A stretch of DNA of 64,000 nucleotides from Tremella fuciformis (lineage: Eukaryota; Basidiomycota; Tremellomycetes; Tremellales; Tremellaceae), in assembly GCA_032768795.1 (NCBI GenBank), contig CP136494.1, positions 1,488,001 through 1,552,000 on the forward strand, given 5' to 3'. The notes under the pieces were generated by a model. That model saw only the letters and a program-made list of their open reading frames with translations, ran no database searches and was not told the DNA's origin. Positions 1-64,000 of this stretch are shown here, one piece after another. Both the position numbers and the translations under genes were made by a program. Every line of letters starts with the position of its first letter. Within the stretch, counting starts at the first letter, position 1.

Positions 1-1
1 G

Positions 2-943
2 GCGCAGCAACGACAGGGCTCGCCAGGCGTTGGGAACCCGTCCGAGCCGAAGGCGAACCCGCCTGACACGTTTAACGGCAAGGACCCAGCCGCTTTGGAG
101 CGGTTCATCATGCAGTGCGAGACGGTCTTCAAGCTGCAGCCGTCGAAGTTCTCTGGCGACACGCACAAGGTCATGTATGTGATCTCGTTCCTCAGGGGAT
201 TCGTGCTCGACGCGATTCAGCCCTTGGCGACAGGGCGAGACAGCGATTTGAACGAGAACGGAGAGCATGTCGAGGCTGGCGACTACCTCGACGAGAAAAT
301 TCGGACTTACGCTGGGCTTCGTCGCTACCTGCGCGAGAACTTTGGGGATCCCGACGCGAAGGGGACTGCTCGACGCAAGTACTTCTCGCTGCGGCAGACG
401 GGATCGGCAGCCGAATACTTCGCCAAGATTCGGGAGTACACGTCAGTCCTCTCATGGGAGCTCGACGAGCAAGCAACGGCTCGTGCCAAGGAAGGGCTCT
501 CCGACGTGCTTCAGGACGAGGTGGCCAGGCACCCCAAAGAGTTCGAGACCTTTGCCGAGCTGCAGGCGTTTGTGGTCCGCCTCGACAACAGTCTGCGAGC
601 AAGGGAGGCAGAGAAGAACAAGGCGGAGAACAGGCGAGAGAAGAAGAAGACTGTCCTGGGCGGCAACAACGGCGGATCTACAGCGGTTACGTCAGAGGTT
701 GGAGCGGCGGCGACGAACCCCAGACCCTCACCTGGCCCGACAACCTCGTCGAGTCTCAACTCCGCTGCAGCCCCTCGACGAGTCTACCCTCCTCGCCCTA
801 GGCTCACTCCGGACGAGCACGAGAGGCGAGGCAGCCAGGGCCTTTGCTTCAAGTGCGGAAACGCTGGGCATCTTGCGCGCGACTGCCCAGGCTCGTTCAA
901 CCCCGGCCAACGCGTGAAGCAGGAGCCGCAGGGGGAAGCCTGA
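2..943 (+). CDS. gag: Element A Gag (capsid/nucleocapsid), 5' partial
   Basis: The frame is open from the first bases of the window, so the N terminus is missing and the methionine at 95 is internal. The visible part has the Ty3-type capsid pattern PDTFNG...F..QC...F..QPSKF, then FGDPDAKGTARRKYFSLRQTGS, a basic stretch, and one CCHC zinc knuckle near the end (CFKCGNAGHLARDC) typical of nucleocapsid. Gag packages the genomic RNA into virus-like particles in the cytoplasm. The stop at 941-943 lies inside the pol frame, which is reached by a -1 shift. The codons before the stop (GGG GAA GCC) sit where B has its slippery heptamer, but they do not form a canonical one. Confidence 0.85.
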   Translation, partial: AQQRQGSPGVGNPSEPKANPPDTFNGKDPAALERFIMQCETVFKLQPSKFSGDTHKVMYVISFLRGFVLDAIQPLATGRDSDLNENGEHVEAGDYLDEKIRTYAGLRRYLRENFGDPDAKGTARRKYFSLRQTGSAAEYFAKIREYTSVLSWELDEQATARAKEGLSDVLQDEVARHPKEFETFAELQAFVVRLDNSLRAREAEKNKAENRREKKKTVLGGNNGGSTAVTSEVGAAATNPRPSPGPTTSSSLNSAAAPRRVYPPRPRLTPDEHERRGSQGLCFKCGNAGHLARDCPGSFNPGQRVKQEPQGEA

Positions 944-3900
944 GGGGTCCCGAGCTACAAGGAGAAACTCGAGACCCCGCTCCATACACACTCTCCGCCC
1001 TCACGCCTCCTGAACAACCGACTTCACCTCTCAAATCCTCTAATCCGACGCCCACTCACCCACCGACGGGGTCCGCTTCCCTCGTCGAGGAAGATCAACA
1101 TGAAGAAGAAGCAGAGGACCTGGAGTCCGAGAAGGAGTCTGTACAGAGTGCTAGTGATGCCGAGGAATGCATGAGCGGTGAGGCTTACAGGCTGGGAAGG
1201 CATCAAGCTGTCGTAGCAGGAAAAGTGGACGGGACGGCCGCTTGCATACTGTTAGATACAGGCGCAGGCGGGACCTTCATTGATCAGGACTACGCCGAAG
1301 GCCAGGGCTTGACCCAACAGAAGTTGGAGCGACCCAAGAATGTCCTCCTGTTCGACGGCGAACCGTCATCCGCGGGCGAAATCACCCACGAAGTGGTGGC
1401 CCCGGTGGAGACGCTTGGGGAAACAAGTGAAGAACGGCTAGCGGTTACGCGGCTCGCAGGTGCAGACGTCGTGCTAGGGTACGACTGGATGCAAGAGAAG
1501 AGAGTAGTCATGGACATGGGAGCTATGGAAGTCACCCGTGGAGAAGAAAAGGTGGCCTCGTCGACGGTCGTCGAGGCTGCTTCAAGTGATCTGGCCATTT
1601 TGGCTACCAGAGCAAGAAGAGAGAGAGGAAAACACGCGGGGCAGTCCCGTAGGAGCTCCCCGAACCATATCCCCTTGCGGATCAATCGGTGGGAGCAGAA
1701 CAGGCTCGCCGCAGAGCGGCTGCGAGGGACTGTCACCGACGAGCTCGAGGAAGTGGTGGGGCGTTTGGACGGGCATCTTGGGTTTGACGAGTACACTCTG
1801 TCAGAGGAGGAGTCCCAGGCGGTGCGAAGGATCGTTCCGGAGTACTACCATGAGTTCCTCGATGTGTTCCACCCTCGTCGACCCGCCGACACGCTGCCGC
1901 CGAGTAGAGAATACGACCTGCGGATCAGACTGAAGGAGGGCGCAGAACTACGGGTCGCACCGCTTTACCAACTGTCGCCGGATCAAATGAGAGCACTCAG
2001 GGAGCTCCTCGCCAAAGAGCAAGCAGCAGGCAAGATCAGGCCATCGAACGCGGCGTATGGGTCGCCGAGCTTTTTCGTCCCTAAGAAGGTTGCCGGCGAA
2101 TGGCGAATGGTGGTCGATTACCGGAAGCTCAACGAGGCAACAGTGTCGGACGCGTACCCCTTGCCGTTGATTTCCCAAGTCACGGGTGATCTGGCGGAGT
2201 CAGAGTGGTACACCAAGTTCGACCTACCGGGAGCCTACCAGCTTCTTCGCATGGCGCCAGGACACGAAGCCTATACCGCCTTTAGGACGCCTTTGGGGAT
2301 GTTCGAGTCCCTGGTAGTGCGAGATGGCTTGAAGAACGCGCCAGCAGTCTTCCAGCACTTCCTCAACGAGGTGCTCAGAGAGTTCGTTGGGCGGGGAGTG
2401 GTGATCTACATCGACGACATTTTGGTCCACGCCAAGAGCCTCGACGAGCTTCGTTCCCTCACAAAGGCGGTACTCGAGGCGTTGCGGAAGGCGGGACTGT
2501 ATGTGAAAGCGTCGAAATCCGAGTTCGAGAAGAGGAAGGTCGACTTTCTGGGCTTTGTCATCTCCCGAGAAGGCGTGGAAGCGAATCCGGAGTACGTGAA
2601 AGGCGTCGTCGACTTCCCAGCACCAAGCAACCTCCTCGAAGTACGCCGGTTCTTGGGTCTGGCAAACTATTACCGCCGCTTCGTACCCAACTTTGCCAAG
2701 GTAGCGCTCCCCCTAGTGTTGCTGACAAAGAAGGGAGTCCCGTTTGGTTGGGGAGACGCGCAGGCAAGAGCCTTCGAAGAGATCAAGAGGCGAATGAGCG
2801 AGCCCCCTGTATTAGCCCATTTCGACCCTGCATTCGAGACCATCGTGCAGACCGACGCTTCGCTCTACGGGTGGGGATTTGTGATATCACAGATTAACCC
2901 CTCGACGAGCCTCGAGCACCCGGTGGCCATAGAGTCTGGGTCGTTTTCGGGGGCAGAGTTGAACTGGACGACTACAGAGAAGGAGTTCCTGGCGATAGTG
3001 ATGGCGTTCAAGCGGAAGCGACATCTCCTTCTGCAAGTAAGCTGCACGGTCCTCACGGATCACCACAACCTCAGCTATTGGATGGAGCCGAGGAAACTGA
3101 GTGGGCGGGTTGCGCGATGGGTCGACGCCCTGGCAGGATTCTCCTTCCGAATCGTGTATCGTCCCGGGCTCAAAGCGGCTTACCCAGACGCTCTGTCGAG
3201 GAGGCCCGACTACAAGCCTGATGGATTGGACCTGGAGGAGCAACGAGTGCAGGCCTTACCTGGGTTTGACCAAGAAAGCAAGGTCGAGACGTCGTTGGGG
3301 TACATGCTTCGGGCACTCATCGAGGAGCCTCGACGAGGCTCGTCGAGTCCAGATCCAGAGGCAAGAGAGGATCCGCAGACGGGTACTCGGAGCACCTGGG
3401 AGGAGGATGAGGAGTTCGAGCACGCTGGAGAAGAGTTGGAGAGGATCAAGAAGGAGGAGAACGGAGTGGTGATTGATGCGGCGGGATTCCCCAAGCTGTT
3501 TGGGTTGGTTCAAAGGATGGGCCTCGACGAGCCCACACGAGCCAAGGTAGAGCCTGGCGGGGCCCTGCGACTCAATGGGCGGCTATACCTCACTGGCAAG
3601 GGCGATGGGCGGCTCCGAGCCATAAGGGATCGACATGAGGGGATCCTAGCGGGACATCCGGGAATCACCAAGATGTTGGAGTTGCTCAGGAGGGACGTCT
3701 GTTGGCTGGGGCTGCGGCGCGATGTTGAGGCCTACGTACAGGGTTGTGCCATCTGCCAGAGGACAAAGACAAGCAGGCAGCGCCCTCATGGTCTCCTCCA
3801 GAGTCTCGAAGTCCCGGAAGGCCCGTGGCAAGCAATTTCCATGGACTTCATCGAGGAGCTCCCCGGCAGCCAGGGCTTCAACTCCATCCTCGTCGTGGTA

Positions 3901-4911
3901 GACCGCCTGACGAAGTGGGCTATCTTCGTGCCGACAACGACTCGCCTCACAACGGCGGGACTCGTCGACCTCATCATCGACAATGTCGTGGCGCAGCATG
4001 GGTTGCCAAGATCCATCGTATCTGATCGAGGGAGCAAGTTTACTAGTCGACTATGGGGAGCACTGTGTGGGGCCCTGGGGATCAAGATCAGCCTGTCGAC
4101 AGCCTTCCATCCCCAAACCGACGGGCAGACGGAGCGAGTCAATCAGGTCCTCGAGCAGTACCTACGGGTATTCTGCGATCACAGACAAGACAATTGGTCG
4201 AGTCTGCTGCAGAGAGCAGCCTTCGCCTATAACAATACCCAGCACTCGGCGATCAAGATGAGCCCGTTCGAGGCGAACTTTGGGTACTCGCCGCGATGGA
4301 CTGATGACTTGAGAGAGAGCGCCGAGCGAGCGGAGATACCGTCGGTCAAGGAAAAGCTTGGGTCCCTCGACGAGGTGCACCGATCTTGCCAACAAGCCAT
4401 ACAGCAAGCCAATGAGCGGTACGCCAAGTATTACGATGCAAAGAGAAGGGATGCGCCAGTGTTGAAGGTGGATGATATGGTCATGCTGTCGATGGAGAAC
4501 ATCAAGACTCGTCGACCCTCGAAGAAGCTCGACATCAAATGGGGGGGACCATACAAAATCCTCGCTAAGACGGGTCCATCAACGTACAAGCTGGAGCTGC
4601 CGGCGACGATGAGGGTGAGCCCGGTCTTCAACGTCCTCCGTCTTAAGCCATACCACCCGCCGAGGATCCCTGGACAGACCTACGACCCTCCGCCACCAGT
4701 GGAGGTCGACGACGAGGGCCCTAGCTATGAGGTGAAGAACGTCGTCGACTCGAGGAAAAGGGGCAGAAAGGTGGAGTACCTCGTCGAGTGGGTGGGGTAC
4801 GAAGGAACAGATGAGGAGACGACCTGGGAACCAGTGGAGAACATTACTGGTGCTCTCGAAAGCGTCGAGAGCTTCCACAAAAGGAACCCAGGGAAACCAA
4901 GAGGAATATAA
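844..4911 (+). CDS. pol: Element A Pol: protease, RT, RNase H, integrase, chromodomain
   Basis: One long open frame in the -1 register relative to gag, overlapping it by 100 nt; the methionine at 844 is probably not a real start. Approximate order in this frame: aspartic protease DTGAG near residue 138; reverse transcriptase with YIDD near 521; RNase H QTDAS near 668; integrase zinc-binding region with CAIC near 968; catalytic aspartates in SMDFIEELP (about 999) and SDRGSKF (about 1059), and the glutamate in TDGQTERV (about 1094); chromodomain at about 1295-1349 (VEYLVEWVGYEGT). No stop or frameshift is seen. The usual PFGLTNAP stretch of RT reads RDGLKNAP here, as it nearly does in element C. 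Confidence 0.92.
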   Translation: MLQVRKRWASCARLPRLVQPRPTREAGAAGGSLRGPELQGETRDPAPYTLSALTPPEQPTSPLKSSNPTPTHPPTGSASLVEEDQHEEEAEDLESEKESVQSASDAEECMSGEAYRLGRHQAVVAGKVDGTAACILLDTGAGGTFIDQDYAEGQGLTQQKLERPKNVLLFDGEPSSAGEITHEVVAPVETLGETSEERLAVTRLAGADVVLGYDWMQEKRVVMDMGAMEVTRGEEKVASSTVVEAASSDLAILATRARRERGKHAGQSRRSSPNHIPLRINRWEQNRLAAERLRGTVTDELEEVVGRLDGHLGFDEYTLSEEESQAVRRIVPEYYHEFLDVFHPRRPADTLPPSREYDLRIRLKEGAELRVAPLYQLSPDQMRALRELLAKEQAAGKIRPSNAAYGSPSFFVPKKVAGEWRMVVDYRKLNEATVSDAYPLPLISQVTGDLAESEWYTKFDLPGAYQLLRMAPGHEAYTAFRTPLGMFESLVVRDGLKNAPAVFQHFLNEVLREFVGRGVVIYIDDILVHAKSLDELRSLTKAVLEALRKAGLYVKASKSEFEKRKVDFLGFVISREGVEANPEYVKGVVDFPAPSNLLEVRRFLGLANYYRRFVPNFAKVALPLVLLTKKGVPFGWGDAQARAFEEIKRRMSEPPVLAHFDPAFETIVQTDASLYGWGFVISQINPSTSLEHPVAIESGSFSGAELNWTTTEKEFLAIVMAFKRKRHLLLQVSCTVLTDHHNLSYWMEPRKLSGRVARWVDALAGFSFRIVYRPGLKAAYPDALSRRPDYKPDGLDLEEQRVQALPGFDQESKVETSLGYMLRALIEEPRRGSSSPDPEAREDPQTGTRSTWEEDEEFEHAGEELERIKKEENGVVIDAAGFPKLFGLVQRMGLDEPTRAKVEPGGALRLNGRLYLTGKGDGRLRAIRDRHEGILAGHPGITKMLELLRRDVCWLGLRRDVEAYVQGCAICQRTKTSRQRPHGLLQSLEVPEGPWQAISMDFIEELPGSQGFNSILVVVDRLTKWAIFVPTTTRLTTAGLVDLIIDNVVAQHGLPRSIVSDRGSKFTSRLWGALCGALGIKISLSTAFHPQTDGQTERVNQVLEQYLRVFCDHRQDNWSSLLQRAAFAYNNTQHSAIKMSPFEANFGYSPRWTDDLRESAERAEIPSVKEKLGSLDEVHRSCQQAIQQANERYAKYYDAKRRDAPVLKVDDMVMLSMENIKTRRPSKKLDIKWGGPYKILAKTGPSTYKLELPATMRVSPVFNVLRLKPYHPPRIPGQTYDPPPPVEVDDEGPSYEVKNVVDSRKRGRKVEYLVEWVGYEGTDEETTWEPVENITGALESVESFHKRNPGKPRGI

Positions 4912-5051
4912 CGCATGGACTACTGGCGGTGACGATGATCTGGATCGAGATTCGTCACCCAAGCTGAGTCCTATCCCTGCATCCCCTGTACAACATGAAC
5001 AACACGGCATATGAACATGAGCTAAGAAAGAACTATGTACACTATCTACAT
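4912..5051. other. Short spacer between pol and the convergent antisense gene of A
   Basis: This 140-base stretch separates two tail-to-tail genes. No other feature is seen; it should hold the 3' ends of both transcripts. Confidence 0.4.
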
Positions 5052-6481
5052 TCACGACCCCGAACCACTCGCCTCCGCCACGTCGTCGAACATGGGCCCG
5101 ACCATCGCCCTAAGGTCCAGCCCCAGGAGCCTCGCGTGCCGCCTCGCCTCCTCGACGTGGTACGCCCTGTCCGCCGGGATGGACTGGGCCAGCGTGACAT
5201 GGTGCTGAAGGACACCGATGTCGAGCCTCGTCGAGGGAGTCCACGACAAGGGAGCTGGCGCGGATGGGCGGGCAGGAGTCGACACCGGAGGCGGCGTCGG
5301 AGGCGGCACGGGAGCCGGCACGGGTTGACGAACCGACCGGCGAAGTCGGTCGGTGAAGGCGGCCGGGCCGACAACAGGCGTGGGGGCGGGAGTCGGCGAA
5401 GGCGGGTCGACATCCGCGAAGCTCACAGCCCGGCGAGCTCTGGGTGTCGAGGACGAGCTGGCGGGTCGTCGAGGAGTCGGGCTGGAGTTGAACGAGCAAC
5501 CTGAGGCTGTGCCACAGGTGTAGCACTTCAACTTCGGCCCGCCTCCATCTAGGACCCTACACGGCAAGTTGTCCGAACGACACCGCTGGCATCGCTGGCG
5601 GCCGTTGAGCGTGCGGAGAGGTCGCCCTTTTGCCTGAGCCTGCAAGATCAGCGTGAGAGGCTGGAGAGTAGAAGACAACAACGCACCAGGGCCCATGGGA
5701 GGGTCCTATTCGATCCCCGGCCGAACGTCGGGTAGAATGGCCCTGGGAATGAGCGGGGACCTCAACAGATGGCGGACGTACCGAAAAAGGCGCGGTCCAG
5801 CGCATTCCTACACCGGACTCGAGGGCCAGCCTCGAGTCGCCTCGACGACGCCTCGCTTCCCTCCCCATCGGATCCTCCACTGCCCGCTTCGGATTCCCCA
5901 ACGGATCCTTCGCTGCCCGCTTCGGATCCGTCTCCCGTCGAGATGCTGCCCTCCACGACGTCTTCTCCTACACCTGCGTTGTCCACGGCGGCCGGGAGAG
6001 CATCGGCTACCTCAGACACCCCAAGATACCGGGTTGAGGCTGAACGCAGGCGAGAGGAGTACATGCCGCCAACAGGCGACACGCGACGACGCTTTGGGGT
6101 TGGGGAGAGGGGAGGCGGTATCGTTGGCAGGGGAGTGTTGCCTGGGGAACCGGGCGACTCGACTCGACGCCGGCGGCGTGGGTTGATTGGCGGAGTCGGA
6201 GAGCGGGATGGCGGAGGCATAGAAGGCGGGGGAAGGAGAAGGATAGGCGAGCCGAGGGGGACGAGGGGATAGGGCGGTATGATGGGGGATCCGGTCCCAC
6301 CACCAATGTAGGGGCGAAGAGGCCGAGGCGAGGCCGGCTCGAACGGCAAGGAGTGGGCTTCTCGATAGCGACTCTCGCCAGCGAAAGCCGCGTCGGAAGC
6401 CTGGGAAGACGGGGGCGAGGCGTCTGAGTAGCCGCTGGACGTAGAGGAGGTAGCACAGCTACTCTCCCTAGCGGCTCTGAC
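5052..6481 (-). pseudogene. Element A antisense zinc-cluster gene, 3' portion (cut by B1)
   Basis: Two open stretches on the minus strand, down to 5762 and from 5696 to 5052, form the downstream part of a gene convergent with pol. The last exon carries a six-cysteine cluster: CQRC, six residues, C, eleven residues, CYTC, five residues, C, then SF. It resembles the Gal4-type Zn2Cys6 cluster. A proline-rich region and a tail with helical character follow (VEEARRHARLLGLDLRAMV). The upstream exon is Ser/Pro/Glu-rich with basic runs (NPRRRRR, PKRRR) that could be nuclear signals. B1 entered at 6477-6481, separating this part from the 5' exons at 14591-14966. The splice junction near 5640-5780 could not be resolved. 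Function unknown; a DNA- or RNA-binding accessory protein is inferred. Confidence 0.6.
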
Positions 6482-7176
6482 TGTTACGACTCGAACCCGG
6501 CGGCCTTGAGGTCCGGCGACGAGTAGACGGCGGTTGTCGTAATGTGGCAAGCTCGGGTTGCACCGAAGGCGAAGGGGGTACAACCACTGAACCTGTGGCT
6601 TGGTCGGACGGCGTAGTAGAGTCGACAATCCACGAAGGCCACGGTGTGGATGTCGATGCTCGAAGTGCTCGAAGGATCCCACGGAGATAGGCGTCGTGGC
6701 GAGCGAAGGTAAAGACGAAGCGAGCGAAGGGAGGCTCGGTGCAAGGCTCTAAGACTAGGTGTAACTTGCGATAGATTGATCCTTGGGGAGAAGGATCAAG
6801 AAGTAGGCTCTTTATATATGTCTACGGGCTGGGTGGCAAATCCATGTGCGCAACTCCTTCACCTGGAGTTGCCACTCACTCCACCTGACTCCGGGCTGGT
6901 GCCACCTTGGCGCCAGTACGGGCCGGCCTGGGTTCCTAGTTCCACTCGGGGTCACCTGGCGTCACCTGACTTCACCTGGCGTCACCTGGCATTCCCTGAT
7001 TCCACCTGGCGTCACCTGGCGGTAGACCCTTCCAGTGTTCCAGCTTGGAGAGTGAACCCTTCCGGTATTCCAGCTTGGAGAGTGAACCCTTCCGGTATTC
7101 CAGCTTGGGGTGTTGCGATCCGGGTGGCGGACGGTCGGGGGCCTGTATGGGTGGCAACGGTGACCGGATCGTAACA
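6482..7176 (-). repeat. B1 3' LTR (695 bp)
   Basis: The terminal inverted ends are TGTTACGA/TCGTAACA. Read in element sense (minus), the U3 part holds two copies of a 30 bp unit (about 7044-7103) and an array of CAGGTG motifs (about 6954-7020). A TATATAAA box follows at 6818-6811, and 27 nt further on the segment AAGGATCAATCTAT (6784-6771), which matches the primer-binding site in reverse complement. The 30 bp unit is present once fewer in B2. Confidence 0.95.
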
Positions 7177-7178
7177 GT

Positions 7179-7190
7179 ATCCCCCCTCTC
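7179..7190 (-). promoter_or_regulatory. B1 polypurine tract
   Basis: In element sense this is GAGAGGGGGGAT, ending two bases before the 3' LTR. It is the expected RNase H-resistant primer for plus-strand DNA synthesis. B2 has the same tract next to its LTR at 38809. Confidence 0.8.
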
Positions 7191-7538
7191 GTAGTCGCGA
7201 GCTCCTGCGAGCGTAGGAGGCCGATGTGTGTAGAGGGTGTTCGAAAGAGGGTGCTGGGTCGAGTTGAATGCATGTATGTCGGATTGTCGGAGTTGTCGAT
7301 GTCGAAGGGATGCATGCATGTTGTCGAAGGTGTCTTTGGCGGATGCATGCATGCATTGTCGAATGTGTCGCATGCATTGTCGGAAATAATGCATGTAATT
7401 GTTGAATTTCGGAATATTTTGCGGATTTAATCGGTTAAATCCAAAAATGCGAAGTCAAATTTGGTGGGTGGCCAAATTTACTTTGACATTGTATTTCTCT
7501 CGAAGTCGAATCGAAGTCGGATCGAAGCCAAATCGAAG

Positions 7539-8040
7539 ATGAGCGAAGAAACCTCCGAAGTGAGTCGAACTTGTCGAAGTTGATTGTCGTGGTTGCTGAT
7601 ATTCGAAGGTGTCGAAGACTGTCGCAAGTCGACTTGCGAAGGTCGATTCAACTATCGCATCGGGTGTCGAACGCATTGGAGACGAACGATGCGCACGATG
7701 CTCGAAGGGCAATCGAACTTGCATTGCGCCTTCGAACGAACTCATTGCGAAGCGGATCGAAGAGGGGTCGAAGATCCTTCCGAAGTGTGCGCAGTGCCAC
7801 AACGATTCGAAAGGATGCTCCTTTGCACCTACGACTTCGAAGAAGCGCAAGGTCGAATCCGAAGATGACGCGTCTGCGATCATCGAAGCGATCGAAGTGT
7901 TGATCGAACAGGCGCAGAAGCGACTTGCGACTGCGAAGATGAAGAAGCGTCGAAGGCTCGAAGTCGAGAGGTCGATTGCGATATTGAAGGAGAAGTTCGA
8001 TATCGAAGAGGACGAAGGCGAAGGCGAAGACTCCGAGTAG
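7539..8040 (+). CDS. B1 antisense gene 1: six-cysteine cluster protein with SV40-like NLS
   Basis: The gene runs opposite to gag-pol. I read exon 1 at 7539-7559 (ATG AGC GAA...) and a 49 nt intron 7560-7608 (GTGAGT...CGAAG). Exon 2 at 7609-8040 joins in frame and gives about 150 residues. The cluster is CARC, six residues, C, 21 residues, CAQC, six residues, C, then SF. It is followed directly by SKKRKVE, almost the classical SV40-type nuclear signal, then a charged predicted helix and an acidic tail (EEDEGEGEDSE). B2 carries the same gene with only conservative changes, which suggests selection. Related to the antisense genes of A and C by architecture. A nuclear DNA-binding role is inferred from the Zn2Cys6-like spacing. 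Confidence 0.7.
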
Positions 8041-8288
8041 ATAGTGAATAGGTACGATGATGGTCGAGTATGAAATTCGATGGGGTCGAAGGTGATGTTC
8101 GAAGATGCGTAGCCTTGGTTGGCTGCGTGGCCTTGCGACCATTGGGTGCGCTTTGGGTCGAAGTCGCAAGGGCGGGTCGTACCGTAGTGTCGTAGTATGT
8201 CGATGTGGCCATGGTGGCGTCACATGGATTGTGCCGGTGTTCCCCGGTGTCAGGTGGGGCCTCCGGTGTTGTGATAAGGCGATGGGGA

Positions 8289-8294
8289 TATAAG
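8289..8294 (+). promoter_or_regulatory. TATA-like box before antisense gene 2 of B1
   Basis: TATAAG lies 64 bases before the proposed start codon at 8358, in a position fit for a private promoter on the plus strand. The same element is conserved in B2 near 39922. Confidence 0.45.
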
Positions 8295-8357
8295 GGGGTC
8301 GATATTTTGAAAGGATCCCCAAGTGGAGTCGCACTCCTTCGAAAGTCTTCGAATACG

Positions 8358-9201
8358 ATGTCGGGATCATTCGATAATGTCGATTGGAACTTCGTTCTGT
8401 CGCAGCTGGCGCAGCAACCTGTCGAAGCCTTCTTGTCGTTTGTTGGTCGAAGACTGTTGAGGTAGGTGATCGAAGGGTGCTGATGGGCTAGACTGGTGAT
8501 GGTACGATCAATCCTTCGATGTTGAACCAGGCTGTTGCGGAAACCGATGAAGGTCGTTTCGAACCATTGGCTTCGGGCGAGTTCGAGCCATTTGCCTCTG
8601 TGTCGGATGGCAGCGAATATGTTCCTTCCCAAGTTGCGCAGGAGACAGCTTCTACTGTCGCAGCTGGCACATCGGGTATGTCGGAGACCACTGTTCGACG
8701 ACATCAGCGACTTGAGGATATCAAGCGCTTCGGTATCGTTCTTCGAAACAAGTGCGACAATTGTGCAAACACGAAGCGTGTTCACCCCGATTGCGTACAG
8801 TATGGCGCAGGCACCCATTGTATGAGGTGCTATGCCCAAGGTCTCAGGTGTTCGCTTGTCGGAGGAGAAGGTTCGATCCAAGGTTCGGTGGGCTCGAGCC
8901 TGTCGAATACCACTGTCGAAGGGTTGCCTATTCAACAGGTTGGTGGGGTGTTCGAGTTGGTAGTTCGAGTGTTGATCCAGTGTAGGTCCCAGAGGTGTTG
9001 AACTTTGCTTCGACGGCAATTGGACCTCAATTCGGTATTCGAGGTGATGTGTCGAACTTGCGATTGCAGTTGGCGGAGTTCCAGTCGCAGTTGGACGAGT
9101 ATCATCGAGCTTGTTTGGCGAGGGAGTTGGCGGCGTCTTCGGAGAGGGCCAAGCTTCTACAGACGCTTGGAACAATTCTCTCCTATCTTCGAAATGCGTA
9201 G
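8358..9201 (+). CDS. B1 antisense gene 2: six-cysteine cluster and coiled-coil protein
   Basis: Three exons join in frame: 8358-8441, 8492-8938 and 8986-9201, about 248 residues. Both introns use the same donor hexamer GTTGGT and end in TAG, which supports real splicing on this strand. The N terminus is MSGSFDNVDWNF. The middle holds CDNC, nine residues, C, eight residues, CMRC, six residues, C, then SL. The C terminus (from VSNLRLQLAEF to LSYLRNA) looks like a coiled coil. The gene ends 46 bases from the pol stop, tail to tail. It is intact in B2. It differs from antisense gene 1 in sequence but shares the order cysteine cluster then helix, so the two may be old duplicates. Function unknown. 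Confidence 0.65.
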
Positions 9202-9246
9202 TTGTCGTGTTGTGATCTCGTAGTTGTTTACTCCTTTGCTCGAAGA

Positions 9247-12200
9247 TCATTGTCGAATAGGTCGAGATGAATTGAATTCCGATAGAAGTTCTTTGGCATG
9301 TTCGAGGTCGGACTCGGACATCCATTCGGTTTCGTCGTACCCAAGGTATTTGACGAGGTAGCGTCGAGAATCTTTGTACCGCTTGTCGATTTTTGTGTCG
9401 AGGATGGCTTCGATTTCCCATTCCTCTTCTCCTTCTACTTCGATAGGAGGTGGTGGTGGCTGATAACGACGAGGTATTCGATTTGGCAAATAAGGCGATA
9501 AGAGTCGAACATGGAAGACATTGTGTATCTTCATGCTTGGTGGGAGCTCAAGTTGGTAGGCATGACTTGAGATCTTCTTGGTAATGCGGTAGGGGCCAAG
9601 GTGTCGTACATCCAGTTTCTTGGTAGGTCGAGTTGTCCGGATGTGTTTGGCGGAGAGCCAGACCTTGTCTCCAACGTGGTAGACAGGTGTCGGGAGATGA
9701 CTCTTGTTGTATTGAGCGGCAGATGCCTCCAGGGCTTTTGCAACTTCCTGTCGAAGGAAAGTATGCAGCTGGGCAAGTCCTTGCGCAGTCTGTGCGGCAG
9801 GTGGGCGTTCACCTGTGGATGGTGTGTCGGGTACCGGTTCGAAAGTTGATCGCGGGTGATAACCTTTGTTTGCAAAGAAAGGTGAAACCGTAGTCGATGA
9901 ATGCGGCGCGGAGTTGTAGGCAAATTCTGCAAGTGGCAGAAGGTCGGACCAATTCGTTTGTTGATAGTCGGAGTATAGGCGAAGGTACTGTTCTAGCACC
10001 TGGTTGACTCGTTCGGTTTGTCCGTCGGTTTCTGGGTGGAAGGCCGTGCTCAAGTGAAGGTCGATGTTGAGCAGTTTGGTGAATGATCGCCAGAATTCGG
10101 AGGTGAACTCGGATCCTCGGTCGGATATGATTGAAGTGGGGACACCGTGCTTTGAGAACACATGGTGCACGTAAAGTCGAGCCAATTCCTCTGCGGTGAG
10201 GTTGGTGGTTGTCGGAACAAAGATTGCCATCTTTGTGAGTCGGTCGACGATGACGAGAATCGAGTTGTATCCATTGGAGCTCGGTAGGTGTTCGATTAAG
10301 TCCATAGAGATCGAAGTCCAAGGATAAGGTGGGACCGGTAGTGACTTGAGGTGACCAAATGGTAGATGTCGGCGGGATTTGGTTCGTTGGCAGGTGTCAC
10401 AGGTGTCGACAAAGTGATGGATGAAGTCCCTCATACCAGGCCACCAGTAATGGCGCTTGGCAAGGAGGTAAGTCTTCCTGCGACCTGGATGTCCTGCGGT
10501 GGGATGGTCGTGGACTTGTCGAGTAATAAGGAGTCGAAGGTCGTCCGTATTTGGAACGAAGTACCGGTCGTGATATCGAATGACTCCAGTGTCGTCCTGT
10601 CGTAGAGGTGGGGACAGGTTGTCTTGCAGTTTTGCTGCTTCGGGATCCGCGGAGAGGGCGTTGCGGATGAGGGCCACAAGGTTGGTGGTGATGTCAAGAG
10701 TACCGCTAGCAAGGTATTGGCCATCTTTCAGGAGTTGCTGAAAGTTCTGCGGGTTGACAGTCCTGTCGAGTGAGGAACCTGTCTGGCCAGGATGATAGTC
10801 GGATCGGCGGGTGAGGGCGTCTGGTTTTGTCCCTTGAAGTCCCGGGCGGTACCGAATGACGAAGTTGAAGTCGGCCAAGAATTCGGACCATCGGGCTTGT
10901 CGTCGATTGAGTTGCTTTGAAGTCACAAAGTACTCCAAGCTCCTGTGATCGGTATAGACCGTGATCGGATTTGCGGCTCCTTCGAGGTAGTGTCGCCATT
11001 CCTTGAACGAAGAGATGATAGCAAGCATCTCCTTGTCGTGTATCTCGTAGTTGAGCTCAGCGGGACTCATTTTCCGGCTGAGAAAAGCAAGTGGGTGGAG
11101 AATACCCTTGTCGTCTTGCTGCGATAGAATGCCTGCGATGGCATAGTCGGACGCATCCGTCTCCAAGATAAGGGGGAGAGTCGGATCGTAGTGCCGAAGA
11201 AGGTCGGCCGAAGTAAACGCTTGCTTGAGCGTGTCGAAGGCGGATTGCTGTGCGGACTCCCAAGAGAAGGGGAGTTCCTTACGCGTGAGCTGCGTAAGGG
11301 GATGGGCGATTGTCGAGTAGTTTCGGATGAACCGTCGGTAAAAGTTGGCGAAACCGAGGAAGGATCGGACATCGTGTAGGTTGCAAGGTGTGGGCCAGTC
11401 GAGGATGGACTGGACCTTCTTCTTGTCCATGGCGATTCCGTTGGGAGAGATGACAAAGCCCAGGAATTCGACTGTGTTGGTGTCAAACTCGCATTTCTCG
11501 GCTTTGGCAAAGAGGCCAACTTGTCGGAGTCGGTGAAGCACTTGTCGAACGTGCTGGCGATGGGTCTCAGCATTCGGGCTGAAGACTAGGATGTCGTCGA
11601 GGTAGACAATGACGAAGTGGTCGAGCATATCCCTGAAGTTGTGGTTCATCAGGTGCTGGAAGGATGCCGGGGCGTTGGTGAGGCCAAACGGCATAACTCG
11701 GTATTCGAAGAGGCCATAGCGGGTGCGGAAGGCGGTTTTCCATTCTTCGCCTTTGGCTATGCGGAGGAGGTTGTATGCGCCTCGAAGATCGATTTTGGTG
11801 AATACCTTGGCGGAGCGGAGTCGGTCGAGGAGCTCCGAGATGAGCGGTAGAGGATATCGGTTCTTGATTGTGATCTTGTTCAAACCTCGGTAGTCGACGC
11901 AGAGTCGCAGAGATCCGTCTTTCTTCTTGACGAAGAGTATGGGTGCTGCGGCTGGCGATTCAGAAGGGGTGATGAAGCCCTTCTTGAGGTTGTCGTCAAG
12001 ATACTCTCGAAGAGTACCAAGTTCCTTGTCGGATAGAGGGTAGATCGGTCCATAGGGCGGTTGTTTGCCTTCTTCCAAGGGGATCGTATGGTCGAAGGGT
12101 CGATGTGGTGGAAGCTGGTCGGCGCTCTTCTTGCTGAAGACGTCGAGGTAGTCGTGGTACTTGGCGGGGACCATGTCGTGGTCTGAAGGTGGTGCAGTAT

Positions 12201-12813
12201 TGGCTGAAGTGTTGGTGGTCGAGCTAGCTTGGGCCAGCATGGTGGTTGAATTGTCGAAAGGCGATTGTGATGCTGGTCGGATGGTCGAGCTTGGGTGAAT
12301 CGTGCGTCGAGGCCAACTGATGAAAGGGTCGTGTTGAGCAAGCCAAGGCATGCCAAGTACGACTGGGAATACACCAAGTTGGGTGACAAGCGCACGGACC
12401 CAGAGGTTTCCGAAGGTTCCGCAGTTCCGAAGTTGAATGACGGTGTGGTAGGTGATTGATGTTGTCGCACCAGATCCATCCAGGAGTGATAGGGGGACCG
12501 GATCCTGGGAGTATAGCGGTAGGCCTTCGTTTTGGGCGAATTTCATGTCGATGAAATTATTTGAGGCTCCAGAGTCGATTAGCGCACGGGCGCGTTTTTG
12601 GGTTGTCGGTGTGTCGAATTCGAGGAATATGTGTCGGTCTTGAATTATTCGAATGTTGTCGTTCTCTTCCATTCCAATTGCAAGGTATTGAGGGACCTGC
12701 TGGCGCTCCTTCTCCAACCCCAGGTTCCCTTTTGAGGTAGATTGGAGAATCACTCTTTTCCCGAAGGGAGAGAGCGGGTACGCTGTGGTCGAGAGGGCGG
12801 TGCAACAGGGCAT
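9247..12813 (-). CDS. pol: B1 Pol: protease, RT, RNase H, integrase, chromodomain
   Basis: An uninterrupted 1188-codon frame on the minus strand, in the -1 register after gag. Protease active site DSGA at residues 80-83; RT core with LCVDYRGLNK (304-313), MPFGLTNAP (374-382) and YLDD (404-407); RNase H acidic residues around D553, E595 and D622; integrase zinc-binding region with CDTC at 805-808; integrase catalytic residues D838, D898 and E934; chromodomain near 1130-1180 (RYLVKYLGYDETEW). All key residues are present. The listed methionine is not expected to be used; Pol should arise by frameshifting at the heptamer 12756-12762. Confidence 0.95.
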   Translation of the reverse strand: MPCCTALSTTAYPLSPFGKRVILQSTSKGNLGLEKERQQVPQYLAIGMEENDNIRIIQDRHIFLEFDTPTTQKRARALIDSGASNNFIDMKFAQNEGLPLYSQDPVPLSLLDGSGATTSITYHTVIQLRNCGTFGNLWVRALVTQLGVFPVVLGMPWLAQHDPFISWPRRTIHPSSTIRPASQSPFDNSTTMLAQASSTTNTSANTAPPSDHDMVPAKYHDYLDVFSKKSADQLPPHRPFDHTIPLEEGKQPPYGPIYPLSDKELGTLREYLDDNLKKGFITPSESPAAAPILFVKKKDGSLRLCVDYRGLNKITIKNRYPLPLISELLDRLRSAKVFTKIDLRGAYNLLRIAKGEEWKTAFRTRYGLFEYRVMPFGLTNAPASFQHLMNHNFRDMLDHFVIVYLDDILVFSPNAETHRQHVRQVLHRLRQVGLFAKAEKCEFDTNTVEFLGFVISPNGIAMDKKKVQSILDWPTPCNLHDVRSFLGFANFYRRFIRNYSTIAHPLTQLTRKELPFSWESAQQSAFDTLKQAFTSADLLRHYDPTLPLILETDASDYAIAGILSQQDDKGILHPLAFLSRKMSPAELNYEIHDKEMLAIISSFKEWRHYLEGAANPITVYTDHRSLEYFVTSKQLNRRQARWSEFLADFNFVIRYRPGLQGTKPDALTRRSDYHPGQTGSSLDRTVNPQNFQQLLKDGQYLASGTLDITTNLVALIRNALSADPEAAKLQDNLSPPLRQDDTGVIRYHDRYFVPNTDDLRLLITRQVHDHPTAGHPGRRKTYLLAKRHYWWPGMRDFIHHFVDTCDTCQRTKSRRHLPFGHLKSLPVPPYPWTSISMDLIEHLPSSNGYNSILVIVDRLTKMAIFVPTTTNLTAEELARLYVHHVFSKHGVPTSIISDRGSEFTSEFWRSFTKLLNIDLHLSTAFHPETDGQTERVNQVLEQYLRLYSDYQQTNWSDLLPLAEFAYNSAPHSSTTVSPFFANKGYHPRSTFEPVPDTPSTGERPPAAQTAQGLAQLHTFLRQEVAKALEASAAQYNKSHLPTPVYHVGDKVWLSAKHIRTTRPTKKLDVRHLGPYRITKKISSHAYQLELPPSMKIHNVFHVRLLSPYLPNRIPRRYQPPPPPIEVEGEEEWEIEAILDTKIDKRYKDSRRYLVKYLGYDETEWMSESDLEHAKELLSEFNSSRPIRQ

Positions 12814-13814
12814 TCCTTTACGGAGTGTCCTTTCTCTGCGCAGTAGAGACAGAGATTGTTGTCCTTGCGTCGTTGGTATTCGGATGGGGTGATCTTCCCA
12901 CGTTTGGTGAGTCGATCCTTGGCGGAGATGAATCCAGCTCGAAGAGATTCGGTTGGTCGAGTGAAAGTCGATTCGGTCGGACGAGTAAAGGTTGATTCCG
13001 TGCGTGTTGTCGAATTGGACCTGAACCCTGGTCGATTGTAGGTTTGGGTGAAGGTGCGTGTGCCAGAGGACATGGTTGTAGGAGGGCGGTCTCCTTTCTC
13101 AACCTGTCGTTCAAACAGTCGAGTATCGATACGGATGGTGGCATCCTGTAAGTCCTGGAATGTCGCAGGTTTGCCAATTCGAGAGAGCTCGTCCTTGACG
13201 TTCTCCTTGAGTCCTCGGTAGAATTGGGCAGCCTTTGCTTCATCGTTCCATTTGACTAGAACGGCGTGTCGCATGAAGTCGGCAAGGTAGGCGGAGGCTG
13301 AACCACGTTGTCGGAGAGCGTAAAGGTGTCGTTCCGCAGTTGCAACTTCATCGGGGTCGCCAAAGGTTTTGCGAAGCTCTGTGCAGAACTTGGTGAAGTC
13401 GAACATGTATTCCGGTTTTGGATTGGCGGTGACCGATGGTTGAAACCATAAGAAGGCGGTGTCGCGAAGGAAAGATCCGGCGTATAGGACCTTTGCTTCT
13501 TCGGTAGCGAATCGGTTTGGTTGAAGTGTGATCACCATCATGACCTGAGTGATGAAGGTCGATAGTTTGTTTCGCTGTCCATGGTAGAACTCCGGTTGTG
13601 CGACTTTTGGTTCGCTTGTTCGAGTTGTCGTAGCGGAGGTCGTACTGTCGGGTGTGACCTGTCGAGATGTCGGAGGATTGGCGGACAGGTGGGTGACCGA
13701 TTGTCAAAGATCGTTGTTTTCGGTTTGAAGTGTGGCGGTCTGAGTAAGGAGGCTTTGAAGCTGCTCCTCGAGGATGGCGATGCGCTCCTGGTTGGTTCCG
13801 TTTGAGCGAGACAT
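12750..13814 (-). pseudogene. gag: B1 gag with a nonsense mutation
   Basis: Same frame as the intact B2 gag (354 residues), starting MSRSNGTNQ with a coiled-coil-like N terminus, then capsid, basic linker and one CCHC knuckle (CLYCAEKGHSVKEC). At 13704-13706 the B2 codon CGA has become TGA, a C-to-T change at a CpG on the coding strand, which cuts the protein after about 36 residues. The rest of the frame is open. Reinitiation at an internal methionine (about 13541) would lose the N terminus. Confidence 0.85.
12756..12762 (-). promoter_or_regulatory. -1 ribosomal frameshift heptamer of B1
   Basis: In element sense the bases are G GGA AAA in gag codon phase, an exact X XXY YYZ slippery site, followed by one codon (GAG) and the gag stop at 12750-12752. 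Pol is open in the -1 frame at this point. No downstream pseudoknot was worked out. Confidence 0.75.
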
Positions 13815-13879
13815 GTCGAAGGAAGTGTCGACTTTTGGCGAAGGAAGTATAGTCGATGATTGACCAAGCACAAGCTGTG

Positions 13880-13893
13880 AAGGATCAATCTAT
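13880..13893 (-). promoter_or_regulatory. B1 primer-binding site, self-priming type
   Basis: Two bases after the 5' LTR, in element sense, lies ATAGATTGATCCTT. It is perfectly complementary over 14 nt to the LTR segment 14198-14185, which sits 27 nt after the TATATAAA box (14232-14225), where the transcript should start. In the Tf1/sushi class the RNA 5' end folds onto the primer site and primes reverse transcription (established for that class). That reading is inferred here. Confidence 0.7.
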
Positions 13894-13895
13894 AC

Positions 13896-14590
13896 TGTTA
13901 CGACTCGAACCCGGCGGCCTTGAGGTCCGGCGACGAGTAGACGGCGGTTGTCGTAATGTGGCAAGCTCGGGTTGCACCGAAGGCGAAGGGGGTACAACCA
14001 CTGAACCTGTGGCTTGGTCGGACGGCGTAGTAGAGTCGACAATCCACGAAGGCCACGGTGTGGATGTCGATGCTCGAAGTGCTCGAAGGATCCCACGGAG
14101 ATAGGCGTCGTGGCGAGCGAAGGTAAAGACGAAGCGAGCGAAGGGAGGCTCGGTGCAAGGCTCTAAGACTAGGTGTAACTTGCGATAGATTGATCCTTGG
14201 GGAGAAGGATCAAGAAGTAGGCTCTTTATATATGTCTACGGGCTGGGTGGCAAATCCATGTGCGCAACTCCTTCACCTGGAGTTGCCACTCACTCCACCT
14301 GACTCCGGGCTGGTGCCACCTTGGCGCCAGTACGGGCCGGCCTGGGTTCCTAGTTCCACTCGGGGTCACCTGGCGTCACCTGACTTCACCTGGCGTCACC
14401 TGGCATTCCCTGATTCCACCTGGCGTCACCTGGCGGTAGACCCTTCCAGTGTTCCAGCTTGGAGAGTGAACCCTTCCGGTATTCCAGCTTGGAGAGTGAA
14501 CCCTTCCGGTATTCCAGCTTGGGGTGTTGCGATCCGGGTGGCGGACGGTCGGGGGCCTGTATGGGTGGCAACGGTGACCGGATCGTAACA
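13896..14590 (-). repeat. B1 5' LTR (695 bp)
   Basis: Same sequence as 6482-7176 as far as I can read, including two copies of the 30 bp unit. It holds the promoter for gag-pol: TATATAAA at 14232-14225 in element sense. Confidence 0.95.
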
Positions 14591-14966
14591 CTGACGGTCC
14601 CCTGGTGCCGACGGATCTCGGCGTGTATGTCTGCTAGCGAGCGCAGAATCGCTGTACGCCCTGGGCATCAATACAAGCAGTAGGGTGACTCAACAATCAC
14701 TCACCGCTTGGCGCAGCACTGGCAGCATCCGACCAGTCGAGCTCATCGACGAGCTCGTCGATCTCCTCGACCGGTGTGGGCTCCGGAGTTCGAGGACGGA
14801 CCGCCCATCGAGGGAACAGTCGAGGAGGGGGAGCGTCGACAGCCGACTCGGGGGAGGATGGCGGCGTCGTGGGGCTGGGGGAAGGGGTTTTGGTCATCGT
14901 GACCAGGCGTAGAGGTCGTCCTCGGAGGACGATTTTGAGGGAGGGATCGGTGGCGTTGGAGAACAT
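14591..14966 (-). pseudogene. Element A antisense gene, 5' exons (cut by B1)
   Basis: Exon 1 runs from a methionine at 14966 (or 14897, MTKTPSPSP) to 14705. It is proline-rich and then acidic (EEIDELVDELDW). A 44 nt intron follows (14704-14661, GTGAGT...CCCAG). Exon 2 starts at 14660 and continues in frame across the B1 insertion point into the open frame at 6476. That frame match across an 8 kb insertion is strong evidence that this is one gene that was intact before B1 arrived. The exon 2 start includes LADIHAEIRRH, similar to FADIHSRISQ in the antisense gene of C. Confidence 0.6.
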
Positions 14967-15651
14967 ATGATGCGTTGGAGTGGAGAGTTTGGAATGGACG
15001 GGACGAGTAGCCTCGTCGAGAGGGGGTTTATACCTTTTGGAGGGGACATGGCGGGGACGAGGGACGAGAGGGCACTTGACGACGAGAGCAGGCAACACGA
15101 CTTTTCACGACAGTTTGGCGACTTGTTGCCTAGCAACGAGCAACATGATCGACAGAAGGGCGTAGCGCGGAGCGGCAATCACCGGTTATCTCGCGGCGAC
15201 TGCCGCATTGGGCAATCTGACCCCGGCCTCGTGGCCGAGGTCGACTCGAGGTCGACTTACATACGCGCAAATTCCAGCATGAGACGCCTATAGCTCAGCA
15301 ACGGGCGGGCTATCCAGCACAGGGATCACCCTCGACACCACGCGCGTCGGGACACATGCGGGCTGCACACTACCTGTGCCCGTTAGTCACTCCACGACGG
15401 CAACACAGCCTACGCCCCGACTAGCGCCTAGAAAGATAGCACCAGCTGCGCGAGACCTCGAGCGACCAAGAAGGACGGACCGTCGACGAGACCAGGCCCT
15501 GCTTACACACCCACAGACCCTCGGGATCAGCCCTGCGAGGAATGACCAAAAGATACGGCTTAGCGCGAGGCGGGAGCAAAGGCTCAGGCCATACAAGCTG
15601 CCCCGCCTCGCCCGCCATCTCGCAGGAGCTCGATTTCAGAGGGGGGCAGAG
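14967..15651. other. Element A region between antisense gene and 3' LTR
   Basis: About 680 bases with no convincing gene. It should hold the promoter of the antisense gene (minus strand). The last bases (15638-15651, AGAGGGGGGCAGAG) form a polypurine tract directly before the 3' LTR. Confidence 0.45.
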
Positions 15652-16055
15652 TGTCACGTCGGCCACGCCTCCATGATCACCAAAGCACGCCTACGAGCCT
15701 CGTTCCAGCCCAGCACGCCTGTCAAACACGTGAGCCTATCGTCGATCCTCGAGTAGCCTCGACGACGCTCGAGTAGCCTCGACGACTTTAGAGCTCGAGC
15801 CTCGTCGATGGTGTTTCAAGGAGAAAGCCCAAGGCGGTGCAGAGGAGGGCACGGGTGATATATATACAAGTCCTCACCCGTAGACCGTCCTTAGCACCGT
15901 GGTATTGAGTCCCATGGATAGAAAGTAACGGCGCAGCCGTGTTGTCGACGCACGAGAGGCTGTAGGACACACCTTCTCGTGGAAGACAGAGACAGATCAA
16001 CAGACAGCACGTGTGAGAGGGCCTATCAGTCGACGACCGGCCTGGCCCCGTGACA
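15652..16055 (+). repeat. Probable 3' LTR of element A (about 404 bp)
   Basis: It begins TGTCAC after a polypurine tract and ends GTGACA, matching inverted ends. It contains a TATATATA box near 15857-15864 and two copies of a 20 bp unit (CTCGAGTAGCCTCGACGACG type) at about 15746-15786. The partner LTR is outside the window, so the limits are inferred. Confidence 0.6.
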
Positions 16056-16712
16056 GGGGCTGAGGGTAGGCAATGCTGGAGGCGGCATTGACGTGGCAGA
16101 GGAGGCCGGGCGGGAGGGTGAGGGACGGGCGGGCAACGCGCTTGGGTCCCGGGGCGATGCTCTGAGAGGCGATGAGAAGGCGGGGGCGGAGGATGTCTTT
16201 CGGAGCGGCGAGGGGCCGGGGGACTGCGATGTGATGGTCCCAGGTAGGCCACGGCCCTTCCTATCGCGGACAGTGATCCCTGCGAGACGGGTCCGCATCT
16301 CGTCGGACTGGCCGCGGCAGAAGGTGGATTTGTGGACGGCCATTGCCTGGCCGCCGGGACGGGTGACGGCGCCGCAGAGGTGGCAGACGTCCACTGATCC
16401 CGGCGCAAAGTCGGATTGGAGGAAGGGGAAGGCGGCGTGGGCCTTCCGGAGGTGGCCATAGATTTCGCCTCTTGGGTTGGGGCATATTGGGCAGGAGGCG
16501 GCGTGGAACCCCAGGTCTGGGGCGGGCGACGGCGAGGGTGGCGGCGATGAGCGGTGGGAAGAGCGTTGCGCCTCAGGCGCGTCGGGACTGCCGGAATGCG
16601 GTTCGTTGGTCTGGAAGGGGTCGTCCATGGCGGCGAGGAAGGAAGAAAGGCGCGCGAGATGGGTGGATCGGCCCGAGGAAGGCGCGCTGCGACTGGGCAA
16701 CCCGGTAGGCAC
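16056..16712 (-). CDS. Zinc-finger protein fragment, truncated at the element A junction
   Basis: The frame opens at 16712 or 16626 (MDDPFQTNEPH). It carries CPIC, nine residues, H, four residues, H, and later CHLCGAV...AVHKSTFC, two finger-like motifs, then a proline-rich stretch. It has no stop before the LTR boundary; the eight or so codons beyond are LTR sequence. This fits the N terminus of a LINE ORF2 of the restriction-like-endonuclease type, but no enzymatic domain can be seen. Confidence 0.35.
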
Positions 16713-17379
16713 GAACCCGGAATTCGGCAGGCACGGGCTGAGTTGTGCGGGGCACCGCAGCCAAAGGATGTAGATGCGAGATCAACTGTTCGACGGCTTG
16801 TAGACGGTCAATCAACTGTTTATGCGCCGGGCAGAGGCAGCACGCGTTGTTTGGGGCCGGGGGACTGCGGCGAACGGCTGCTGAGTAGGTGGGGCGGTAG
16901 CAGTCGGCCAGACGGGTGATGAGGGGACGTTGGCGAGGCAGAGGAGGGAATTCCTCCCGAATAGGTCTGGCGGTGAGCAAGGCCGGAGAGGCGGGTAGGC
17001 GATGCGCGGCCGCAGGGCGAGCTGGGAGGTTGGTGCGGCGCTGCGGGGTCGTCCTGGAGATGGAGCGTGCCAGGTTTTGAACCCTGTTGGCGAGGGCGGT
17101 GAGGTCGGCGAGGCCGCTGCTGGTGGCGAGTGCCAGCGGGCTAGGAGGAGGGGTTACGATGCCGGGGCTGTGGCTGCAGCCTGGCGGAGCTGAGAGGCGT
17201 AGGCGAGGAGCTCGGGGGCGGTCCCCCTGAGGGGGCCCAGAGGTGATAGAGCGGCGGCGAGCAGGCGTAGGGCGGCGAGCAAAGAGTTCGGGGTATTTGG
17301 AGGGGTTCCCGGGCGTTACGGGCGTGCCGAGAGGAGCTTGAAGAGGTGCTGAAGACGATCTTAAACAATATGGGCTCAT
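16573..17379 (-). CDS. Proline/arginine-rich ORF1-like protein
   Basis: A 268-codon frame from an ATG at 17379 (MSPYCLRSS). It is rich in Pro, Arg and Ser, with a short predicted helix (LADLTALANRVQNLARSI) and CCLCPAH before a second helix (IDRLQAVEQLISHL). It overlaps the next frame by 140 nt. I do not recognise it; an ORF1-type RNA-binding protein of a LINE is a guess from context. Confidence 0.35.
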   Translation of the reverse strand: MSPYCLRSSSAPLQAPLGTPVTPGNPSKYPELFARRPTPARRRSITSGPPQGDRPRAPRLRLSAPPGCSHSPGIVTPPPSPLALATSSGLADLTALANRVQNLARSISRTTPQRRTNLPARPAAAHRLPASPALLTARPIREEFPPLPRQRPLITRLADCYRPTYSAAVRRSPPAPNNACCLCPAHKQLIDRLQAVEQLISHLHPLAAVPRTTQPVPAEFRVRAYRVAQSQRAFLGPIHPSRAPFFLPRRHGRPLPDQRTAFRQSRRA

Positions 17380-17608
17380 TTGCTGTAGAAAGGCTTCCCA
17401 GAGCGGACGGGATGGGGCATTTTTCGATTTCTATGGCCGTGGATAGAAACAAGGGCATCAAAGCAGCCAATATAAAGCTTTAAGTAATTTCGGTAGTTCC
17501 CCAACCGGCTATTGGTCGGCCCTCGTTGACCGGCGACGTACGAGCCGACGGAGATCCGACTCTGTCTTCGTGTTGCATCTCTTCATCTGCACGTTCACAG
17601 GGAGCGGC
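17380..17608. other. Spacer before the PPCS gene
   Basis: About 230 bases with no gene seen. It should contain the promoter of the ligase gene to its right. Confidence 0.4.
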
Positions 17609-18908
17609 ATGAGCCAGCCGAATGGGGTGGCACCCAGTGCCGGCCCATCGGCCTCGACGGCATTCAGCACCGAGACGTACTTTCAGACGCAGCGCCCGCC
17701 AGCAGGCCTCGATGAGCGGATACGAACGGTTCGAACGTTTGTCGAACGATGGAGGGATGTCCCGGGCAAACGGGTTGTACTGGTGACCGTACGTTGCTTC
17801 TGTCTCTTGGCGCCCCTAGGCAGATAGGTCGGGGGCTGATAGTCAGTCGGGCGGTACGACGGTGCCCCTCGAGGCCAACACCGTGCGGTTCCTCGACAAC
17901 TTCTCAGCGGGCACGCGAGGCGCGACATCCGCCGAGTATTTCCTCGAACAAGGATACGCAGTCATCTTTCTGCACCGACTCCATTCTCTGCGTCCGTTCT
18001 CGCGGCATTACTCGCACTCGCTCAATCCGTTCCTTGACCTACTTCAGATCCTGCCTTCGCTCGGCAGCACCAGCGCCGCCGAGCCTCATTTACTTGCGGA
18101 AGAGGCGGGGCCGAGCCAGGCGCAGATTGTCGTTCAGGCCCCTCACGTCTCGCGACTCTTGCCCATCCTCTCGGCGTACAATCGCGCGCAGGAAGAGGGC
18201 ACGCTGCTCAGTGTAGACTTCCAGACCATCAACGAGTACTTGTGGCTCTTGAAGGGCGTGACGGCCGCCATGGCTCCTCTGGGCAGACGTGGTCTGTTTT
18301 ACCTCGCCGCGGCTGTATCTGACTTTTTTCTGCCAGAAGAGAAGATGGTGAGTCTATGGCTTCATCAAAAGGTCACAGACTGAGTGCAGGCCGAGCACAA
18401 AATCCAATCCTCGCAGGGCACCCTGCAGCTGGAGATGGACCAAGTGCCCAAAGTCCTCCGGCCACTGGTCCAAGAGTGGACTCCCGAAGGGTACATCGTG
18501 TCTTTCAAGCTCGAGACCGATCCCAACCTTCTCATACCCAAGTCGCGAGCGGCTCTCTCGCGATACGGTCACCAGCTCGTCATCGGCAACGAACTTCATC
18601 GAAGAAAACACGAAGTGGTGTTTGTGGAACGGACAGCCGTGCAGGGTACAGGGACGAGCGTGGATGGCGAGGCGGTTCCAACCCCCAGGAAGGGTCGAGG
18701 CAAGGCTATGAGCGGCGTCGAGACTCCACCTCTGGCGTCAGCGATAGATGGCGACAACGATTGGGAGTTTAGGGAGACCTGGCTGAGGCTTGAAGAGAGG
18801 GACGGGGAACAGATGCCCGGGCACGGAGAGCTGGAGATCGAGAGTCTGATCATTGAAGAGTTGAGAGATCGACATACAAGATGGATAGAGGCGGGAATCT
18901 TACGTTAG
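17609..18908 (+). CDS. CAB2: Phosphopantothenate-cysteine ligase
   Basis: Joins 4'-phosphopantothenate and cysteine, the second step of coenzyme A synthesis in the cytosol. Exons 17609-17788, 17847-18347 and 18390-18908 give about 399 residues. Motifs typical of eukaryotic PPCS are seen: SGGTTVPLE and [18 protein letters not shown] (nucleotide-binding loop), [19 protein letters not shown], and SFKLETDP with the conserved lysine region. Introns are 58 and 42 nt. The ATG at 17609 is the first in frame; the frame upstream opens only with GTG. An acidic insert near the C terminus (about residues 310-370) is longer than in the yeast protein. It converges with VPS10, about 100 bases away. Confidence 0.93.
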
Positions 18909-19012
18909 AACGCGTAGAGGGTCAGAAGTCACACGCACGTCAAAAAGACAGGCTGCAAAAGCCTTATGCATTGTCATCCTGTCATGCTTGTCGTGGTCAT
19001 GTATGCTACGGC

Positions 19013-22000
19013 CTACTCATCCTCGTAATTGCCCAGTATCTCGGCTGACTGTTAGTGCCTCAACATATAGCCTCAACTCGATGCACTCACCGTCGTCGTC
19101 TATGGGCACTTGGCGATATGGTGCGCGGCGACCAAATAGGTCTTCTAGCCATGGAACCCGGTTTGTGACGTACGCCCACGCAGACGCGGCGACTCCGATC
19201 AGGAAGTAGGGTACGGAGGCAATGGTCTCCAGCGCGTCGTTCCCTTCGCCGCCAAACGCTCGATGTTCGCCCAGACGGATAGCACTGCAGATCAGCAATT
19301 ACGGTCGACGTCCGACATGGATCCACATACCCGCCGCGGCTGCCTTTGCTCAGCCACCAATAACCAGCCAATCCAGCCATAGCGAACGGCAGAATGGCTA
19401 CGCTGCCCCAGAAGATCCAACCGTGCCCGCCTCCAATTAACCCGGGGCAACTGTGTTCCTTGCCCCTATCTGGTCGGTCACCCCCTTGACAACTGCTATG
19501 AGGGATCTTGCGGTAAGCCGTCCGCTCATACCATGCCGACGTGTATCCGTCACACTGTTCTTCTTCAGAGCTCATTGCTGAGAGAGCAGTTGCACCTTCC
19601 ACAAGCACACACTTGCCGGACGCGTCTCGGTAGTGGTTGAACTCGCATTCGAAGTCCGCAGCCGTGCAAGTACAGTTCTTGACAATATTCCGAGGCTGTT
19701 CGACCTTCTGCCCGACGAAGCAGTTGCGATCTCGTATTCTCCGGTGATACATGACCTGCCGGCCGAATAGACAGGGTTCATCTCTGCTCTCACTCGGCGA
19801 CCACAGCTCGAAGTCGTCATGATTCGGGTCCTCAATATTGAGCTTGCCTGATTGTAAGCACGAGCCGTCCACACAGAAAGATTACATACACTGCTGTTGG
19901 GTTATGGCGGAAAAGTCAAGATGCACCACGAGACTTTTGTCTCCTTCTCCAGGTCGATTTCCAATCAGGATGAAGCGCCGACTCGTGTCTTCAGGCACAG
20001 TTTGGATGCTCTTGACGCGGATAGTGTCGCCAAAGGCATACTCGTTCCAGCTCAACCCCTCGTCGAGAGTGTAAAGGACATGATCTGTCGCTTCTTCGTC
20101 GTTGGCCAATACAATAATGGAGCCTGAATCGCCAAACTCCCACATGTGAGCATCCTTGTGCACTTCTTCCCAAGTGAAGCCGCCGTCTCGAGTCAGGAAG
20201 ATGTCCGAGTCGGTGTAAGGGGCGAGGTCCTCGCCGACGTTACCGACGGCAAGCATGAGTCCTACTGCAGAAGGCGAGGAATAGGTAGCGCGTGGATCGC
20301 GGCGCTCCGTGTATCCGTGGATCTGCAAAGAGCATGACGTAGAGGAACAATCATACTGCTGGCCCAATGAATCCTTCGAGGGCGGGTTCATGGGTTTCCA
20401 CGTTCCACCATCGTTGTGCGTGATGCGAGTCTGCAATTTCTTCTTCCCGCTGATATCTGCTTCCGCAGGATTGGAGACGACATTGATGACAGCAATGCCA
20501 TCGAGACCGGTCATCTTCTCAAAATCGACATACCCCGCTGAGTTACGGTTGACATGCTCTACCGACAGGCCGTAGTATGTCCCGTTCGAATTGGACTTGA
20601 AGATCGAACCCCACTCTTTGCTTTGCGCGGCGTTCATCGTCAGATGGAGAAACACGGCGTCGGTGCTGCTCTCTAGAATCGTGTACGCTCGATTCTCAAT
20701 GTTCATGGTTGGCGGGAATTGGCCTTGCGCAAAGTTGTAGCCGTCCAACGAGACTTGCAGTGTGAGAGTGCCCATTTGCTCATTGAGCTGTGCCACCAAG
20801 AGATATTCTGAAAAGCTGGCATAGCCAACAACGGAGTCGAACAGCTTCTTCTTCTTGCTGTAGTAGTTTGCGCCAGCGATGAATTCAATCGGATTGTATT
20901 CTCCTGATGTCTGAGACCCCTTCTTATTCCTGTACGATTCGCAGATGATTTCTCGTTCGTCGATCTTGAGTCGCTCGTCTCGAGCCCAGGAGCAAGTTCG
21001 GACATACTTCTCTATTTCCTTCCACCTTCGCCCATGGTCAGTTGAATAATAAGCCACACTGTGGCATTTGGTGGACAGCGCCGAACCGCAATCGATTGCC
21101 CCGGTGAAGATCAGCCAGTCAGGCTTGGTCGGATGGAATTCGAGTATCGTGATCCCAAGACCGTTTGGTTCCATTGGCGGGGTGAATGTGTTCCAAGATC
21201 GGCCTGTGTCCGTCGTATAGTAGATTTTGCGACCTTGAGTTATCAAGTAGGCGCGTTCGGGACTGAAACCGTGCATCATGACACCGAGGAAATTTTCATT
21301 CTCAAAAAGTCGTTTCCACGAGAAGCCCTCATTCGACGATTGCCAGATAGCCCCGTCGGACAGTTGCAGTAGAATCGTCTGAGATAACGGGAAATAGAAT
21401 TGATTGGTGATGACGGCTTCGAATTCGTGAGTGACGTGTGTTGCTTGTCCGTCTTCAGGTCGAGCAGCCGAGCATTCCTTCATGATAGGCTCGTCTTTCT
21501 TCACCCCCTTGTCTCTATCGCAGGTATTGCCCGGAATGAGGCGGTAGCCAGACGAGCCCAGGTATTTGTCGTCTTGACGAGCACATGTACCAGCTGGCAC
21601 CGGCTCTGGGCCGACGGGCACACAATCGTGACACTGACGAACATAGTTGAAGTCGCATTCGTAGTCGTTGTCCGTACACGGGCAGCTCTCTTCGTGGCCG
21701 ACGGGGTCCTCAAATTTGTGGCCAATATAGCACAGAGCATCGAGCTTCCTCCGTCGATACCATTGTTTGTGTCCCATCAAGCATTCCTCTCCCTCCTCGC
21801 TTCGAGCATACCACTTCTCGAAATCCTTGTCCTCACATTGCCGATGTTGAAGTGGGGCAAAATCGAGGAATATCATGGCATGGCGACCACCTTCGGAGTC
21901 TCGTCGGGAAGAGGAGCCCAAAAGAATGAACTTCTGCGATGTCGAGTCCGGTATTGTGGTGAGGAGAAGTGCGCGTACAGTAATACCCAAGTCGAGTTGT

Positions 22001-23676
22001 TGCCAAGAGGCGCCGCCATCATACGAGTAGAGGACGTGATCAGTGGGCTCCTCGTCGTCTGCAATGACGAGTATGCTCCCTTGATCTCCGAACTCATACT
22101 TGTGTGCGCCTTCCTGGACGACCTTCCACGTGAGGCCGGCGTCAGTGGACAAGAAAGTGTCACAGTCCTCTACATCCGTCAGCTTGGTAAGGGCTTCGGG
22201 GAATCCGCTGACCATAAGGGAGTAGACTGTCTCCCACAGACCCAACAGCCATGACGAATCCCGGTGCTGTCGAGGAGAAGACCCGTCCGTAATTGTGAGG
22301 AACTGTCACAGAGTGCACATGTAGAGCGCAGTTGGTGGTGTTTGACCGATCGCAGGCCCAGTCGTCGCCATTGATGTCCTTCTCGGGCGCTTGGAGCGGT
22401 CTCCACCTTGAACCATCGTTGTAGGTGATGACACTTTTCAACTTCTTCTGCTCCCCCCAACCCACAACCTCTTCGCGATTGGACACGACATTGGCAATGC
22501 CGACGCCCTCCAAGCCCACCAGTTCTTCGAAATCGACGATACCGTACTCGTTGCGATTCGTATCCGGAAGGGCTTCCACAAAGTAGGTGCCCTCGCTGGA
22601 AGACACGAAAAGGGTTCCGATGTTGGCGGAAGGGGATGTGAGGATGTCAACGGCGATAGAATGAGTGGTCGACTCGACAACCGTATAGGCGTTCTCCTTC
22701 AGATCCGGCATGGCAGAATGCGGGAATTTGGTCTGACGCCAAGAAACGCCATCTGTCGAGACGTATAGGTGCATGGGGTCTCCCCCCTGAGCTCGAGTTC
22801 CTTCTGCGAAGGCGCCCTCCGATGCCCGCAGGGCGGCGACAATGAATTTGCTGACCACCCCGAGTCCCACCACCCCTCTAGCTCGCTTGCCGATGCCTAG
22901 ATCCACAAATTGCTTGTTCTCGAACCAGTCGGACGACGAGTACAGCCTGCTTTCCTTGTAGCTGTGCATTCCGCCGCCGCCAGGCTTTTGACTCTGGTCG
23001 AATGCCACACAAAGAACCATCTCTTTGGAAGCGTCGACATGATCTTTGGTGGATCTGGCGAACAGACACTCTGAGGTCTGACTCAATAGCAAGTTTGGCT
23101 CTGATCGGAAAGCGTCGGTTGTGTAATACGTCTCGTCCCAACACGTTTTCCCGCCACCCCACTTCCCGGATCCAGTGTCCTCACAGGCGACCCCTTGATA
23201 GAGAATCCAATCACTCTCTTCGCCATGGAACGAGAGCGTGTTACCTATGAGACTCGCCTCACGTGGCGTGTCGAACGACTGCCACGATGCGCCTCGATTA
23301 TACGTGACCCAGTGTGTAGTATAGCGGCCGATGATGAATGCCATCTCGTTGTTATGCGGGTGAGGGATCAGTCGAAGCGCCTCTTCCACGCCCTCGATGG
23401 GCGCCCAAGATTTGCCTTCATCCTCTGAGCGGTAGACAGTGAGAGTGACGGGATCCTGCATGAGGATGACCTGAATGATCAGCTCTGTCAGGATCTGATC
23501 CACTATCGGCTGACTGGTGTATCCTCAAAGTAGAACAGCCGACTTGGCAGATTCTCCAGGCGGGTGATTGTCACTTCTGGGTCGTCTGCTTTGACCAGTT
23601 GAGGTCCCAGCAGGAGTATGACGAGGGCGTAGATAGGCAACATTGCGGCCACCAGCCGCCGGCTTTGTCTGGACAT
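19013..23676 (-). CDS. VPS10: Vps10 vacuolar sorting receptor (sortilin family)
   Basis: Type I membrane receptor that carries hydrolases from the late Golgi to the vacuole/endosome. Six exons: 23676-23515, 23470-22213, 22169-19890, 19847-19331, 19284-19091 and 19044-19013, about 1480 residues, as expected for fungi. A signal peptide (LPIYALVILLLG) is followed by two Vps10 propeller domains rich in Asp-box repeats (SEDEGKSW, NEGFSWKR, TDTGRSWN, STDHGRRW, TRDGGFTW, STDAGLTW, SYDGGASW). Each domain ends in a cysteine-rich module (CYIGHKFEDP...; CFVGQKVEQP...). A membrane span (ILPFAMAGLAGYWWL) and a short cytosolic tail ending NYEDE follow, with a second hydrophobic stretch before the tail. The first junction uses a GTCAGC donor and is the least certain. 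Confidence 0.95.
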
Positions 23677-24104
23677 GGCGATACAGCGTATAAATCCGCT
23701 TTCGTTGATAGATGTGAAGATTGTTGTCAAATGGGCGCTTGCCACCGGACAAAACTATGGTCCTCGACGTGAGATCAAAGGAAGCATTGGGACCGATACA
23801 GGAAGGTGACGAGGCGAGGGACACTTGTGCCGGGAACGATGGGGATCGTGTGCGTGACTCTCGTGCGGTCGCAGATCTCTCTGACTCCCTCGTCTTCTTC
23901 GTGACTGCAGACGCCTCACTGAAGGTCGCGTCTTCCTCTGTATGACGTGTCGGAATTGGGTGTTCACCTCGCAATGTACTGCGGCTCGCACTGTGCACTC
24001 CGCCACCGAGTTCGAGCGGAGATCACCGCTTTGTCCGCCCATGTCTCTGAAATGTCCTCCGCTAAGTATGAGCAGGCGTCCATCTACACCATTGGGAATT
24101 CGGC
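23677..24104. promoter_or_regulatory. Divergent promoter region VPS10/DHODH
   Basis: About 430 bases between two genes that point away from each other. No coding potential is credible on either strand. It should contain both promoters; no specific motif is claimed. Confidence 0.5.
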
Positions 24105-25998
24105 ATGCCGCTCAGGCTCGCATTGGGACGGGCGGCAGGCTCCAGTCTGAGTCGTTCCGCTCGCCAAACGCAGTTAAGCGACGTGGCCTTCGGCAGCTCA
24201 CGACGCCATGCTTCTTCGTCTGCGCCTCGCCGGTTTCTCTCCTCGACATTGTTCGTCGGAGGCTCTGTTGCACTCGTCGCCTACTACTATGACTCGCGGT
24301 CGCTGATGCATGAGCACGTCGTGATGCCAGTCGTTCGCCTCCTCGACCCCGAGACTGGACACAAGCTGGCCATCAAGATGCTGTCTCTGCCTAGTCGGGC
24401 TCGACCGCGGGACAGAGGGGTGGACGGACCGGAACTGCAGGCCGAGGTGAGCAGTCTGAGCGGCTTTGGATTGTACTAGTGTGCTCATACTCAGCTGTTT
24501 GGCTTGCCTCTGAGCAACCCGGTTGGCATAGCAGCTGGATTTGACAAGGACGGGGAAGCCATTGACGGGCTTTTCGACCTGGGTTTTGGATACGTTGAGA
24601 TCGGCAGCGTTACACCCGAGCCTCAGGTCAGCTTCCATGCTAGTCGGGTTCCATTGTCTGACATGCCAGCCGGGAAATCCTCAACCCAGATTCTTCCGCC
24701 TGGTCGAGGACGAAGCAGCCATCAACCGTTACGGATTCAACTCTCTAGGTCATGGTCAAACCCTCGGCCGGCTACGAGCTCGTCTTTTGGCATTCTACAA
24801 CGATCGCCCCTCTCTCTTCCCGTCTACAAACTCATCACCCATCTCCTCAACTATAATCCCGCCTGCAGGCATCCCACGCTCCCTTCGACCAGGTCACATT
24901 TTGGCCGTCAACTTGGGGAAGAACAAGACCTCGGCCGCTGACTCGAACGAAGACTATGTTCGAGGAGTCCGCATGCTCGGTCCGTACGCAGATGTCGTGG
25001 TCGTCAACGTGTCTTCACCGAATACACCGGGCCTGAGAGCTTTGCAAGGTCGCGCGATCCTCGAGAGACTGCTCGGAGATGTGGTCACCGAACGGAACAA
25101 GATCGCCGTGGACGGCTTGCCCAAGATCGCTGTCAAGGTTGCATGCGATCTGTCAGAGGATGAGCTCGCCGACGTTGCGAGTGCGGTCCGCTCCGCAGGT
25201 ATAGACGGAGTGATCATCAGCAACACGACTGTCCGCCGCAAAGAGCTCGACTTGCGATCGTCGGATAACCTAGTCTCCGAGGTGGGCGGCTTGTCTGGCC
25301 GTCCACTATTTCCTTACGCTCTCGGGGCCCTCAAGACCCTTCGCCCACTTTTACCTCCTTCCATCCCGATCATCGGAGCGGGAGGTATCAGCTCGGGGGA
25401 GGATGCGCTGGCTTTCGCTCGAGCTGGTGCCAGTATCGTTCAGGTCTACACCCACTTCGGCTACCGTGGGGTAGGCACCCCACGGTTGATGAAAGACGAG
25501 ATCTCTCGGCAGCTAGTGGCGGAAGGTGGTCTGGACTGGAAAGCCCAAGTGGGCGAAGACTGGGGTAAGGGTATGGGCTGGGATGAGGAGCGTGTCAGCA
25601 AGGAGGGTGAAGCCCTTCGGAAAGAGGCAGAAGGTCTTGGCAGTCTCCTGGCGAGCATAAACGAGAAAGAGGACACGGCCAGACTTGTGTCAGAGGCACA
25701 AGCCGCTTTGGCGAATGTGCCTGTGACGGCGCCCGATCCGCCAAAGGCAGCAGCGGCAAGCAAGGAGTCGATAGGAACAAGCCCGGTCGGGTTGGTCGAA
25801 GATGGGATTGCCGAATCGAATGTCGAGCAAGCTTCGCGGACCCTCCAGGCGATCGAACAGCCACAGGAGCCTGACTTGCCGCCAGTGACGACTCAAGCCT
25901 TGCTTCCCAAAGCAATCGCGCCTGACCCCCCAACACTCCGTGAAGATTCGGATCCGTGGGGGTCGGCGGTCCGAGAGGGACAGCGCCGACTGGTCTGA
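24105..25998 (+). CDS. DHODH: Mitochondrial dihydroorotate dehydrogenase (class 2) with long C-terminal tail
   Basis: Oxidises dihydroorotate to orotate in pyrimidine synthesis, passing electrons to ubiquinone at the inner mitochondrial membrane. Exons 24105-24446, 24495-24626 and 24670-25998 give about 600 residues. The N terminus is a basic presequence followed by a membrane anchor ([18 protein letters not shown]). The catalytic barrel shows [63 protein letters not shown] and [13 protein letters not shown] with [11 protein letters not shown] class 2 enzyme would end about there. Here roughly 150-170 extra residues follow, Glu/Ala/Pro-rich with no known domain. It is convergent with the next gene, 44 bases apart. 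Confidence 0.95.
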
Positions 25999-26042
25999 TC
26001 TGTGCATTGCTAGAAGTAGATCATGCATATTCAGCATCGAGA

Positions 26043-27413
26043 TCATCCATTCTGATGTGAGGCCCTCCATTGACGGTATACTTCGTCGTCTGTAGGGCCG
26101 ATGAGAGGACGAAGAAGGCGGTTGAAGGAGTTGTCCTCTTCCCTAATCTTCTCGGGAGACAGCACGCTAAGGTACTTCATCGCTAGCGTCTCCCACGCAT
26201 GATAGCTGGACGTCAACTTTGCGCATATAATTTGATGTGACTTACGCGTATTGCCCAGAACCGTAAAAGTCGTGATCGTCTCTCTCGTGAATGTGCTGAA
26301 CTTCCTCCCCGTGCCAATTCGGGTAGAAGAATGCGCGATGATTCATGACCTGCAAGTCCTCTGGATGTCTTCTTGCAATCTGCCAAGGGATCCGGACACT
26401 GTGTTCCGCCCAGTTCTCCCATGGTCCCTCGTCGAAGGAGTCATACGAGGCGAGCCAACGGTCGATAAAGATGGCATCGGGCTCGGAGATGATAACGGCA
26501 TTCTGCGCGATCAGCTACAGTGTGATGGCTTGAGCGTGACTTACGCATAGACCCTCTGGATCTAGCGGACTGCGTGACGAGTCTGTGGCCATCTCCATCC
26601 CGAGCGTGGTCGGCGCATAGAGCAGGTCGTCGAACGACTTGACGCTGTTGTATGAGACACGATCTCCTCCGCTCATTAAAGGACCTACATGAACATGTCG
26701 ATGTCTAGATATATCCCACCCATGTGCTTCATGGCGAGGAGGCGGATGATATCTGCCTGGTGTGCGAAATGATTGACTGGCTTGCCGAAGACCGAAGTAG
26801 GTGTGACCGTCTTCATGAGGGTCAAATGAGGCTCTATAAGATCCCACCACGGGCCAGTGGGAAGATGGTCATAGTGACTGGCAGTCAGCCCATCAAGATT
26901 CCGAAGCGCGAAGTCGTTAGTGGTAAGCAGGGCATACTCACAAATACATTCTCTCCGGCTGCAACCTCAACATCGCACTGCGCATCGCCAGGTATGCATA
27001 GTAAGGCAGCTCCTCGCCAGCTGTCTGCCCATCCTTCAATGGTTTGAGCCCGTAGACGTAGTGCACCGAGTTCGGTACCTTCATGCCTCTCTTCTTCGGT
27101 TGTAGTGGCTCGGCCAAGTAGTCCAGCGTCGGCAGAGGCAAAGGCGCCATGATCAGCGACTTGTCCACTCTGAGCGGGCTTGTGGTAAGTCCCGTGAGTG
27201 GATCGTGATCGCCTGCGGCCAGTCGCGGGGTCCACATTGGCGATTTGAGCTGAGAGCCGACCAGGACGAGAACGACCACCAGTAAGATGAAAGGGATGGA
27301 AGGCAGGGTGATGCGTTGTCGGAGTACCGGTATTGTCTGGGTGTCAGCTACGCACATTATACACGGGGGTCACGTACGACCGGTCGGCCATTCTTGACCC
27401 ATATTGGCAGCAT
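26043..27413 (-). CDS. GT32-like glycosyltransferase, type II membrane protein
   Basis: Six exons reconstructed from splice sites and frame: 27413-27378, 27336-26942, 26877-26689, 26644-26545, 26514-26246 and 26205-26043, about 383 residues. A short cytosolic N terminus (MLPIWVKNGRPV) precedes a signal anchor (PFILLVVVLVLVGS), then a lumenal domain with VHYVYGL, PYYAYLAMRSAM, ADIIRLLAMKHMGGIYLDID, and SEPDAIFIDRWL. GGIYLDID holds the DXD metal and sugar-nucleotide site of the Gly_transf_sug (GT32) family; such enzymes act in the Golgi on mannans or glycolipids. The exact donor and acceptor cannot be told. One intron (26515-26544) is only 30 nt. Confidence 0.8.
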
Positions 27414-28107
27414 AACCCTGCCTTGATCCTCCTTTGTGCCCAGCGCAGCCGAAGCTATCTGATCATGGCGAGAGTTGGAGCGAGCACGAAGTTGGACCAA
27501 AGGTGCTATTTCGTGGATTGGCGATGGGATGGAGCTGCGTACGATCCAAGACCGTCGTACAGGCTGCACTATGTATCAGAGAGGTCTGCGCAGGAGAGTA
27601 GTTCCGCCAAAGTGGCAGTTCTCGAGTGTGGCGATCCCTGACAATCAGGAACCAGTATGGCCACTATATGACGAACATCTGTCACGTTGAGCTGAGAGCG
27701 AATTGGCAGAGCGAGGCCGGAGGGCTTCACGTAGTCCGAGTACTATGCCCCGAGGTCTATGAGGCAGGCTGCGTGGACCGGTGAAACCGAACTATAGCAC
27801 AATCGATATCGAAGATGTCGTCACTGCGGGAGGTGTGTGGTGGGATTCCCTCGCTTCATGCCAAAGCAAGACGTCTATTCGGCCTTCAAAGATGCGAGAT
27901 CTGCGATGATGAAGCTCAGTCTGGGCTTTCAGGGTGTTTATATACTGCATCGGTACCCTCTCTCCCACTGAAAAGGACGTCCGGTCATTATCCGGTATTC
28001 AAAAAGCTCAGTGCATGCGTCTCCGTTTCCTTTGCTCATAAGTATCGAACACATCCGCACGCGGATATAGAGATTCGGGCAAAACTTGACGGTGCTCGAT
28101 CTGCAAC
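27414..28107. other. Intergenic stretch upstream of the GT32-like gene
   Basis: About 690 bases between two minus-strand genes. Only short frames without recognisable protein character are present. It should hold the promoter of the glycosyltransferase. Confidence 0.4.
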
Positions 28108-29152
28108 CTACAGATCATCAAGGTGAGAGTAATCTTGTTGAGGGAGTCTGATCATCATTTCGTCCAGGTCAAAAACGGGGTCAATGGGTGCTTCGACGGT
28201 TCCCAGATCCCGATCCCAGGTTTGGATATTGGGCAAGCAGCTTTTGCGCCAAGACAGACAGTATCCTGGATACGTACTCGTCTCGGTTATGTAAGCGGGT
28301 GGACCCGCAAACTTGACCAAATGCCCGTTGGGCTCGCTCTCGTTTCTTGCCCACCGTTCCTCGTAGCACGCGGACGTTGGAATGGCCGTATTGGAGTCGG
28401 GTCTCACACATGCCTCTTTGAGAATCAGAGTTGGATCCACTTGATAGTGGAGCAATTGGGTGCCGTCCCTGAAGACTTGGAAGGCTTCTTTCTTGGAGAA
28501 TTCGTTTAGCTCTCCATGCAAGACAACCTTATCCTGGCGGCACACAGATGTCACTATTCCGAGGCTCGAACTTTGGAAGGTCATTCGTTCCATCTGCGTG
28601 TCGAATGCAGACGATCCAACACGGAGAAAGGTAACCGCCCCTGACCTGTCCACAGTCATCGCAAGCCTTGTGCCTCTTTGCTTGTCCCATACGGCTGTAG
28701 ATATCTTGGGTAGGCCCTCACTCTGACGACGTAGTTCGAGTGTTCCTAAAGCATTAGTAGCATATCGACTAGGCTGCTCTTTGTCTAAGTACGTCCAGTG
28801 GTCTTCGTCAGGCAACATGCCCCCAAGAGCCCAATTCATGAGCTCCCTGCTGACCTTGATACCCCGTTTGGTGAAGGCGTGGGCGGTGAATTCTGTCGCC
28901 GCGCTGTCAAGCAGTCCGCCCGGTATGCGACCTTCCATCAACGCCAAATAGGTATCATTCGTGCCCTCAGGGGCCTCCTCGTCAGTGCTGTTCCTTGTCA
29001 TCATCTGGGAGCGTATGCTCATTGCGATGGCTGTGCCAGTACCCAATGGATCGAGTGGATTGTCGCGCTGAGTATTCCACGGAGGTATGATAGTGGCAGC
29101 GAGTGGCAAGAAATGTAAGCGGTAGGGCGTCTTATACTGTGCGGCAGCCTAC
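28108..29152 (-). CDS. Unrecognised protein, terminal exon
   Basis: A long open exon on the minus strand, starting at an acceptor near 29140-29152 and ending at 28108, about 345 codons. The protein has no family I can name with confidence. It has a hydrophobic start (RLHFLPLAATIIPPW), an internal stretch LMNWALGGMLPDEDHW that faintly recalls the DE segment of GT14 core-2 enzymes, several cysteines in the second half, and an acidic end (DLDEMMIRL). Upstream exons probably lie between 29150 and 29490 (one open piece begins MPHTYWLVLAV), but I could not join them. The neighbour is a GT32-like gene, so a secretory-pathway role is possible but unproven. Confidence 0.5.
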
Positions 29153-30144
29153 TCCCTGCCGATGTGTGCATGTCTTGACGGTTTTCGAAGAAGTCAAAGG
29201 AGCAATTCGCGTTGCTCATTGGATGTCTGGCCAAATTCAAATGCATGAGAACAAAGGAGGCGTCAGTATGAATACAGCCTGTGCTGCCTGTCCCAAGGCC
29301 ATCAGACAAGTCTTGGCCACACCAGAGCCGGGCATGATCATTTGCAATATTGAGGATTGCAAACAGCTCCGTGCGCGTCTGGTGTAAATCAAGATATCCT
29401 GGCAACTGGGAACTCCCGAGACTCGGATAGGACTGCCAGTACAAGCCAGTATGTGTGAGGCATGGTCACTCAGCGATGGAGGCAATTTTTGCACTTGCTT
29501 GTGGTCAGCGCGTTACAATTCATCGGCTTTCCTGAGCAGGAAGTGATCAAGCAGGCATGATTGGGGTTCGCCTCTGTGTATGCTGCTGATTACTTGAGCT
29601 TCTGGCGTGGTGGAATCTTGGCGAGACATTCTGCAAATTTATTTCAGTGGGGCGGGATTGGCTCAAAATCGGGATCAAAGCGGTTCGTTATATACTCGAG
29701 GAGGGAGTAGAGGTGAGATTTCGCTCAAGCAAGCTTCTCGACGTTCTTCTGTGGCGAGAAGAAGGGCCTGAAATCACCTTTCTACCCATGTCCAACTTGA
29801 ATGCGAAATGTTTGCAGGCGATTTGCGACATCGCCAAACATCAGTATAACCGATTGCGCGCATGACTCGTGATAACGTACGCTGGGCGGCACCTGTTCAA
29901 AGCCTGCTGGATGACCACTTTCGGTCAGTGTTGCCAGGACGCTGAAAGACTGGACAGTCATCGGAGCGATATTCGGATCCGCAGATTGCCACTGCTGTTA
30001 ACGCTCCATCAAGAGGAAGCGCCGGAGTGGCTGAAGGTCGGAATGTCTTGCTCGTAGACTCATTCCTTGCAAATGGGTGTCAGGTGTCGACCGAAATCAT
30101 GCAATACAATTCTTCTCTATCCTCGCAACAGCGGATGCGCTCTG
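29153..30144. other. Unresolved upstream exons and intergenic DNA
   Basis: The part near 29150-29490 likely holds 5' exons of the gene at 28108. From about 29500 to 30144 I see nothing beyond short frames without protein character. Confidence 0.35.
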
Positions 30145-31057
30145 TCACTCCTCATTGACCCATTTGTCCGCCAGCTCGCCAATAAACGGCAGCCAGTATC
30201 TGCCCAGACCATCCTGCGCGTCCTTCCAAGCTCTGAAAGAGGCGAAAAGCGTGACCCCAACCGAAGCGAGGAGCAGAACCAGCCGCAGAAATGCCGGAAG
30301 TCGAATGAGGAGGTTGAAGAGCAAAATTAGCGCGAGAAGTGGGGTAGTCAATAGGGCAGATTGATAAGCTGACGATGAGCATTTGCAGAAAACTGATGAC
30401 TTTCGCCCAAATGACGCATCCTGAAGAGCACCGTCTGAGATGGCATTATTGGAGAAACGCTCACCGTGAAACCGGACGTAGTCGTTCTCTGTCTCAAGGA
30501 TGAGGAACAACAGTGCTATAATGTGAGCGAACTGGCGCGAAATCCATCATCGGGAGCGTACCCGTGACCGGTCCTCCGAGATAGGTCCCCGCCGCCATAA
30601 TGTCTATCCTCCACCCGAATCTGCTGTCCCACACATTTCTTCTGTCTTCTGCCGTCCCGTTCGCATTGCCTATACCATTACCGGATCCCGAAGAGAAAGC
30701 GCCCGATTCAGGATCGTTCGAGTATGCCTGAGGCACAGAAGTCGGATCTGCCAAACTTCCGCCTGCTTGGTACGAGTTGGCATACGAAGCGTCACTGTCC
30801 CGAGTGAGCCAGATCTCACGCTTGAGTGAGCCACCACGTACCGGTTGAACCATGGTCGCTTGGCTTTGCCTTTGCTTCGCCCACCCAGAAGGGATTTGGA
30901 GGAGTCTGAAGGGGGATCCGTCGAGGGCACATCTGGCGGCGGCTGGTCTTCCTGGTTAGCACTGCCACGAACCACGAATCGCAGAACAGGCAGTCCAGCA
31001 TCGAGGTGTTGGGGAGCTGCGAGACTGACAAGGGGAGAAATTGACACCGCCGCTCAT
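30145..31057 (-). CDS. Small DUF4870/Tic20-like membrane protein
   Basis: Exons 30368-30145, 30515-30465, 30794-30562 and a first exon ending at 30842 join in frame. The start is uncertain, probably the ATG at 31055-31057 with one more intron. The disordered Ser/Gly-rich N terminus is followed by the fungal family signature: DSRFGWRIDI, ILETENDYVRFHAYQSALL, two or three hydrophobic spans (PLLALILLFNLLI; LVLLLASVGVTLFA), FRAWKDAQ and a conserved end GELADKWVNEE. This family (UPF0132/DUF4870) has no settled function. It is divergent from the verprolin gene. Introns are 46-47 and 96 nt. Confidence 0.75.
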
Positions 31058-31324
31058 GTTTGCTCGTCTCCTGCGTTTCTTCGTTCACTGCGTAGCCCTC
31101 GCCCGCTGTTTGGGTCGCAACAAGGGAGATGTATGAACGTCTGTCGCTGCATCCTGTGACCTGATCCGGTCAGAGGCGATGACACGTGGAATATTATCCT
31201 CAAGATTAATATCGCCTTTATCCCGCACCGCTTGGCCCTGACCGAGCACGGGGGGTTGCTGTGCGTCATTCTATCAACTGCAACTCTCGACATCTTTCCA
31301 TGACCCGAGCGAAGCCATAGCGAC
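31058..31324. promoter_or_regulatory. Divergent promoter region, DUF4870 gene / verprolin
   Basis: About 270 bases between divergent start codons. No gene is seen; it should serve both promoters. Confidence 0.4.
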
Positions 31325-33113
31325 ATGAACGCGGCTTTGCTGAATCAGATTCAAGGTGAGATGGCTGTCATAGCTCAAACACGATAGTCACTGATGCTAT
31401 AGCCGGCAAGGGCCTCAAGAAGGCAGTCACAAATGACCGCTCGGCCCCAGCTGTGGAAGGCGGCAGCGGCGGCGGCGTACGCGGCGGTGGCAGCGGCGGC
31501 GGAGGAATGGGAGCTGTGAGAGCACCTCCAGTACCTGGAGTAGGTGGTGGATCAGCAGCTGCAGCAGCAGCTTCTGCACCCGATGGACCCGCTTCGCAGT
31601 TGGCGGGGTTGTTCGCCGGAGGCATGCCGACGCTGAAGAAGACAGGGGCTCGTGAGTCGACCCATCAGTCCGGCCTCCGAGCTCACATTCAGCTGGCGCG
31701 TCTACTTTACCTTCTGCGTTAAAAGTCCCAAGTCCAGCAAGAGCACCACCACGACCCAGCGCAGCGCCGCCTGCACCTCCGCCGCCGCCTGGCCGGCCAA
31801 GTGCCGCTCCACCTACACCTCCCCCTCCTCCTGGCCGACCCATCGCAGCTCCCCCCGCTCCGCCACCGCCTTCAGCGCCGTCCAGTCACGTACCTCTACC
31901 CCCACCTGCTCCTCCCGCCCCGCCTGTACCTCCTGTCAGAAGGCATGCTCTTGGTTCACAGCTCAGGATCTCAGCTTATGTGTAGTGCTCCGCCTCCACC
32001 CCGGGCACCTCCTGCGCCGCCAGCCCCTCCCATCGCACCGCCCGCTCCCCCCAGAGCACCTCCTGCTCCCCCTCGCAGTGCCCCTCCTCTTCCTCCGTCA
32101 GCTCCTCCAGCCCCTGCTCGCGGTCCACCTGCCCCTCCGGCCCCGCCTCGGCCAACCGGCTCTCCCGCACCTCCTTTGCCCTCAAGAACGCCCTCGAGGA
32201 CAGCGCCTGGGCGGAATGTCCCTCCGCCTCCGCCGCCACCTACTGGCGCACCGCGGGCTCCACCACCTCCTCCCCGTCCCACTGGTCCGCCTGCACTTCC
32301 TAGCAGACCGTCCTCAAACAGCATCTCCGGCCGAACCCTCCCTCCTCCCTTACCAAGCTCTGCTTCGAATGGGCATTTGGCTGCCCCTCTGCCTCCGAGA
32401 AGACCATCATCGACCTCCATCTCATCAGGATCCGCCTCGCCTGCTCCACCAGCGCCCCCACCGGCTCCTGCTCCTCGCCTGTTGCCGCCAAGAGCGCCAC
32501 CTCCGCCCGCGCCAACGGCATATGACGACGAGGATCAGGAGGATGACGCTCCACCGCCTCTTCCGACCGGGCGCAGTCCTGCTGCGGCCGCTTTGGCTGC
32601 TGCCGGACGAGCACGAGCATCAAGCTTTACACCGCCAGCTCCTCCACCTTTGCCCGGCGGAAGCCCTGCTCGGGCATCTCCTGTGCCTCCCCCAGCACCA
32701 CCCGGCCCAAGTCCAGCGGCTCGAGCTGTCCCTCCGCCTCCTCGTGCAGTTCCTGACTCGCCAACACCGGAGGTACCGTTCCGACCCAAGCCTGCCGGGA
32801 CTGCCTTTGCGCCTCCACCGCCACCAGCTGGTTTGTCCCCTGCAGCCAAAAGGGCGAGCGTGGCGCCCCCAATTCTGACTCCGGCGACGAATGGTGTAGA
32901 CGGCAATGGCTATGGGTCGGACGAGGAGACACCTGAACCGCCCGCAGTCGTTGGGAGTTGGACGTTCCCCATGAAAGGGATGTTTCCGCCTCCCAGACCT
33001 TTCACCGGTGGTCGGAAGTGCGTCATGCGTGTTGCGCAAGCAGACATGTGCTGATCAGCAGAACATATGCGAGCGGGAATGCCACTGGCGGAGGACGGGG
33101 CTTTGAGGGGTAG
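31325..33113 (+). CDS. VRP1: Verprolin / WIP-like actin regulator
   Basis: Binds actin through a WH2 motif and recruits WASP to cortical actin patches for endocytosis. Exon 1 (31325-31355) encodes MNAALLNQIQ, and exon 2 (from 31403) continues AGKGLKKAVTNDRSAP, together a clear WH2 domain at the N terminus. A Gly-rich linker and very long runs of PPAPP, PPPPR and similar SH3/profilin ligands follow. The C terminus (SWTFPMKGMFPPPRPFTGGRK, then after a 44 nt intron at 33018-33061 TYASGNATGGGRGFEG) matches the WASP-binding end of verprolins. At least two further introns lie within 31650-31980; their exact junctions are uncertain because the proline-rich sequence is open in several frames. The pogo element starts 119 bases after the stop. 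Confidence 0.88.
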
Positions 33114-33231
33114 TGCACAGCTATGGTCGTCTCGTATGCATGGTAATCTCGGTCGGTCATGTTTTGGAATTCCAGATAACGGTGAAACGAAAGAGATTGC
33201 GTGACGGAGTCGTGCCTGAAATCAATGACTA

Positions 33232-33272
33232 ACGTCAACCACCCCCTTTATGGACACCCCCCCTTTATGGAC
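33232..33272 (+). repeat. Pogo left terminal inverted repeat
   Basis: A 41 bp repeat matching the reverse complement of 52058-52098. It contains two copies of the CTTTATGGAC core. Confidence 0.9.
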
Positions 33273-34344
33273 GACACGTCAACATCCCTTCATCATTTCG
33301 CGTTGTTGACATCTACCTTTTCGCGCTCGTCTCACGATCATGCAGACCGGCTCGGATGCGGCCCGCCAGGCCGCCGTCGATGCTTACAAGGCAGGGCTTG
33401 CTGATTATACCAAGAACTCCCCAAGTTTACGCGATTTGGCAGCTCAAACCGGCGTCCCAAGATCCACCATCCACAACCGCATGAAATCGGGCGCACAGGA
33501 TCACAAGACGGCTGCAGCGCACCTTCAAGCCATGACACCGGCTGAGGAGACGTCTCTGGTGGACTACATTTGTCGCATGTCGCTCATCGGCCATCCACCC
33601 GCTCATGAGGAGATCCATGACGTCGCGAATTACCTCCGTCGTTCTCGGTTGTCGACCACGCCTGTCGAGATCACGCCGACATCGTCTCTGTCGTCCTCAG
33701 TTCCTCTGCTTGGCAAGAACTGGATCGACAAGTTCCGCCGCCGTCACCCCGACGTCGTATCTACATGGACACGCGCTCTTGACACCGCTCGGATCGACGG
33801 CGAGGCCCCAGAGAAGCTGGTGGCCTGGTTCGCAGAGCTGCGCGACCTATACGATCGTCACCATTATGAGGCGGGCAACATCTACAACATGGACGAGACG
33901 GGCTTCGCGATCGGCGCCACGCAGTCAACTCGCGTCCTGACGGTCTTCGCCAATGGCCGCAGAGGTAAAGCACCCAAAGCCGACCACCGCGGCGAGTGGA
34001 CGACATCCATTGAATGCGTGTCGGCGGACGGCAGGGCCCTGCAGCCGCTCGTCATCCTCAAGGGGAAGGGCGAATTCAATCCTGCGTGGTTGCCTGTGGA
34101 GCACAGAGGACTGGCGCAGGGCTGGACATGGGCTGCGAGCAACACAGGCTGGAGCAACGATTACCTGGGCCTCAAATGGCTCCGCGACGTCTTCATCCCG
34201 TCGACAACGCCTACTCTGACGGCCAGACCGACCGCACAGCGTCCCCGTCCCCGTCGACTGCTCATAGTCGATGGCCACGGCAGCCACGTGCGATCCACGT
34301 TCATCGGGCTCTGCATCGAGAACGACATTGATCTCATGATCTTA

Positions 34345-35116
34345 TGTCAGGAAACCGACACGGCATCCTGACCACGAGACTACCACGAGGCAACTTCCGA
34401 CGGAAACATCCAAAGGATCCTACGAACCGAAGAACGTGAGTACGATAGAACCGTCACTATTAGTCACGAATAACTACGACTTGCTCTTGAAAGCGCTGGA
34501 ACAACCTGGAGAACGATAGAAGGATACGTCTCAGTCTTCCATCGGCCGAGTTGAGATAGGAACGCACGCAAGGACAAGAGTCAGGTCCACGATAACGGAG
34601 GATAGAGTTATCTCACAGTCAGGGCCACGGGGCGGAGACCGAGGACGATAAGGACGACGACGGGCACGCAAGGAGATTAGATGCAAGCCAGCGCGGAGAG
34701 AAGACGATAGAAGAGAAGAGAGACGACGAGAGAATACTAGAGAGTATTGGGAACGAGTAGAAGCGACTAGGAGAACGATGGAACGATCCACGAAGGACGA
34801 TGCTAGAAGGATCAGAGTGAGAGCGGGCGAGAGTCAGCAGATACTTAAGAAGGAAGATCGCAGAGGAAGTTCCTCAGCGATCTAGTTAACTAGTCCTCTA
34901 GATAGAACGTCTACTTAGAGAATCGACCGTACCAGTGACGAGAGATAGATAAGTGAAGTGAGTCTTGATCGCTCCTCACCCAGCTTGGTTCCACTCTACT
35001 CTTGTTCGTTACTATCTGTTACGAATAGTCGTTAATAGTTAGCAGCTTGAACCGATAGATTGATTTAGGTGAGCTTTAGTTGGATCTAATACAGGTCACC
35101 GGGTACAGGTCTGACA
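34345..35116 (+). repeat. Element C 5' LTR (772 bp)
   Basis: It has TGTCAG/CTGACA ends. An A/T-rich TATA-like patch (ATACTTAAG, about 34841-34849) lies about 27 nt before AGCGATCTAGTTA (34876-34888), the segment complementary to the primer-binding site and the likely transcript start. Confidence 0.95.
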
Positions 35117-35118
35117 GA

Positions 35119-35131
35119 TAACTAGATCGCT
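35119..35131 (+). promoter_or_regulatory. Element C primer-binding site, self-priming type
   Basis: TAACTAGATCGCT, two bases after the 5' LTR, is perfectly complementary over 13 nt to the LTR segment 34876-34888. This is the arrangement of self-primed Ty3/gypsy elements, in which the RNA 5' end serves as primer. The role is inferred. Confidence 0.65.
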
Positions 35132-35165
35132 CATATCCTTCGACAAGCCACCAAATCAAGACGAC

Positions 35166-36410
35166 ATGTCTTCTGCACCTGCGACCGGGTACGGCCTTAG
35201 GAACCGAGGCGCGACAGGCAATCCCGACGCAGAGCATGAGCTGATCACTCCTCCCACTGGGACTACCACGGAGGAAGGAGAAGGAGCCCAAGGTACACCA
35301 GGCGTGTACGAGCCAGGCGCTCAAGAAGACACGATGGAGTCTACCCAGGATGATGGGCTCTCTTCGATCAGGACCCAACTCGATAAGATTGGTGAGGCAC
35401 TATTGCTGTTGAGTCAGAATCAAAGGATGATGGCTGAGCATCGAGTGAACCAATTCGAGACTAATACGAACAAATCGAACAACAAGGAACCAAAGGTCAA
35501 CTCTCCGGACGAGTATCAAGGAGAAAGGAACAAGCTCACCGGATTCCTGACGCAGTGTCAGCTGGTCTTCGACTTACAACCAGCCCGATACGCCACCGAC
35601 TATGCCAAGATCCGATATATGATATCGTTCTTTAGGAAGGCGCCATTGCACTCTATTGAGGCGCACTTAGCTAAGGATGTCGACGATCAGCCTAGATGGC
35701 TTCACGATTACGGGTTGTTTATCAAACACATCAAACGAACCTACGGAGATCCAGATGAAGTTCATACAGCCGAACGGAAACTATTAGCGATCCAACAAAA
35801 GTCTTCTGTTACGAATTACTTTGCAGAGTTCGAACAGTTATCATCATTGCTGGATTGGCCCGATTCGGTCCTCATCGCCAAGGCTAGGGAAGGCTTGAAG
35901 CCCTCTCTCAAGGACGCCATCGCTACCAAGGTGGAGGAAATCCCTAAGACCTGGAACGACTTTGTCACGGTGATCACGAGACTTGATGAACGCATGTTCG
36001 AGCGGGAACAAGAGAAGAAGAACGAACAAGGACGCCCAGAGAGGCACGAACAACGACAAATAGAGACGAATAGTGGGCGAGTGCGACCAACCGTTACCAG
36101 TTTTAACCGCTCATCAGAAACCAGCACAGTCAAGAGCACTCAGCCACCGCGTGCGACCACCCCATGGAATGGCAACCCATTTGCGGGCCTGGGTATGCGA
36201 CCACGCCTGAGTGAGTTCGAGAAGCAGAGACGAAGGGATTCGGGCTTATGCTTTTCCTGCGGACAGAGTGGTCATCAGGCCAAGGACTGTTCGCAATCGA
36301 CGCGATCTCAAGGAACGGTGGTCTCTTCCAATGCTACGAACACCTACCAGCGTACCACGACCCCTTCTACGAGCTCGCAACAGTCAAAAGTAAGCGCCCC
36401 GTCGAATTGA
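35166..36410 (+). CDS. gag: Element C Gag
   Basis: A 414-codon frame starting MSSAPATGYGLRNRG. It has an N-terminal predicted coiled coil (RTQLDKIGEALLLLSQNQ), the Ty3-type capsid region (PDEYQGERNKLTGFLTQCQL, then YGDPDEVHTAERKL) and one CCHC knuckle (CFSCGQSGHQAKDC) before a Ser/Thr-rich end. It is intact. Pol lies in the -1 frame and is open from 36248, giving a 163 nt overlap in which no canonical slippery heptamer was found. Confidence 0.92.
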   Translation: MSSAPATGYGLRNRGATGNPDAEHELITPPTGTTTEEGEGAQGTPGVYEPGAQEDTMESTQDDGLSSIRTQLDKIGEALLLLSQNQRMMAEHRVNQFETNTNKSNNKEPKVNSPDEYQGERNKLTGFLTQCQLVFDLQPARYATDYAKIRYMISFFRKAPLHSIEAHLAKDVDDQPRWLHDYGLFIKHIKRTYGDPDEVHTAERKLLAIQQKSSVTNYFAEFEQLSSLLDWPDSVLIAKAREGLKPSLKDAIATKVEEIPKTWNDFVTVITRLDERMFEREQEKKNEQGRPERHEQRQIETNSGRVRPTVTSFNRSSETSTVKSTQPPRATTPWNGNPFAGLGMRPRLSEFEKQRRRDSGLCFSCGQSGHQAKDCSQSTRSQGTVVSSNATNTYQRTTTPSTSSQQSKVSAPSN

Positions 36411-38144
36411 GAGGGAGTCGGGGCTCAAACAAACCTCTCACTCTAGGTGCGGCATTCGAGAATTATAACGGAACAGAATTTATTGGGGACGAACTACTAC
36501 CAAAAAGATCAATTGTATGCTACGATAACATGACCGAGAATCTACGATTGAGGGTACTCCTAACTGGCGGCCGGGCAAAGCTCCAGTGCGGATTCCCTTC
36601 CTTATATTGCCGACAAGGATATCTCTCCAACATCCTGTTCGACACTGGAGCCAGCTCCTGCTTTGTCGACTGGAGGTCAGAGATAGCCCAGACCTTAAAC
36701 CACACCGTGATCGAACGACCCAAACACGTAGTAATGTTTGATGGACGTACAAGCGCGTTTGGTCTGGTTCACACCTATATCGACACGAACATCCAACTTC
36801 ATCCCGAATATCCCCCAATAGATGTCAAATTGCTTGTGACAGAATTAAATGGGGCCGACATTGTATTGGGATGGCCGTGGATGGCCGAGAACGGAGTAAC
36901 CATTGATGCGAGGCATGGATGGGCTGAGTTCCCGTGCACTCCTGTGGTGAGAAAACCACACAGACGAAAAGGGAAGGCTTACAGGAAGCCCTATGCGTCC
37001 GGGACGACCTATCCCAACAACATCGAGATCGCGGAAAGCGGCAATCGATGGAGACCGATCTCAGTAACCCAGGAAGGTTCTGGTGAGGCCGGAATAAGCA
37101 ACGATGGCAAAGGAGCAACAGAAACGAATAGCTACGAAGAAGCGCCAATGGCGGACGATCCTCTTGAAAGGGCTGGGACGGAAGACGGGACTCCCGTACT
37201 CAGTGACCCTTCTACGATGAATGATGAGTCAAGCGATGATTCTAGTGGAATCTACGACGATTACAAATACGGCAAGGATGAAGCCGGAACCGATCCGGAG
37301 GACTGGACGGCAATCGAAGATTTGCAAGATGTGACTATTTGGAACAAATGGGGACGAATAGCACTTGAGGAGAAAGAATACGACCAAACAAGGGTAGAGG
37401 TGAACGGAGTAACCGCCAGTGAGAGCGACTCGTACACGACCTTGAACGAGAAAGAACAGTCTTCGGCAAAGGAAAGCAAGATTCCAGAGGCCTACCAAGG
37501 ATGGGAAGACTTGTTTGAAGAACCGAGTGGGTCGGCAGCGCTGCCGCCACATCGACAGTACGACCACAGGATAGAACTAAAGGAGGGAGGTAAGCTGCCT
37601 CTTGCTCCTCTCTATCAACTATCTCCGAAAGAAAAGAACGCCTTACACGAATACTTGGAAAAGGAGAAGGCGGAAGGAAAGATATACCATTCGTTATCAC
37701 CTTATGGATCGCCGGCGTTCTTTGTCCCGAAGAAAGACGGACGCTTACGACTAGTCGTGGACTATCGCAAGCTAAATGAAGCCACAGTAAATAGCGCCTA
37801 TCCGTTACCATTAATCTCGCAGATCTTGGCAGATCTACGTGACGCACGGTTCTACACGAAGCTGGATTTGGCAGGGGCCTATCAGCTGGTGCGGATGGCT
37901 GAAGGACACGAACACCTGACAGCGTTCAGGACTATCTTTGGTATGTTCGAGTCCACTGTGATGAGGGATGGCCTAAAAGGGGCTCCCGCAACGTTCCAAC
38001 ATTTTATGAACGATATATTTTCGGAACTAATAGGGAAAGGTGTCTACGTATATATCGACGACATTCTCATTTACGCGAAAACGGTTGAAGAACTTCGAGC
38101 TCTTACCAAGACAGTCTTCGATATACTACGACAATGGGAGCTTC

Positions 38145-38809
38145 TGTTACGACTCGAACCCGGCGGCCTTGAGGTCCGGCGACGAGTAGACGGCGGTTGT
38201 CGTAATGTGGCAAGCTCGGGTTGCACCGAAGGCGAAGGGGGTACAACCACTGAACCTGTGGCTTGGTCGGACGGCGTAGTAGAGTCGACAATCCACGAAG
38301 GCCACGGTGTGGATGTCGATGCTCGAAGTGCTCGAAGGATCCCACGGAGATAGGCGTCGTGGCGAGCGAAGGTAAAGACGAAGCGAGCGAAGGGAGGCTC
38401 GGTGCAAGGCTCTAAGACTAGGTGTAACTTGCGATAGATTGATCCTTGGGGAGAAGGATCAAGAAGTAGGCTCTTTATATATGTCTACGGGCTGGGTGGC
38501 AAATCCGTGTGCGCAACTCCTTCACCTGGAGTTGCCACTCACTCCACCTGACTCCGGGCTGGTGCCACCTTGGCGCCAGTACGGGCCGGCCTGGGTTCCT
38601 AGTTCCACTCGGGGTCACCTGGCGTCACCTGACTTCACCTGGCGTCACCTGGCATTCCCTGATTCCACCTGGCGTCACCTGGCGGTAGACCCTTCCAGTG
38701 TTCCATCTTGGAGAGTGAACCCTTCCGGTATTCCAGCTTGGGGTGTTGCGATCCGGGTGGCGGACGGTCGGGGGCCTGTATGGGTGGCAACGGTGACCGG
38801 ATCGTAACA
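38145..38809 (-). repeat. B2 3' LTR (665 bp)
   Basis: Same ends as the B1 LTR but with one copy of the 30 bp unit instead of two. The transcript-start segment lies at about 38434-38447. Confidence 0.95.
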
Positions 38810-39171
38810 GTATCCCCCCTCTCGTAGTCGCGAGCTCCTGCGAGCGTAGGAGGTCGATGTGTGTAGAGGGTATTCGAAAGAGGGTGCTGGGTCGAGTTGA
38901 ATGCATGTATGTCGGAGTGTCGAAGCTGTCGATGTCGAAGGGATGCGTGCATGTTGTTGAAGGTGTCTTTGGCGGATGCATGCATGCATTGTCGAATGTG
39001 TCGCATGCATTGTTGGAAATAATGCATGTAATTGTTGAATTTCGGAATATTTTGCGGATTTAATCGGTTAAATCCGAAAATGCGAAGTCAAATTTGGTGG
39101 GTGGCCAAATTCACTTTGACGTTGTATTTCTCTCGAAGTCAAATCGAAGTCGGGTCGAAGTCGAATCGAAG

Positions 39172-39673
39172 ATGAGCGAAGAAACCTCCGAAGTGAGTCG
39201 AACTTGTCGAAGTTAATTGTCGTGGTTGCTGATATTCGAAGGTGTCGAAGACTGTCGCGAGCCGACTTGCGAAGGTTGATTCGACTATCGCATCGGGTGT
39301 TGAACGCCTCGGAGACGAACGATGTGTACGATGCTCGAAGGGCAATCGAACTTGCATTGCGCCTTCGAACGAGCTCATTGCGAAGCGGATCGAAGAGGGC
39401 TCGAAGATCCTTCCGAAGTGTGCGCAGTGTCACAACGATTCGAAAGGGTGCTCCTTTGCACCTACGACTTCGAAGAAGCGCAAGGTTGAATCCGAAGATG
39501 ACGCGTCTGCGATCATCGAAGCGATCGAAGTCCTGATCGAACAGGCGCAGAAGCGACTTGCGACTACGAAGATGAAGAAGCGTCGAAGGGTCGAAGTCGA
39601 AAGGTCGATTGCGATATTGAGGGACAAGTTCGATATCGAAGAGGACGAAGGCGAAGGCGAAGACTCCGAGTAG
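39172..39673 (+). CDS. B2 antisense gene 1: six-cysteine cluster protein with SV40-like NLS
   Basis: Counterpart of 7539-8040. Exon 1 is 39172-39192 and exon 2 is 39242-39673, with the intron kept. Cysteine cluster, SKKRKVE signal and acidic tail are all conserved. Differences from B1 are few and mostly conservative (for example IGDERCARC to LGDERCVRC, KMKKRRRLEV to KMKKRRRVEV), with no stop or frameshift. Conservation of frame in two copies that diverge elsewhere argues for a functional product. Confidence 0.7.
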
Positions 39674-39990
39674 ATAGTGAATAGGTACGATGATGGTCGA
39701 GTATGAAATTCGATGGGGTCGAAGGTGATGTTCGAAGATGCGTAGCCTTGGTTGGCTGCGTGGCCTTGCGACCATTGGGTGCGCTTTGGGTCGAAGTCGC
39801 AAGGGCGGGTCGTACCGTAGTGTCGTAGTATGTCGATGTGGCCATGGTGGCGTCACATGGATTGTGCCGGTGTTCCCCGGTGTCAGGTGGGGCCTCCGGT
39901 GTTGTGATAAGGCGATGGGGATATAAGGGGGTCGATATTTTGAAAGGATCCCCAAGTGGAGTCGCACTCCTTCGAAAGTCTTCGAATACG

Positions 39991-40834
39991 ATGTCGGGAT
40001 CATTCGATAATGTCGATTGGAACTTCGTTCTGTCGCAGCTGGCGCAGCAACCTGTCGAAGCCTTCTTGTCGTTTGTTGGTCGAAGACTGTTGAGGTAGGT
40101 GATCGAAGGGTGCTGATGGGCTAGACTGGTGATGGTACGATCAATCCTTCGATGTTGAACCAGGCTGTTGCGGAAACCGATGAAGGTCGTTTCGAACCAT
40201 TGGCTTCGGGCGAGTTCGAGCCATTTGCCTCTGTGTCGAATGGCAGCGAATATGTTCCTTCCCAAGTTGCGCAGGAGACAGCTTCTACTGTCGCAGCTGG
40301 CACGTCGGGTATGTCGGAGACCACTGTTCGACGACATCAGCGACTTGAGGATATCAAGCGCTTCGGTATCGTTCTTCGAAACAAGTGCGACAATTGTGCA
40401 AGCACGAAGCGTGTTCACCCCGATTGCGTACAGTATGGCGCAGGCACCCATTGTATGAGGTGCTATGCCCAAGGTCTCAGGTGTTCGCTTGTCGGAGGAG
40501 AAGGTTCGATCCAAGGTTCGGTGGGCTCGAGCCTGTCGAATACCACTGTTGAAGGGTTGCCTATTCAACAGGTTGGTGGGATGTTCGAGTTGCTAGTTCG
40601 AGTGTTGATCCAGTGTAGGTCCCAGAGGTGTTGAACTTTGCTTCGACGGCAATTGGACCTCAATTCGGTATTCGAGGTGATGTGTCGAACTTGCGATTGC
40701 AGTTGGCGGAGTTCCAGTCGCAGTTGGACGAGTATCATCGAGCTTGTTTGGCGAGGGAGTTGGCGGCGTCTTCGGAGAGGGCCAAGCTTCTACAGACGCT
40801 TGGAACAATTCTCTCCTATCTTCGAAATGCGTAG
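39991..40834 (+). CDS. B2 antisense gene 2: six-cysteine cluster and coiled-coil protein
   Basis: Counterpart of 8358-9201 with the same three-exon reading (39991-40074, 40125-40571, 40619-40834) and the same GTTGGT donors. The cluster CDNC...CMRC...CSL and the coiled-coil end are unchanged; substitutions are scattered (N to S in CANTKR, and V to M and V to L in sequence that I read as intron). It is tail to tail with pol. Confidence 0.65.
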
Positions 40835-40879
40835 TTGTCGTGTTGTGATCTCGTAGTTGTTTACTCCTTTGCTCGAAGA

Positions 40880-43800
40880 TCATTGTCGAATAGGTCGAGA
40901 TGAATTGAATTCCGATAGAAGTTCTTTGGCATGTTCGAGGTCGGACTCGGACATCCATTCGGTTTCGTCGTACCCAAGGTATTTGACGAGGTAGCGTCGA
41001 GAATCTTTGTACCGCTTGTCGATTTTTGTGTCGAGGATGGCTTCGATTTCCCATTCCTCTTCTCCTTCTATTTCGATAGGAGGTGGTGGTGGCTGATAAC
41101 GACGAGGTATTCGATTTGGCGAATAGGGCGATAAGAGTCGAACATGGAAGACGTCGTGTATCTTCATGCTTGGTGGAAGATCGAGTTGGTAGGCATGACT
41201 TGAGACTTTCTTGGCAATGCGGTAGGGGCCAAGGTGTCGAACATCCAGTTTCTTGGTAGGTCGAGTTGTCCGGATGTGTTTGGCGGAAAGCCAGACCTTG
41301 TCTCCAACGCGGTAGACAGGTGTCGGGAGATGACTCTTGTTGTATTGAGCAGCAGATGCTTCCAAGGCTTTTGCAACTTCCTGTCGAAGGAAAGTATGTA
41401 GCTGGGCAAGTCCTTGCGCAGTCTGTGCGGCAGGTGGGCGTTCACCTGTGGATGGTGTGTCGGGTACCGGTTCGAAAGTTGATCGCGGGTGATAACCTTT
41501 GTTTGCAAAGAAAGGCGAAACCGTAGTCGATGAATGCGGTGCGGAGTTGTAGGCAAATTCTGCAAGTGGCAGAAGGTCGGACCAATTTGTTTGTTGATAG
41601 TCGGAGTATAGGCGAAGGTACTGTTCAAGCACCTGGTTGACTCGTTCGGTTTGTCCGTCGGTTTCTGGGTGGAAGGCGGTGCTCAAATGAAGGTCGATGT
41701 TGAGCAGTTTGGTGAATGATCGCCAGAATTCGGAGGTGAACTCGGATCCTCGGTCGGATATGATTGAAGTGGGGACACCGTGCTTTGAGAACACATGGTG
41801 CACGTAAAGTCGAGCCAATTCCTCTGCGGTGAGGTTGGTGGTTGTCGGAACAAAGATTGCCATCTTTGTGAGTCGGTCGACAATGACGAGAATCGAGTTG
41901 TATCCATTGGAGTTCGGTAGGTGTTCGATTAAGTCCATAGAGATCGAAGTCCAAGGATAAGGTGGGACCGGTAGTGACTTGAGGTGACCAAATGGCAAGT
42001 GTCGGCGGGATTTGGTTCGCTGGCAGGTATCACAGGTGTCGACGAAGTGATGGATGAAGTCCTTCATACCAGGCCACCAGTAATGGCGCTTGGCAAGGAG
42101 GTAAGTCTTCCTGCGACCTGGATGTCCTGCGGTGGGATGGTCGTGGACTTGTCGAGTAATAAGGAGTCGAAGGTCGTCCGTATTTGGCACGAAGTATCGG
42201 TCGTGATATCGGATGACTCCAGTGTCGTCCTGTCGTAGAGGTGGGGACAGGTTGTCTCGCAGCTTTGCTGCTTCGGGATCCGCGGAGAGGGCGTTGCGGA
42301 TGAGGGCCACAAGGTTGGTGGTGATGTCGAGAGTACCGCTAGCAAGGTATTGGCCATCTTTCAGGAGTTGCTGAAAGTTCTGCGGGTTGACAGTCCTGTC
42401 GAGTGAGGAACCTGTCTGGCCAGGATGATAGTCGGATCGGCGGGTGAGGGCGTCTGGCTTTGTCCCTTGAAGTCCCGGGCGGTACCGAATGACGAAGTTG
42501 AAGTCGGCCAAGAATTCGGACCATCGGGCTTGTCGTCGATTGAGTTGCTTTGAAGTCACAAAGTACTCCAAGCTCCTGTGATCGGTATAGACCATGATCG
42601 GATTTGCGGCTCCTTCGAGGTAGTGTCGCCATTCCTTGAACGAAGAGATGATAGCGAGCATCTCCTTGTCGTGTATCTCGTAGTTGAGCTCAGCGGGACT
42701 CATTTTCCGGCTGAGAAAAGCAAGTGGGTGGAGAATACCCTTGTCGTCTTGCTGCGATAGAATGCCTGCGATGGCATAGTCGGACGCATCCGTCTCCAAG
42801 ATAAGGGGGAGAGTCGGATCGTAGTGCCGAAGAAGGTCGGCCGAAGTAAACGCTTGCTTGAGCGTGTCGAAGGCGGATTGCTGTGCGGACTCCCAAGAGA
42901 AGGGGAGTTCCTTACGCGTGAGCTGCGTAAGGGGATGGGCGATTGTCGAGTAGTTTCGGATGAACCGTCGGTAAAAGTTGGCGAAACCGAGGAAGGATCG
43001 GACATCGTGTAGGTTGCAAGGTGTGGGCCAGTCGAGGATGGACTGGACCTTCTTCTTGTCCATGGCGATTCCGTTGGGAGAGATGACAAAGCCCAGGAAT
43101 TCGACTGTGTTGGTGTCAAACTCGCATTTCTCGGCTTTGGCAAAGAGGCCAACTTGTCGGAGTCGGTGAAGCACTTGTCGAACGTGCTGGCGATGGGTCT
43201 CAGCATTCGGGCTGAAGACTAGGATGTCGTCGAGGTAGACAATGACGAAGTGGTCGAGCATATCCCTGAAGTTGTGGTTCATCAGGTGCTGGAAGGATGC
43301 CGGGGCGTTGGTGAGGCCAAACGGCATAACTCGGTATTCGAAGAGGCCATAGCGGGTGCGGAAGGCGGTTTTCCATTCTTCGCCTTTGGCTATGCGGAGG
43401 AGGTTGTATGCGCCTCGAAGATCGATTTTGGTGAATACCTTGGCGGAGCGGAGTCGGTCGAGGAGCTCCGAGATGAGCGGTAGAGGATATCGGTTCTTGA
43501 TTGTGATCTTGTTCAAACCTCGGTAGTCGACGCAGAGTCGCAGAGATCCGTCTTTCTTCTTGACGAAGAGTATGGGTGCTGCGGCTGGCGATTCAGAAGG
43601 GGTGATGAAGCCCTTCTTGAGGTTGTCGTCAAGATACTCTCGAAGAGTACCAAGTTCCTTGTCGGATAGAGGGTAGATCGGTCCATAGGGCGGTTGTTTG
43701 CCTTCTTCCAAGGGGATCGTATGGTCGAAGGGTCGATGTGGTGGAAGCTGGTCGGCGCTCTTCTTGCTGAAGACGTCGAGGTAGTCGTGGTACTTGGCGG

Positions 43801-44446
43801 GGACCATGTCGTGGTCTGAAGGTGGTGCAGTATTGGCTGAAGTGTTGGTGGTCGAGCTAGCTTGGGCCAGCATGGTGGTTGAATTGTCGAAAGGCGATTG
43901 TGATGCTGGTCGGATGGTCGAGCTTGGGTGAATCGTGCGTCGAGGCCAACTGATGAAAGGGTCGTGTTGAGCAAGCCAAGGCATGCCAAGTACGACTGGG
44001 AATACACCAAGTTGGGTGACAAGCGCACGGACCCAGAGGTTTCCGAAGGTTCCGCAGTTCCGAAGTTGAATGACGGTGTGGTAGGTGATTGATGTTGTCG
44101 CACCAGATCCATCCAGGAGTGATAGGGGGACCGGATCCTGGGAGTATAGCGGTAGGCCTTCGTTTTGGGCGAATTTCATGTCGATGAAATTATTTGAGGC
44201 TCCAGAGTCGATTAGCGCACGGGCGCGTTTTTGGGTTGTCGGTGTGTCGAATTCGAGGAATATGTGTCGGTCTTGAATTATTCGAATGTTGTCGTTCTCT
44301 TCCATTCCAATTGCAAGGTATTGAGGGACCTGCTGGCGCTCCTTCTCCAACCCCAGGTTCCCTTTTGAGGTAGATTGGAGAATCACTCTTTTCCCGAAGG
44401 GAGAGAGCGGGTACGCTGTGGTCGAGAGGGCGGTGCAACAGGGCAT
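40880..44446 (-). CDS. pol: B2 Pol: protease, RT, RNase H, integrase, chromodomain
   Basis: An intact 1188-codon frame, nearly identical to B1 Pol, with the same active-site residues: DSGA at 80-83, YLDD at 404-407, integrase D838, D898 and E934, and a C-terminal chromodomain. It is expressed through a -1 shift at 44389-44395. All enzymatic motifs are present, so it could act for its own copy and for B1. Confidence 0.95.
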   Translation of the reverse strand: MPCCTALSTTAYPLSPFGKRVILQSTSKGNLGLEKERQQVPQYLAIGMEENDNIRIIQDRHIFLEFDTPTTQKRARALIDSGASNNFIDMKFAQNEGLPLYSQDPVPLSLLDGSGATTSITYHTVIQLRNCGTFGNLWVRALVTQLGVFPVVLGMPWLAQHDPFISWPRRTIHPSSTIRPASQSPFDNSTTMLAQASSTTNTSANTAPPSDHDMVPAKYHDYLDVFSKKSADQLPPHRPFDHTIPLEEGKQPPYGPIYPLSDKELGTLREYLDDNLKKGFITPSESPAAAPILFVKKKDGSLRLCVDYRGLNKITIKNRYPLPLISELLDRLRSAKVFTKIDLRGAYNLLRIAKGEEWKTAFRTRYGLFEYRVMPFGLTNAPASFQHLMNHNFRDMLDHFVIVYLDDILVFSPNAETHRQHVRQVLHRLRQVGLFAKAEKCEFDTNTVEFLGFVISPNGIAMDKKKVQSILDWPTPCNLHDVRSFLGFANFYRRFIRNYSTIAHPLTQLTRKELPFSWESAQQSAFDTLKQAFTSADLLRHYDPTLPLILETDASDYAIAGILSQQDDKGILHPLAFLSRKMSPAELNYEIHDKEMLAIISSFKEWRHYLEGAANPIMVYTDHRSLEYFVTSKQLNRRQARWSEFLADFNFVIRYRPGLQGTKPDALTRRSDYHPGQTGSSLDRTVNPQNFQQLLKDGQYLASGTLDITTNLVALIRNALSADPEAAKLRDNLSPPLRQDDTGVIRYHDRYFVPNTDDLRLLITRQVHDHPTAGHPGRRKTYLLAKRHYWWPGMKDFIHHFVDTCDTCQRTKSRRHLPFGHLKSLPVPPYPWTSISMDLIEHLPNSNGYNSILVIVDRLTKMAIFVPTTTNLTAEELARLYVHHVFSKHGVPTSIISDRGSEFTSEFWRSFTKLLNIDLHLSTAFHPETDGQTERVNQVLEQYLRLYSDYQQTNWSDLLPLAEFAYNSAPHSSTTVSPFFANKGYHPRSTFEPVPDTPSTGERPPAAQTAQGLAQLHTFLRQEVAKALEASAAQYNKSHLPTPVYRVGDKVWLSAKHIRTTRPTKKLDVRHLGPYRIAKKVSSHAYQLDLPPSMKIHDVFHVRLLSPYSPNRIPRRYQPPPPPIEIEGEEEWEIEAILDTKIDKRYKDSRRYLVKYLGYDETEWMSESDLEHAKELLSEFNSSRPIRQ

Positions 44447-45447
44447 TCCTTTACGGAGTGTCCTTTCTCTGCGCAGTAGAGACAGAGATTGTTGTCCTTG
44501 CGTCGTTGGTATTCGGATGGGGTGATCTTCCCACGTTTGGTGAGTCGATCCTTGGCGGAGATGAATCCAGCTCGAAGAGATTCGGTTGGTCGAGTGAAAG
44601 TCGATTCGGTCGGACGAGTAAAGGTTGATTCCGTGCGTGTTGTCGAATTGGACCTGAACCCTGGTCGATTGTAGGTTTGGGTGAAGGTGCGTGTGCCAGA
44701 GGACATGGTTGTAGGAGGGCGGTCTCCTTTCTCAACCTGTCGTTCAAACAGTCGAGTATCGATACGGATGGTGGCATCCTGTAAGTCCTGGAATGTCGCA
44801 GGTTTGCCAATTCGAGAGAGCTCGTCCTTGACGTTCTCCTTGAGTCCTCGGTAGAATTGGGCAGCCTTTGCTTCATCGTTCCATTTGACTAGAACGGCGT
44901 GTCGCATGAAGTCGGCAAGGTAGGCGGAGGCTGAACCACGTTGTCGGAGAGCGTAAAGGTGTCGTTCCGCAGTTGCAACTTCATCGGGGTCGCCAAAGGT
45001 TTTGCGAAGCTCTGTGCAGAACTTGGTGAAGTCGAACATGTATTCCGGTTTTGGATTGGCGGTGACCGATGGTTGAAACCATAAGAAGGCGGTGTCGCGA
45101 AGGAAAGATCCGGCGTATAGGACCTTTGCTTCTTCGGTAGCGAATCGGTTTGGTTGAAGTGTGATCACCATCATGACCTGAGTGATGAAGGTCGATAGTT
45201 TGTTTCGCTGTCCATGGTAGAACTCCGGTTGTGCGACTTTTGGTTCGCTTGTTCGAGTTGTCGTAGCGGAGGTCGTACTGTCGGGTGTGACCTGTCGAGA
45301 TGTCGGAGGATTGGCGGACAGGTGGGTGACCGATTGTCGAAGATCGTTGTTTTCGGTTTGAAGTGTGGCGGTCTGAGTAAGGAGGCTTTGAAGCTGCTCC
45401 TCGAGGATGGCGATGCGCTCCTGGTTGGTTCCGTTTGAGCGAGACAT
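44383..45447 (-). CDS. gag: B2 Gag, intact
   Basis: 354 residues from the first in-frame ATG (45447, MSRSNGTNQERIAIL); the open frame upstream begins with a non-ATG codon. Coiled-coil-like N terminus (LEEQLQSLLTQTATLQ), Ty3-type capsid (PEFYHGQRNKLSTFITQ, FGDPDEVATAERHL), a Thr/Arg-rich linker with a duplicated TESTFTRP unit, and one CCHC knuckle. It lacks the stop seen in B1. Confidence 0.93.
   Translation of the reverse strand: MSRSNGTNQERIAILEEQLQSLLTQTATLQTENNDLRQSVTHLSANPPTSRQVTPDSTTSATTTRTSEPKVAQPEFYHGQRNKLSTFITQVMMVITLQPNRFATEEAKVLYAGSFLRDTAFLWFQPSVTANPKPEYMFDFTKFCTELRKTFGDPDEVATAERHLYALRQRGSASAYLADFMRHAVLVKWNDEAKAAQFYRGLKENVKDELSRIGKPATFQDLQDATIRIDTRLFERQVEKGDRPPTTMSSGTRTFTQTYNRPGFRSNSTTRTESTFTRPTESTFTRPTESLRAGFISAKDRLTKRGKITPSEYQRRKDNNLCLYCAEKGHSVKECPVAPPSRPQRTRSLPSGKE
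44389..44395 (-). promoter_or_regulatory. -1 ribosomal frameshift heptamer of B2
   Basis: G GGA AAA in gag phase, one codon before the gag stop at 44383-44385. Identical to the site in B1. Confidence 0.75.
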
Positions 45448-45512
45448 GTCGAAGGAAGTGTCGACTTTTGGCGAAGGAAGTATAGTCGATGATTGACCAA
45501 GCACAAGCTGTG

Positions 45513-45526
45513 AAGGATCAATCTAT
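45513..45526 (-). promoter_or_regulatory. B2 primer-binding site, self-priming type
   Basis: The same 14 nt as in B1, two bases from the 5' LTR and complementary to 45818-45831 in the LTR. Confidence 0.7.
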
Positions 45527-45528
45527 AC

Positions 45529-46193
45529 TGTTACGACTCGAACCCGGCGGCCTTGAGGTCCGGCGACGAGTAGACGGCGGTTGTCGTAATGTGGCAAGCT
45601 CGGGTTGCACCGAAGGCGAAGGGGGTACAACCACTGAACCTGTGGCTTGGTCGGACGGCGTAGTAGAGTCGACAATCCACGAAGGCCACGGTGTGGATGT
45701 CGATGCTCGAAGTGCTCGAAGGATCCCACGGAGATAGGCGTCGTGGCGAGCGAAGGTAAAGACGAAGCGAGCGAAGGGAGGCTCGGTGCAAGGCTCTAAG
45801 ACTAGGTGTAACTTGCGATAGATTGATCCTTGGGGAGAAGGATCAAGAAGTAGGCTCTTTATATATGTCTACGGGCTGGGTGGCAAATCCGTGTGCGCAA
45901 CTCCTTCACCTGGAGTTGCCACTCACTCCACCTGACTCCGGGCTGGTGCCACCTTGGCGCCAGTACGGGCCGGCCTGGGTTCCTAGTTCCACTCGGGGTC
46001 ACCTGGCGTCACCTGACTTCACCTGGCGTCACCTGGCATTCCCTGATTCCACCTGGCGTCACCTGGCGGTAGACCCTTCCAGTGTTCCATCTTGGAGAGT
46101 GAACCCTTCCGGTATTCCAGCTTGGGGTGTTGCGATCCGGGTGGCGGACGGTCGGGGGCCTGTATGGGTGGCAACGGTGACCGGATCGTAACA
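45529..46193 (-). repeat. B2 5' LTR (665 bp)
   Basis: Identical on reading to 38145-38809, with one copy of the 30 bp unit. It carries the gag-pol promoter. Confidence 0.95.
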
Positions 46194-48862
46194 GCTTCGA
46201 CTAAAAGCAGCAAAATGCGAGTTCGAGAAAGACAGCATTACATTCTTAGGACACAGGGTGTCTGCGGAGGGGATAGCAACCGACGAAGGACTAACAGAAA
46301 CTATTAGGAACTTCCCTATCCCGACTACACAGAAGGAACTACGATCTGCGGTGGGTCTTTTCAGTTACTACCGAAGATTTGTACCCAACTTCTCGGGAAT
46401 TGCGAGACCTCTCAACAAGTTGATGTCGAAGAAAGCAAGGTTTATTTGGAACGAAGAGGCTGACAAGGCATTTCAGTCGCTGAAAGGTGCCCTATCATCA
46501 CCGCCTATTCTCGGGCACTTCGATCCAGAGCTCCCGATAGAGGTACACACGGATGCCTCGGACTTCACCATTGGGTATGTGATCTACCATGTGGATCGCA
46601 ACACCATGAAGCGAACGGCAATCCATTATGGTTCAGCAAGGCTCAAACCGAATGAGGAGAACTGGACTGTCACCGAGAAAGAACTATTCGCAATTATTTA
46701 TTGCTTACAACATCATCGAGCATATTTCGAGGGCAGCAAATGGCCAATAATCTTTGTTACCGACCATCAGCCCTTGATAGGGTATACCATGCCGAAGCAG
46801 GTATCAAACAGGGAGGCCAGATGGGCAGAGATCCTGGCTCGCTTCGATCTACGAATAGTGTACACCCCAGGTAAGGGCAACGTGGTACCAGACGCCCTGT
46901 CGAGACGACCTGACCTGGCAGGGACAAGAGGCGGTGACAGTTACCAAACGGACTCGAAGGTTCGACAGGTGATCGAGACAATCGATGCTGAGAACGAATT
47001 GGACCAAATAGTGACGAACTTAGAAGAGTCAAAGAAGACAGCTTCAATCGTCGAAGACCAGGAACCCCTTGAAATGTATGGGGTTACAACGACCGAATCA
47101 CCCAGTACAGCAGACCCGAACACGTATGATTGGATCATCGATGGAAGCAGAGTAAGGGAAGGGTATATGAAGGACGAGCAGTGCAGGCAAGTCATCGAAG
47201 GGATTGCCGCACAGAAACCGCTCGAAGATATTAGGAACGAATTGCGACTATCAAGCGATACTAGAGTCGAAATAGACCAACAAGGATTCATCCGCATCGA
47301 CGGCAAAATCTATATCCCAGACTACGATGATTTGAGGTTCAAGATCATAAACTCAAGACACGACACTCCGTTGGCAGGACATCCAGGAGTTAAAAGGACT
47401 ATGAAGGCGGTTCAACGGGACTATTACTGGCCTGGGCTCACTGCGCACGTCACCAAGTACGTGTCGAGCTGCACAGCCTGTCTGCGCACCAAGCCTTTCA
47501 ACCAGAGACCAAGAGGTCAGCTACGAACCTTGGAAGTTCCACGCCTACCGTTCGAGGACATCACGATGGACTTCATCGAAGAGCTGCCAGTCTCAAACAA
47601 CTTCAATTCAATACTAGTAGTGGTCGACCGCTTGACAAAGTACACAGTGCTCATACCCACGGTAACAAAGTTGAACGCACCCGAAATGTGTTCGTTACTA
47701 TTCGATACGGTTTTCTCCAGATACGGACTGCCGAGCACGATTGTATCTGACAGGGGAAGTAAATTTGTATCAGACTTCTGGAGGAGTCTAACGGAGCAAT
47801 TCGACATTCGATTGGCACTCAGTACGGCAAGAAGGCCGCAGACTGATGGTCAAACCGAGCGACATAACCAGAAAGTAGAGGGATTCATGAGGATCTTCAC
47901 CAACTTCGACCAGAACAACTGGGCACCGTTGTTGGCATTCGCCCAGTTCGCCATCAACAACGCCCATCACGATACGATAGGAATGACCCCGTTCTATGCG
48001 CTACACGGATTTCATCCTAGATGGGTTCAGGAAATATTAGAACCGAATAAAGTCGACAATCAGCAAGCAAGACAACGTGCGAACTCAATGAATGAGGTGC
48101 ACTCAATCTGCAGGGAGAACTATGTGCGAGCAGGGAAGGAGATGGAGAAGTACTACAACAGGAAGCATCAGCCTCAAGTCGAGATCAAGGACGGAGACTA
48201 TGTCATGTTGGACCTCGAGGGCCTTAACACGAAACGACCCAGCAAGAAACTCGACTACAGGCGAGATGGACCCTTCCAGGTGGAAGAATCAATAGGAACA
48301 CACGCGAAGAAATTGAAGTTACCAGCGACGCTCAAGATCCACAATGTTTTTCATGTGTCCAGACTGCATCCTGTGGACGTTATTAGCGTCGAAGACAAAC
48401 GAATACGACCAAAAGGGCAACCACAAGGACTACCAACTATAGTGGAGCCTGATGCTGAATTTGAAGTCGAGAGGATTCTGGACTCAAGAAGAACAAGGAA
48501 TGGGAAAGTCGAGTACCTAGTGGAGTGGAGAGGCTACGGGGACGATGAAGTGGGCTGGGAGCCGGAGGTGAACGTCAGAAACGCGGCAGAGGTTGTAAGA
48601 ACATTCCACGAGCGACACCCCGACAAGCCCATTGGTCACACATTCGGAGGAATCAAGAAAGATAGGAGCTATTCAAAACGAATAAAGACAAATAGCGACA
48701 AAGAAGAGCCTATACGACCTAACAAACGACAACGAACTCAAGAGTCAGTCAGGCAAGAGACCGGGCACAGGCATAATCTAAGAAGTCGTCAGTAACTATT
48801 AGTCCCAAATAGCACCCAGTGCGATTGAGGACTTCATAGGTACAACGATAGATGACTATATG

Positions 48863-50222
48863 CTACATTTCCCTATTCTTCCTCTTCAGCGACTCCAAAG
48901 TACGAACAGCTGCCTCGGCTTCACCTATCTGGGAAATGCGCGAATGTATGTCCGCAAAAGTGCCCGCAGGGATAGTGACTGTCCCGGAGGTAGACGAATT
49001 CAATCGAGCGCGTTCGAGTCCCTTCAGACCTTCCTTGAGGGAAAGGAAATGCTCTCGTAAAACCTGAAGATAAGGCGCGGGGTCTGAGAAAGAACATGCC
49101 GAAGTGCACACAGCACAGCGAATTGAGCCTGGCTTGACTCGACAAACAAGCTTGGCCTTGAGACAGCCTCGGCACGGTGGAACCGAGACCGGATAATTTT
49201 GCTGTTCGGCGAACTTCTCATTTGAAAGTGGGCGCGTGCCGCGAGCAGCACGCTTGGGCGGCGCCTCACCGGCCTTAAGTTCGGACGGCCGTTTGTAGGG
49301 CGGGGGGACATCGACAGTGTGGGACTATTCGTCACTATTAACCCCAAACAGTACGAGATCACTTGCCTTCGGAACAAACTTAGACGGGGTCTGACTCGCG
49401 TGGGCGGCTGACATGAACGTGGCATAGTCCTACAATTAGTTACTATTCGTAACGAATAGAAACTACTCACAATGGCCAGGATCTCGTCGGGATCAACTGA
49501 TTCCGGAGTGGACGGAATGGGCTTGGTCTCGTCGAGCTCGCGAATAGGAGTATCGACAATGGCGCGTTGTTTCCCTTTCCCCTTGGAACCCTTCTTGCGA
49601 GGGGGTTCGGACTCTGTCTCCGACGAGTCCAGCTCGTCTTCGATGGCGGGGGGATCGGAGGAAAGAAGGAAGGCTGCTATTAGTTGCGGATACAATCGAA
49701 TAGGAACGACTTACTAGGGTCTTCATCGACGTTACCCTCGGGATCAGTAGTCTCGGATCCATCTGGAAACTATTAGGAACGAATACACACGAATACAAGA
49801 AAACAAACACACCTTCGGATTTGTTGTCAGCCTCCGGGGCGGGCGACGAAGTCTTGTCTTGGGCGGTGTTCAGAGGGGCAGTGGGGGCACGTTCGAGAGC
49901 AGCGGGAGCTGAGACGGTGTCGGCGGGGGCGAGAGGCTGGGTGACGCCTTCTCCATCCGAGAGAGTGGGGAGGGCAGGTGTCTCATCTGCTATTAGTGAC
50001 AAATACGAGCGAGTAGTAGTAACTCACTCGGGTCCGCATCCATCTGGGTGAGATCTTGTCGGGTTTCGTTTGACGGAGCCAACTCGTCCAACTCAGGCAG
50101 GGGCGTCATAGCGGGCGAGGTGGACTTGCGCGTGAAGCGTCCCTTATGCTCTTGGTCAGTAATAGCCACGAACATGATCGAGTACTCACACGTCGTTGGG
50201 CGGATGCGCGAGAGCGGGCCAT
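48863..50222 (-). CDS. Element C antisense gene: six-cysteine cluster protein, multi-exon
   Basis: The gene starts at 50222 (MARSRASAQRR), has a first intron 50189-50149 (GTGAGT...AG) and a second after DADP (GTGAGTTACT...AG, near 50030-49993). At least two more introns follow. The last exon ends at 48863. The N part is acidic (LPELDELA, similar to the DELVDEL of the A gene), the middle has basic patches (PPRKKGSKGKGKQ; PPKRAARGTR), and the last exon carries CRGC, six residues, C, eight residues, CAVC, three residues, C, then SF, followed by a helical tail (FADIHSRISQ...). The cluster strongly recalls Gal4-type Zn2Cys6 fingers. It is convergent with pol, 67 bases apart. Inner exon junctions are approximate. 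Confidence 0.65.
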
Positions 50223-50532
50223 AGGGGTACGCCAAAGGTCAAGAAAAGTAGATGTACGAACGAACAACGAGAGGGCGCAGTCACGCCCTTATGTATCCTG
50301 CGGGCGTCTATCGGCAAAACGGCGTTACGAGTAAAAACGAGTATGAGGCAGGCGCAAGAGCGAGCGGTTGCTAGGCAACTAGGGTGACAACTCGCAGATG
50401 CTCGACATGTAGAAAGTCGTTGCTAGGCAACGGGACGATAAGCGACAACCGATAGGCGGTATCAAGAACAAATAAAAATCAGTCGCGACTAATCTTATCA
50501 TGAAGGGACTCATGATGTAAAGGAGGGAGGAG
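50223..50532. other. Element C region between antisense gene and 3' LTR
   Basis: About 310 bases without a gene, probably the antisense promoter. The final 14 bases (50519-50532, AAAGGAGGGAGGAG) are the polypurine tract next to the LTR. Confidence 0.6.
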
Positions 50533-51304
50533 TGTCAGGAAACCGACACGGCATCCTGACCACGAGACTACCACGAGGCAACTTCCGACGGAAACATCCA
50601 AAGGATCCTACGAACCGAAGAACGTGAGTACGATAGAACCGTCACTATTAGTCACGAATAACTACGACTTGCTCTTGAAAGCGCTGGAACAACCTGGAGA
50701 ACGATAGAAGGATACGTCTCAGTCTTCCATCGGCCGAGTTGAGATAGGAACGCACGCAAGGACAAGAGTCAGGTCCACGATAACGGAGGATAGAGTTATC
50801 TCACAGTCAGGGCCACGGGGCGGAGACCGAGGACGATAAGGACGACGACGGGCACGCAAGGAGATTAGATGCAAGCCAGCGCGGAGAGAAGACGATAGAA
50901 GAGAAGAGAGACGACGAGAGAATACTAGAGAGTATTGGGAACGAGTAGAAGCGACTAGGAGAACGATGGAACGATCCACGAAGGACGATGCTAGAAGGAT
51001 CAGAGTGAGAGCGGGCGAGAGTCAGCAGATACTTAAGAAGGAAGATCGCAGAGGAAGTTCCTCAGCGATCTAGTTAACTAGTCCTCTAGATAGAACGTCT
51101 ACTTAGAGAATCGACCGTACCAGTGACGAGAGATAGATAAGTGAAGTGAGTCTTGATCGCTCCTCACCCAGCTTGGTTCCACTCTACTCTTGTTCGTTAC
51201 TATCTGTTACGAATAGTCGTTAATAGTTAGCAGCTTGAACCGATAGATTGATTTAGGTGAGCTTTAGTTGGATCTAATACAGGTCACCGGGTACAGGTCT
51301 GACA
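50533..51304 (+). repeat. Element C 3' LTR (772 bp)
   Basis: Matches 34345-35116 with no difference seen. It is followed by the TCTTA duplication and the remaining pogo transposase codons. Confidence 0.95.
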
Positions 51305-52057
51305 TCTTACCTGCGCACACGTCTCACATCACCCAACCGCTCGATGTCAGCGTCTTTCGGGCGTTGAAAGGCGCTATGACGCGTGAGACCGACCGCGTCG
51401 CCACCTATCAGAAGGGGACGATCCCCAAGGCGATTTACACGTCTCTGCTCATTGCCGCACGCTCGCAGGCCATGACGCCCCGCCAAATCACGTCCGGATT
51501 CAGAGAGACCGGTATTTGGCCGCTGCGGCCGTCAGTTGTCATTGGCGACATTGAGCCACCCGCCACGCCTTCTCCGGCGATGTCAGAGGCCGCCCGCACC
51601 CCTCTAGGATCGCTCATGTCAGAGAATCGAGACTTTATACGCGATCACGGCGATAGCCTCCGAACACCGGCTAAGAAGCACTTTACCTCTCTGTCTCACC
51701 GCTTGGAAGCCGCCTTGAGCAAGATCGCTTTACTTGAGCGGGAGATCGCAGCCAAGGAAGAGCTGGAACGAGCAAACAAGAGGCCCCGCAAGGGTATGAC
51801 CGTTGCCAACGTGGGACAACATCATTTCAGCACGCCCGCGGTGCTCCAACAAGCGATCCAACTTGAGACCGAAGGAAACGGACGCAGAGGCCGCCAGGCG
51901 GCCTCCCAGCCCTCAATGATGACTCAGGACCGCTCAGAGAGGTCTCCTACACCCACCCCTGTCCCCATGAGGCTGTAGATGGTGCTCTGCATGCATGAAA
52001 GCGTTTCTCAGGCTGTATAAGGTTGTTCGGGATGAAGGGTGTCCATAAAGGGGGGGT

Positions 52058-52098
52058 GTCCATAAAGGGGGGGTGTCCATAAAGGGGGTGGTTGACGT
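52058..52098 (-). repeat. Pogo right terminal inverted repeat
   Basis: Inverted copy of 33232-33272. Just inside it (about 52034-52057) the CTTTATGGACACC unit is repeated once more than at the left end. Confidence 0.9.
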
Positions 52099-52211
52099 TA
52101 CACCGAGCTTTGAATGATTTTTGGAATTTGGACGTTTGTGGTTCGTCACTTGTCATATCAGCACGGCGCGAGTGCAACATAGACCTATAGATCCCGAGAA
52201 AGAGCGCGAAA

Positions 52212-53016
52212 ATGGCGACCAACATCACTTTCCACCCCGGGGCCGTGACGCAGCCCGAGCGTGCCGAGCTGCTCAAGCAAAAAGGCGTCACCGTGTGGCT
52301 CACCGGCCTGTCCGCCTCGGGCAAGGTGTGCTCAGCACATCCGAAGCGACACAAGCAAGCGCTGACGGCCAGTCGACCATCGCCACGGCGCTCGAGCAGC
52401 ACCTCCTGCACCAGGGACTGCACGCCTACCGCCTGGACGGGGATAACATCCGGTTTGGCCTGAACAAGGATCTGGGATTCGACCAGGCGAGCCGGGTGGA
52501 GAACGTGAGTGCACAGCCTGTCGGGGTGTGCGAGGCTGCACCGCACGCGCACGAGGACACACAAGCACAAGGCGACGTCGTGTGCCGTGTCGGGCGTCCG
52601 ACTGCCAGCTGCCGCCTCTCCGCGCCCGCTAGGTCGGCCGCTCACAGCAGATCCGCCGCATCGGCGAGGTGTCCCTCCTCTTCTCCGTGTCGTGCAGCGT
52701 CACGATCACCGCCTTCATCTCGCCCTACATCTCGGACCGCACGCTCGCGCGACAGCTGCACGCGGCGCACAACCCCCCGATACCTTTCGTGGAGGTGTAC
52801 GTCGACGCCCCGCTGGCGGTAGTGGAGGAGCGCGACCCGAAAGGGTTGTACAAGAAAGCGCGTGCGGGGGAGATCAAGGATTTCACAGGGATCAGCGCGC
52901 CTTATGAGGCGCCCGTCGAGCCCGAGGTGCACATTCGGACGGACGAGGTGGACGTTGCTGGGGCAGTGGACGTGATTGTCAAATATCTCGCGGACAAGGG
53001 CTACTTGAGCGCTTGA
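52212..53016 (+). CDS. MET14: Adenylylsulfate (APS) kinase
   Basis: Phosphorylates adenylyl sulfate to PAPS in sulfate assimilation (cytosol). Exons 52212-52325, 52373-52504 and 52633-53016 give about 209 residues, close to yeast Met14. The P-loop GLSASGKST spans the first junction. [35 protein letters not shown] and [17 protein letters not shown] are family motifs. The pogo element ends only 113 bases before the start codon, so the native promoter is short or lies within or beyond the transposon. It is convergent with the importin gene, 166 bases apart. Confidence 0.95.
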
Positions 53017-53182
53017 ATTCCTGCATCGCATGTGCCTACCTACCCCAGTTTCTCGCACACACCAGGCCTTGTCTCAACATCAATGAGCCACGCCTATGCA
53101 TATACAGTGTAATTGTCTCATCAATGCAAGTCATCATCATGTCGTCGTGGTAGTCGTCGTCGTCAAGTCATACTTCTATTGC

Positions 53183-56100
53183 TCATTGGACCGGCTTCAT
53201 CTCTCCCGCTGAGCGGGCGGCTGCCACTTTACCTTCAACCCTCGCAACACCATACGCCAAGCCGTGCTCGGTCGTACCTTCCCCACCTGCGACCCGTAAT
53301 ACCTCCTGCGCGGCTTCGAGCGCATTGTCCAAGCACAGATCCTCTTCGGCCTCTTCATCCCGAAGGAACTCCCGGTCTCCCGGGTCCATACTCGCCTCCA
53401 TGGCTCGTCTCTCCTTTCGCACTTCGATCCACTGGTCCAGGATTGCACAGGTCGAGTCGAAGAACTCGGCTGCAATGTCCTCCGGCAGCGGCTGTGCAAC
53501 AACGGTCACTGAATCGCTGAATGCTTTGAACAACACCGGTAGATAGGTGTAGTCGCCCTCGTTCTTGATGGCACGGATCAGGAAGCGGAAGGTGTGCTGT
53601 AATGGTTCGGGTGTCGTCCAAGCATTGGTCTCCTTGGCGACGCGCAAAAGGGACGGTATCAAGCTACGGGATCAGCGGTCAACACAGGGCCTTTGCACGG
53701 ACACACAATGCAGCAGACTGCCATTAGTGTCTCATCAGGCTGAAGACCTTCGACGTACCTCTCGAACATTCTCGTCATATTCAAAGCTCAAACCATCTAT
53801 CGCCAGCTTCATGCTAACGTCCAAGAATGGTCCAAAATGCTTGGGCAGAAGGGCAGCGTAGCTGGAGAGGTTGTCGAATGCCACAGCCTTTTCGGCTAGC
53901 TCCGCCGTATGCACAACTTCAATCGATCTTTCGTTGCCTGAGGGTTCTGACACGACTGGGACCATCAGCACGACAGACATGTGAGCAGTTTACACACGTG
54001 CGGCATCGTCGTCGGGCTCGCCCAAGGCTGAAGGCGGTGGCTCGAACGCCGCGGCGTGTATTATAGGGGGCATGACATGCTGAATGAACGGTACGAAATC
54101 GTCACCGAGTACCGCACAGAGTTTGAACCAGGCTAAAAATCAGGTCAGCTAAATTTCGCGAGACGCATCGAAAACCTACCTGACATCAACTCGACGCCCC
54201 GCGGATCACCGGGATCTGTAACGGTGTTCTGCATGCCTATCATGATTGTTGCCAATCTGACGGCATCGCTCGAGAAGGTGGCCTTGCCAACAGCTTGACC
54301 GATGAGCGACGCAGCATGCAGAGTTTCGGCAACGAGTGCGCGCTCTTCCTTAGAATGCGATACAAGCAGTATCTGGAGCAAGAGGTCCATGACGCTACCT
54401 GCAGTGTGAGCGGGAGCTCAGGCAGCACGGATCTACTCACGGTAGTGAGGTGCAAGGGCCGTTCCGACGACTGACCCGAGATTGGCTGAGTGTCAATGAC
54501 CCTTAGTCTTCTACAATTGGATCAGCACATACCTAGTGCAGCAATGACATTGACTTTGAGATAATTCGGCCCATTGTGATAACTCTCCAGAAGAGCGGGT
54601 ACGATGGACCCAATGTACGGTTCAACCTGTTCTAAGATCGCTTGATTGAGGAACATGCCCAGGCAGGCAGCAGCTTGTGCACGGATGCTGCTCTGTCAGC
54701 TTCAGGCGCAACAGAAGAATAGACATACCGGGCGTGCTCATCTTTGAACAAGCGACCGCAGACGTCGAGGACTTGCGGTGAGAAGTCCCTTTGTAGCCGT
54801 CCCTGATGTGTTAGATGCGGTTGTGCGAAACGCGGACGACTCACGTCGCAATCCACTCCCAGCTGACCCAAGCAGTACAAGAAGCCCCACTTCACGCGAG
54901 GATACGGATCTTCGCTCGTGGCGGATATCAAGCTGCCCATAAGCGCTACTCTCAGGGAAAAATGCCAGGTGGACCGACCTCAGTATTTCCTGCAATCTCG
55001 GCCCCATCTCCTGTTCCATGAGCACAAGCTCACAACCACAGATCACTGGGGAGCGGTACCTCGGCTGATCCCTCGCATGTTGCTTGAATGGCCATCAACG
55101 CCACATATCGACACCTCCATTCTGGTCTCTGTAGCAAAGCCTGAGCATGCTGCGAGAGCGTAGGAACGACCTGCTCCCCGCCAAGAATCATGGACAGCCG
55201 ATCCAGAGACAGCTCGGCCGACTCGGGATAGTCTAAATCGGCCGCTTCTGGCTGATGTTTAGCTAACCCCCAGATTTGCTAGACTCACATCATCTGTCTG
55301 TAGCCACTCCGTGCAATCGTCTCCGAGCTGCTCAAACTCCACAATTTGACGTGCTATCAGTAGACCAAGGAGCTCTCTTCCCAGTCGGCCCTCCTCCCAG
55401 GCGACAAGCTGTGCTCGACGGACTTCGAGGAGATTCAGCAACAGCTCTGTGACGGGATTGCAGAGGTTGATCCATTCCTCCAGGCGCCAATGTGTCGATG
55501 GGTACGGTGATAGCGGTATCGGAGGAGGATGTTGAGCGGGGGGTGAGAGAAGAGACAGCAAGAAGGGAAGTATAGAGGGAAGAGCAGGGATGAAGAGATC
55601 CGGATAGTACACGGCCAGCTCGACCAGGGCCGACAGAGCGATGCTCATGAGAGCTGGCGGCAGCGGCGCGATCGTCTTTCGTCAGGCATGACGCAATAGT
55701 TGCGAATCTGGAGACGCACATTGAACATTTCCACCACGAGCGAGGGCCCGATCTGGTTCCTCTCATTGGGTCTGAAGGCCTGCATCAACACTCCCTTGAC
55801 TGCTTTGACAGCTTCGACTCTGACATCGAGGCTGGGGTCGTGTAGGCCGCCAAGCAGGAGCTGAGCGATCGCGTGTGGGGGCAGCGGGTCTGTGACGCTG
55901 TCTACTAGGAGCGTAGGGATGGTATCGAGCAGCTGAAACGGCGTGAAGCGATGGAAAGGGTGGGGCGAGCGGGTCAGAGCAAGCAAGACGGGCGGCAGGC
56001 GCAGGACGGGTCCTGCGGGTCAGTTCTGGCTCGGCGCAGCGCGACGAGGGGGTGCTCACGCTGCCTGGTGTCGCTCTTTATTGCCCACAAGCCGAGACAT

Positions 56101-56621
56101 GTGCCCAGGCCCTTGCGCATACGAATGTTCATCTCGTCCTGCAGCCCCGCACACAGAACTGTCTCAATACGGCCTCGCATGGACTCGGCGATGTAGTCGA
56201 ATGGCGCGGTGGGGTGAGGCTCATTCGGGTTGAGATGCAGGTCAGGGAGCTCGGCAAAAGCCAGGCGTTTGAGCAAAAGGAGCGAGAGGAAACGGTGCTA
56301 AGAGTCAGAGATTGTGGATATGGTCGACCTTCCGGGTGTCTACACTCACGTCCACCTGGTAGCCCCCTACACCCTGTGCTCCTATTTGAGCGAGCAAGAG
56401 CAGAATCTCACCCGGCTGACGGGTGGTGAGGGTAGTGATCTCTGCTTCGGCACTGCACGTCAGTTTTCTGCCTCTACAAAGGATATGCGCCCGCTCGATC
56501 CATGACACTGGGCTGATACGGCATAGACAGAACAGACTCACAGTCGCCGCGCCTGGTTGTCGAAGCCCATCAGGGCATCAAGGATGGTCCCCACCGTCCC
56601 GAGCAGATGTTCGGTGGACAT
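53183..56621 (-). CDS. PSE1: Importin-5 / Kap121-like karyopherin beta
   Basis: Carries proteins through nuclear pores in a Ran-dependent way. The first exon (56621-56542, MSTEHLLGTVGTILDAL) is followed by many short exons. Recognisable pieces are LLLLKRLAFAEL, MRKGLGTCLGLWA, IALSALVELAVYYPDLFIP, AELSLDRLSMILGGEQVVP, EWRCRYVALMAIQA, and near the end an acidic patch (MDPGDREFLRDEEAEED) as in IPO5. HEAT-like helices dominate. Inner exon limits are not all resolved. The product seems to stop soon after the acidic patch, where human and yeast relatives continue for more repeats, so the C terminus may be shortened or an exon may have been missed. Confidence 0.8.
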
Positions 56622-56946
56622 GATGTCATGAGCAGTCCGAGGTCGGCGCCTCGTCAACGACAGGCGACAGGTCTGTGATTGTTCGCTACGACTCTAGCTG
56701 GAAAGACGTAGAAAGTCGAATTGAAACTCGTTTGAACATTCCGGTAAGACCAACCCATTGGCCTAGCTCAGGAACCGGAGATCATTTGGGCTTTCGTCGT
56801 CGTCGACCTGTTAAGAGCGACATGGACACGGCATGCATGATAGATGCAATAGAAATGAAAGAGAGCAAGAGAAACAAGTGAACCCGGTAGCAAAGAATAG
56901 ATACAACAGTCCGTCATCCTCCCACTCGGTCGTACTGTATTTTTGT
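56622..56946. other. Spacer upstream of the importin gene
   Basis: About 325 bases between two minus-strand genes; no gene seen. It contains the importin promoter and the 3' end of the ribonucleotide reductase transcript. Confidence 0.4.
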
Positions 56947-59712
56947 CTATCCCGAGCACATGACGCAAGCGTCCTTGTTGTCGATGCTGCATTGCAGCGC
57001 AGCCTCGGCTCGCTCCTCGGCCCGTCGCTTCGCCTCCTCGTAAGAGATCTCCTCCTCTTCGCTGGGTCCCTCAGAGTCCTGATCTTGGCGTTTGGGAGTG
57101 CTGGCTGCCAAGACGGGGGAAGGAGTGGATTGTGCAGTGGTTGCGATGGTGACCTGGCGCATCGGAGCAACGAGCTTGTCGACCGAGGCGGAGGGCGCAG
57201 GAGAGGGAGACGGGGACGATTTCGACCCAGCTGCGAGAGCCTTTGCCTGCTTGAGGGTGCTCGCGTCAATGGTGAACTGAATAGCTTGGGCAGAAGGCTT
57301 GGTGCGGAGGTAGTAAGCACCGGTCTTGAGTCCCCTCTTCCAGCCGTAGAAGTGCATCGAGGTGAGCTGAGAGAATGATGGGTTGGCGAGGTGGATGTTG
57401 AGCGACTGCGATTGATCGATGTACGCTCCTCGGTCGGCGGCCAAGTCAATGACGGCCTTTTGCGAGATCTCCCAGACCGTCTTGTAGATAGCCTTGAGCT
57501 CGGCCGGGATGCCCGGGATGTTCTGGATCGATCCGCCAGCAGCGATGATGAGGTTCTTCATGTTGTCATCCCACAGACCGAGATTGATGAGGTCTCGCAG
57601 CAACCAAGGGCAAACGACCTGGAAATCGCCGGACAGGACACGACGTGCGTACAGCATGGATGTGTACGGCTCAAAGCACTCGTTCCAACCCAAGATTTGC
57701 GAGGTCGAGGCAGTCGGCATGGGAGCGACAAGAAGCGAGTTGCGAACGCCGTGCTCGGCGATCTTGGCACGAAGCTCAGTCCAGTCCCAGAGATCGGTCG
57801 GGACGCGACCCCAAAGGTCAAACTGCAGCTTGCCCTGAGAGATGGGAGAGCCCTCGTATGACTCATATCTCCCCTGCTCCTGGGCCAGCTCGCACGACGC
57901 CTCGAGCGCGGCATGGTAGATGGTCTCGAAGATCTGGATGTTGAGCTCGCGGGCGGCGGGCGAGTCGAATGGCATGCGAAGAGCCATGAAGGCGTCGGCG
58001 AGACCCTGAACACCGAGACCAACCGGTCGGTGTCGGAAGTTGGAGTTGCGAGCTTCAGGAACAGGGTAGTAATTGCGCGAGATGACGGTGTCAAGGTTCT
58101 TGGTAACGACCTTGGTGATCTCGTGCAGCTTCTTGAAGTCGTAGACTCGGCGCTCCATGTCGACGAATGCTGGCAGGGCGAGCGAGGCGAGGTTGCAAAC
58201 GGCGACTTCATCGGGAGCAGAGTACTCGATGATCTCAGTGCAGAGGTTGGACGACTTGATTGTGCCGAGGTGCTGCTGGTTGGACTTGCGGTTGGCGGCA
58301 TCCTTGTACAGCATGAAAGGTCCACCGGTCTCGGTCTGGGCCTCGAGGATGGCGAACCAGAGCTTCTGAGCCTTGATGGTCTTGCGACCCTTGCCGGCCT
58401 TCTCGTAGCCCTCGTAGAGCTTCTCGAAGTCATCCGAGTGGCAGTCAGCCAGACCGGGGCACTCGGCGGGGCACATCAGAGTCCAGTCGCCATCGGACTC
58501 GACGCGCTTCATGAAGAGGTCGGAGATCCAAAGTGCGTAGAAGAGATCACGAGCGCGGACTTCCTCTTTGCCGTGGTTCTTTCGCAGGTCGAGGAAGTCG
58601 AAGATGTCTGCGTGCCAAGGCTCAAGGTAGATGGCGAAAGCACCGGGTCGCTTGTTGCCACCCTGGTCCACGTATCGAGCAGTAGCATCGTAAGCACGGA
58701 GCATAGGGACGATACCGTTGGAGTAGCCGTTGGTACCAGCAATGTACGAGCCCTTGGCACGGATGTTGTGGATGTGCAGACCGATACCGCCAGCAGTCTT
58801 GGAGATCTGGGCGCAGGTCTTGAGAGTGTCGTAGATGCCGTCAATCGAGTCATCACGCATCGCGACGAGGAAGCAAGACGACATCTGGGCGTTGGGTGTG
58901 CCAGCGTTGAAGAGCTACGGGTGAGCTCTGATAGTTTTACTGGTAAGGGAATGCTCACAGTAGGGGAAGCGTGGGTAAAGTACCGCTCAGACATGAGGTT
59001 GTAGGTCTCGATGACCTTGTCAATGTTAGAGCCGTGAATGCCGACAGCCACACGCATGATCATGTGCTGCGGTCGCTCGACGATCTTGCCGTTGATGCGG
59101 AGGAGGTAAGACCGCTCGAGGGTCTTGAAGCCGAAGTAGTTGTAGGCAAAGTCGCGGTCGTAGATGATAGCCGAATCCAGCACATCCTTGTTTTCCATGA
59201 CGATCTTGTAGACATCGTCGGCGATCATAGGAGCGTGCTTGCCGGTCTTGGGGTTGACCCACGAATAGAGGTCGTGGACGACCTGTGAGAAGATCTTCTT
59301 GGTCTCCTTGTGAAGGTTGGAGATGGCGATACGGGCGGCGAGGATGGCATAGTCGGGGTGCTTTGTGGTGAGATAGGCGGCTGTCTCGGCTGCCAAGTTC
59401 TGCGTCATCGGCTATCGTCTAAAATGCCAATATGGGACTCACGTCGAGTTCGACGGTGGTGATACCGGCGTGGATACCCTGGACCACCTGATGAATCAGC
59501 ACGCAATTCTCGAGGTACACGGCACGTCTCGGCCAGCGACTACGCAAGACGGAGCTGTAGATGCAGTATCCGAGACCCACCTTTTGAGTGATCTCTGCAG
59601 GCTCGACAAAGTTGGGATCGAGACCGTAAGACAACTTATTTATTCTAGCAGTGACTTTGTCGAACGCGACGGGCTCCTTGCGCCCGTCGCGCTTGTAGAT
59701 CCACATGACCAT
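56947..59712 (-). CDS. RNR1: Ribonucleoside-diphosphate reductase large subunit
   Basis: Class Ia enzyme making dNDPs for DNA synthesis. Exons 59712-59581, 59487-59443, 59399-58959 and 58914-56947 give about 861 residues, typical length. The N-terminal ATP cone begins [17 protein letters not shown]. The active-site region shows [68 protein letters not shown] and [21 protein letters not shown]. The C terminus ends CVMCSG, the swinging-arm cysteine pair. A low-complexity Ser/Pro stretch lies before that end. A cluster of MCB-like motifs sits 345-440 bp upstream. Confidence 0.97.
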
Positions 59713-60452
59713 GTCGGCGGTAGTGTAAGGGGGATTGTTCGATCAACGAAAAGAGCGTGGTGGGCGTTTGGGCGCGCTATCTGATCTGTCACTCGTCAGC
59801 TCCATCAGAATGACACGCTAGTACGTTCAAGAAGAGGGGAGTTGGCCACCGGGCCGTGTCTAGGACGAGGGAAGATTCTAGACGTGGTGGTAGTGGAGAT
59901 GACTCACAAGATGCCTTGTGCGCCTGTACGGGTTACAGAAAAGGCAAGACGGTCGTGTGCAATGTCGATGTAAGAGAAGAGAAGAGAGGTCAGGAGACAA
60001 GGATGCGATGAGGAGCCAGGGTGTGCTTTTTGAACATTTCAACCCTTGGAACCCGGACGCGTCAACTGATGATCCCTATTCGCGCCACCCATTCAAGACG
60101 CGACCCGTAAATGATCTTTTCCTCGCGTTTCCTCGGACGTGTTTGAGACGCGCCTCCATCGTCATCTCGTGATCAACCCCTCATTCCCTACGGATGGTCC
60201 ATCGGCCGGGGCTAGACCAGAACAAACACAGAACAAAGCTGAATAAGATGAACTCTACTCAAAGCAACCTCATGGTCCTCGGCCGATGACAACGATTTCG
60301 GTACAGAGTCACGCGAGATGTGGTCAATGATGATGCAGATGGAGTACCGAGTATGAAACAACAGCGTCACGACATTCGAGACGGACCGACCTCGACGGAC
60401 CTCTACCACGAACCCTCCCCAGCAGCGCGCGAACCCCCCGTATCGCTCGTCC
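59713..60452. other. Intergenic region RNR1 / NOP56
   Basis: About 740 bases between two minus-strand genes. Apart from the MCB-like cluster I see only short frames without protein character. Confidence 0.45.
60057..60152 (-). promoter_or_regulatory. MCB-like cluster upstream of RNR1
   Basis: One perfect ACGCGT (60057-60062) and three related ACGCG/CGCGT cores (60098-60103, 60123-60128, 60148-60152) lie within 96 bases, about 345-440 bp before the RNR1 start. In other fungi MBF (Mbp1/Swi6) binds ACGCGT to drive G1/S expression of RNR1. The role here is inferred. Confidence 0.5.
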
Positions 60453-62382
60453 TCATGCCTCCACCTCGGACTTGCGCTTCTTCTTCTTGTCCTTCTTTCC
60501 CTTGCCCTCCTTCACCGGTGTGCCTTCAGCCGAAGCAGCAGCTGCAGCCTCCTTGGCCGCCTTCTTTTCCTTCTTCTCCTTCTTCCGTCGCTTCCGCTCC
60601 TCTTCAGTCTCCTCTACCTCGGTCGCCTCAGTCTTGCGCTTCTTGTCCTTTTTCTCTTTCTTCTCCTTCTTACTCGAAGCGCCGAGTGCCACAGCCCCTC
60701 CAGGCACTGCTACTGCAATCTTCTGAAGTTCTGGGTCAAGCGGTCCTCGCGATGCAGCAGCAGCTTCCGCTTGGTCCTTCTCGACCTGTCTTACGGCCTG
60801 ATGATCAGCATGTTCTAGATTCAAGGCCAACTTGACATACCTCGGACACCTCAACTTCATCGACCTCACCCTCCTCATCGTCATCGTCGTCCTCGTCGTC
60901 CCCAAGATCCGCAGCAATGGCAGTTAGTGCTTTTTGTATGGCATCGGCATTCTTCGACACGGGTGCGCCGGTCTCGAAGAACGTGAGTCGCTCCTCTACT
61001 TGTGCCCGCAAAGCCTCTCCAAATTTGGTTGTTGGAATGTCGGAAAAGCAGTCTATTCTGCAAGCAATGGAGCATTTGTTGGCGAGGAAACGGGAAATGC
61101 GACCCTTGTATTTCGAGCCAGCTCGGCCGATGAATGTAGAGTGATAGATGAGTCCGTACTGCTGATCAGATTTCGCTCCGGAAATTGTTACGCTAACGAA
61201 CTTTTGGTGTGTTGCCCTTGGTCTTAAGAGCACGGAAGAGGGCCTTCTCGGCCCCCAGGATCTGGACGGTGGAAGCGGGGTATTTGGCGAGGTTGGTAAG
61301 CGAGCCTCTGTCGGATCAGCTGCCTGCATGAGCCACTAGGTGGCCAGGCGACATACGCATGGGAGATGAGCCGTGCGGCGATCGTCTCTCCAATCAATGC
61401 GGACAAGTTGGGTGCGACGATGTTCATCTTCTCCACCAAGTATCTCCGCAGGCTCTTGCGATAATCTGCGAGCTTGACCACCCTCTCGGCGAAGTTGGAG
61501 ATGTTGATCAAGTCGATTTCAGAAATGTCACTGCCCATACTTGCTCTGGCGGCGTCCAGCACGTTCTTCGCCCGAGTCTCGTCGTCGTCCAAGATCTCCT
61601 GTATGTCCTCTACCGAGGAGTCCTCTAGTGTGGTGCGGTCACCGATGAGCACAGCGAGCTGAGCGTATTGATGCGCATCCGGAACGATCTTGTAGAGCTC
61701 TGGGAAATGCCAGCCGTACCACTCGCGACACCGCATGGAGAAGGTGTTGAGATCTTTGTCAAGCTGGTCGGAGAGGGAAATAGCTTGGATGATCATGTTG
61801 TCGGAACGGTTGACGTTGAACTGGAGTGAGTCTCTCTGTACGGTCACCCCGCTGCAGCCCCACCTTGACTTTTCCTCGGGAGTACGAGTGGCCGAGGCCC
61901 AACTGCGCAACAAACACATCTCCCTTCTGCATGCCGCCCTTGACGAGCATCTTCTCCTGGTGCAGCCTGACTCCCCGGATCAACTCGAGAGCCCTCTCGC
62001 CAGTGTCGCACAGGATGCCCATCTCTCCCTGGATCGCGCCTGCCAACCCTCTCTCGGACACGCCGAGCAGTACTGCCGACTGCTTCTTGTTGCTCTTCCC
62101 GGCGGCTCCACTGCCGGCACTCGGCACAATGAGGTTGAGAAGCGATTTGAGGTGAGGATTGAGGATGCCCTCGGAAACGTCGTTGGCGTTCTCGAGCGCT
62201 TGAGCTGCCGAGGTGAACGGCAGGAACGAGGCGAGCTGGACCATGCGCGAGAATGTGCCATAATCGTTGATGGCCTCTTGAAGCTGCTTCGATTTGGCGG
62301 CGACTTCCTCTTGCATTTGCACGGTGAAGAGGGCATAGCCGGAAGCCCCTTCAAAGAGGACATGGGTGAGAGAGCCGGACAT
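60453..62382 (-). CDS. NOP56: Nucleolar protein NOP56 (box C/D snoRNP core)
   Basis: Core component of the box C/D snoRNP that guides rRNA 2'-O-methylation. Exons 62382-61864, 61820-61357, 61307-61202, 61158-60841 and 60797-60453 give about 583 residues. Start [12 protein letters not shown] matches the family; the frame extends upstream without support. Motifs: [45 protein letters not shown] (NOSIC), [20 protein letters not shown] and [19 protein letters not shown] (Nop domain), and [10 protein letters not shown] with [13 protein letters not shown]. It ends in an acidic block and a long Lys/Glu (KKE/D) tail. NOP58 is excluded by the [14 protein letters not shown] and STFIGRA details. Confidence 0.95.
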
Positions 62383-62809
62383 GGCGCCGGCGTCTGCGTA
62401 GCTCGAACTTTTATAGGTTTTGGACGAGAAGCTCGCTCTTATGGTCTTCAACGATAGGTTGGCAGGATTTCATTCTACAGCCTGCGGCCAAGGGAATTTC
62501 CCGAAATCTTTTCTAAACTTTCTCCCGTTCGTCACGTGGCGAGTGGGGGAGATTCCCCACTTTGTGTCCGATCTTCAGAGATCAGACAAGTAGTAGCCTG
62601 CAGACGACATCGACGAGTATGACCGTCATTCCGATCCGGATCGCGACCACTCCCTCTTCCATTCCTGTCGGACCAAGAAGAGACCTACTGTAAGCCATAT
62701 TCGACCCGCAGGCGCATTCAGACCTGTTCATGGTGGTCGCGATCATAGTCAACAGAGCGCGGCCCGGGTGATCAGGCTGGACTGGATACAGACTGAGAGA
62801 TCGTCCAAC
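62383..62809. promoter_or_regulatory. Divergent promoter region NOP56 / tRNase Z
   Basis: About 430 bases between divergent genes, both acting on stable RNA. A palindromic CACGTG sits at 62533-62538 within TCACGTGG, about 150 bases before NOP56; it could bind a bHLH factor. No gene is seen. Confidence 0.45.
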
Positions 62810-64000
62810 ATGAATGCGGAGAAACGGAGAGCTCTGCCTCCTGTTCATGTGCAATTTGTATGTCTCTCATAATAGCGGCGGCAACATCACGCTAACGATA
62901 CAGCTTGGAACATCAGCGGGCACGTCCAGCACGCAACCTCCTGGATCGAGAACTGATGGTCAGGCTCAGGCCCTTCGAAGAGTCGCAATTGCTCATCTCT
63001 CGCTGTTGATTTCGGCGGAGATATCTGGCGTGAGCAAACACTTTTGAGGACTGTAGGTGTACTGACGTCTAGTTTTTGATGCTGCCGACGGCACAGATTT
63101 GCGATTGCATCAATCCAGCCTGAAGATGTCCAATATCTCTCGCATATTCATCACACATATGCACACCGATCATGTGTTGGGCCTTGTCGGCATCATGAAG
63201 ACGATCATGTCGGGAGTTACGGCTACAGACGAATATCTGAACGATTTGAAAAAACAGGGTACTTTGAAGAAGGTGAGATGCTCTCTGCAGCCTCAAGTAC
63301 GGACTGATGAGCATCAGGCGGGCCTCAACATCTACGGTCCATCGGGTTTGCGAAAGCTGATCAGAACCACCCTCGAACTCACGTCCATGACTCTGTCCGG
63401 ATGTTTCGCCGTTCACGAGCTTTTCTCGGCGGAAGAAGGCCCTTCCTGCGATTGCCTCGCCGATGACCTCTACGTGAACGAGGCGGTGGGCATGGATATC
63501 CTACCGGATGCAGACGGGGTATGGCTGAAGATCCTCGAGGAAGGAAACGGGGCGAGAAACAAGGGCTGGGCGGTCAGTGCCGGGCCAATCGAACATAGAA
63601 GTGAAACATCCCTCGAGTCCAGCGCGATCGCTGATCAACTCAGTCCCGTCTCTCGGTTTTGTCCTGCAAGAACCAACACCACGGCTGCCGCTTGACACCG
63701 CTTCGATGATACCGCTGCTACGTCATAATGCAGAAGCCCTCGCGAAGCTCGACCCACCGATTCGGAATCCGCTCGCACTTTTGTCCCAGCTCAGCTCCCT
63801 ACCGACCCCGCCGCCGTATATCCTCCCATTGGGGGATGTGCTGCACCCACCAGAGCCTTCAGGCGAAGTCCCAAGGAAGTTGGTCATCTTCGGTGACTGC
63901 TCGGGAGGAACTCGGAATAGGCGTTTCCAAGAGCTCTGTCACGACCCGAGTCTGCTTGTGCACGAGTGTACGAACGGGGCCATACCTGAGCTAGTACAGC
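62810..64000 (+). CDS. TRZ1: tRNase Z (tRNA 3'-processing endonuclease), 3' partial
   Basis: Metallo-beta-lactamase-fold nuclease that removes 3' trailers from pre-tRNA. Proposed exons: 62810-62857 (MNAEKRRALPPVHVQF), a 16 nt micro-exon 62904-62919 (LGTSAG), 62964 or 62970-63029 (PSKSRNCSSLAV...DIW), 63073-63272, 63318-63600 and 63644 to the window end. The intron after the micro-exon would be GC-AG. The assembled motifs are typical: FLGTSAG, SRNCSSLA, WLFDAADGT (usually DCGEGT), THMHTDHVLGLVG (metal-binding HxHxDH), IYGPSGLRKL, AGPIEHR, SLGFVLQEP, IFGDCSGG and LVHECTN. The last HxH region lies beyond the window. The DAADGT change replaces the usual cysteine and glutamate. Confidence 0.85.

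Follow-up and report, generated by a model that had tools for sequence, protein, structure and literature searches.

Most of the Ty3 families sampled in the genome of the fungus Tremella fuciformis carry, between pol and the 3' LTR, genes of opposite orientation that encode a six-cysteine cluster, and Ty1/copia elements have this module in sense as an extension of the pol end. The position, strand, recurrence, coding selection and intron-like sequence structure of these genes are established. Sequence comparison also shows that the sense and antisense modules resemble each other outside the cysteines, and points to a resemblance to profiles of Zn(2)Cys(6) domains. We give about an even chance to the interpretation that the ORFs are genuine accessory genes for DNA-binding cluster proteins, with element-specific transcriptional regulation as their most likely job.

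Chromoviruses of the window and their antisense genes

The window (the whole stretch of 64,000 nucleotides analyzed here) contains elements A, B1, B2 and C. Element A has a pol gene at 802–4911 (+ strand) with Pfam matches to protease, RT, RNase H, integrase and chromodomain, and a pair of 405 bp LTRs that are 100% identical; the left copy (-641 to -237) is outside the window, and the 3' LTR was placed at 15652–16056 (+ strand) by comparison of the pair. Element B1 (6482–14590, - strand; LTRs about 696 bp, identical; TSD CTGAC), whose chromodomain-containing pol is at 9247–13098 (- strand; Pfam), lies inserted in exon 2 of the antisense gene of A. Element B2 (38145–46193, - strand; LTRs about 666 bp, identical; TSD GCTTC) is nested in the pol of element C (34345–51304, + strand; LTRs 772 bp, identical; TSD TCTTA; Pfam), which it splits. 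The TSDs of B1, B2 and C are taken from the junction sequences. A, B and C each have the RT, RNase H, integrase and chromodomain (Pfam) of chromoviruses. In B gag a zinc-knuckle motif is seen by eye and is absent from the Pfam listing. The six-cysteine ORFs of all three lie opposite to pol and between it and the 3' LTR, which is the position of aORF-3R genes, and the positions, strands and placement given for them in the initial annotation were recovered.

The A antisense gene probably has three exons, with the cluster (C-x2-C-x6-C-x11-C-x2-C-x5-C-S-F) in the last of them (5052–5639, - strand; boundary within 2 nt). A predicted second intron at 5640–5781 (- strand; donor GTACGT, acceptor TTGCAG) separates this from most of exon 2 (5782–6481, - strand), which is proline-rich and contains an NLS-like PKRRRV, and the L031 family has an intron donor at the same codon. 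The remaining exon 2, the first intron and exon 1 continue beyond B1 (14591–15104, - strand; start codon uncertain), exon 2 of the window copy being broken by the B1 insertion; an uninterrupted A copy displays the 5-bp target duplication. The ORF first noted at 5052–5696 is thus real but is the last exon of the gene and not the whole of it, and the ATG at 5696 falls inside the predicted intron. Twenty of 65 matching rows cover the whole A query and none of the 20 contains a stop, and a convergent integrase-end match is present no more than 1.8 kb away in 29 of the 30 A rows checked (65 total). A protein-database search with A returned the window's own protein as its sole match, and a search with the A-group alignment gave no match at E ≤ 1.

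B1 contains two antisense genes. Gene 1 (7612–8040, + strand) encodes a cluster with a 20-residue C3-C4 loop, an NLS-like KKRK and, in a low-confidence model, a long C-terminal helix; it may have an additional first exon starting at the ATG at 7539. Gene 2 (8358–9201, + strand) is probably spliced, with a cluster exon at 8492–9001 and a putative last exon to 9201, as proposed in the initial annotation. The B2 copies are at 39242–39673 (gene 1, + strand; 96% identical to the B1 copy) and 39991–40834 (gene 2, + strand; cluster exon 97% identical).

The C antisense gene runs from 50222 to 48863 (- strand), with seven exons predicted from the sequence (50222-50190, 50148-50028, 49986-49813, 49762-49715, 49673-49471, 49429-49367 and 49324-48863) and the cluster in the last. 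The six introns are of 41–50 nt each and the in-frame product is of 367 aa, so that the ORF initially seen at 48863–49200 is present but is short of the full extent of the predicted gene. It is full length in 22 of 23 rows, 21 of these 22 being free of stops, and 21 of the 22 C rows checked (23 total) have a convergent integrase-end match within 1.8 kb. In the two exceptions, one A row and one C row, convergent pol sequence adjoins both.

Recurrence across Ty3 families

An antisense cluster gene could be delineated in 13 of the 18 Ty3 families sampled from the Tremella fuciformis genome, making the three chromovirus families of the initial annotation an undercount. Four of the 18 and one subtype have no such antisense gene, and the 1832-aa family (L040, L046), in which two half clusters are in different frames with no convincing intron to join them, is counted neither as carrier nor as non-carrier. 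The families are our own division at roughly <80% identity and form a chosen subset rather than a full inventory: scoring by integrase-end match covered 150 of the 203 candidates, from which a selection was retrieved, with families outside the window assigned to Ty3 by that match and the chromodomain recognized by eye on pol ends. As in the window genes, the introns are predictions from sequence. Relatives are also present in ENA contigs; absence from intact relatives had been named at the outset as evidence that would count against the genes, and such an absence is not what is seen.

The recurrence bears on the reading that these are chance ORFs, or unrelated host genes carried as passengers, to which we assign next to no probability. 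In its favor, most of the gene is gone from copies L015 and L025; against it, the gene occurs in 13 families, and 20 A and 21 C rows cover the query with no stop. A cluster pattern with C[ST][FL] at its end matches an antisense ORF downstream of pol at 11 of 27 loci; sense ORFs match at none of the 27, and no match arose in 50 x 27 Markov-simulated regions. The pattern was defined after the clusters had been seen, and the count excludes 7 of 34 entries, including those of the window itself, and assumes the end of L043 at 2300. The invariance of the six cysteines across the clusters is partly a product of picking sequences by their six-cysteine pattern. A match of L015 to a looser pattern was dismissed as low-complexity sequence.

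Sequence comparison bears out the rapid divergence outside the cysteines between distinct chromovirus families that the initial annotation remarked on. Co-inheritance of the module with pol was considered and set aside: the distance correlation over 12 families is r = 0.39 (25 of 5000 permutations as high), falling to r = 0.25 when L011 is omitted (257 of 5000). The pol ends of L017 and L018 are 74% identical, and their clusters are 14% identical outside shared cysteines, so the module may have been replaced.

Selection on the reading frames

Where changes suffice to tell, the antisense genes are under purifying selection as judged by substitution patterns. A dN/dS near 1 had been named as a second ground for doubting the genes; it is 0.06–0.31 in every comparison that counts 15 or more changes. 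The A exon gives 0.20–0.31 in 10 of 10 pairs, the last exon of C 0.18 when compared with L038, B gene 1 0.11, the L031 family 0.26, 0.06 and 0.22, and the L044 family 0.10 (42 synonymous and 17 nonsynonymous changes). Eight of the 10 A pairs, C and B gene 1 have their differences concentrated at third positions, and five A copies differ by no indels other than ones of 12 nt. Constraint is not evident in F5 (0.37–1.89, comparisons with six or fewer changes), B gene 2 (0.67) or B' gene 1 (0.86), the last two with six or fewer changes each.

These values weigh against the antisense transcript alone being what matters, through dsRNA or copy-number control, with the ORF incidental. Antisense RNA control is reported in other elements, in the portions of the sources available (PMC7175516, PMC7264820), but the purifying selection on the frame, and a related protein module that copia elements encode in sense, make this explanation very improbable.

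A sense-strand module in Ty1/copia elements

Beyond the chromoviruses and the antisense strand of the initial annotation, Ty1/copia elements contain the same cysteine module in sense, as an in-frame fusion after the end of pol. RVT_2 is found upstream in the same open frame (E 5.8e-70 in L064 and 1.3e-69 in L065), and L064 and L065 overlap L059 and L060 in the same frame; L061 is called a copia carrier solely from its similar pol end. A profile built from Ty3 clusters only gives the copia modules 29.7–30.0 bits, with at most 18.0 bits for 20 shuffles in which the cysteines were kept. The sense module argues that the protein itself matters, beyond the antisense transcript.

The fusion also bears on whether the module protein works in the particle or in the pre-integration complex, as a nucleic-acid chaperone or in nuclear import or chromatin targeting, and not in transcription. 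Sense fusion to copia pol would bring the protein straight into particles, NLS-like patches are present in 5 of 9 pieces scanned, and divergence between families is rapid. Against this, the Ty3 gene is separate, antisense and apparently spliced, and therefore outside Gag-Pol, and the elements already own a chromodomain and, in B, the gag motif noted above by eye; we regard such a role as unlikely.

Relationship to Zn(2)Cys(6) domains

The cluster is probably a Zn(2)Cys(6) (Gal4-type)-like DNA-binding domain, as judged by profile comparison and a low-confidence structural model. The spacing of Zn(2)Cys(6) domains is C-x2-C-x6-C-x5-12-C-x2-C-x6-8-C; it is typical in L013 and L019a, and at least one loop deviates in the others, several having a longer C2-C3 or C3-C4 loop or a shorter last loop. 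The six-cysteine arrangement is shared with Zn(2)Cys(6) factors, as is a helical tail in some of the retrotransposon proteins, whereas the basic CRxRKxKC loop of host members is missing (by eye) and no fungal_trans domain is listed. No cluster reaches the PF00172 gathering score (21 bits), the best being L019a with 12.9 bits; a Pfam scan of 15 members lists PF00172 for only one, below cut-off, and a genome scan with PF00172 (150 of 199 candidates scored) has no row within the window. Of five rows for the L013 protein, one coincides in part with a Zn_clus match of the host (E 0.1).

Profile searches against the PDB give 18 matches, 12 of which, including the top five, are Zn(2)Cys(6) proteins, compared with 2 of 13 for one cysteine-kept shuffle; most of these 12 align just half of the cluster. 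The best match is AlcR, with a long C3-C4 loop, and with a longer profile 9 of 9 matches are Zn(2)Cys(6). Profile-profile comparison with eight host clusters has a probability of 34.8 (1.8 when shuffled). A host HMM separates retrotransposon clusters from shuffles only at p = 0.05, with two shuffles topping the scores, and in the reverse direction host Gal4-type clusters score no higher than shuffles under the retrotransposon profile. All 13 Foldseek matches of a low-confidence model (mean pLDDT 59.9) are of the Zn(2)Cys(6) class, none of them significant; a further PDB ranking (pdb_via) reorders these matches and is not independent of them.

DUF3716 (PF12511) was rejected as the family, B gene 2 (13.9 bits) and B', P0002 and L060 (11.6–12.6 bits) all scoring below its 22-bit cut-off. 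Of its two genome rows one is L063, and the other (C1:3911081) has no such cluster or pol match in the adjoining stretches retrieved.

Candidate sites and possible function

Arrays of candidate sites adjoin the starts of some antisense genes and speak for a regulator. An X-box-like GTTGCCTAGCAAC is upstream of the A gene (15125–15137) and recurs as its reverse complement at two places upstream of the C gene; two copies of GTTGCTAGGCAAC (50367–50431) lie in the stretch from the C antisense ATG to the 3' LTR, and ten partly overlapping TGCATG/CATGCA matches form an array between B1 gene 1 and the LTR (7268–7394). The array and the X-box-like site are each confined to few families. CGG-triplet pairs (inverted, everted or direct, spacing 0–20) show no excess in the LTRs and pre-LTR regions of A, B and C, so the simplest Gal4-like prediction failed.

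For the regulator that we favor, we infer that the module proteins are expressed, bind zinc and DNA, are nuclear and dimerize. Ty3 chromoviruses would encode it as a separate, intron-bearing antisense gene whose upstream region occupies the space from its start to the 3' LTR, and Ty1/copia relatives as the same module fused in sense to the pol end; it would act on its own promoter region or on the LTR and so set the level of element expression. Control of the LTR, of copy number or of silencing was the job put forward in the initial annotation and may apply. Since splicing of the genomic RNA would leave introns on the antisense strand in place, they would come through reverse transcription intact, which is a simple possible reason for the orientation. 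More tentatively, and with somewhat less confidence than in the regulator, we propose that a retrotransposon-specific Gal4-like module, distinct from host zinc-cluster factors, has become a common third gene of LTR elements in this fungal lineage, antisense and spliced in Ty3 chromoviruses and joined in sense to pol in Ty1/copia. Each family would have evolved a specificity and operator sites of its own by the 3' LTR, forming family-private factor/promoter pairs.

A counter-defence protein, directed at host silencing or controlling host genes in trans, would fit fast divergence between families with conservation within them, but Pfam and NCBIfam scans have no significant match and the loci give no hint of a host target, and we consider this distinctly less likely than a particle role. 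If element-specific regulation is correct, retrotransposons run their own expression through dedicated transcription factors, as some retroviruses do. One module in both LTR superfamilies and both orientations, with measurable selection, makes sequence-specific DNA binding a testable activity, and the module provides a search profile applicable to other fungi.

Comparison with known antisense genes

We know of no settled function for the antisense genes of plant or fungal LTR elements. Zhao et al. reportedly described, in 2011, the gene brtn in Boty-like Ty3 elements of Botrytis and Sclerotinia, and the Boty host is an ascomycete. Boty is a fungal chromodomain Ty3 element with brtn as an antisense gene (PMC7264820, PMC4227169, PMC8365987) and, like the window elements, has this extra gene between pol and the 3' LTR; the available portions of these sources describe brtn without mention of a zinc cluster, and its likeness to the window genes is one of arrangement. 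The initial statement that no zinc-cluster antisense system is known in fungal chromoviruses therefore needs qualifying: antisense genes had already been described there, with zinc unmentioned in those portions. Among the papers listed in literature searches, no title or abstract opening announces a zinc-cluster antisense gene for fungal LTR elements, and a zinc-cluster module common to both LTR superfamilies was not found in those searches.

In plants, aORF-3R genes, one or more per element, are reported in antisense between pol and the 3' LTR of Grande (gene23), RIRE2 and Retand; 97% of Retand clusters are said to carry an antisense gene with TRP28, and the Grande gene to have its own promoter and a nuclear protein, with DNA binding suspected (PMC7264820, PMC11963269). 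These plant genes have a TRP28 domain (PF04195) or no known domain, and Retand is of a non-chromovirus lineage; TRP28 is absent from the Pfam families listed for the 15 scanned members. HTLV-1 is an animal virus and its HBZ a bZIP-type protein. HBZ, along with other antisense retroviral regulators, is reported as an antisense regulatory gene of a retroelement (PMC11963269), and by that description it and the window genes are alike in being antisense genes of retroelements.

Antisense cysteine-cluster genes of elements A, B and C

The genome examined comprises 28.1 Mb in 11 contigs and has at least 123 Zn_clus matches (Pfam scan, 150 of 199 candidates scored); these matches, together with short stretches resembling introns, point to a fungal origin. 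Pfam identifies three chromodomain Ty3 elements in the window, and the six-cysteine open reading frames reported in A, B and C by the initial annotation are all present, antisense to pol and between pol and the 3’ LTR. The LTRs of A (-641 to -237, left of the window, and 15652–16056) are 405 bp long and identical along their full length, and the LTR pairs of C and of the two B copies, B1 and B2, are likewise identical. Junction sequences place B1 inside A and B2 inside C and show a 5-bp target duplication flanking both nested copies. Because the LTR pairs are identical and the nested copies have target duplications, the insertions of A, B1, B2 and C are recent. The LTRs of B1 (6482–7177) and B2 (38145–38810) differ in length by ~30 bp and have repeated GCCAGGTGAC-type words within them; the difference is probably one of repeat units. 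Adjoining the A 3’ LTR, the minus strand at 16029–17430 contains open frames with cysteine/histidine patterns.

Recurrence across Ty3 families

Sampling of families started from a search of the genome for the integrase C-terminal domain (150 matches scored among 203 candidates), and we sorted the chosen loci (L numbers) into 18 families, those of the window included, compared their pol ends and built a tree. An antisense cluster ORF is resolved in 13 of these families: A, L031, F5 (L021–L024), L044, C, B, B’ (L011/L012), L013, L017, L018, L019, L026 and L027–L029. Both copies of L040/L046, which has a 1832-aa pol and is outside the 13 counted, carry on the antisense strand two halves of a cluster, each in its own frame, that may be separated by an intron or a frameshift. 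No antisense cluster ORF was found in four families (L016/L020, L041, L043 and L042/L045/L047), the last three of which form a single clade in the tree; copies of L016/L020 and of L042/L045/L047 cease to align ~500–600 bp past pol, as do those of L041, less sharply. As far as the pol end, L026 and its subtype L030 are 94% identical; the antisense region is present in L026 and absent from L030, a contrast reflecting gain or loss of the gene. The L015 and L025 copies have lost most of the gene.

A strict pattern including C[ST][FL], drawn up after the clusters were known and leaving out A, B1, C, L014, L038, L039 and L046, matches the antisense strand in 11 of 27 loci, the sense strand in 0 of 27, and simulated regions 0 times in 50 x 27. 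The A zinc exon (the exon encoding the cluster) has 65 matches in the genome, of which 20 span the whole query, all stop-free, and ~25 further ones belong to a 305-aa L031-type family. For the last exon of C the count is 23, with 22 at full length and 21 of these stop-free. A convergent integrase match lies within 1.8 kb of 29 of the 30 A matches and 21 of the 22 C matches checked, and the two exceptions, one of each, adjoin convergent pol sequence; the other 35 A matches are fragments and L031-type copies, among which L031 itself alone was checked for convergent pol.

Exon structure and constraint

The A frame at 5052–5696, initially annotated as a gene, exists but is the last exon only. L055, an uninterrupted A copy, aligns to 15863–14591 and 6481–5649 with an overlap of 5 bases, and frames for exons 1 and 2 are visible upstream; exon 2 is where B1 inserted. 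In the related L031 family the predicted donor falls at the same codon (LDRSFFG there, LDRAFFG in A) and lies 142 nt from the zinc exon vs 140 nt in A. The C antisense gene is predicted from sequence to have seven exons encoding a 367-aa protein, with introns of 41, 41, 50, 41, 41 and 42 nt and donors GTGAGT (three times), GTGTGT, GTAAGT and GCAAGT; it differs from the copy L039 at 6, 2 and 13 sites in codon positions 1, 2 and 3, and at 6 of 256 intron sites. An intron-like stretch of ~47 nt (GTGAGT ... CTGAC ... TAG) directly precedes the L044 zinc exon, and one of 43 nt lies within the L027 cluster. Splicing of the antisense genes of A, C, L031, L044 and L027 is predicted from sequence. The intron-end-like motifs CTAATAG and ACGAATA recur in the C antisense introns and, on either strand, in the C LTR (window 34458, 50646 and 51207); introns in an untranslated region are possible.

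Values of dN/dS (Nei-Gojobori, own script) are 0.20–0.31 for the A exon in 10 of 10 pairs, 0.18 for the C last exon against L038 (the two comparisons that involve the partial L039 frame give 0.35, on 4 changes, and 0.20), 0.11 for B gene 1, 0.10 for the L044 family, and 0.26, 0.06 and 0.22 for the L031 family, two of these from a truncated stretch. B gene 2 gives 0.67 on six changes only, B’ gene 1 0.86 on four, and five F5 pairs 0.37–1.89, each on six changes or fewer, a sixth pair being undefined; B’ gene 2 has zero changes. Antisense dN/dS near 1, which the initial annotation held would count against its proposal, was not seen where there are at least 15 changes, all such comparisons lying within 0.06–0.31. 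Third codon positions hold a significant excess of the changes in 8 of 10 A pairs, C and B gene 1; neither B gene 2 nor the single F5 pair examined reaches significance. The antisense frames are therefore constrained where divergence suffices, mostly more loosely than pol (0.07–0.16).

The cluster module and its sense counterpart in Ty1/copia

An alignment of 15 sequences representing 12 families, all picked for fit to the six-cysteine pattern, shows the six cysteines in common and little else. The last cysteine continues as C[ST][FLI] in 13 of the 15, and in 14 of 14 of a later set, a feature that the first patterns did not demand. The L013 protein has five matches in the genome: one is L013 itself, another is weak (E 0.1) and overlaps a host Zn_clus match, and the remaining three are frames of 1763, 486 and 2023 aa.

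These three frames belong to Ty1/copia elements, which have the module in sense, in the same open frame past the pol end (L059, contig C1:2593196–2593723; L060, C8:42911–43717; L061, C4:59332–59580). The order is pol end (MIADGLTKPL, which we take to be typical of copia), cluster module and tail; in two of the three, that frame also contains RVT_2 farther upstream, and L061 is called copia from its similar pol end. The copia module has a dN/dS of 0.28 over 83 codons. Against a profile of the Ty3 antisense clusters alone the three score 29.7–30.0 bits, with 20 cysteine-kept shuffles at ≤18.0 bits and eight host Gal4-type clusters at ≤15.3 bits. The best match (36.0 bits) is L063, a further module close to a contig end (C3:10140–10268, minus strand); the 1.6 kb flanking it at lower coordinates contains no pol match. 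Searching the genome with the copia module (E ≤ 1) gives 13 matches: the three copia (query included), L013 and nine F5-type, of which four are in L021–L024, one (C5:444340) is confirmed via F5 pol, and four are assigned from a neighbouring integrase match alone. Since the module is fused to copia pol, it is plausible that its protein acts in the particle or in integration, the main alternative to the regulatory role that we prefer.

Protein features and candidate DNA sites

We favor the interpretation that the module protein would be a DNA-binding regulator of its own element. Nuclear localization-like patches were found by pattern scan in five of nine pieces (A exon 2, B gene 1, L013, L019a, and L031 with three matches, one within the cluster), and not in the A zinc exon, B gene 2 or two C pieces. 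A crude heptad score of the tails is 6/8 for C, 7/8 for L013 and 5/8 for L019a, and a low-confidence structure model gives B gene 1 a tail helix.

All 10 TGCATG matches (partly overlapping) of the 6.7-kb B1 internal region fall within ~125 bp of the stretch that separates the antisense start from the 3’ LTR, and 10 of 11 in B’ cluster at the matching place. The dense TGCATGCA array between antisense gene and LTR occupies window 7268–7394, L011 4112–4200 and L012 4134–4222 (pol-oriented). The B and B’ arrays give no blastn alignment, the sole aligning piece being 48 bp beside them, and seven other stretches (L013, L017, L018, L019, L021, A and C) have no array, with 0–5 scattered matches. One copy of GTTGCTAGGCAAC precedes the A antisense gene (15125) and two precede that of C (50367 and 50419); F5 (L021–L024) has a one-base variant in this position, and the other families’ loci scanned have none; a degenerate pattern matches 114 genome places vs 20 for the reversed control. 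This palindrome resembles the RFX X-box. The TGCATG arrays and GTTGCTAGGCAAC may serve as promoter or operator sites. The LTRs and pre-LTR regions of A, B and C show no enrichment of CGG pairs, which are the classic Gal4-type target.

Relation to known systems

ENA contigs hold P0002 (86% identity to B gene 2, 91% of the query covered), P0003 (80% identity to B gene 1) and P0004 (like B’ gene 1 by eye), so frames of the B and B’ type also exist outside this assembly. Searches with A and the remaining families searched found no relative outside this genome. For the known antisense accessory genes of LTR elements (Boty brtn in fungi, Grande gene23 and Retand in plants), a role in regulation is suspected. 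As far as our searches show, what is new to the literature is the cysteine-cluster module itself, its recurrence over most sampled chromovirus families of one genome, and the selection evidence together with a sense counterpart in Ty1/copia.
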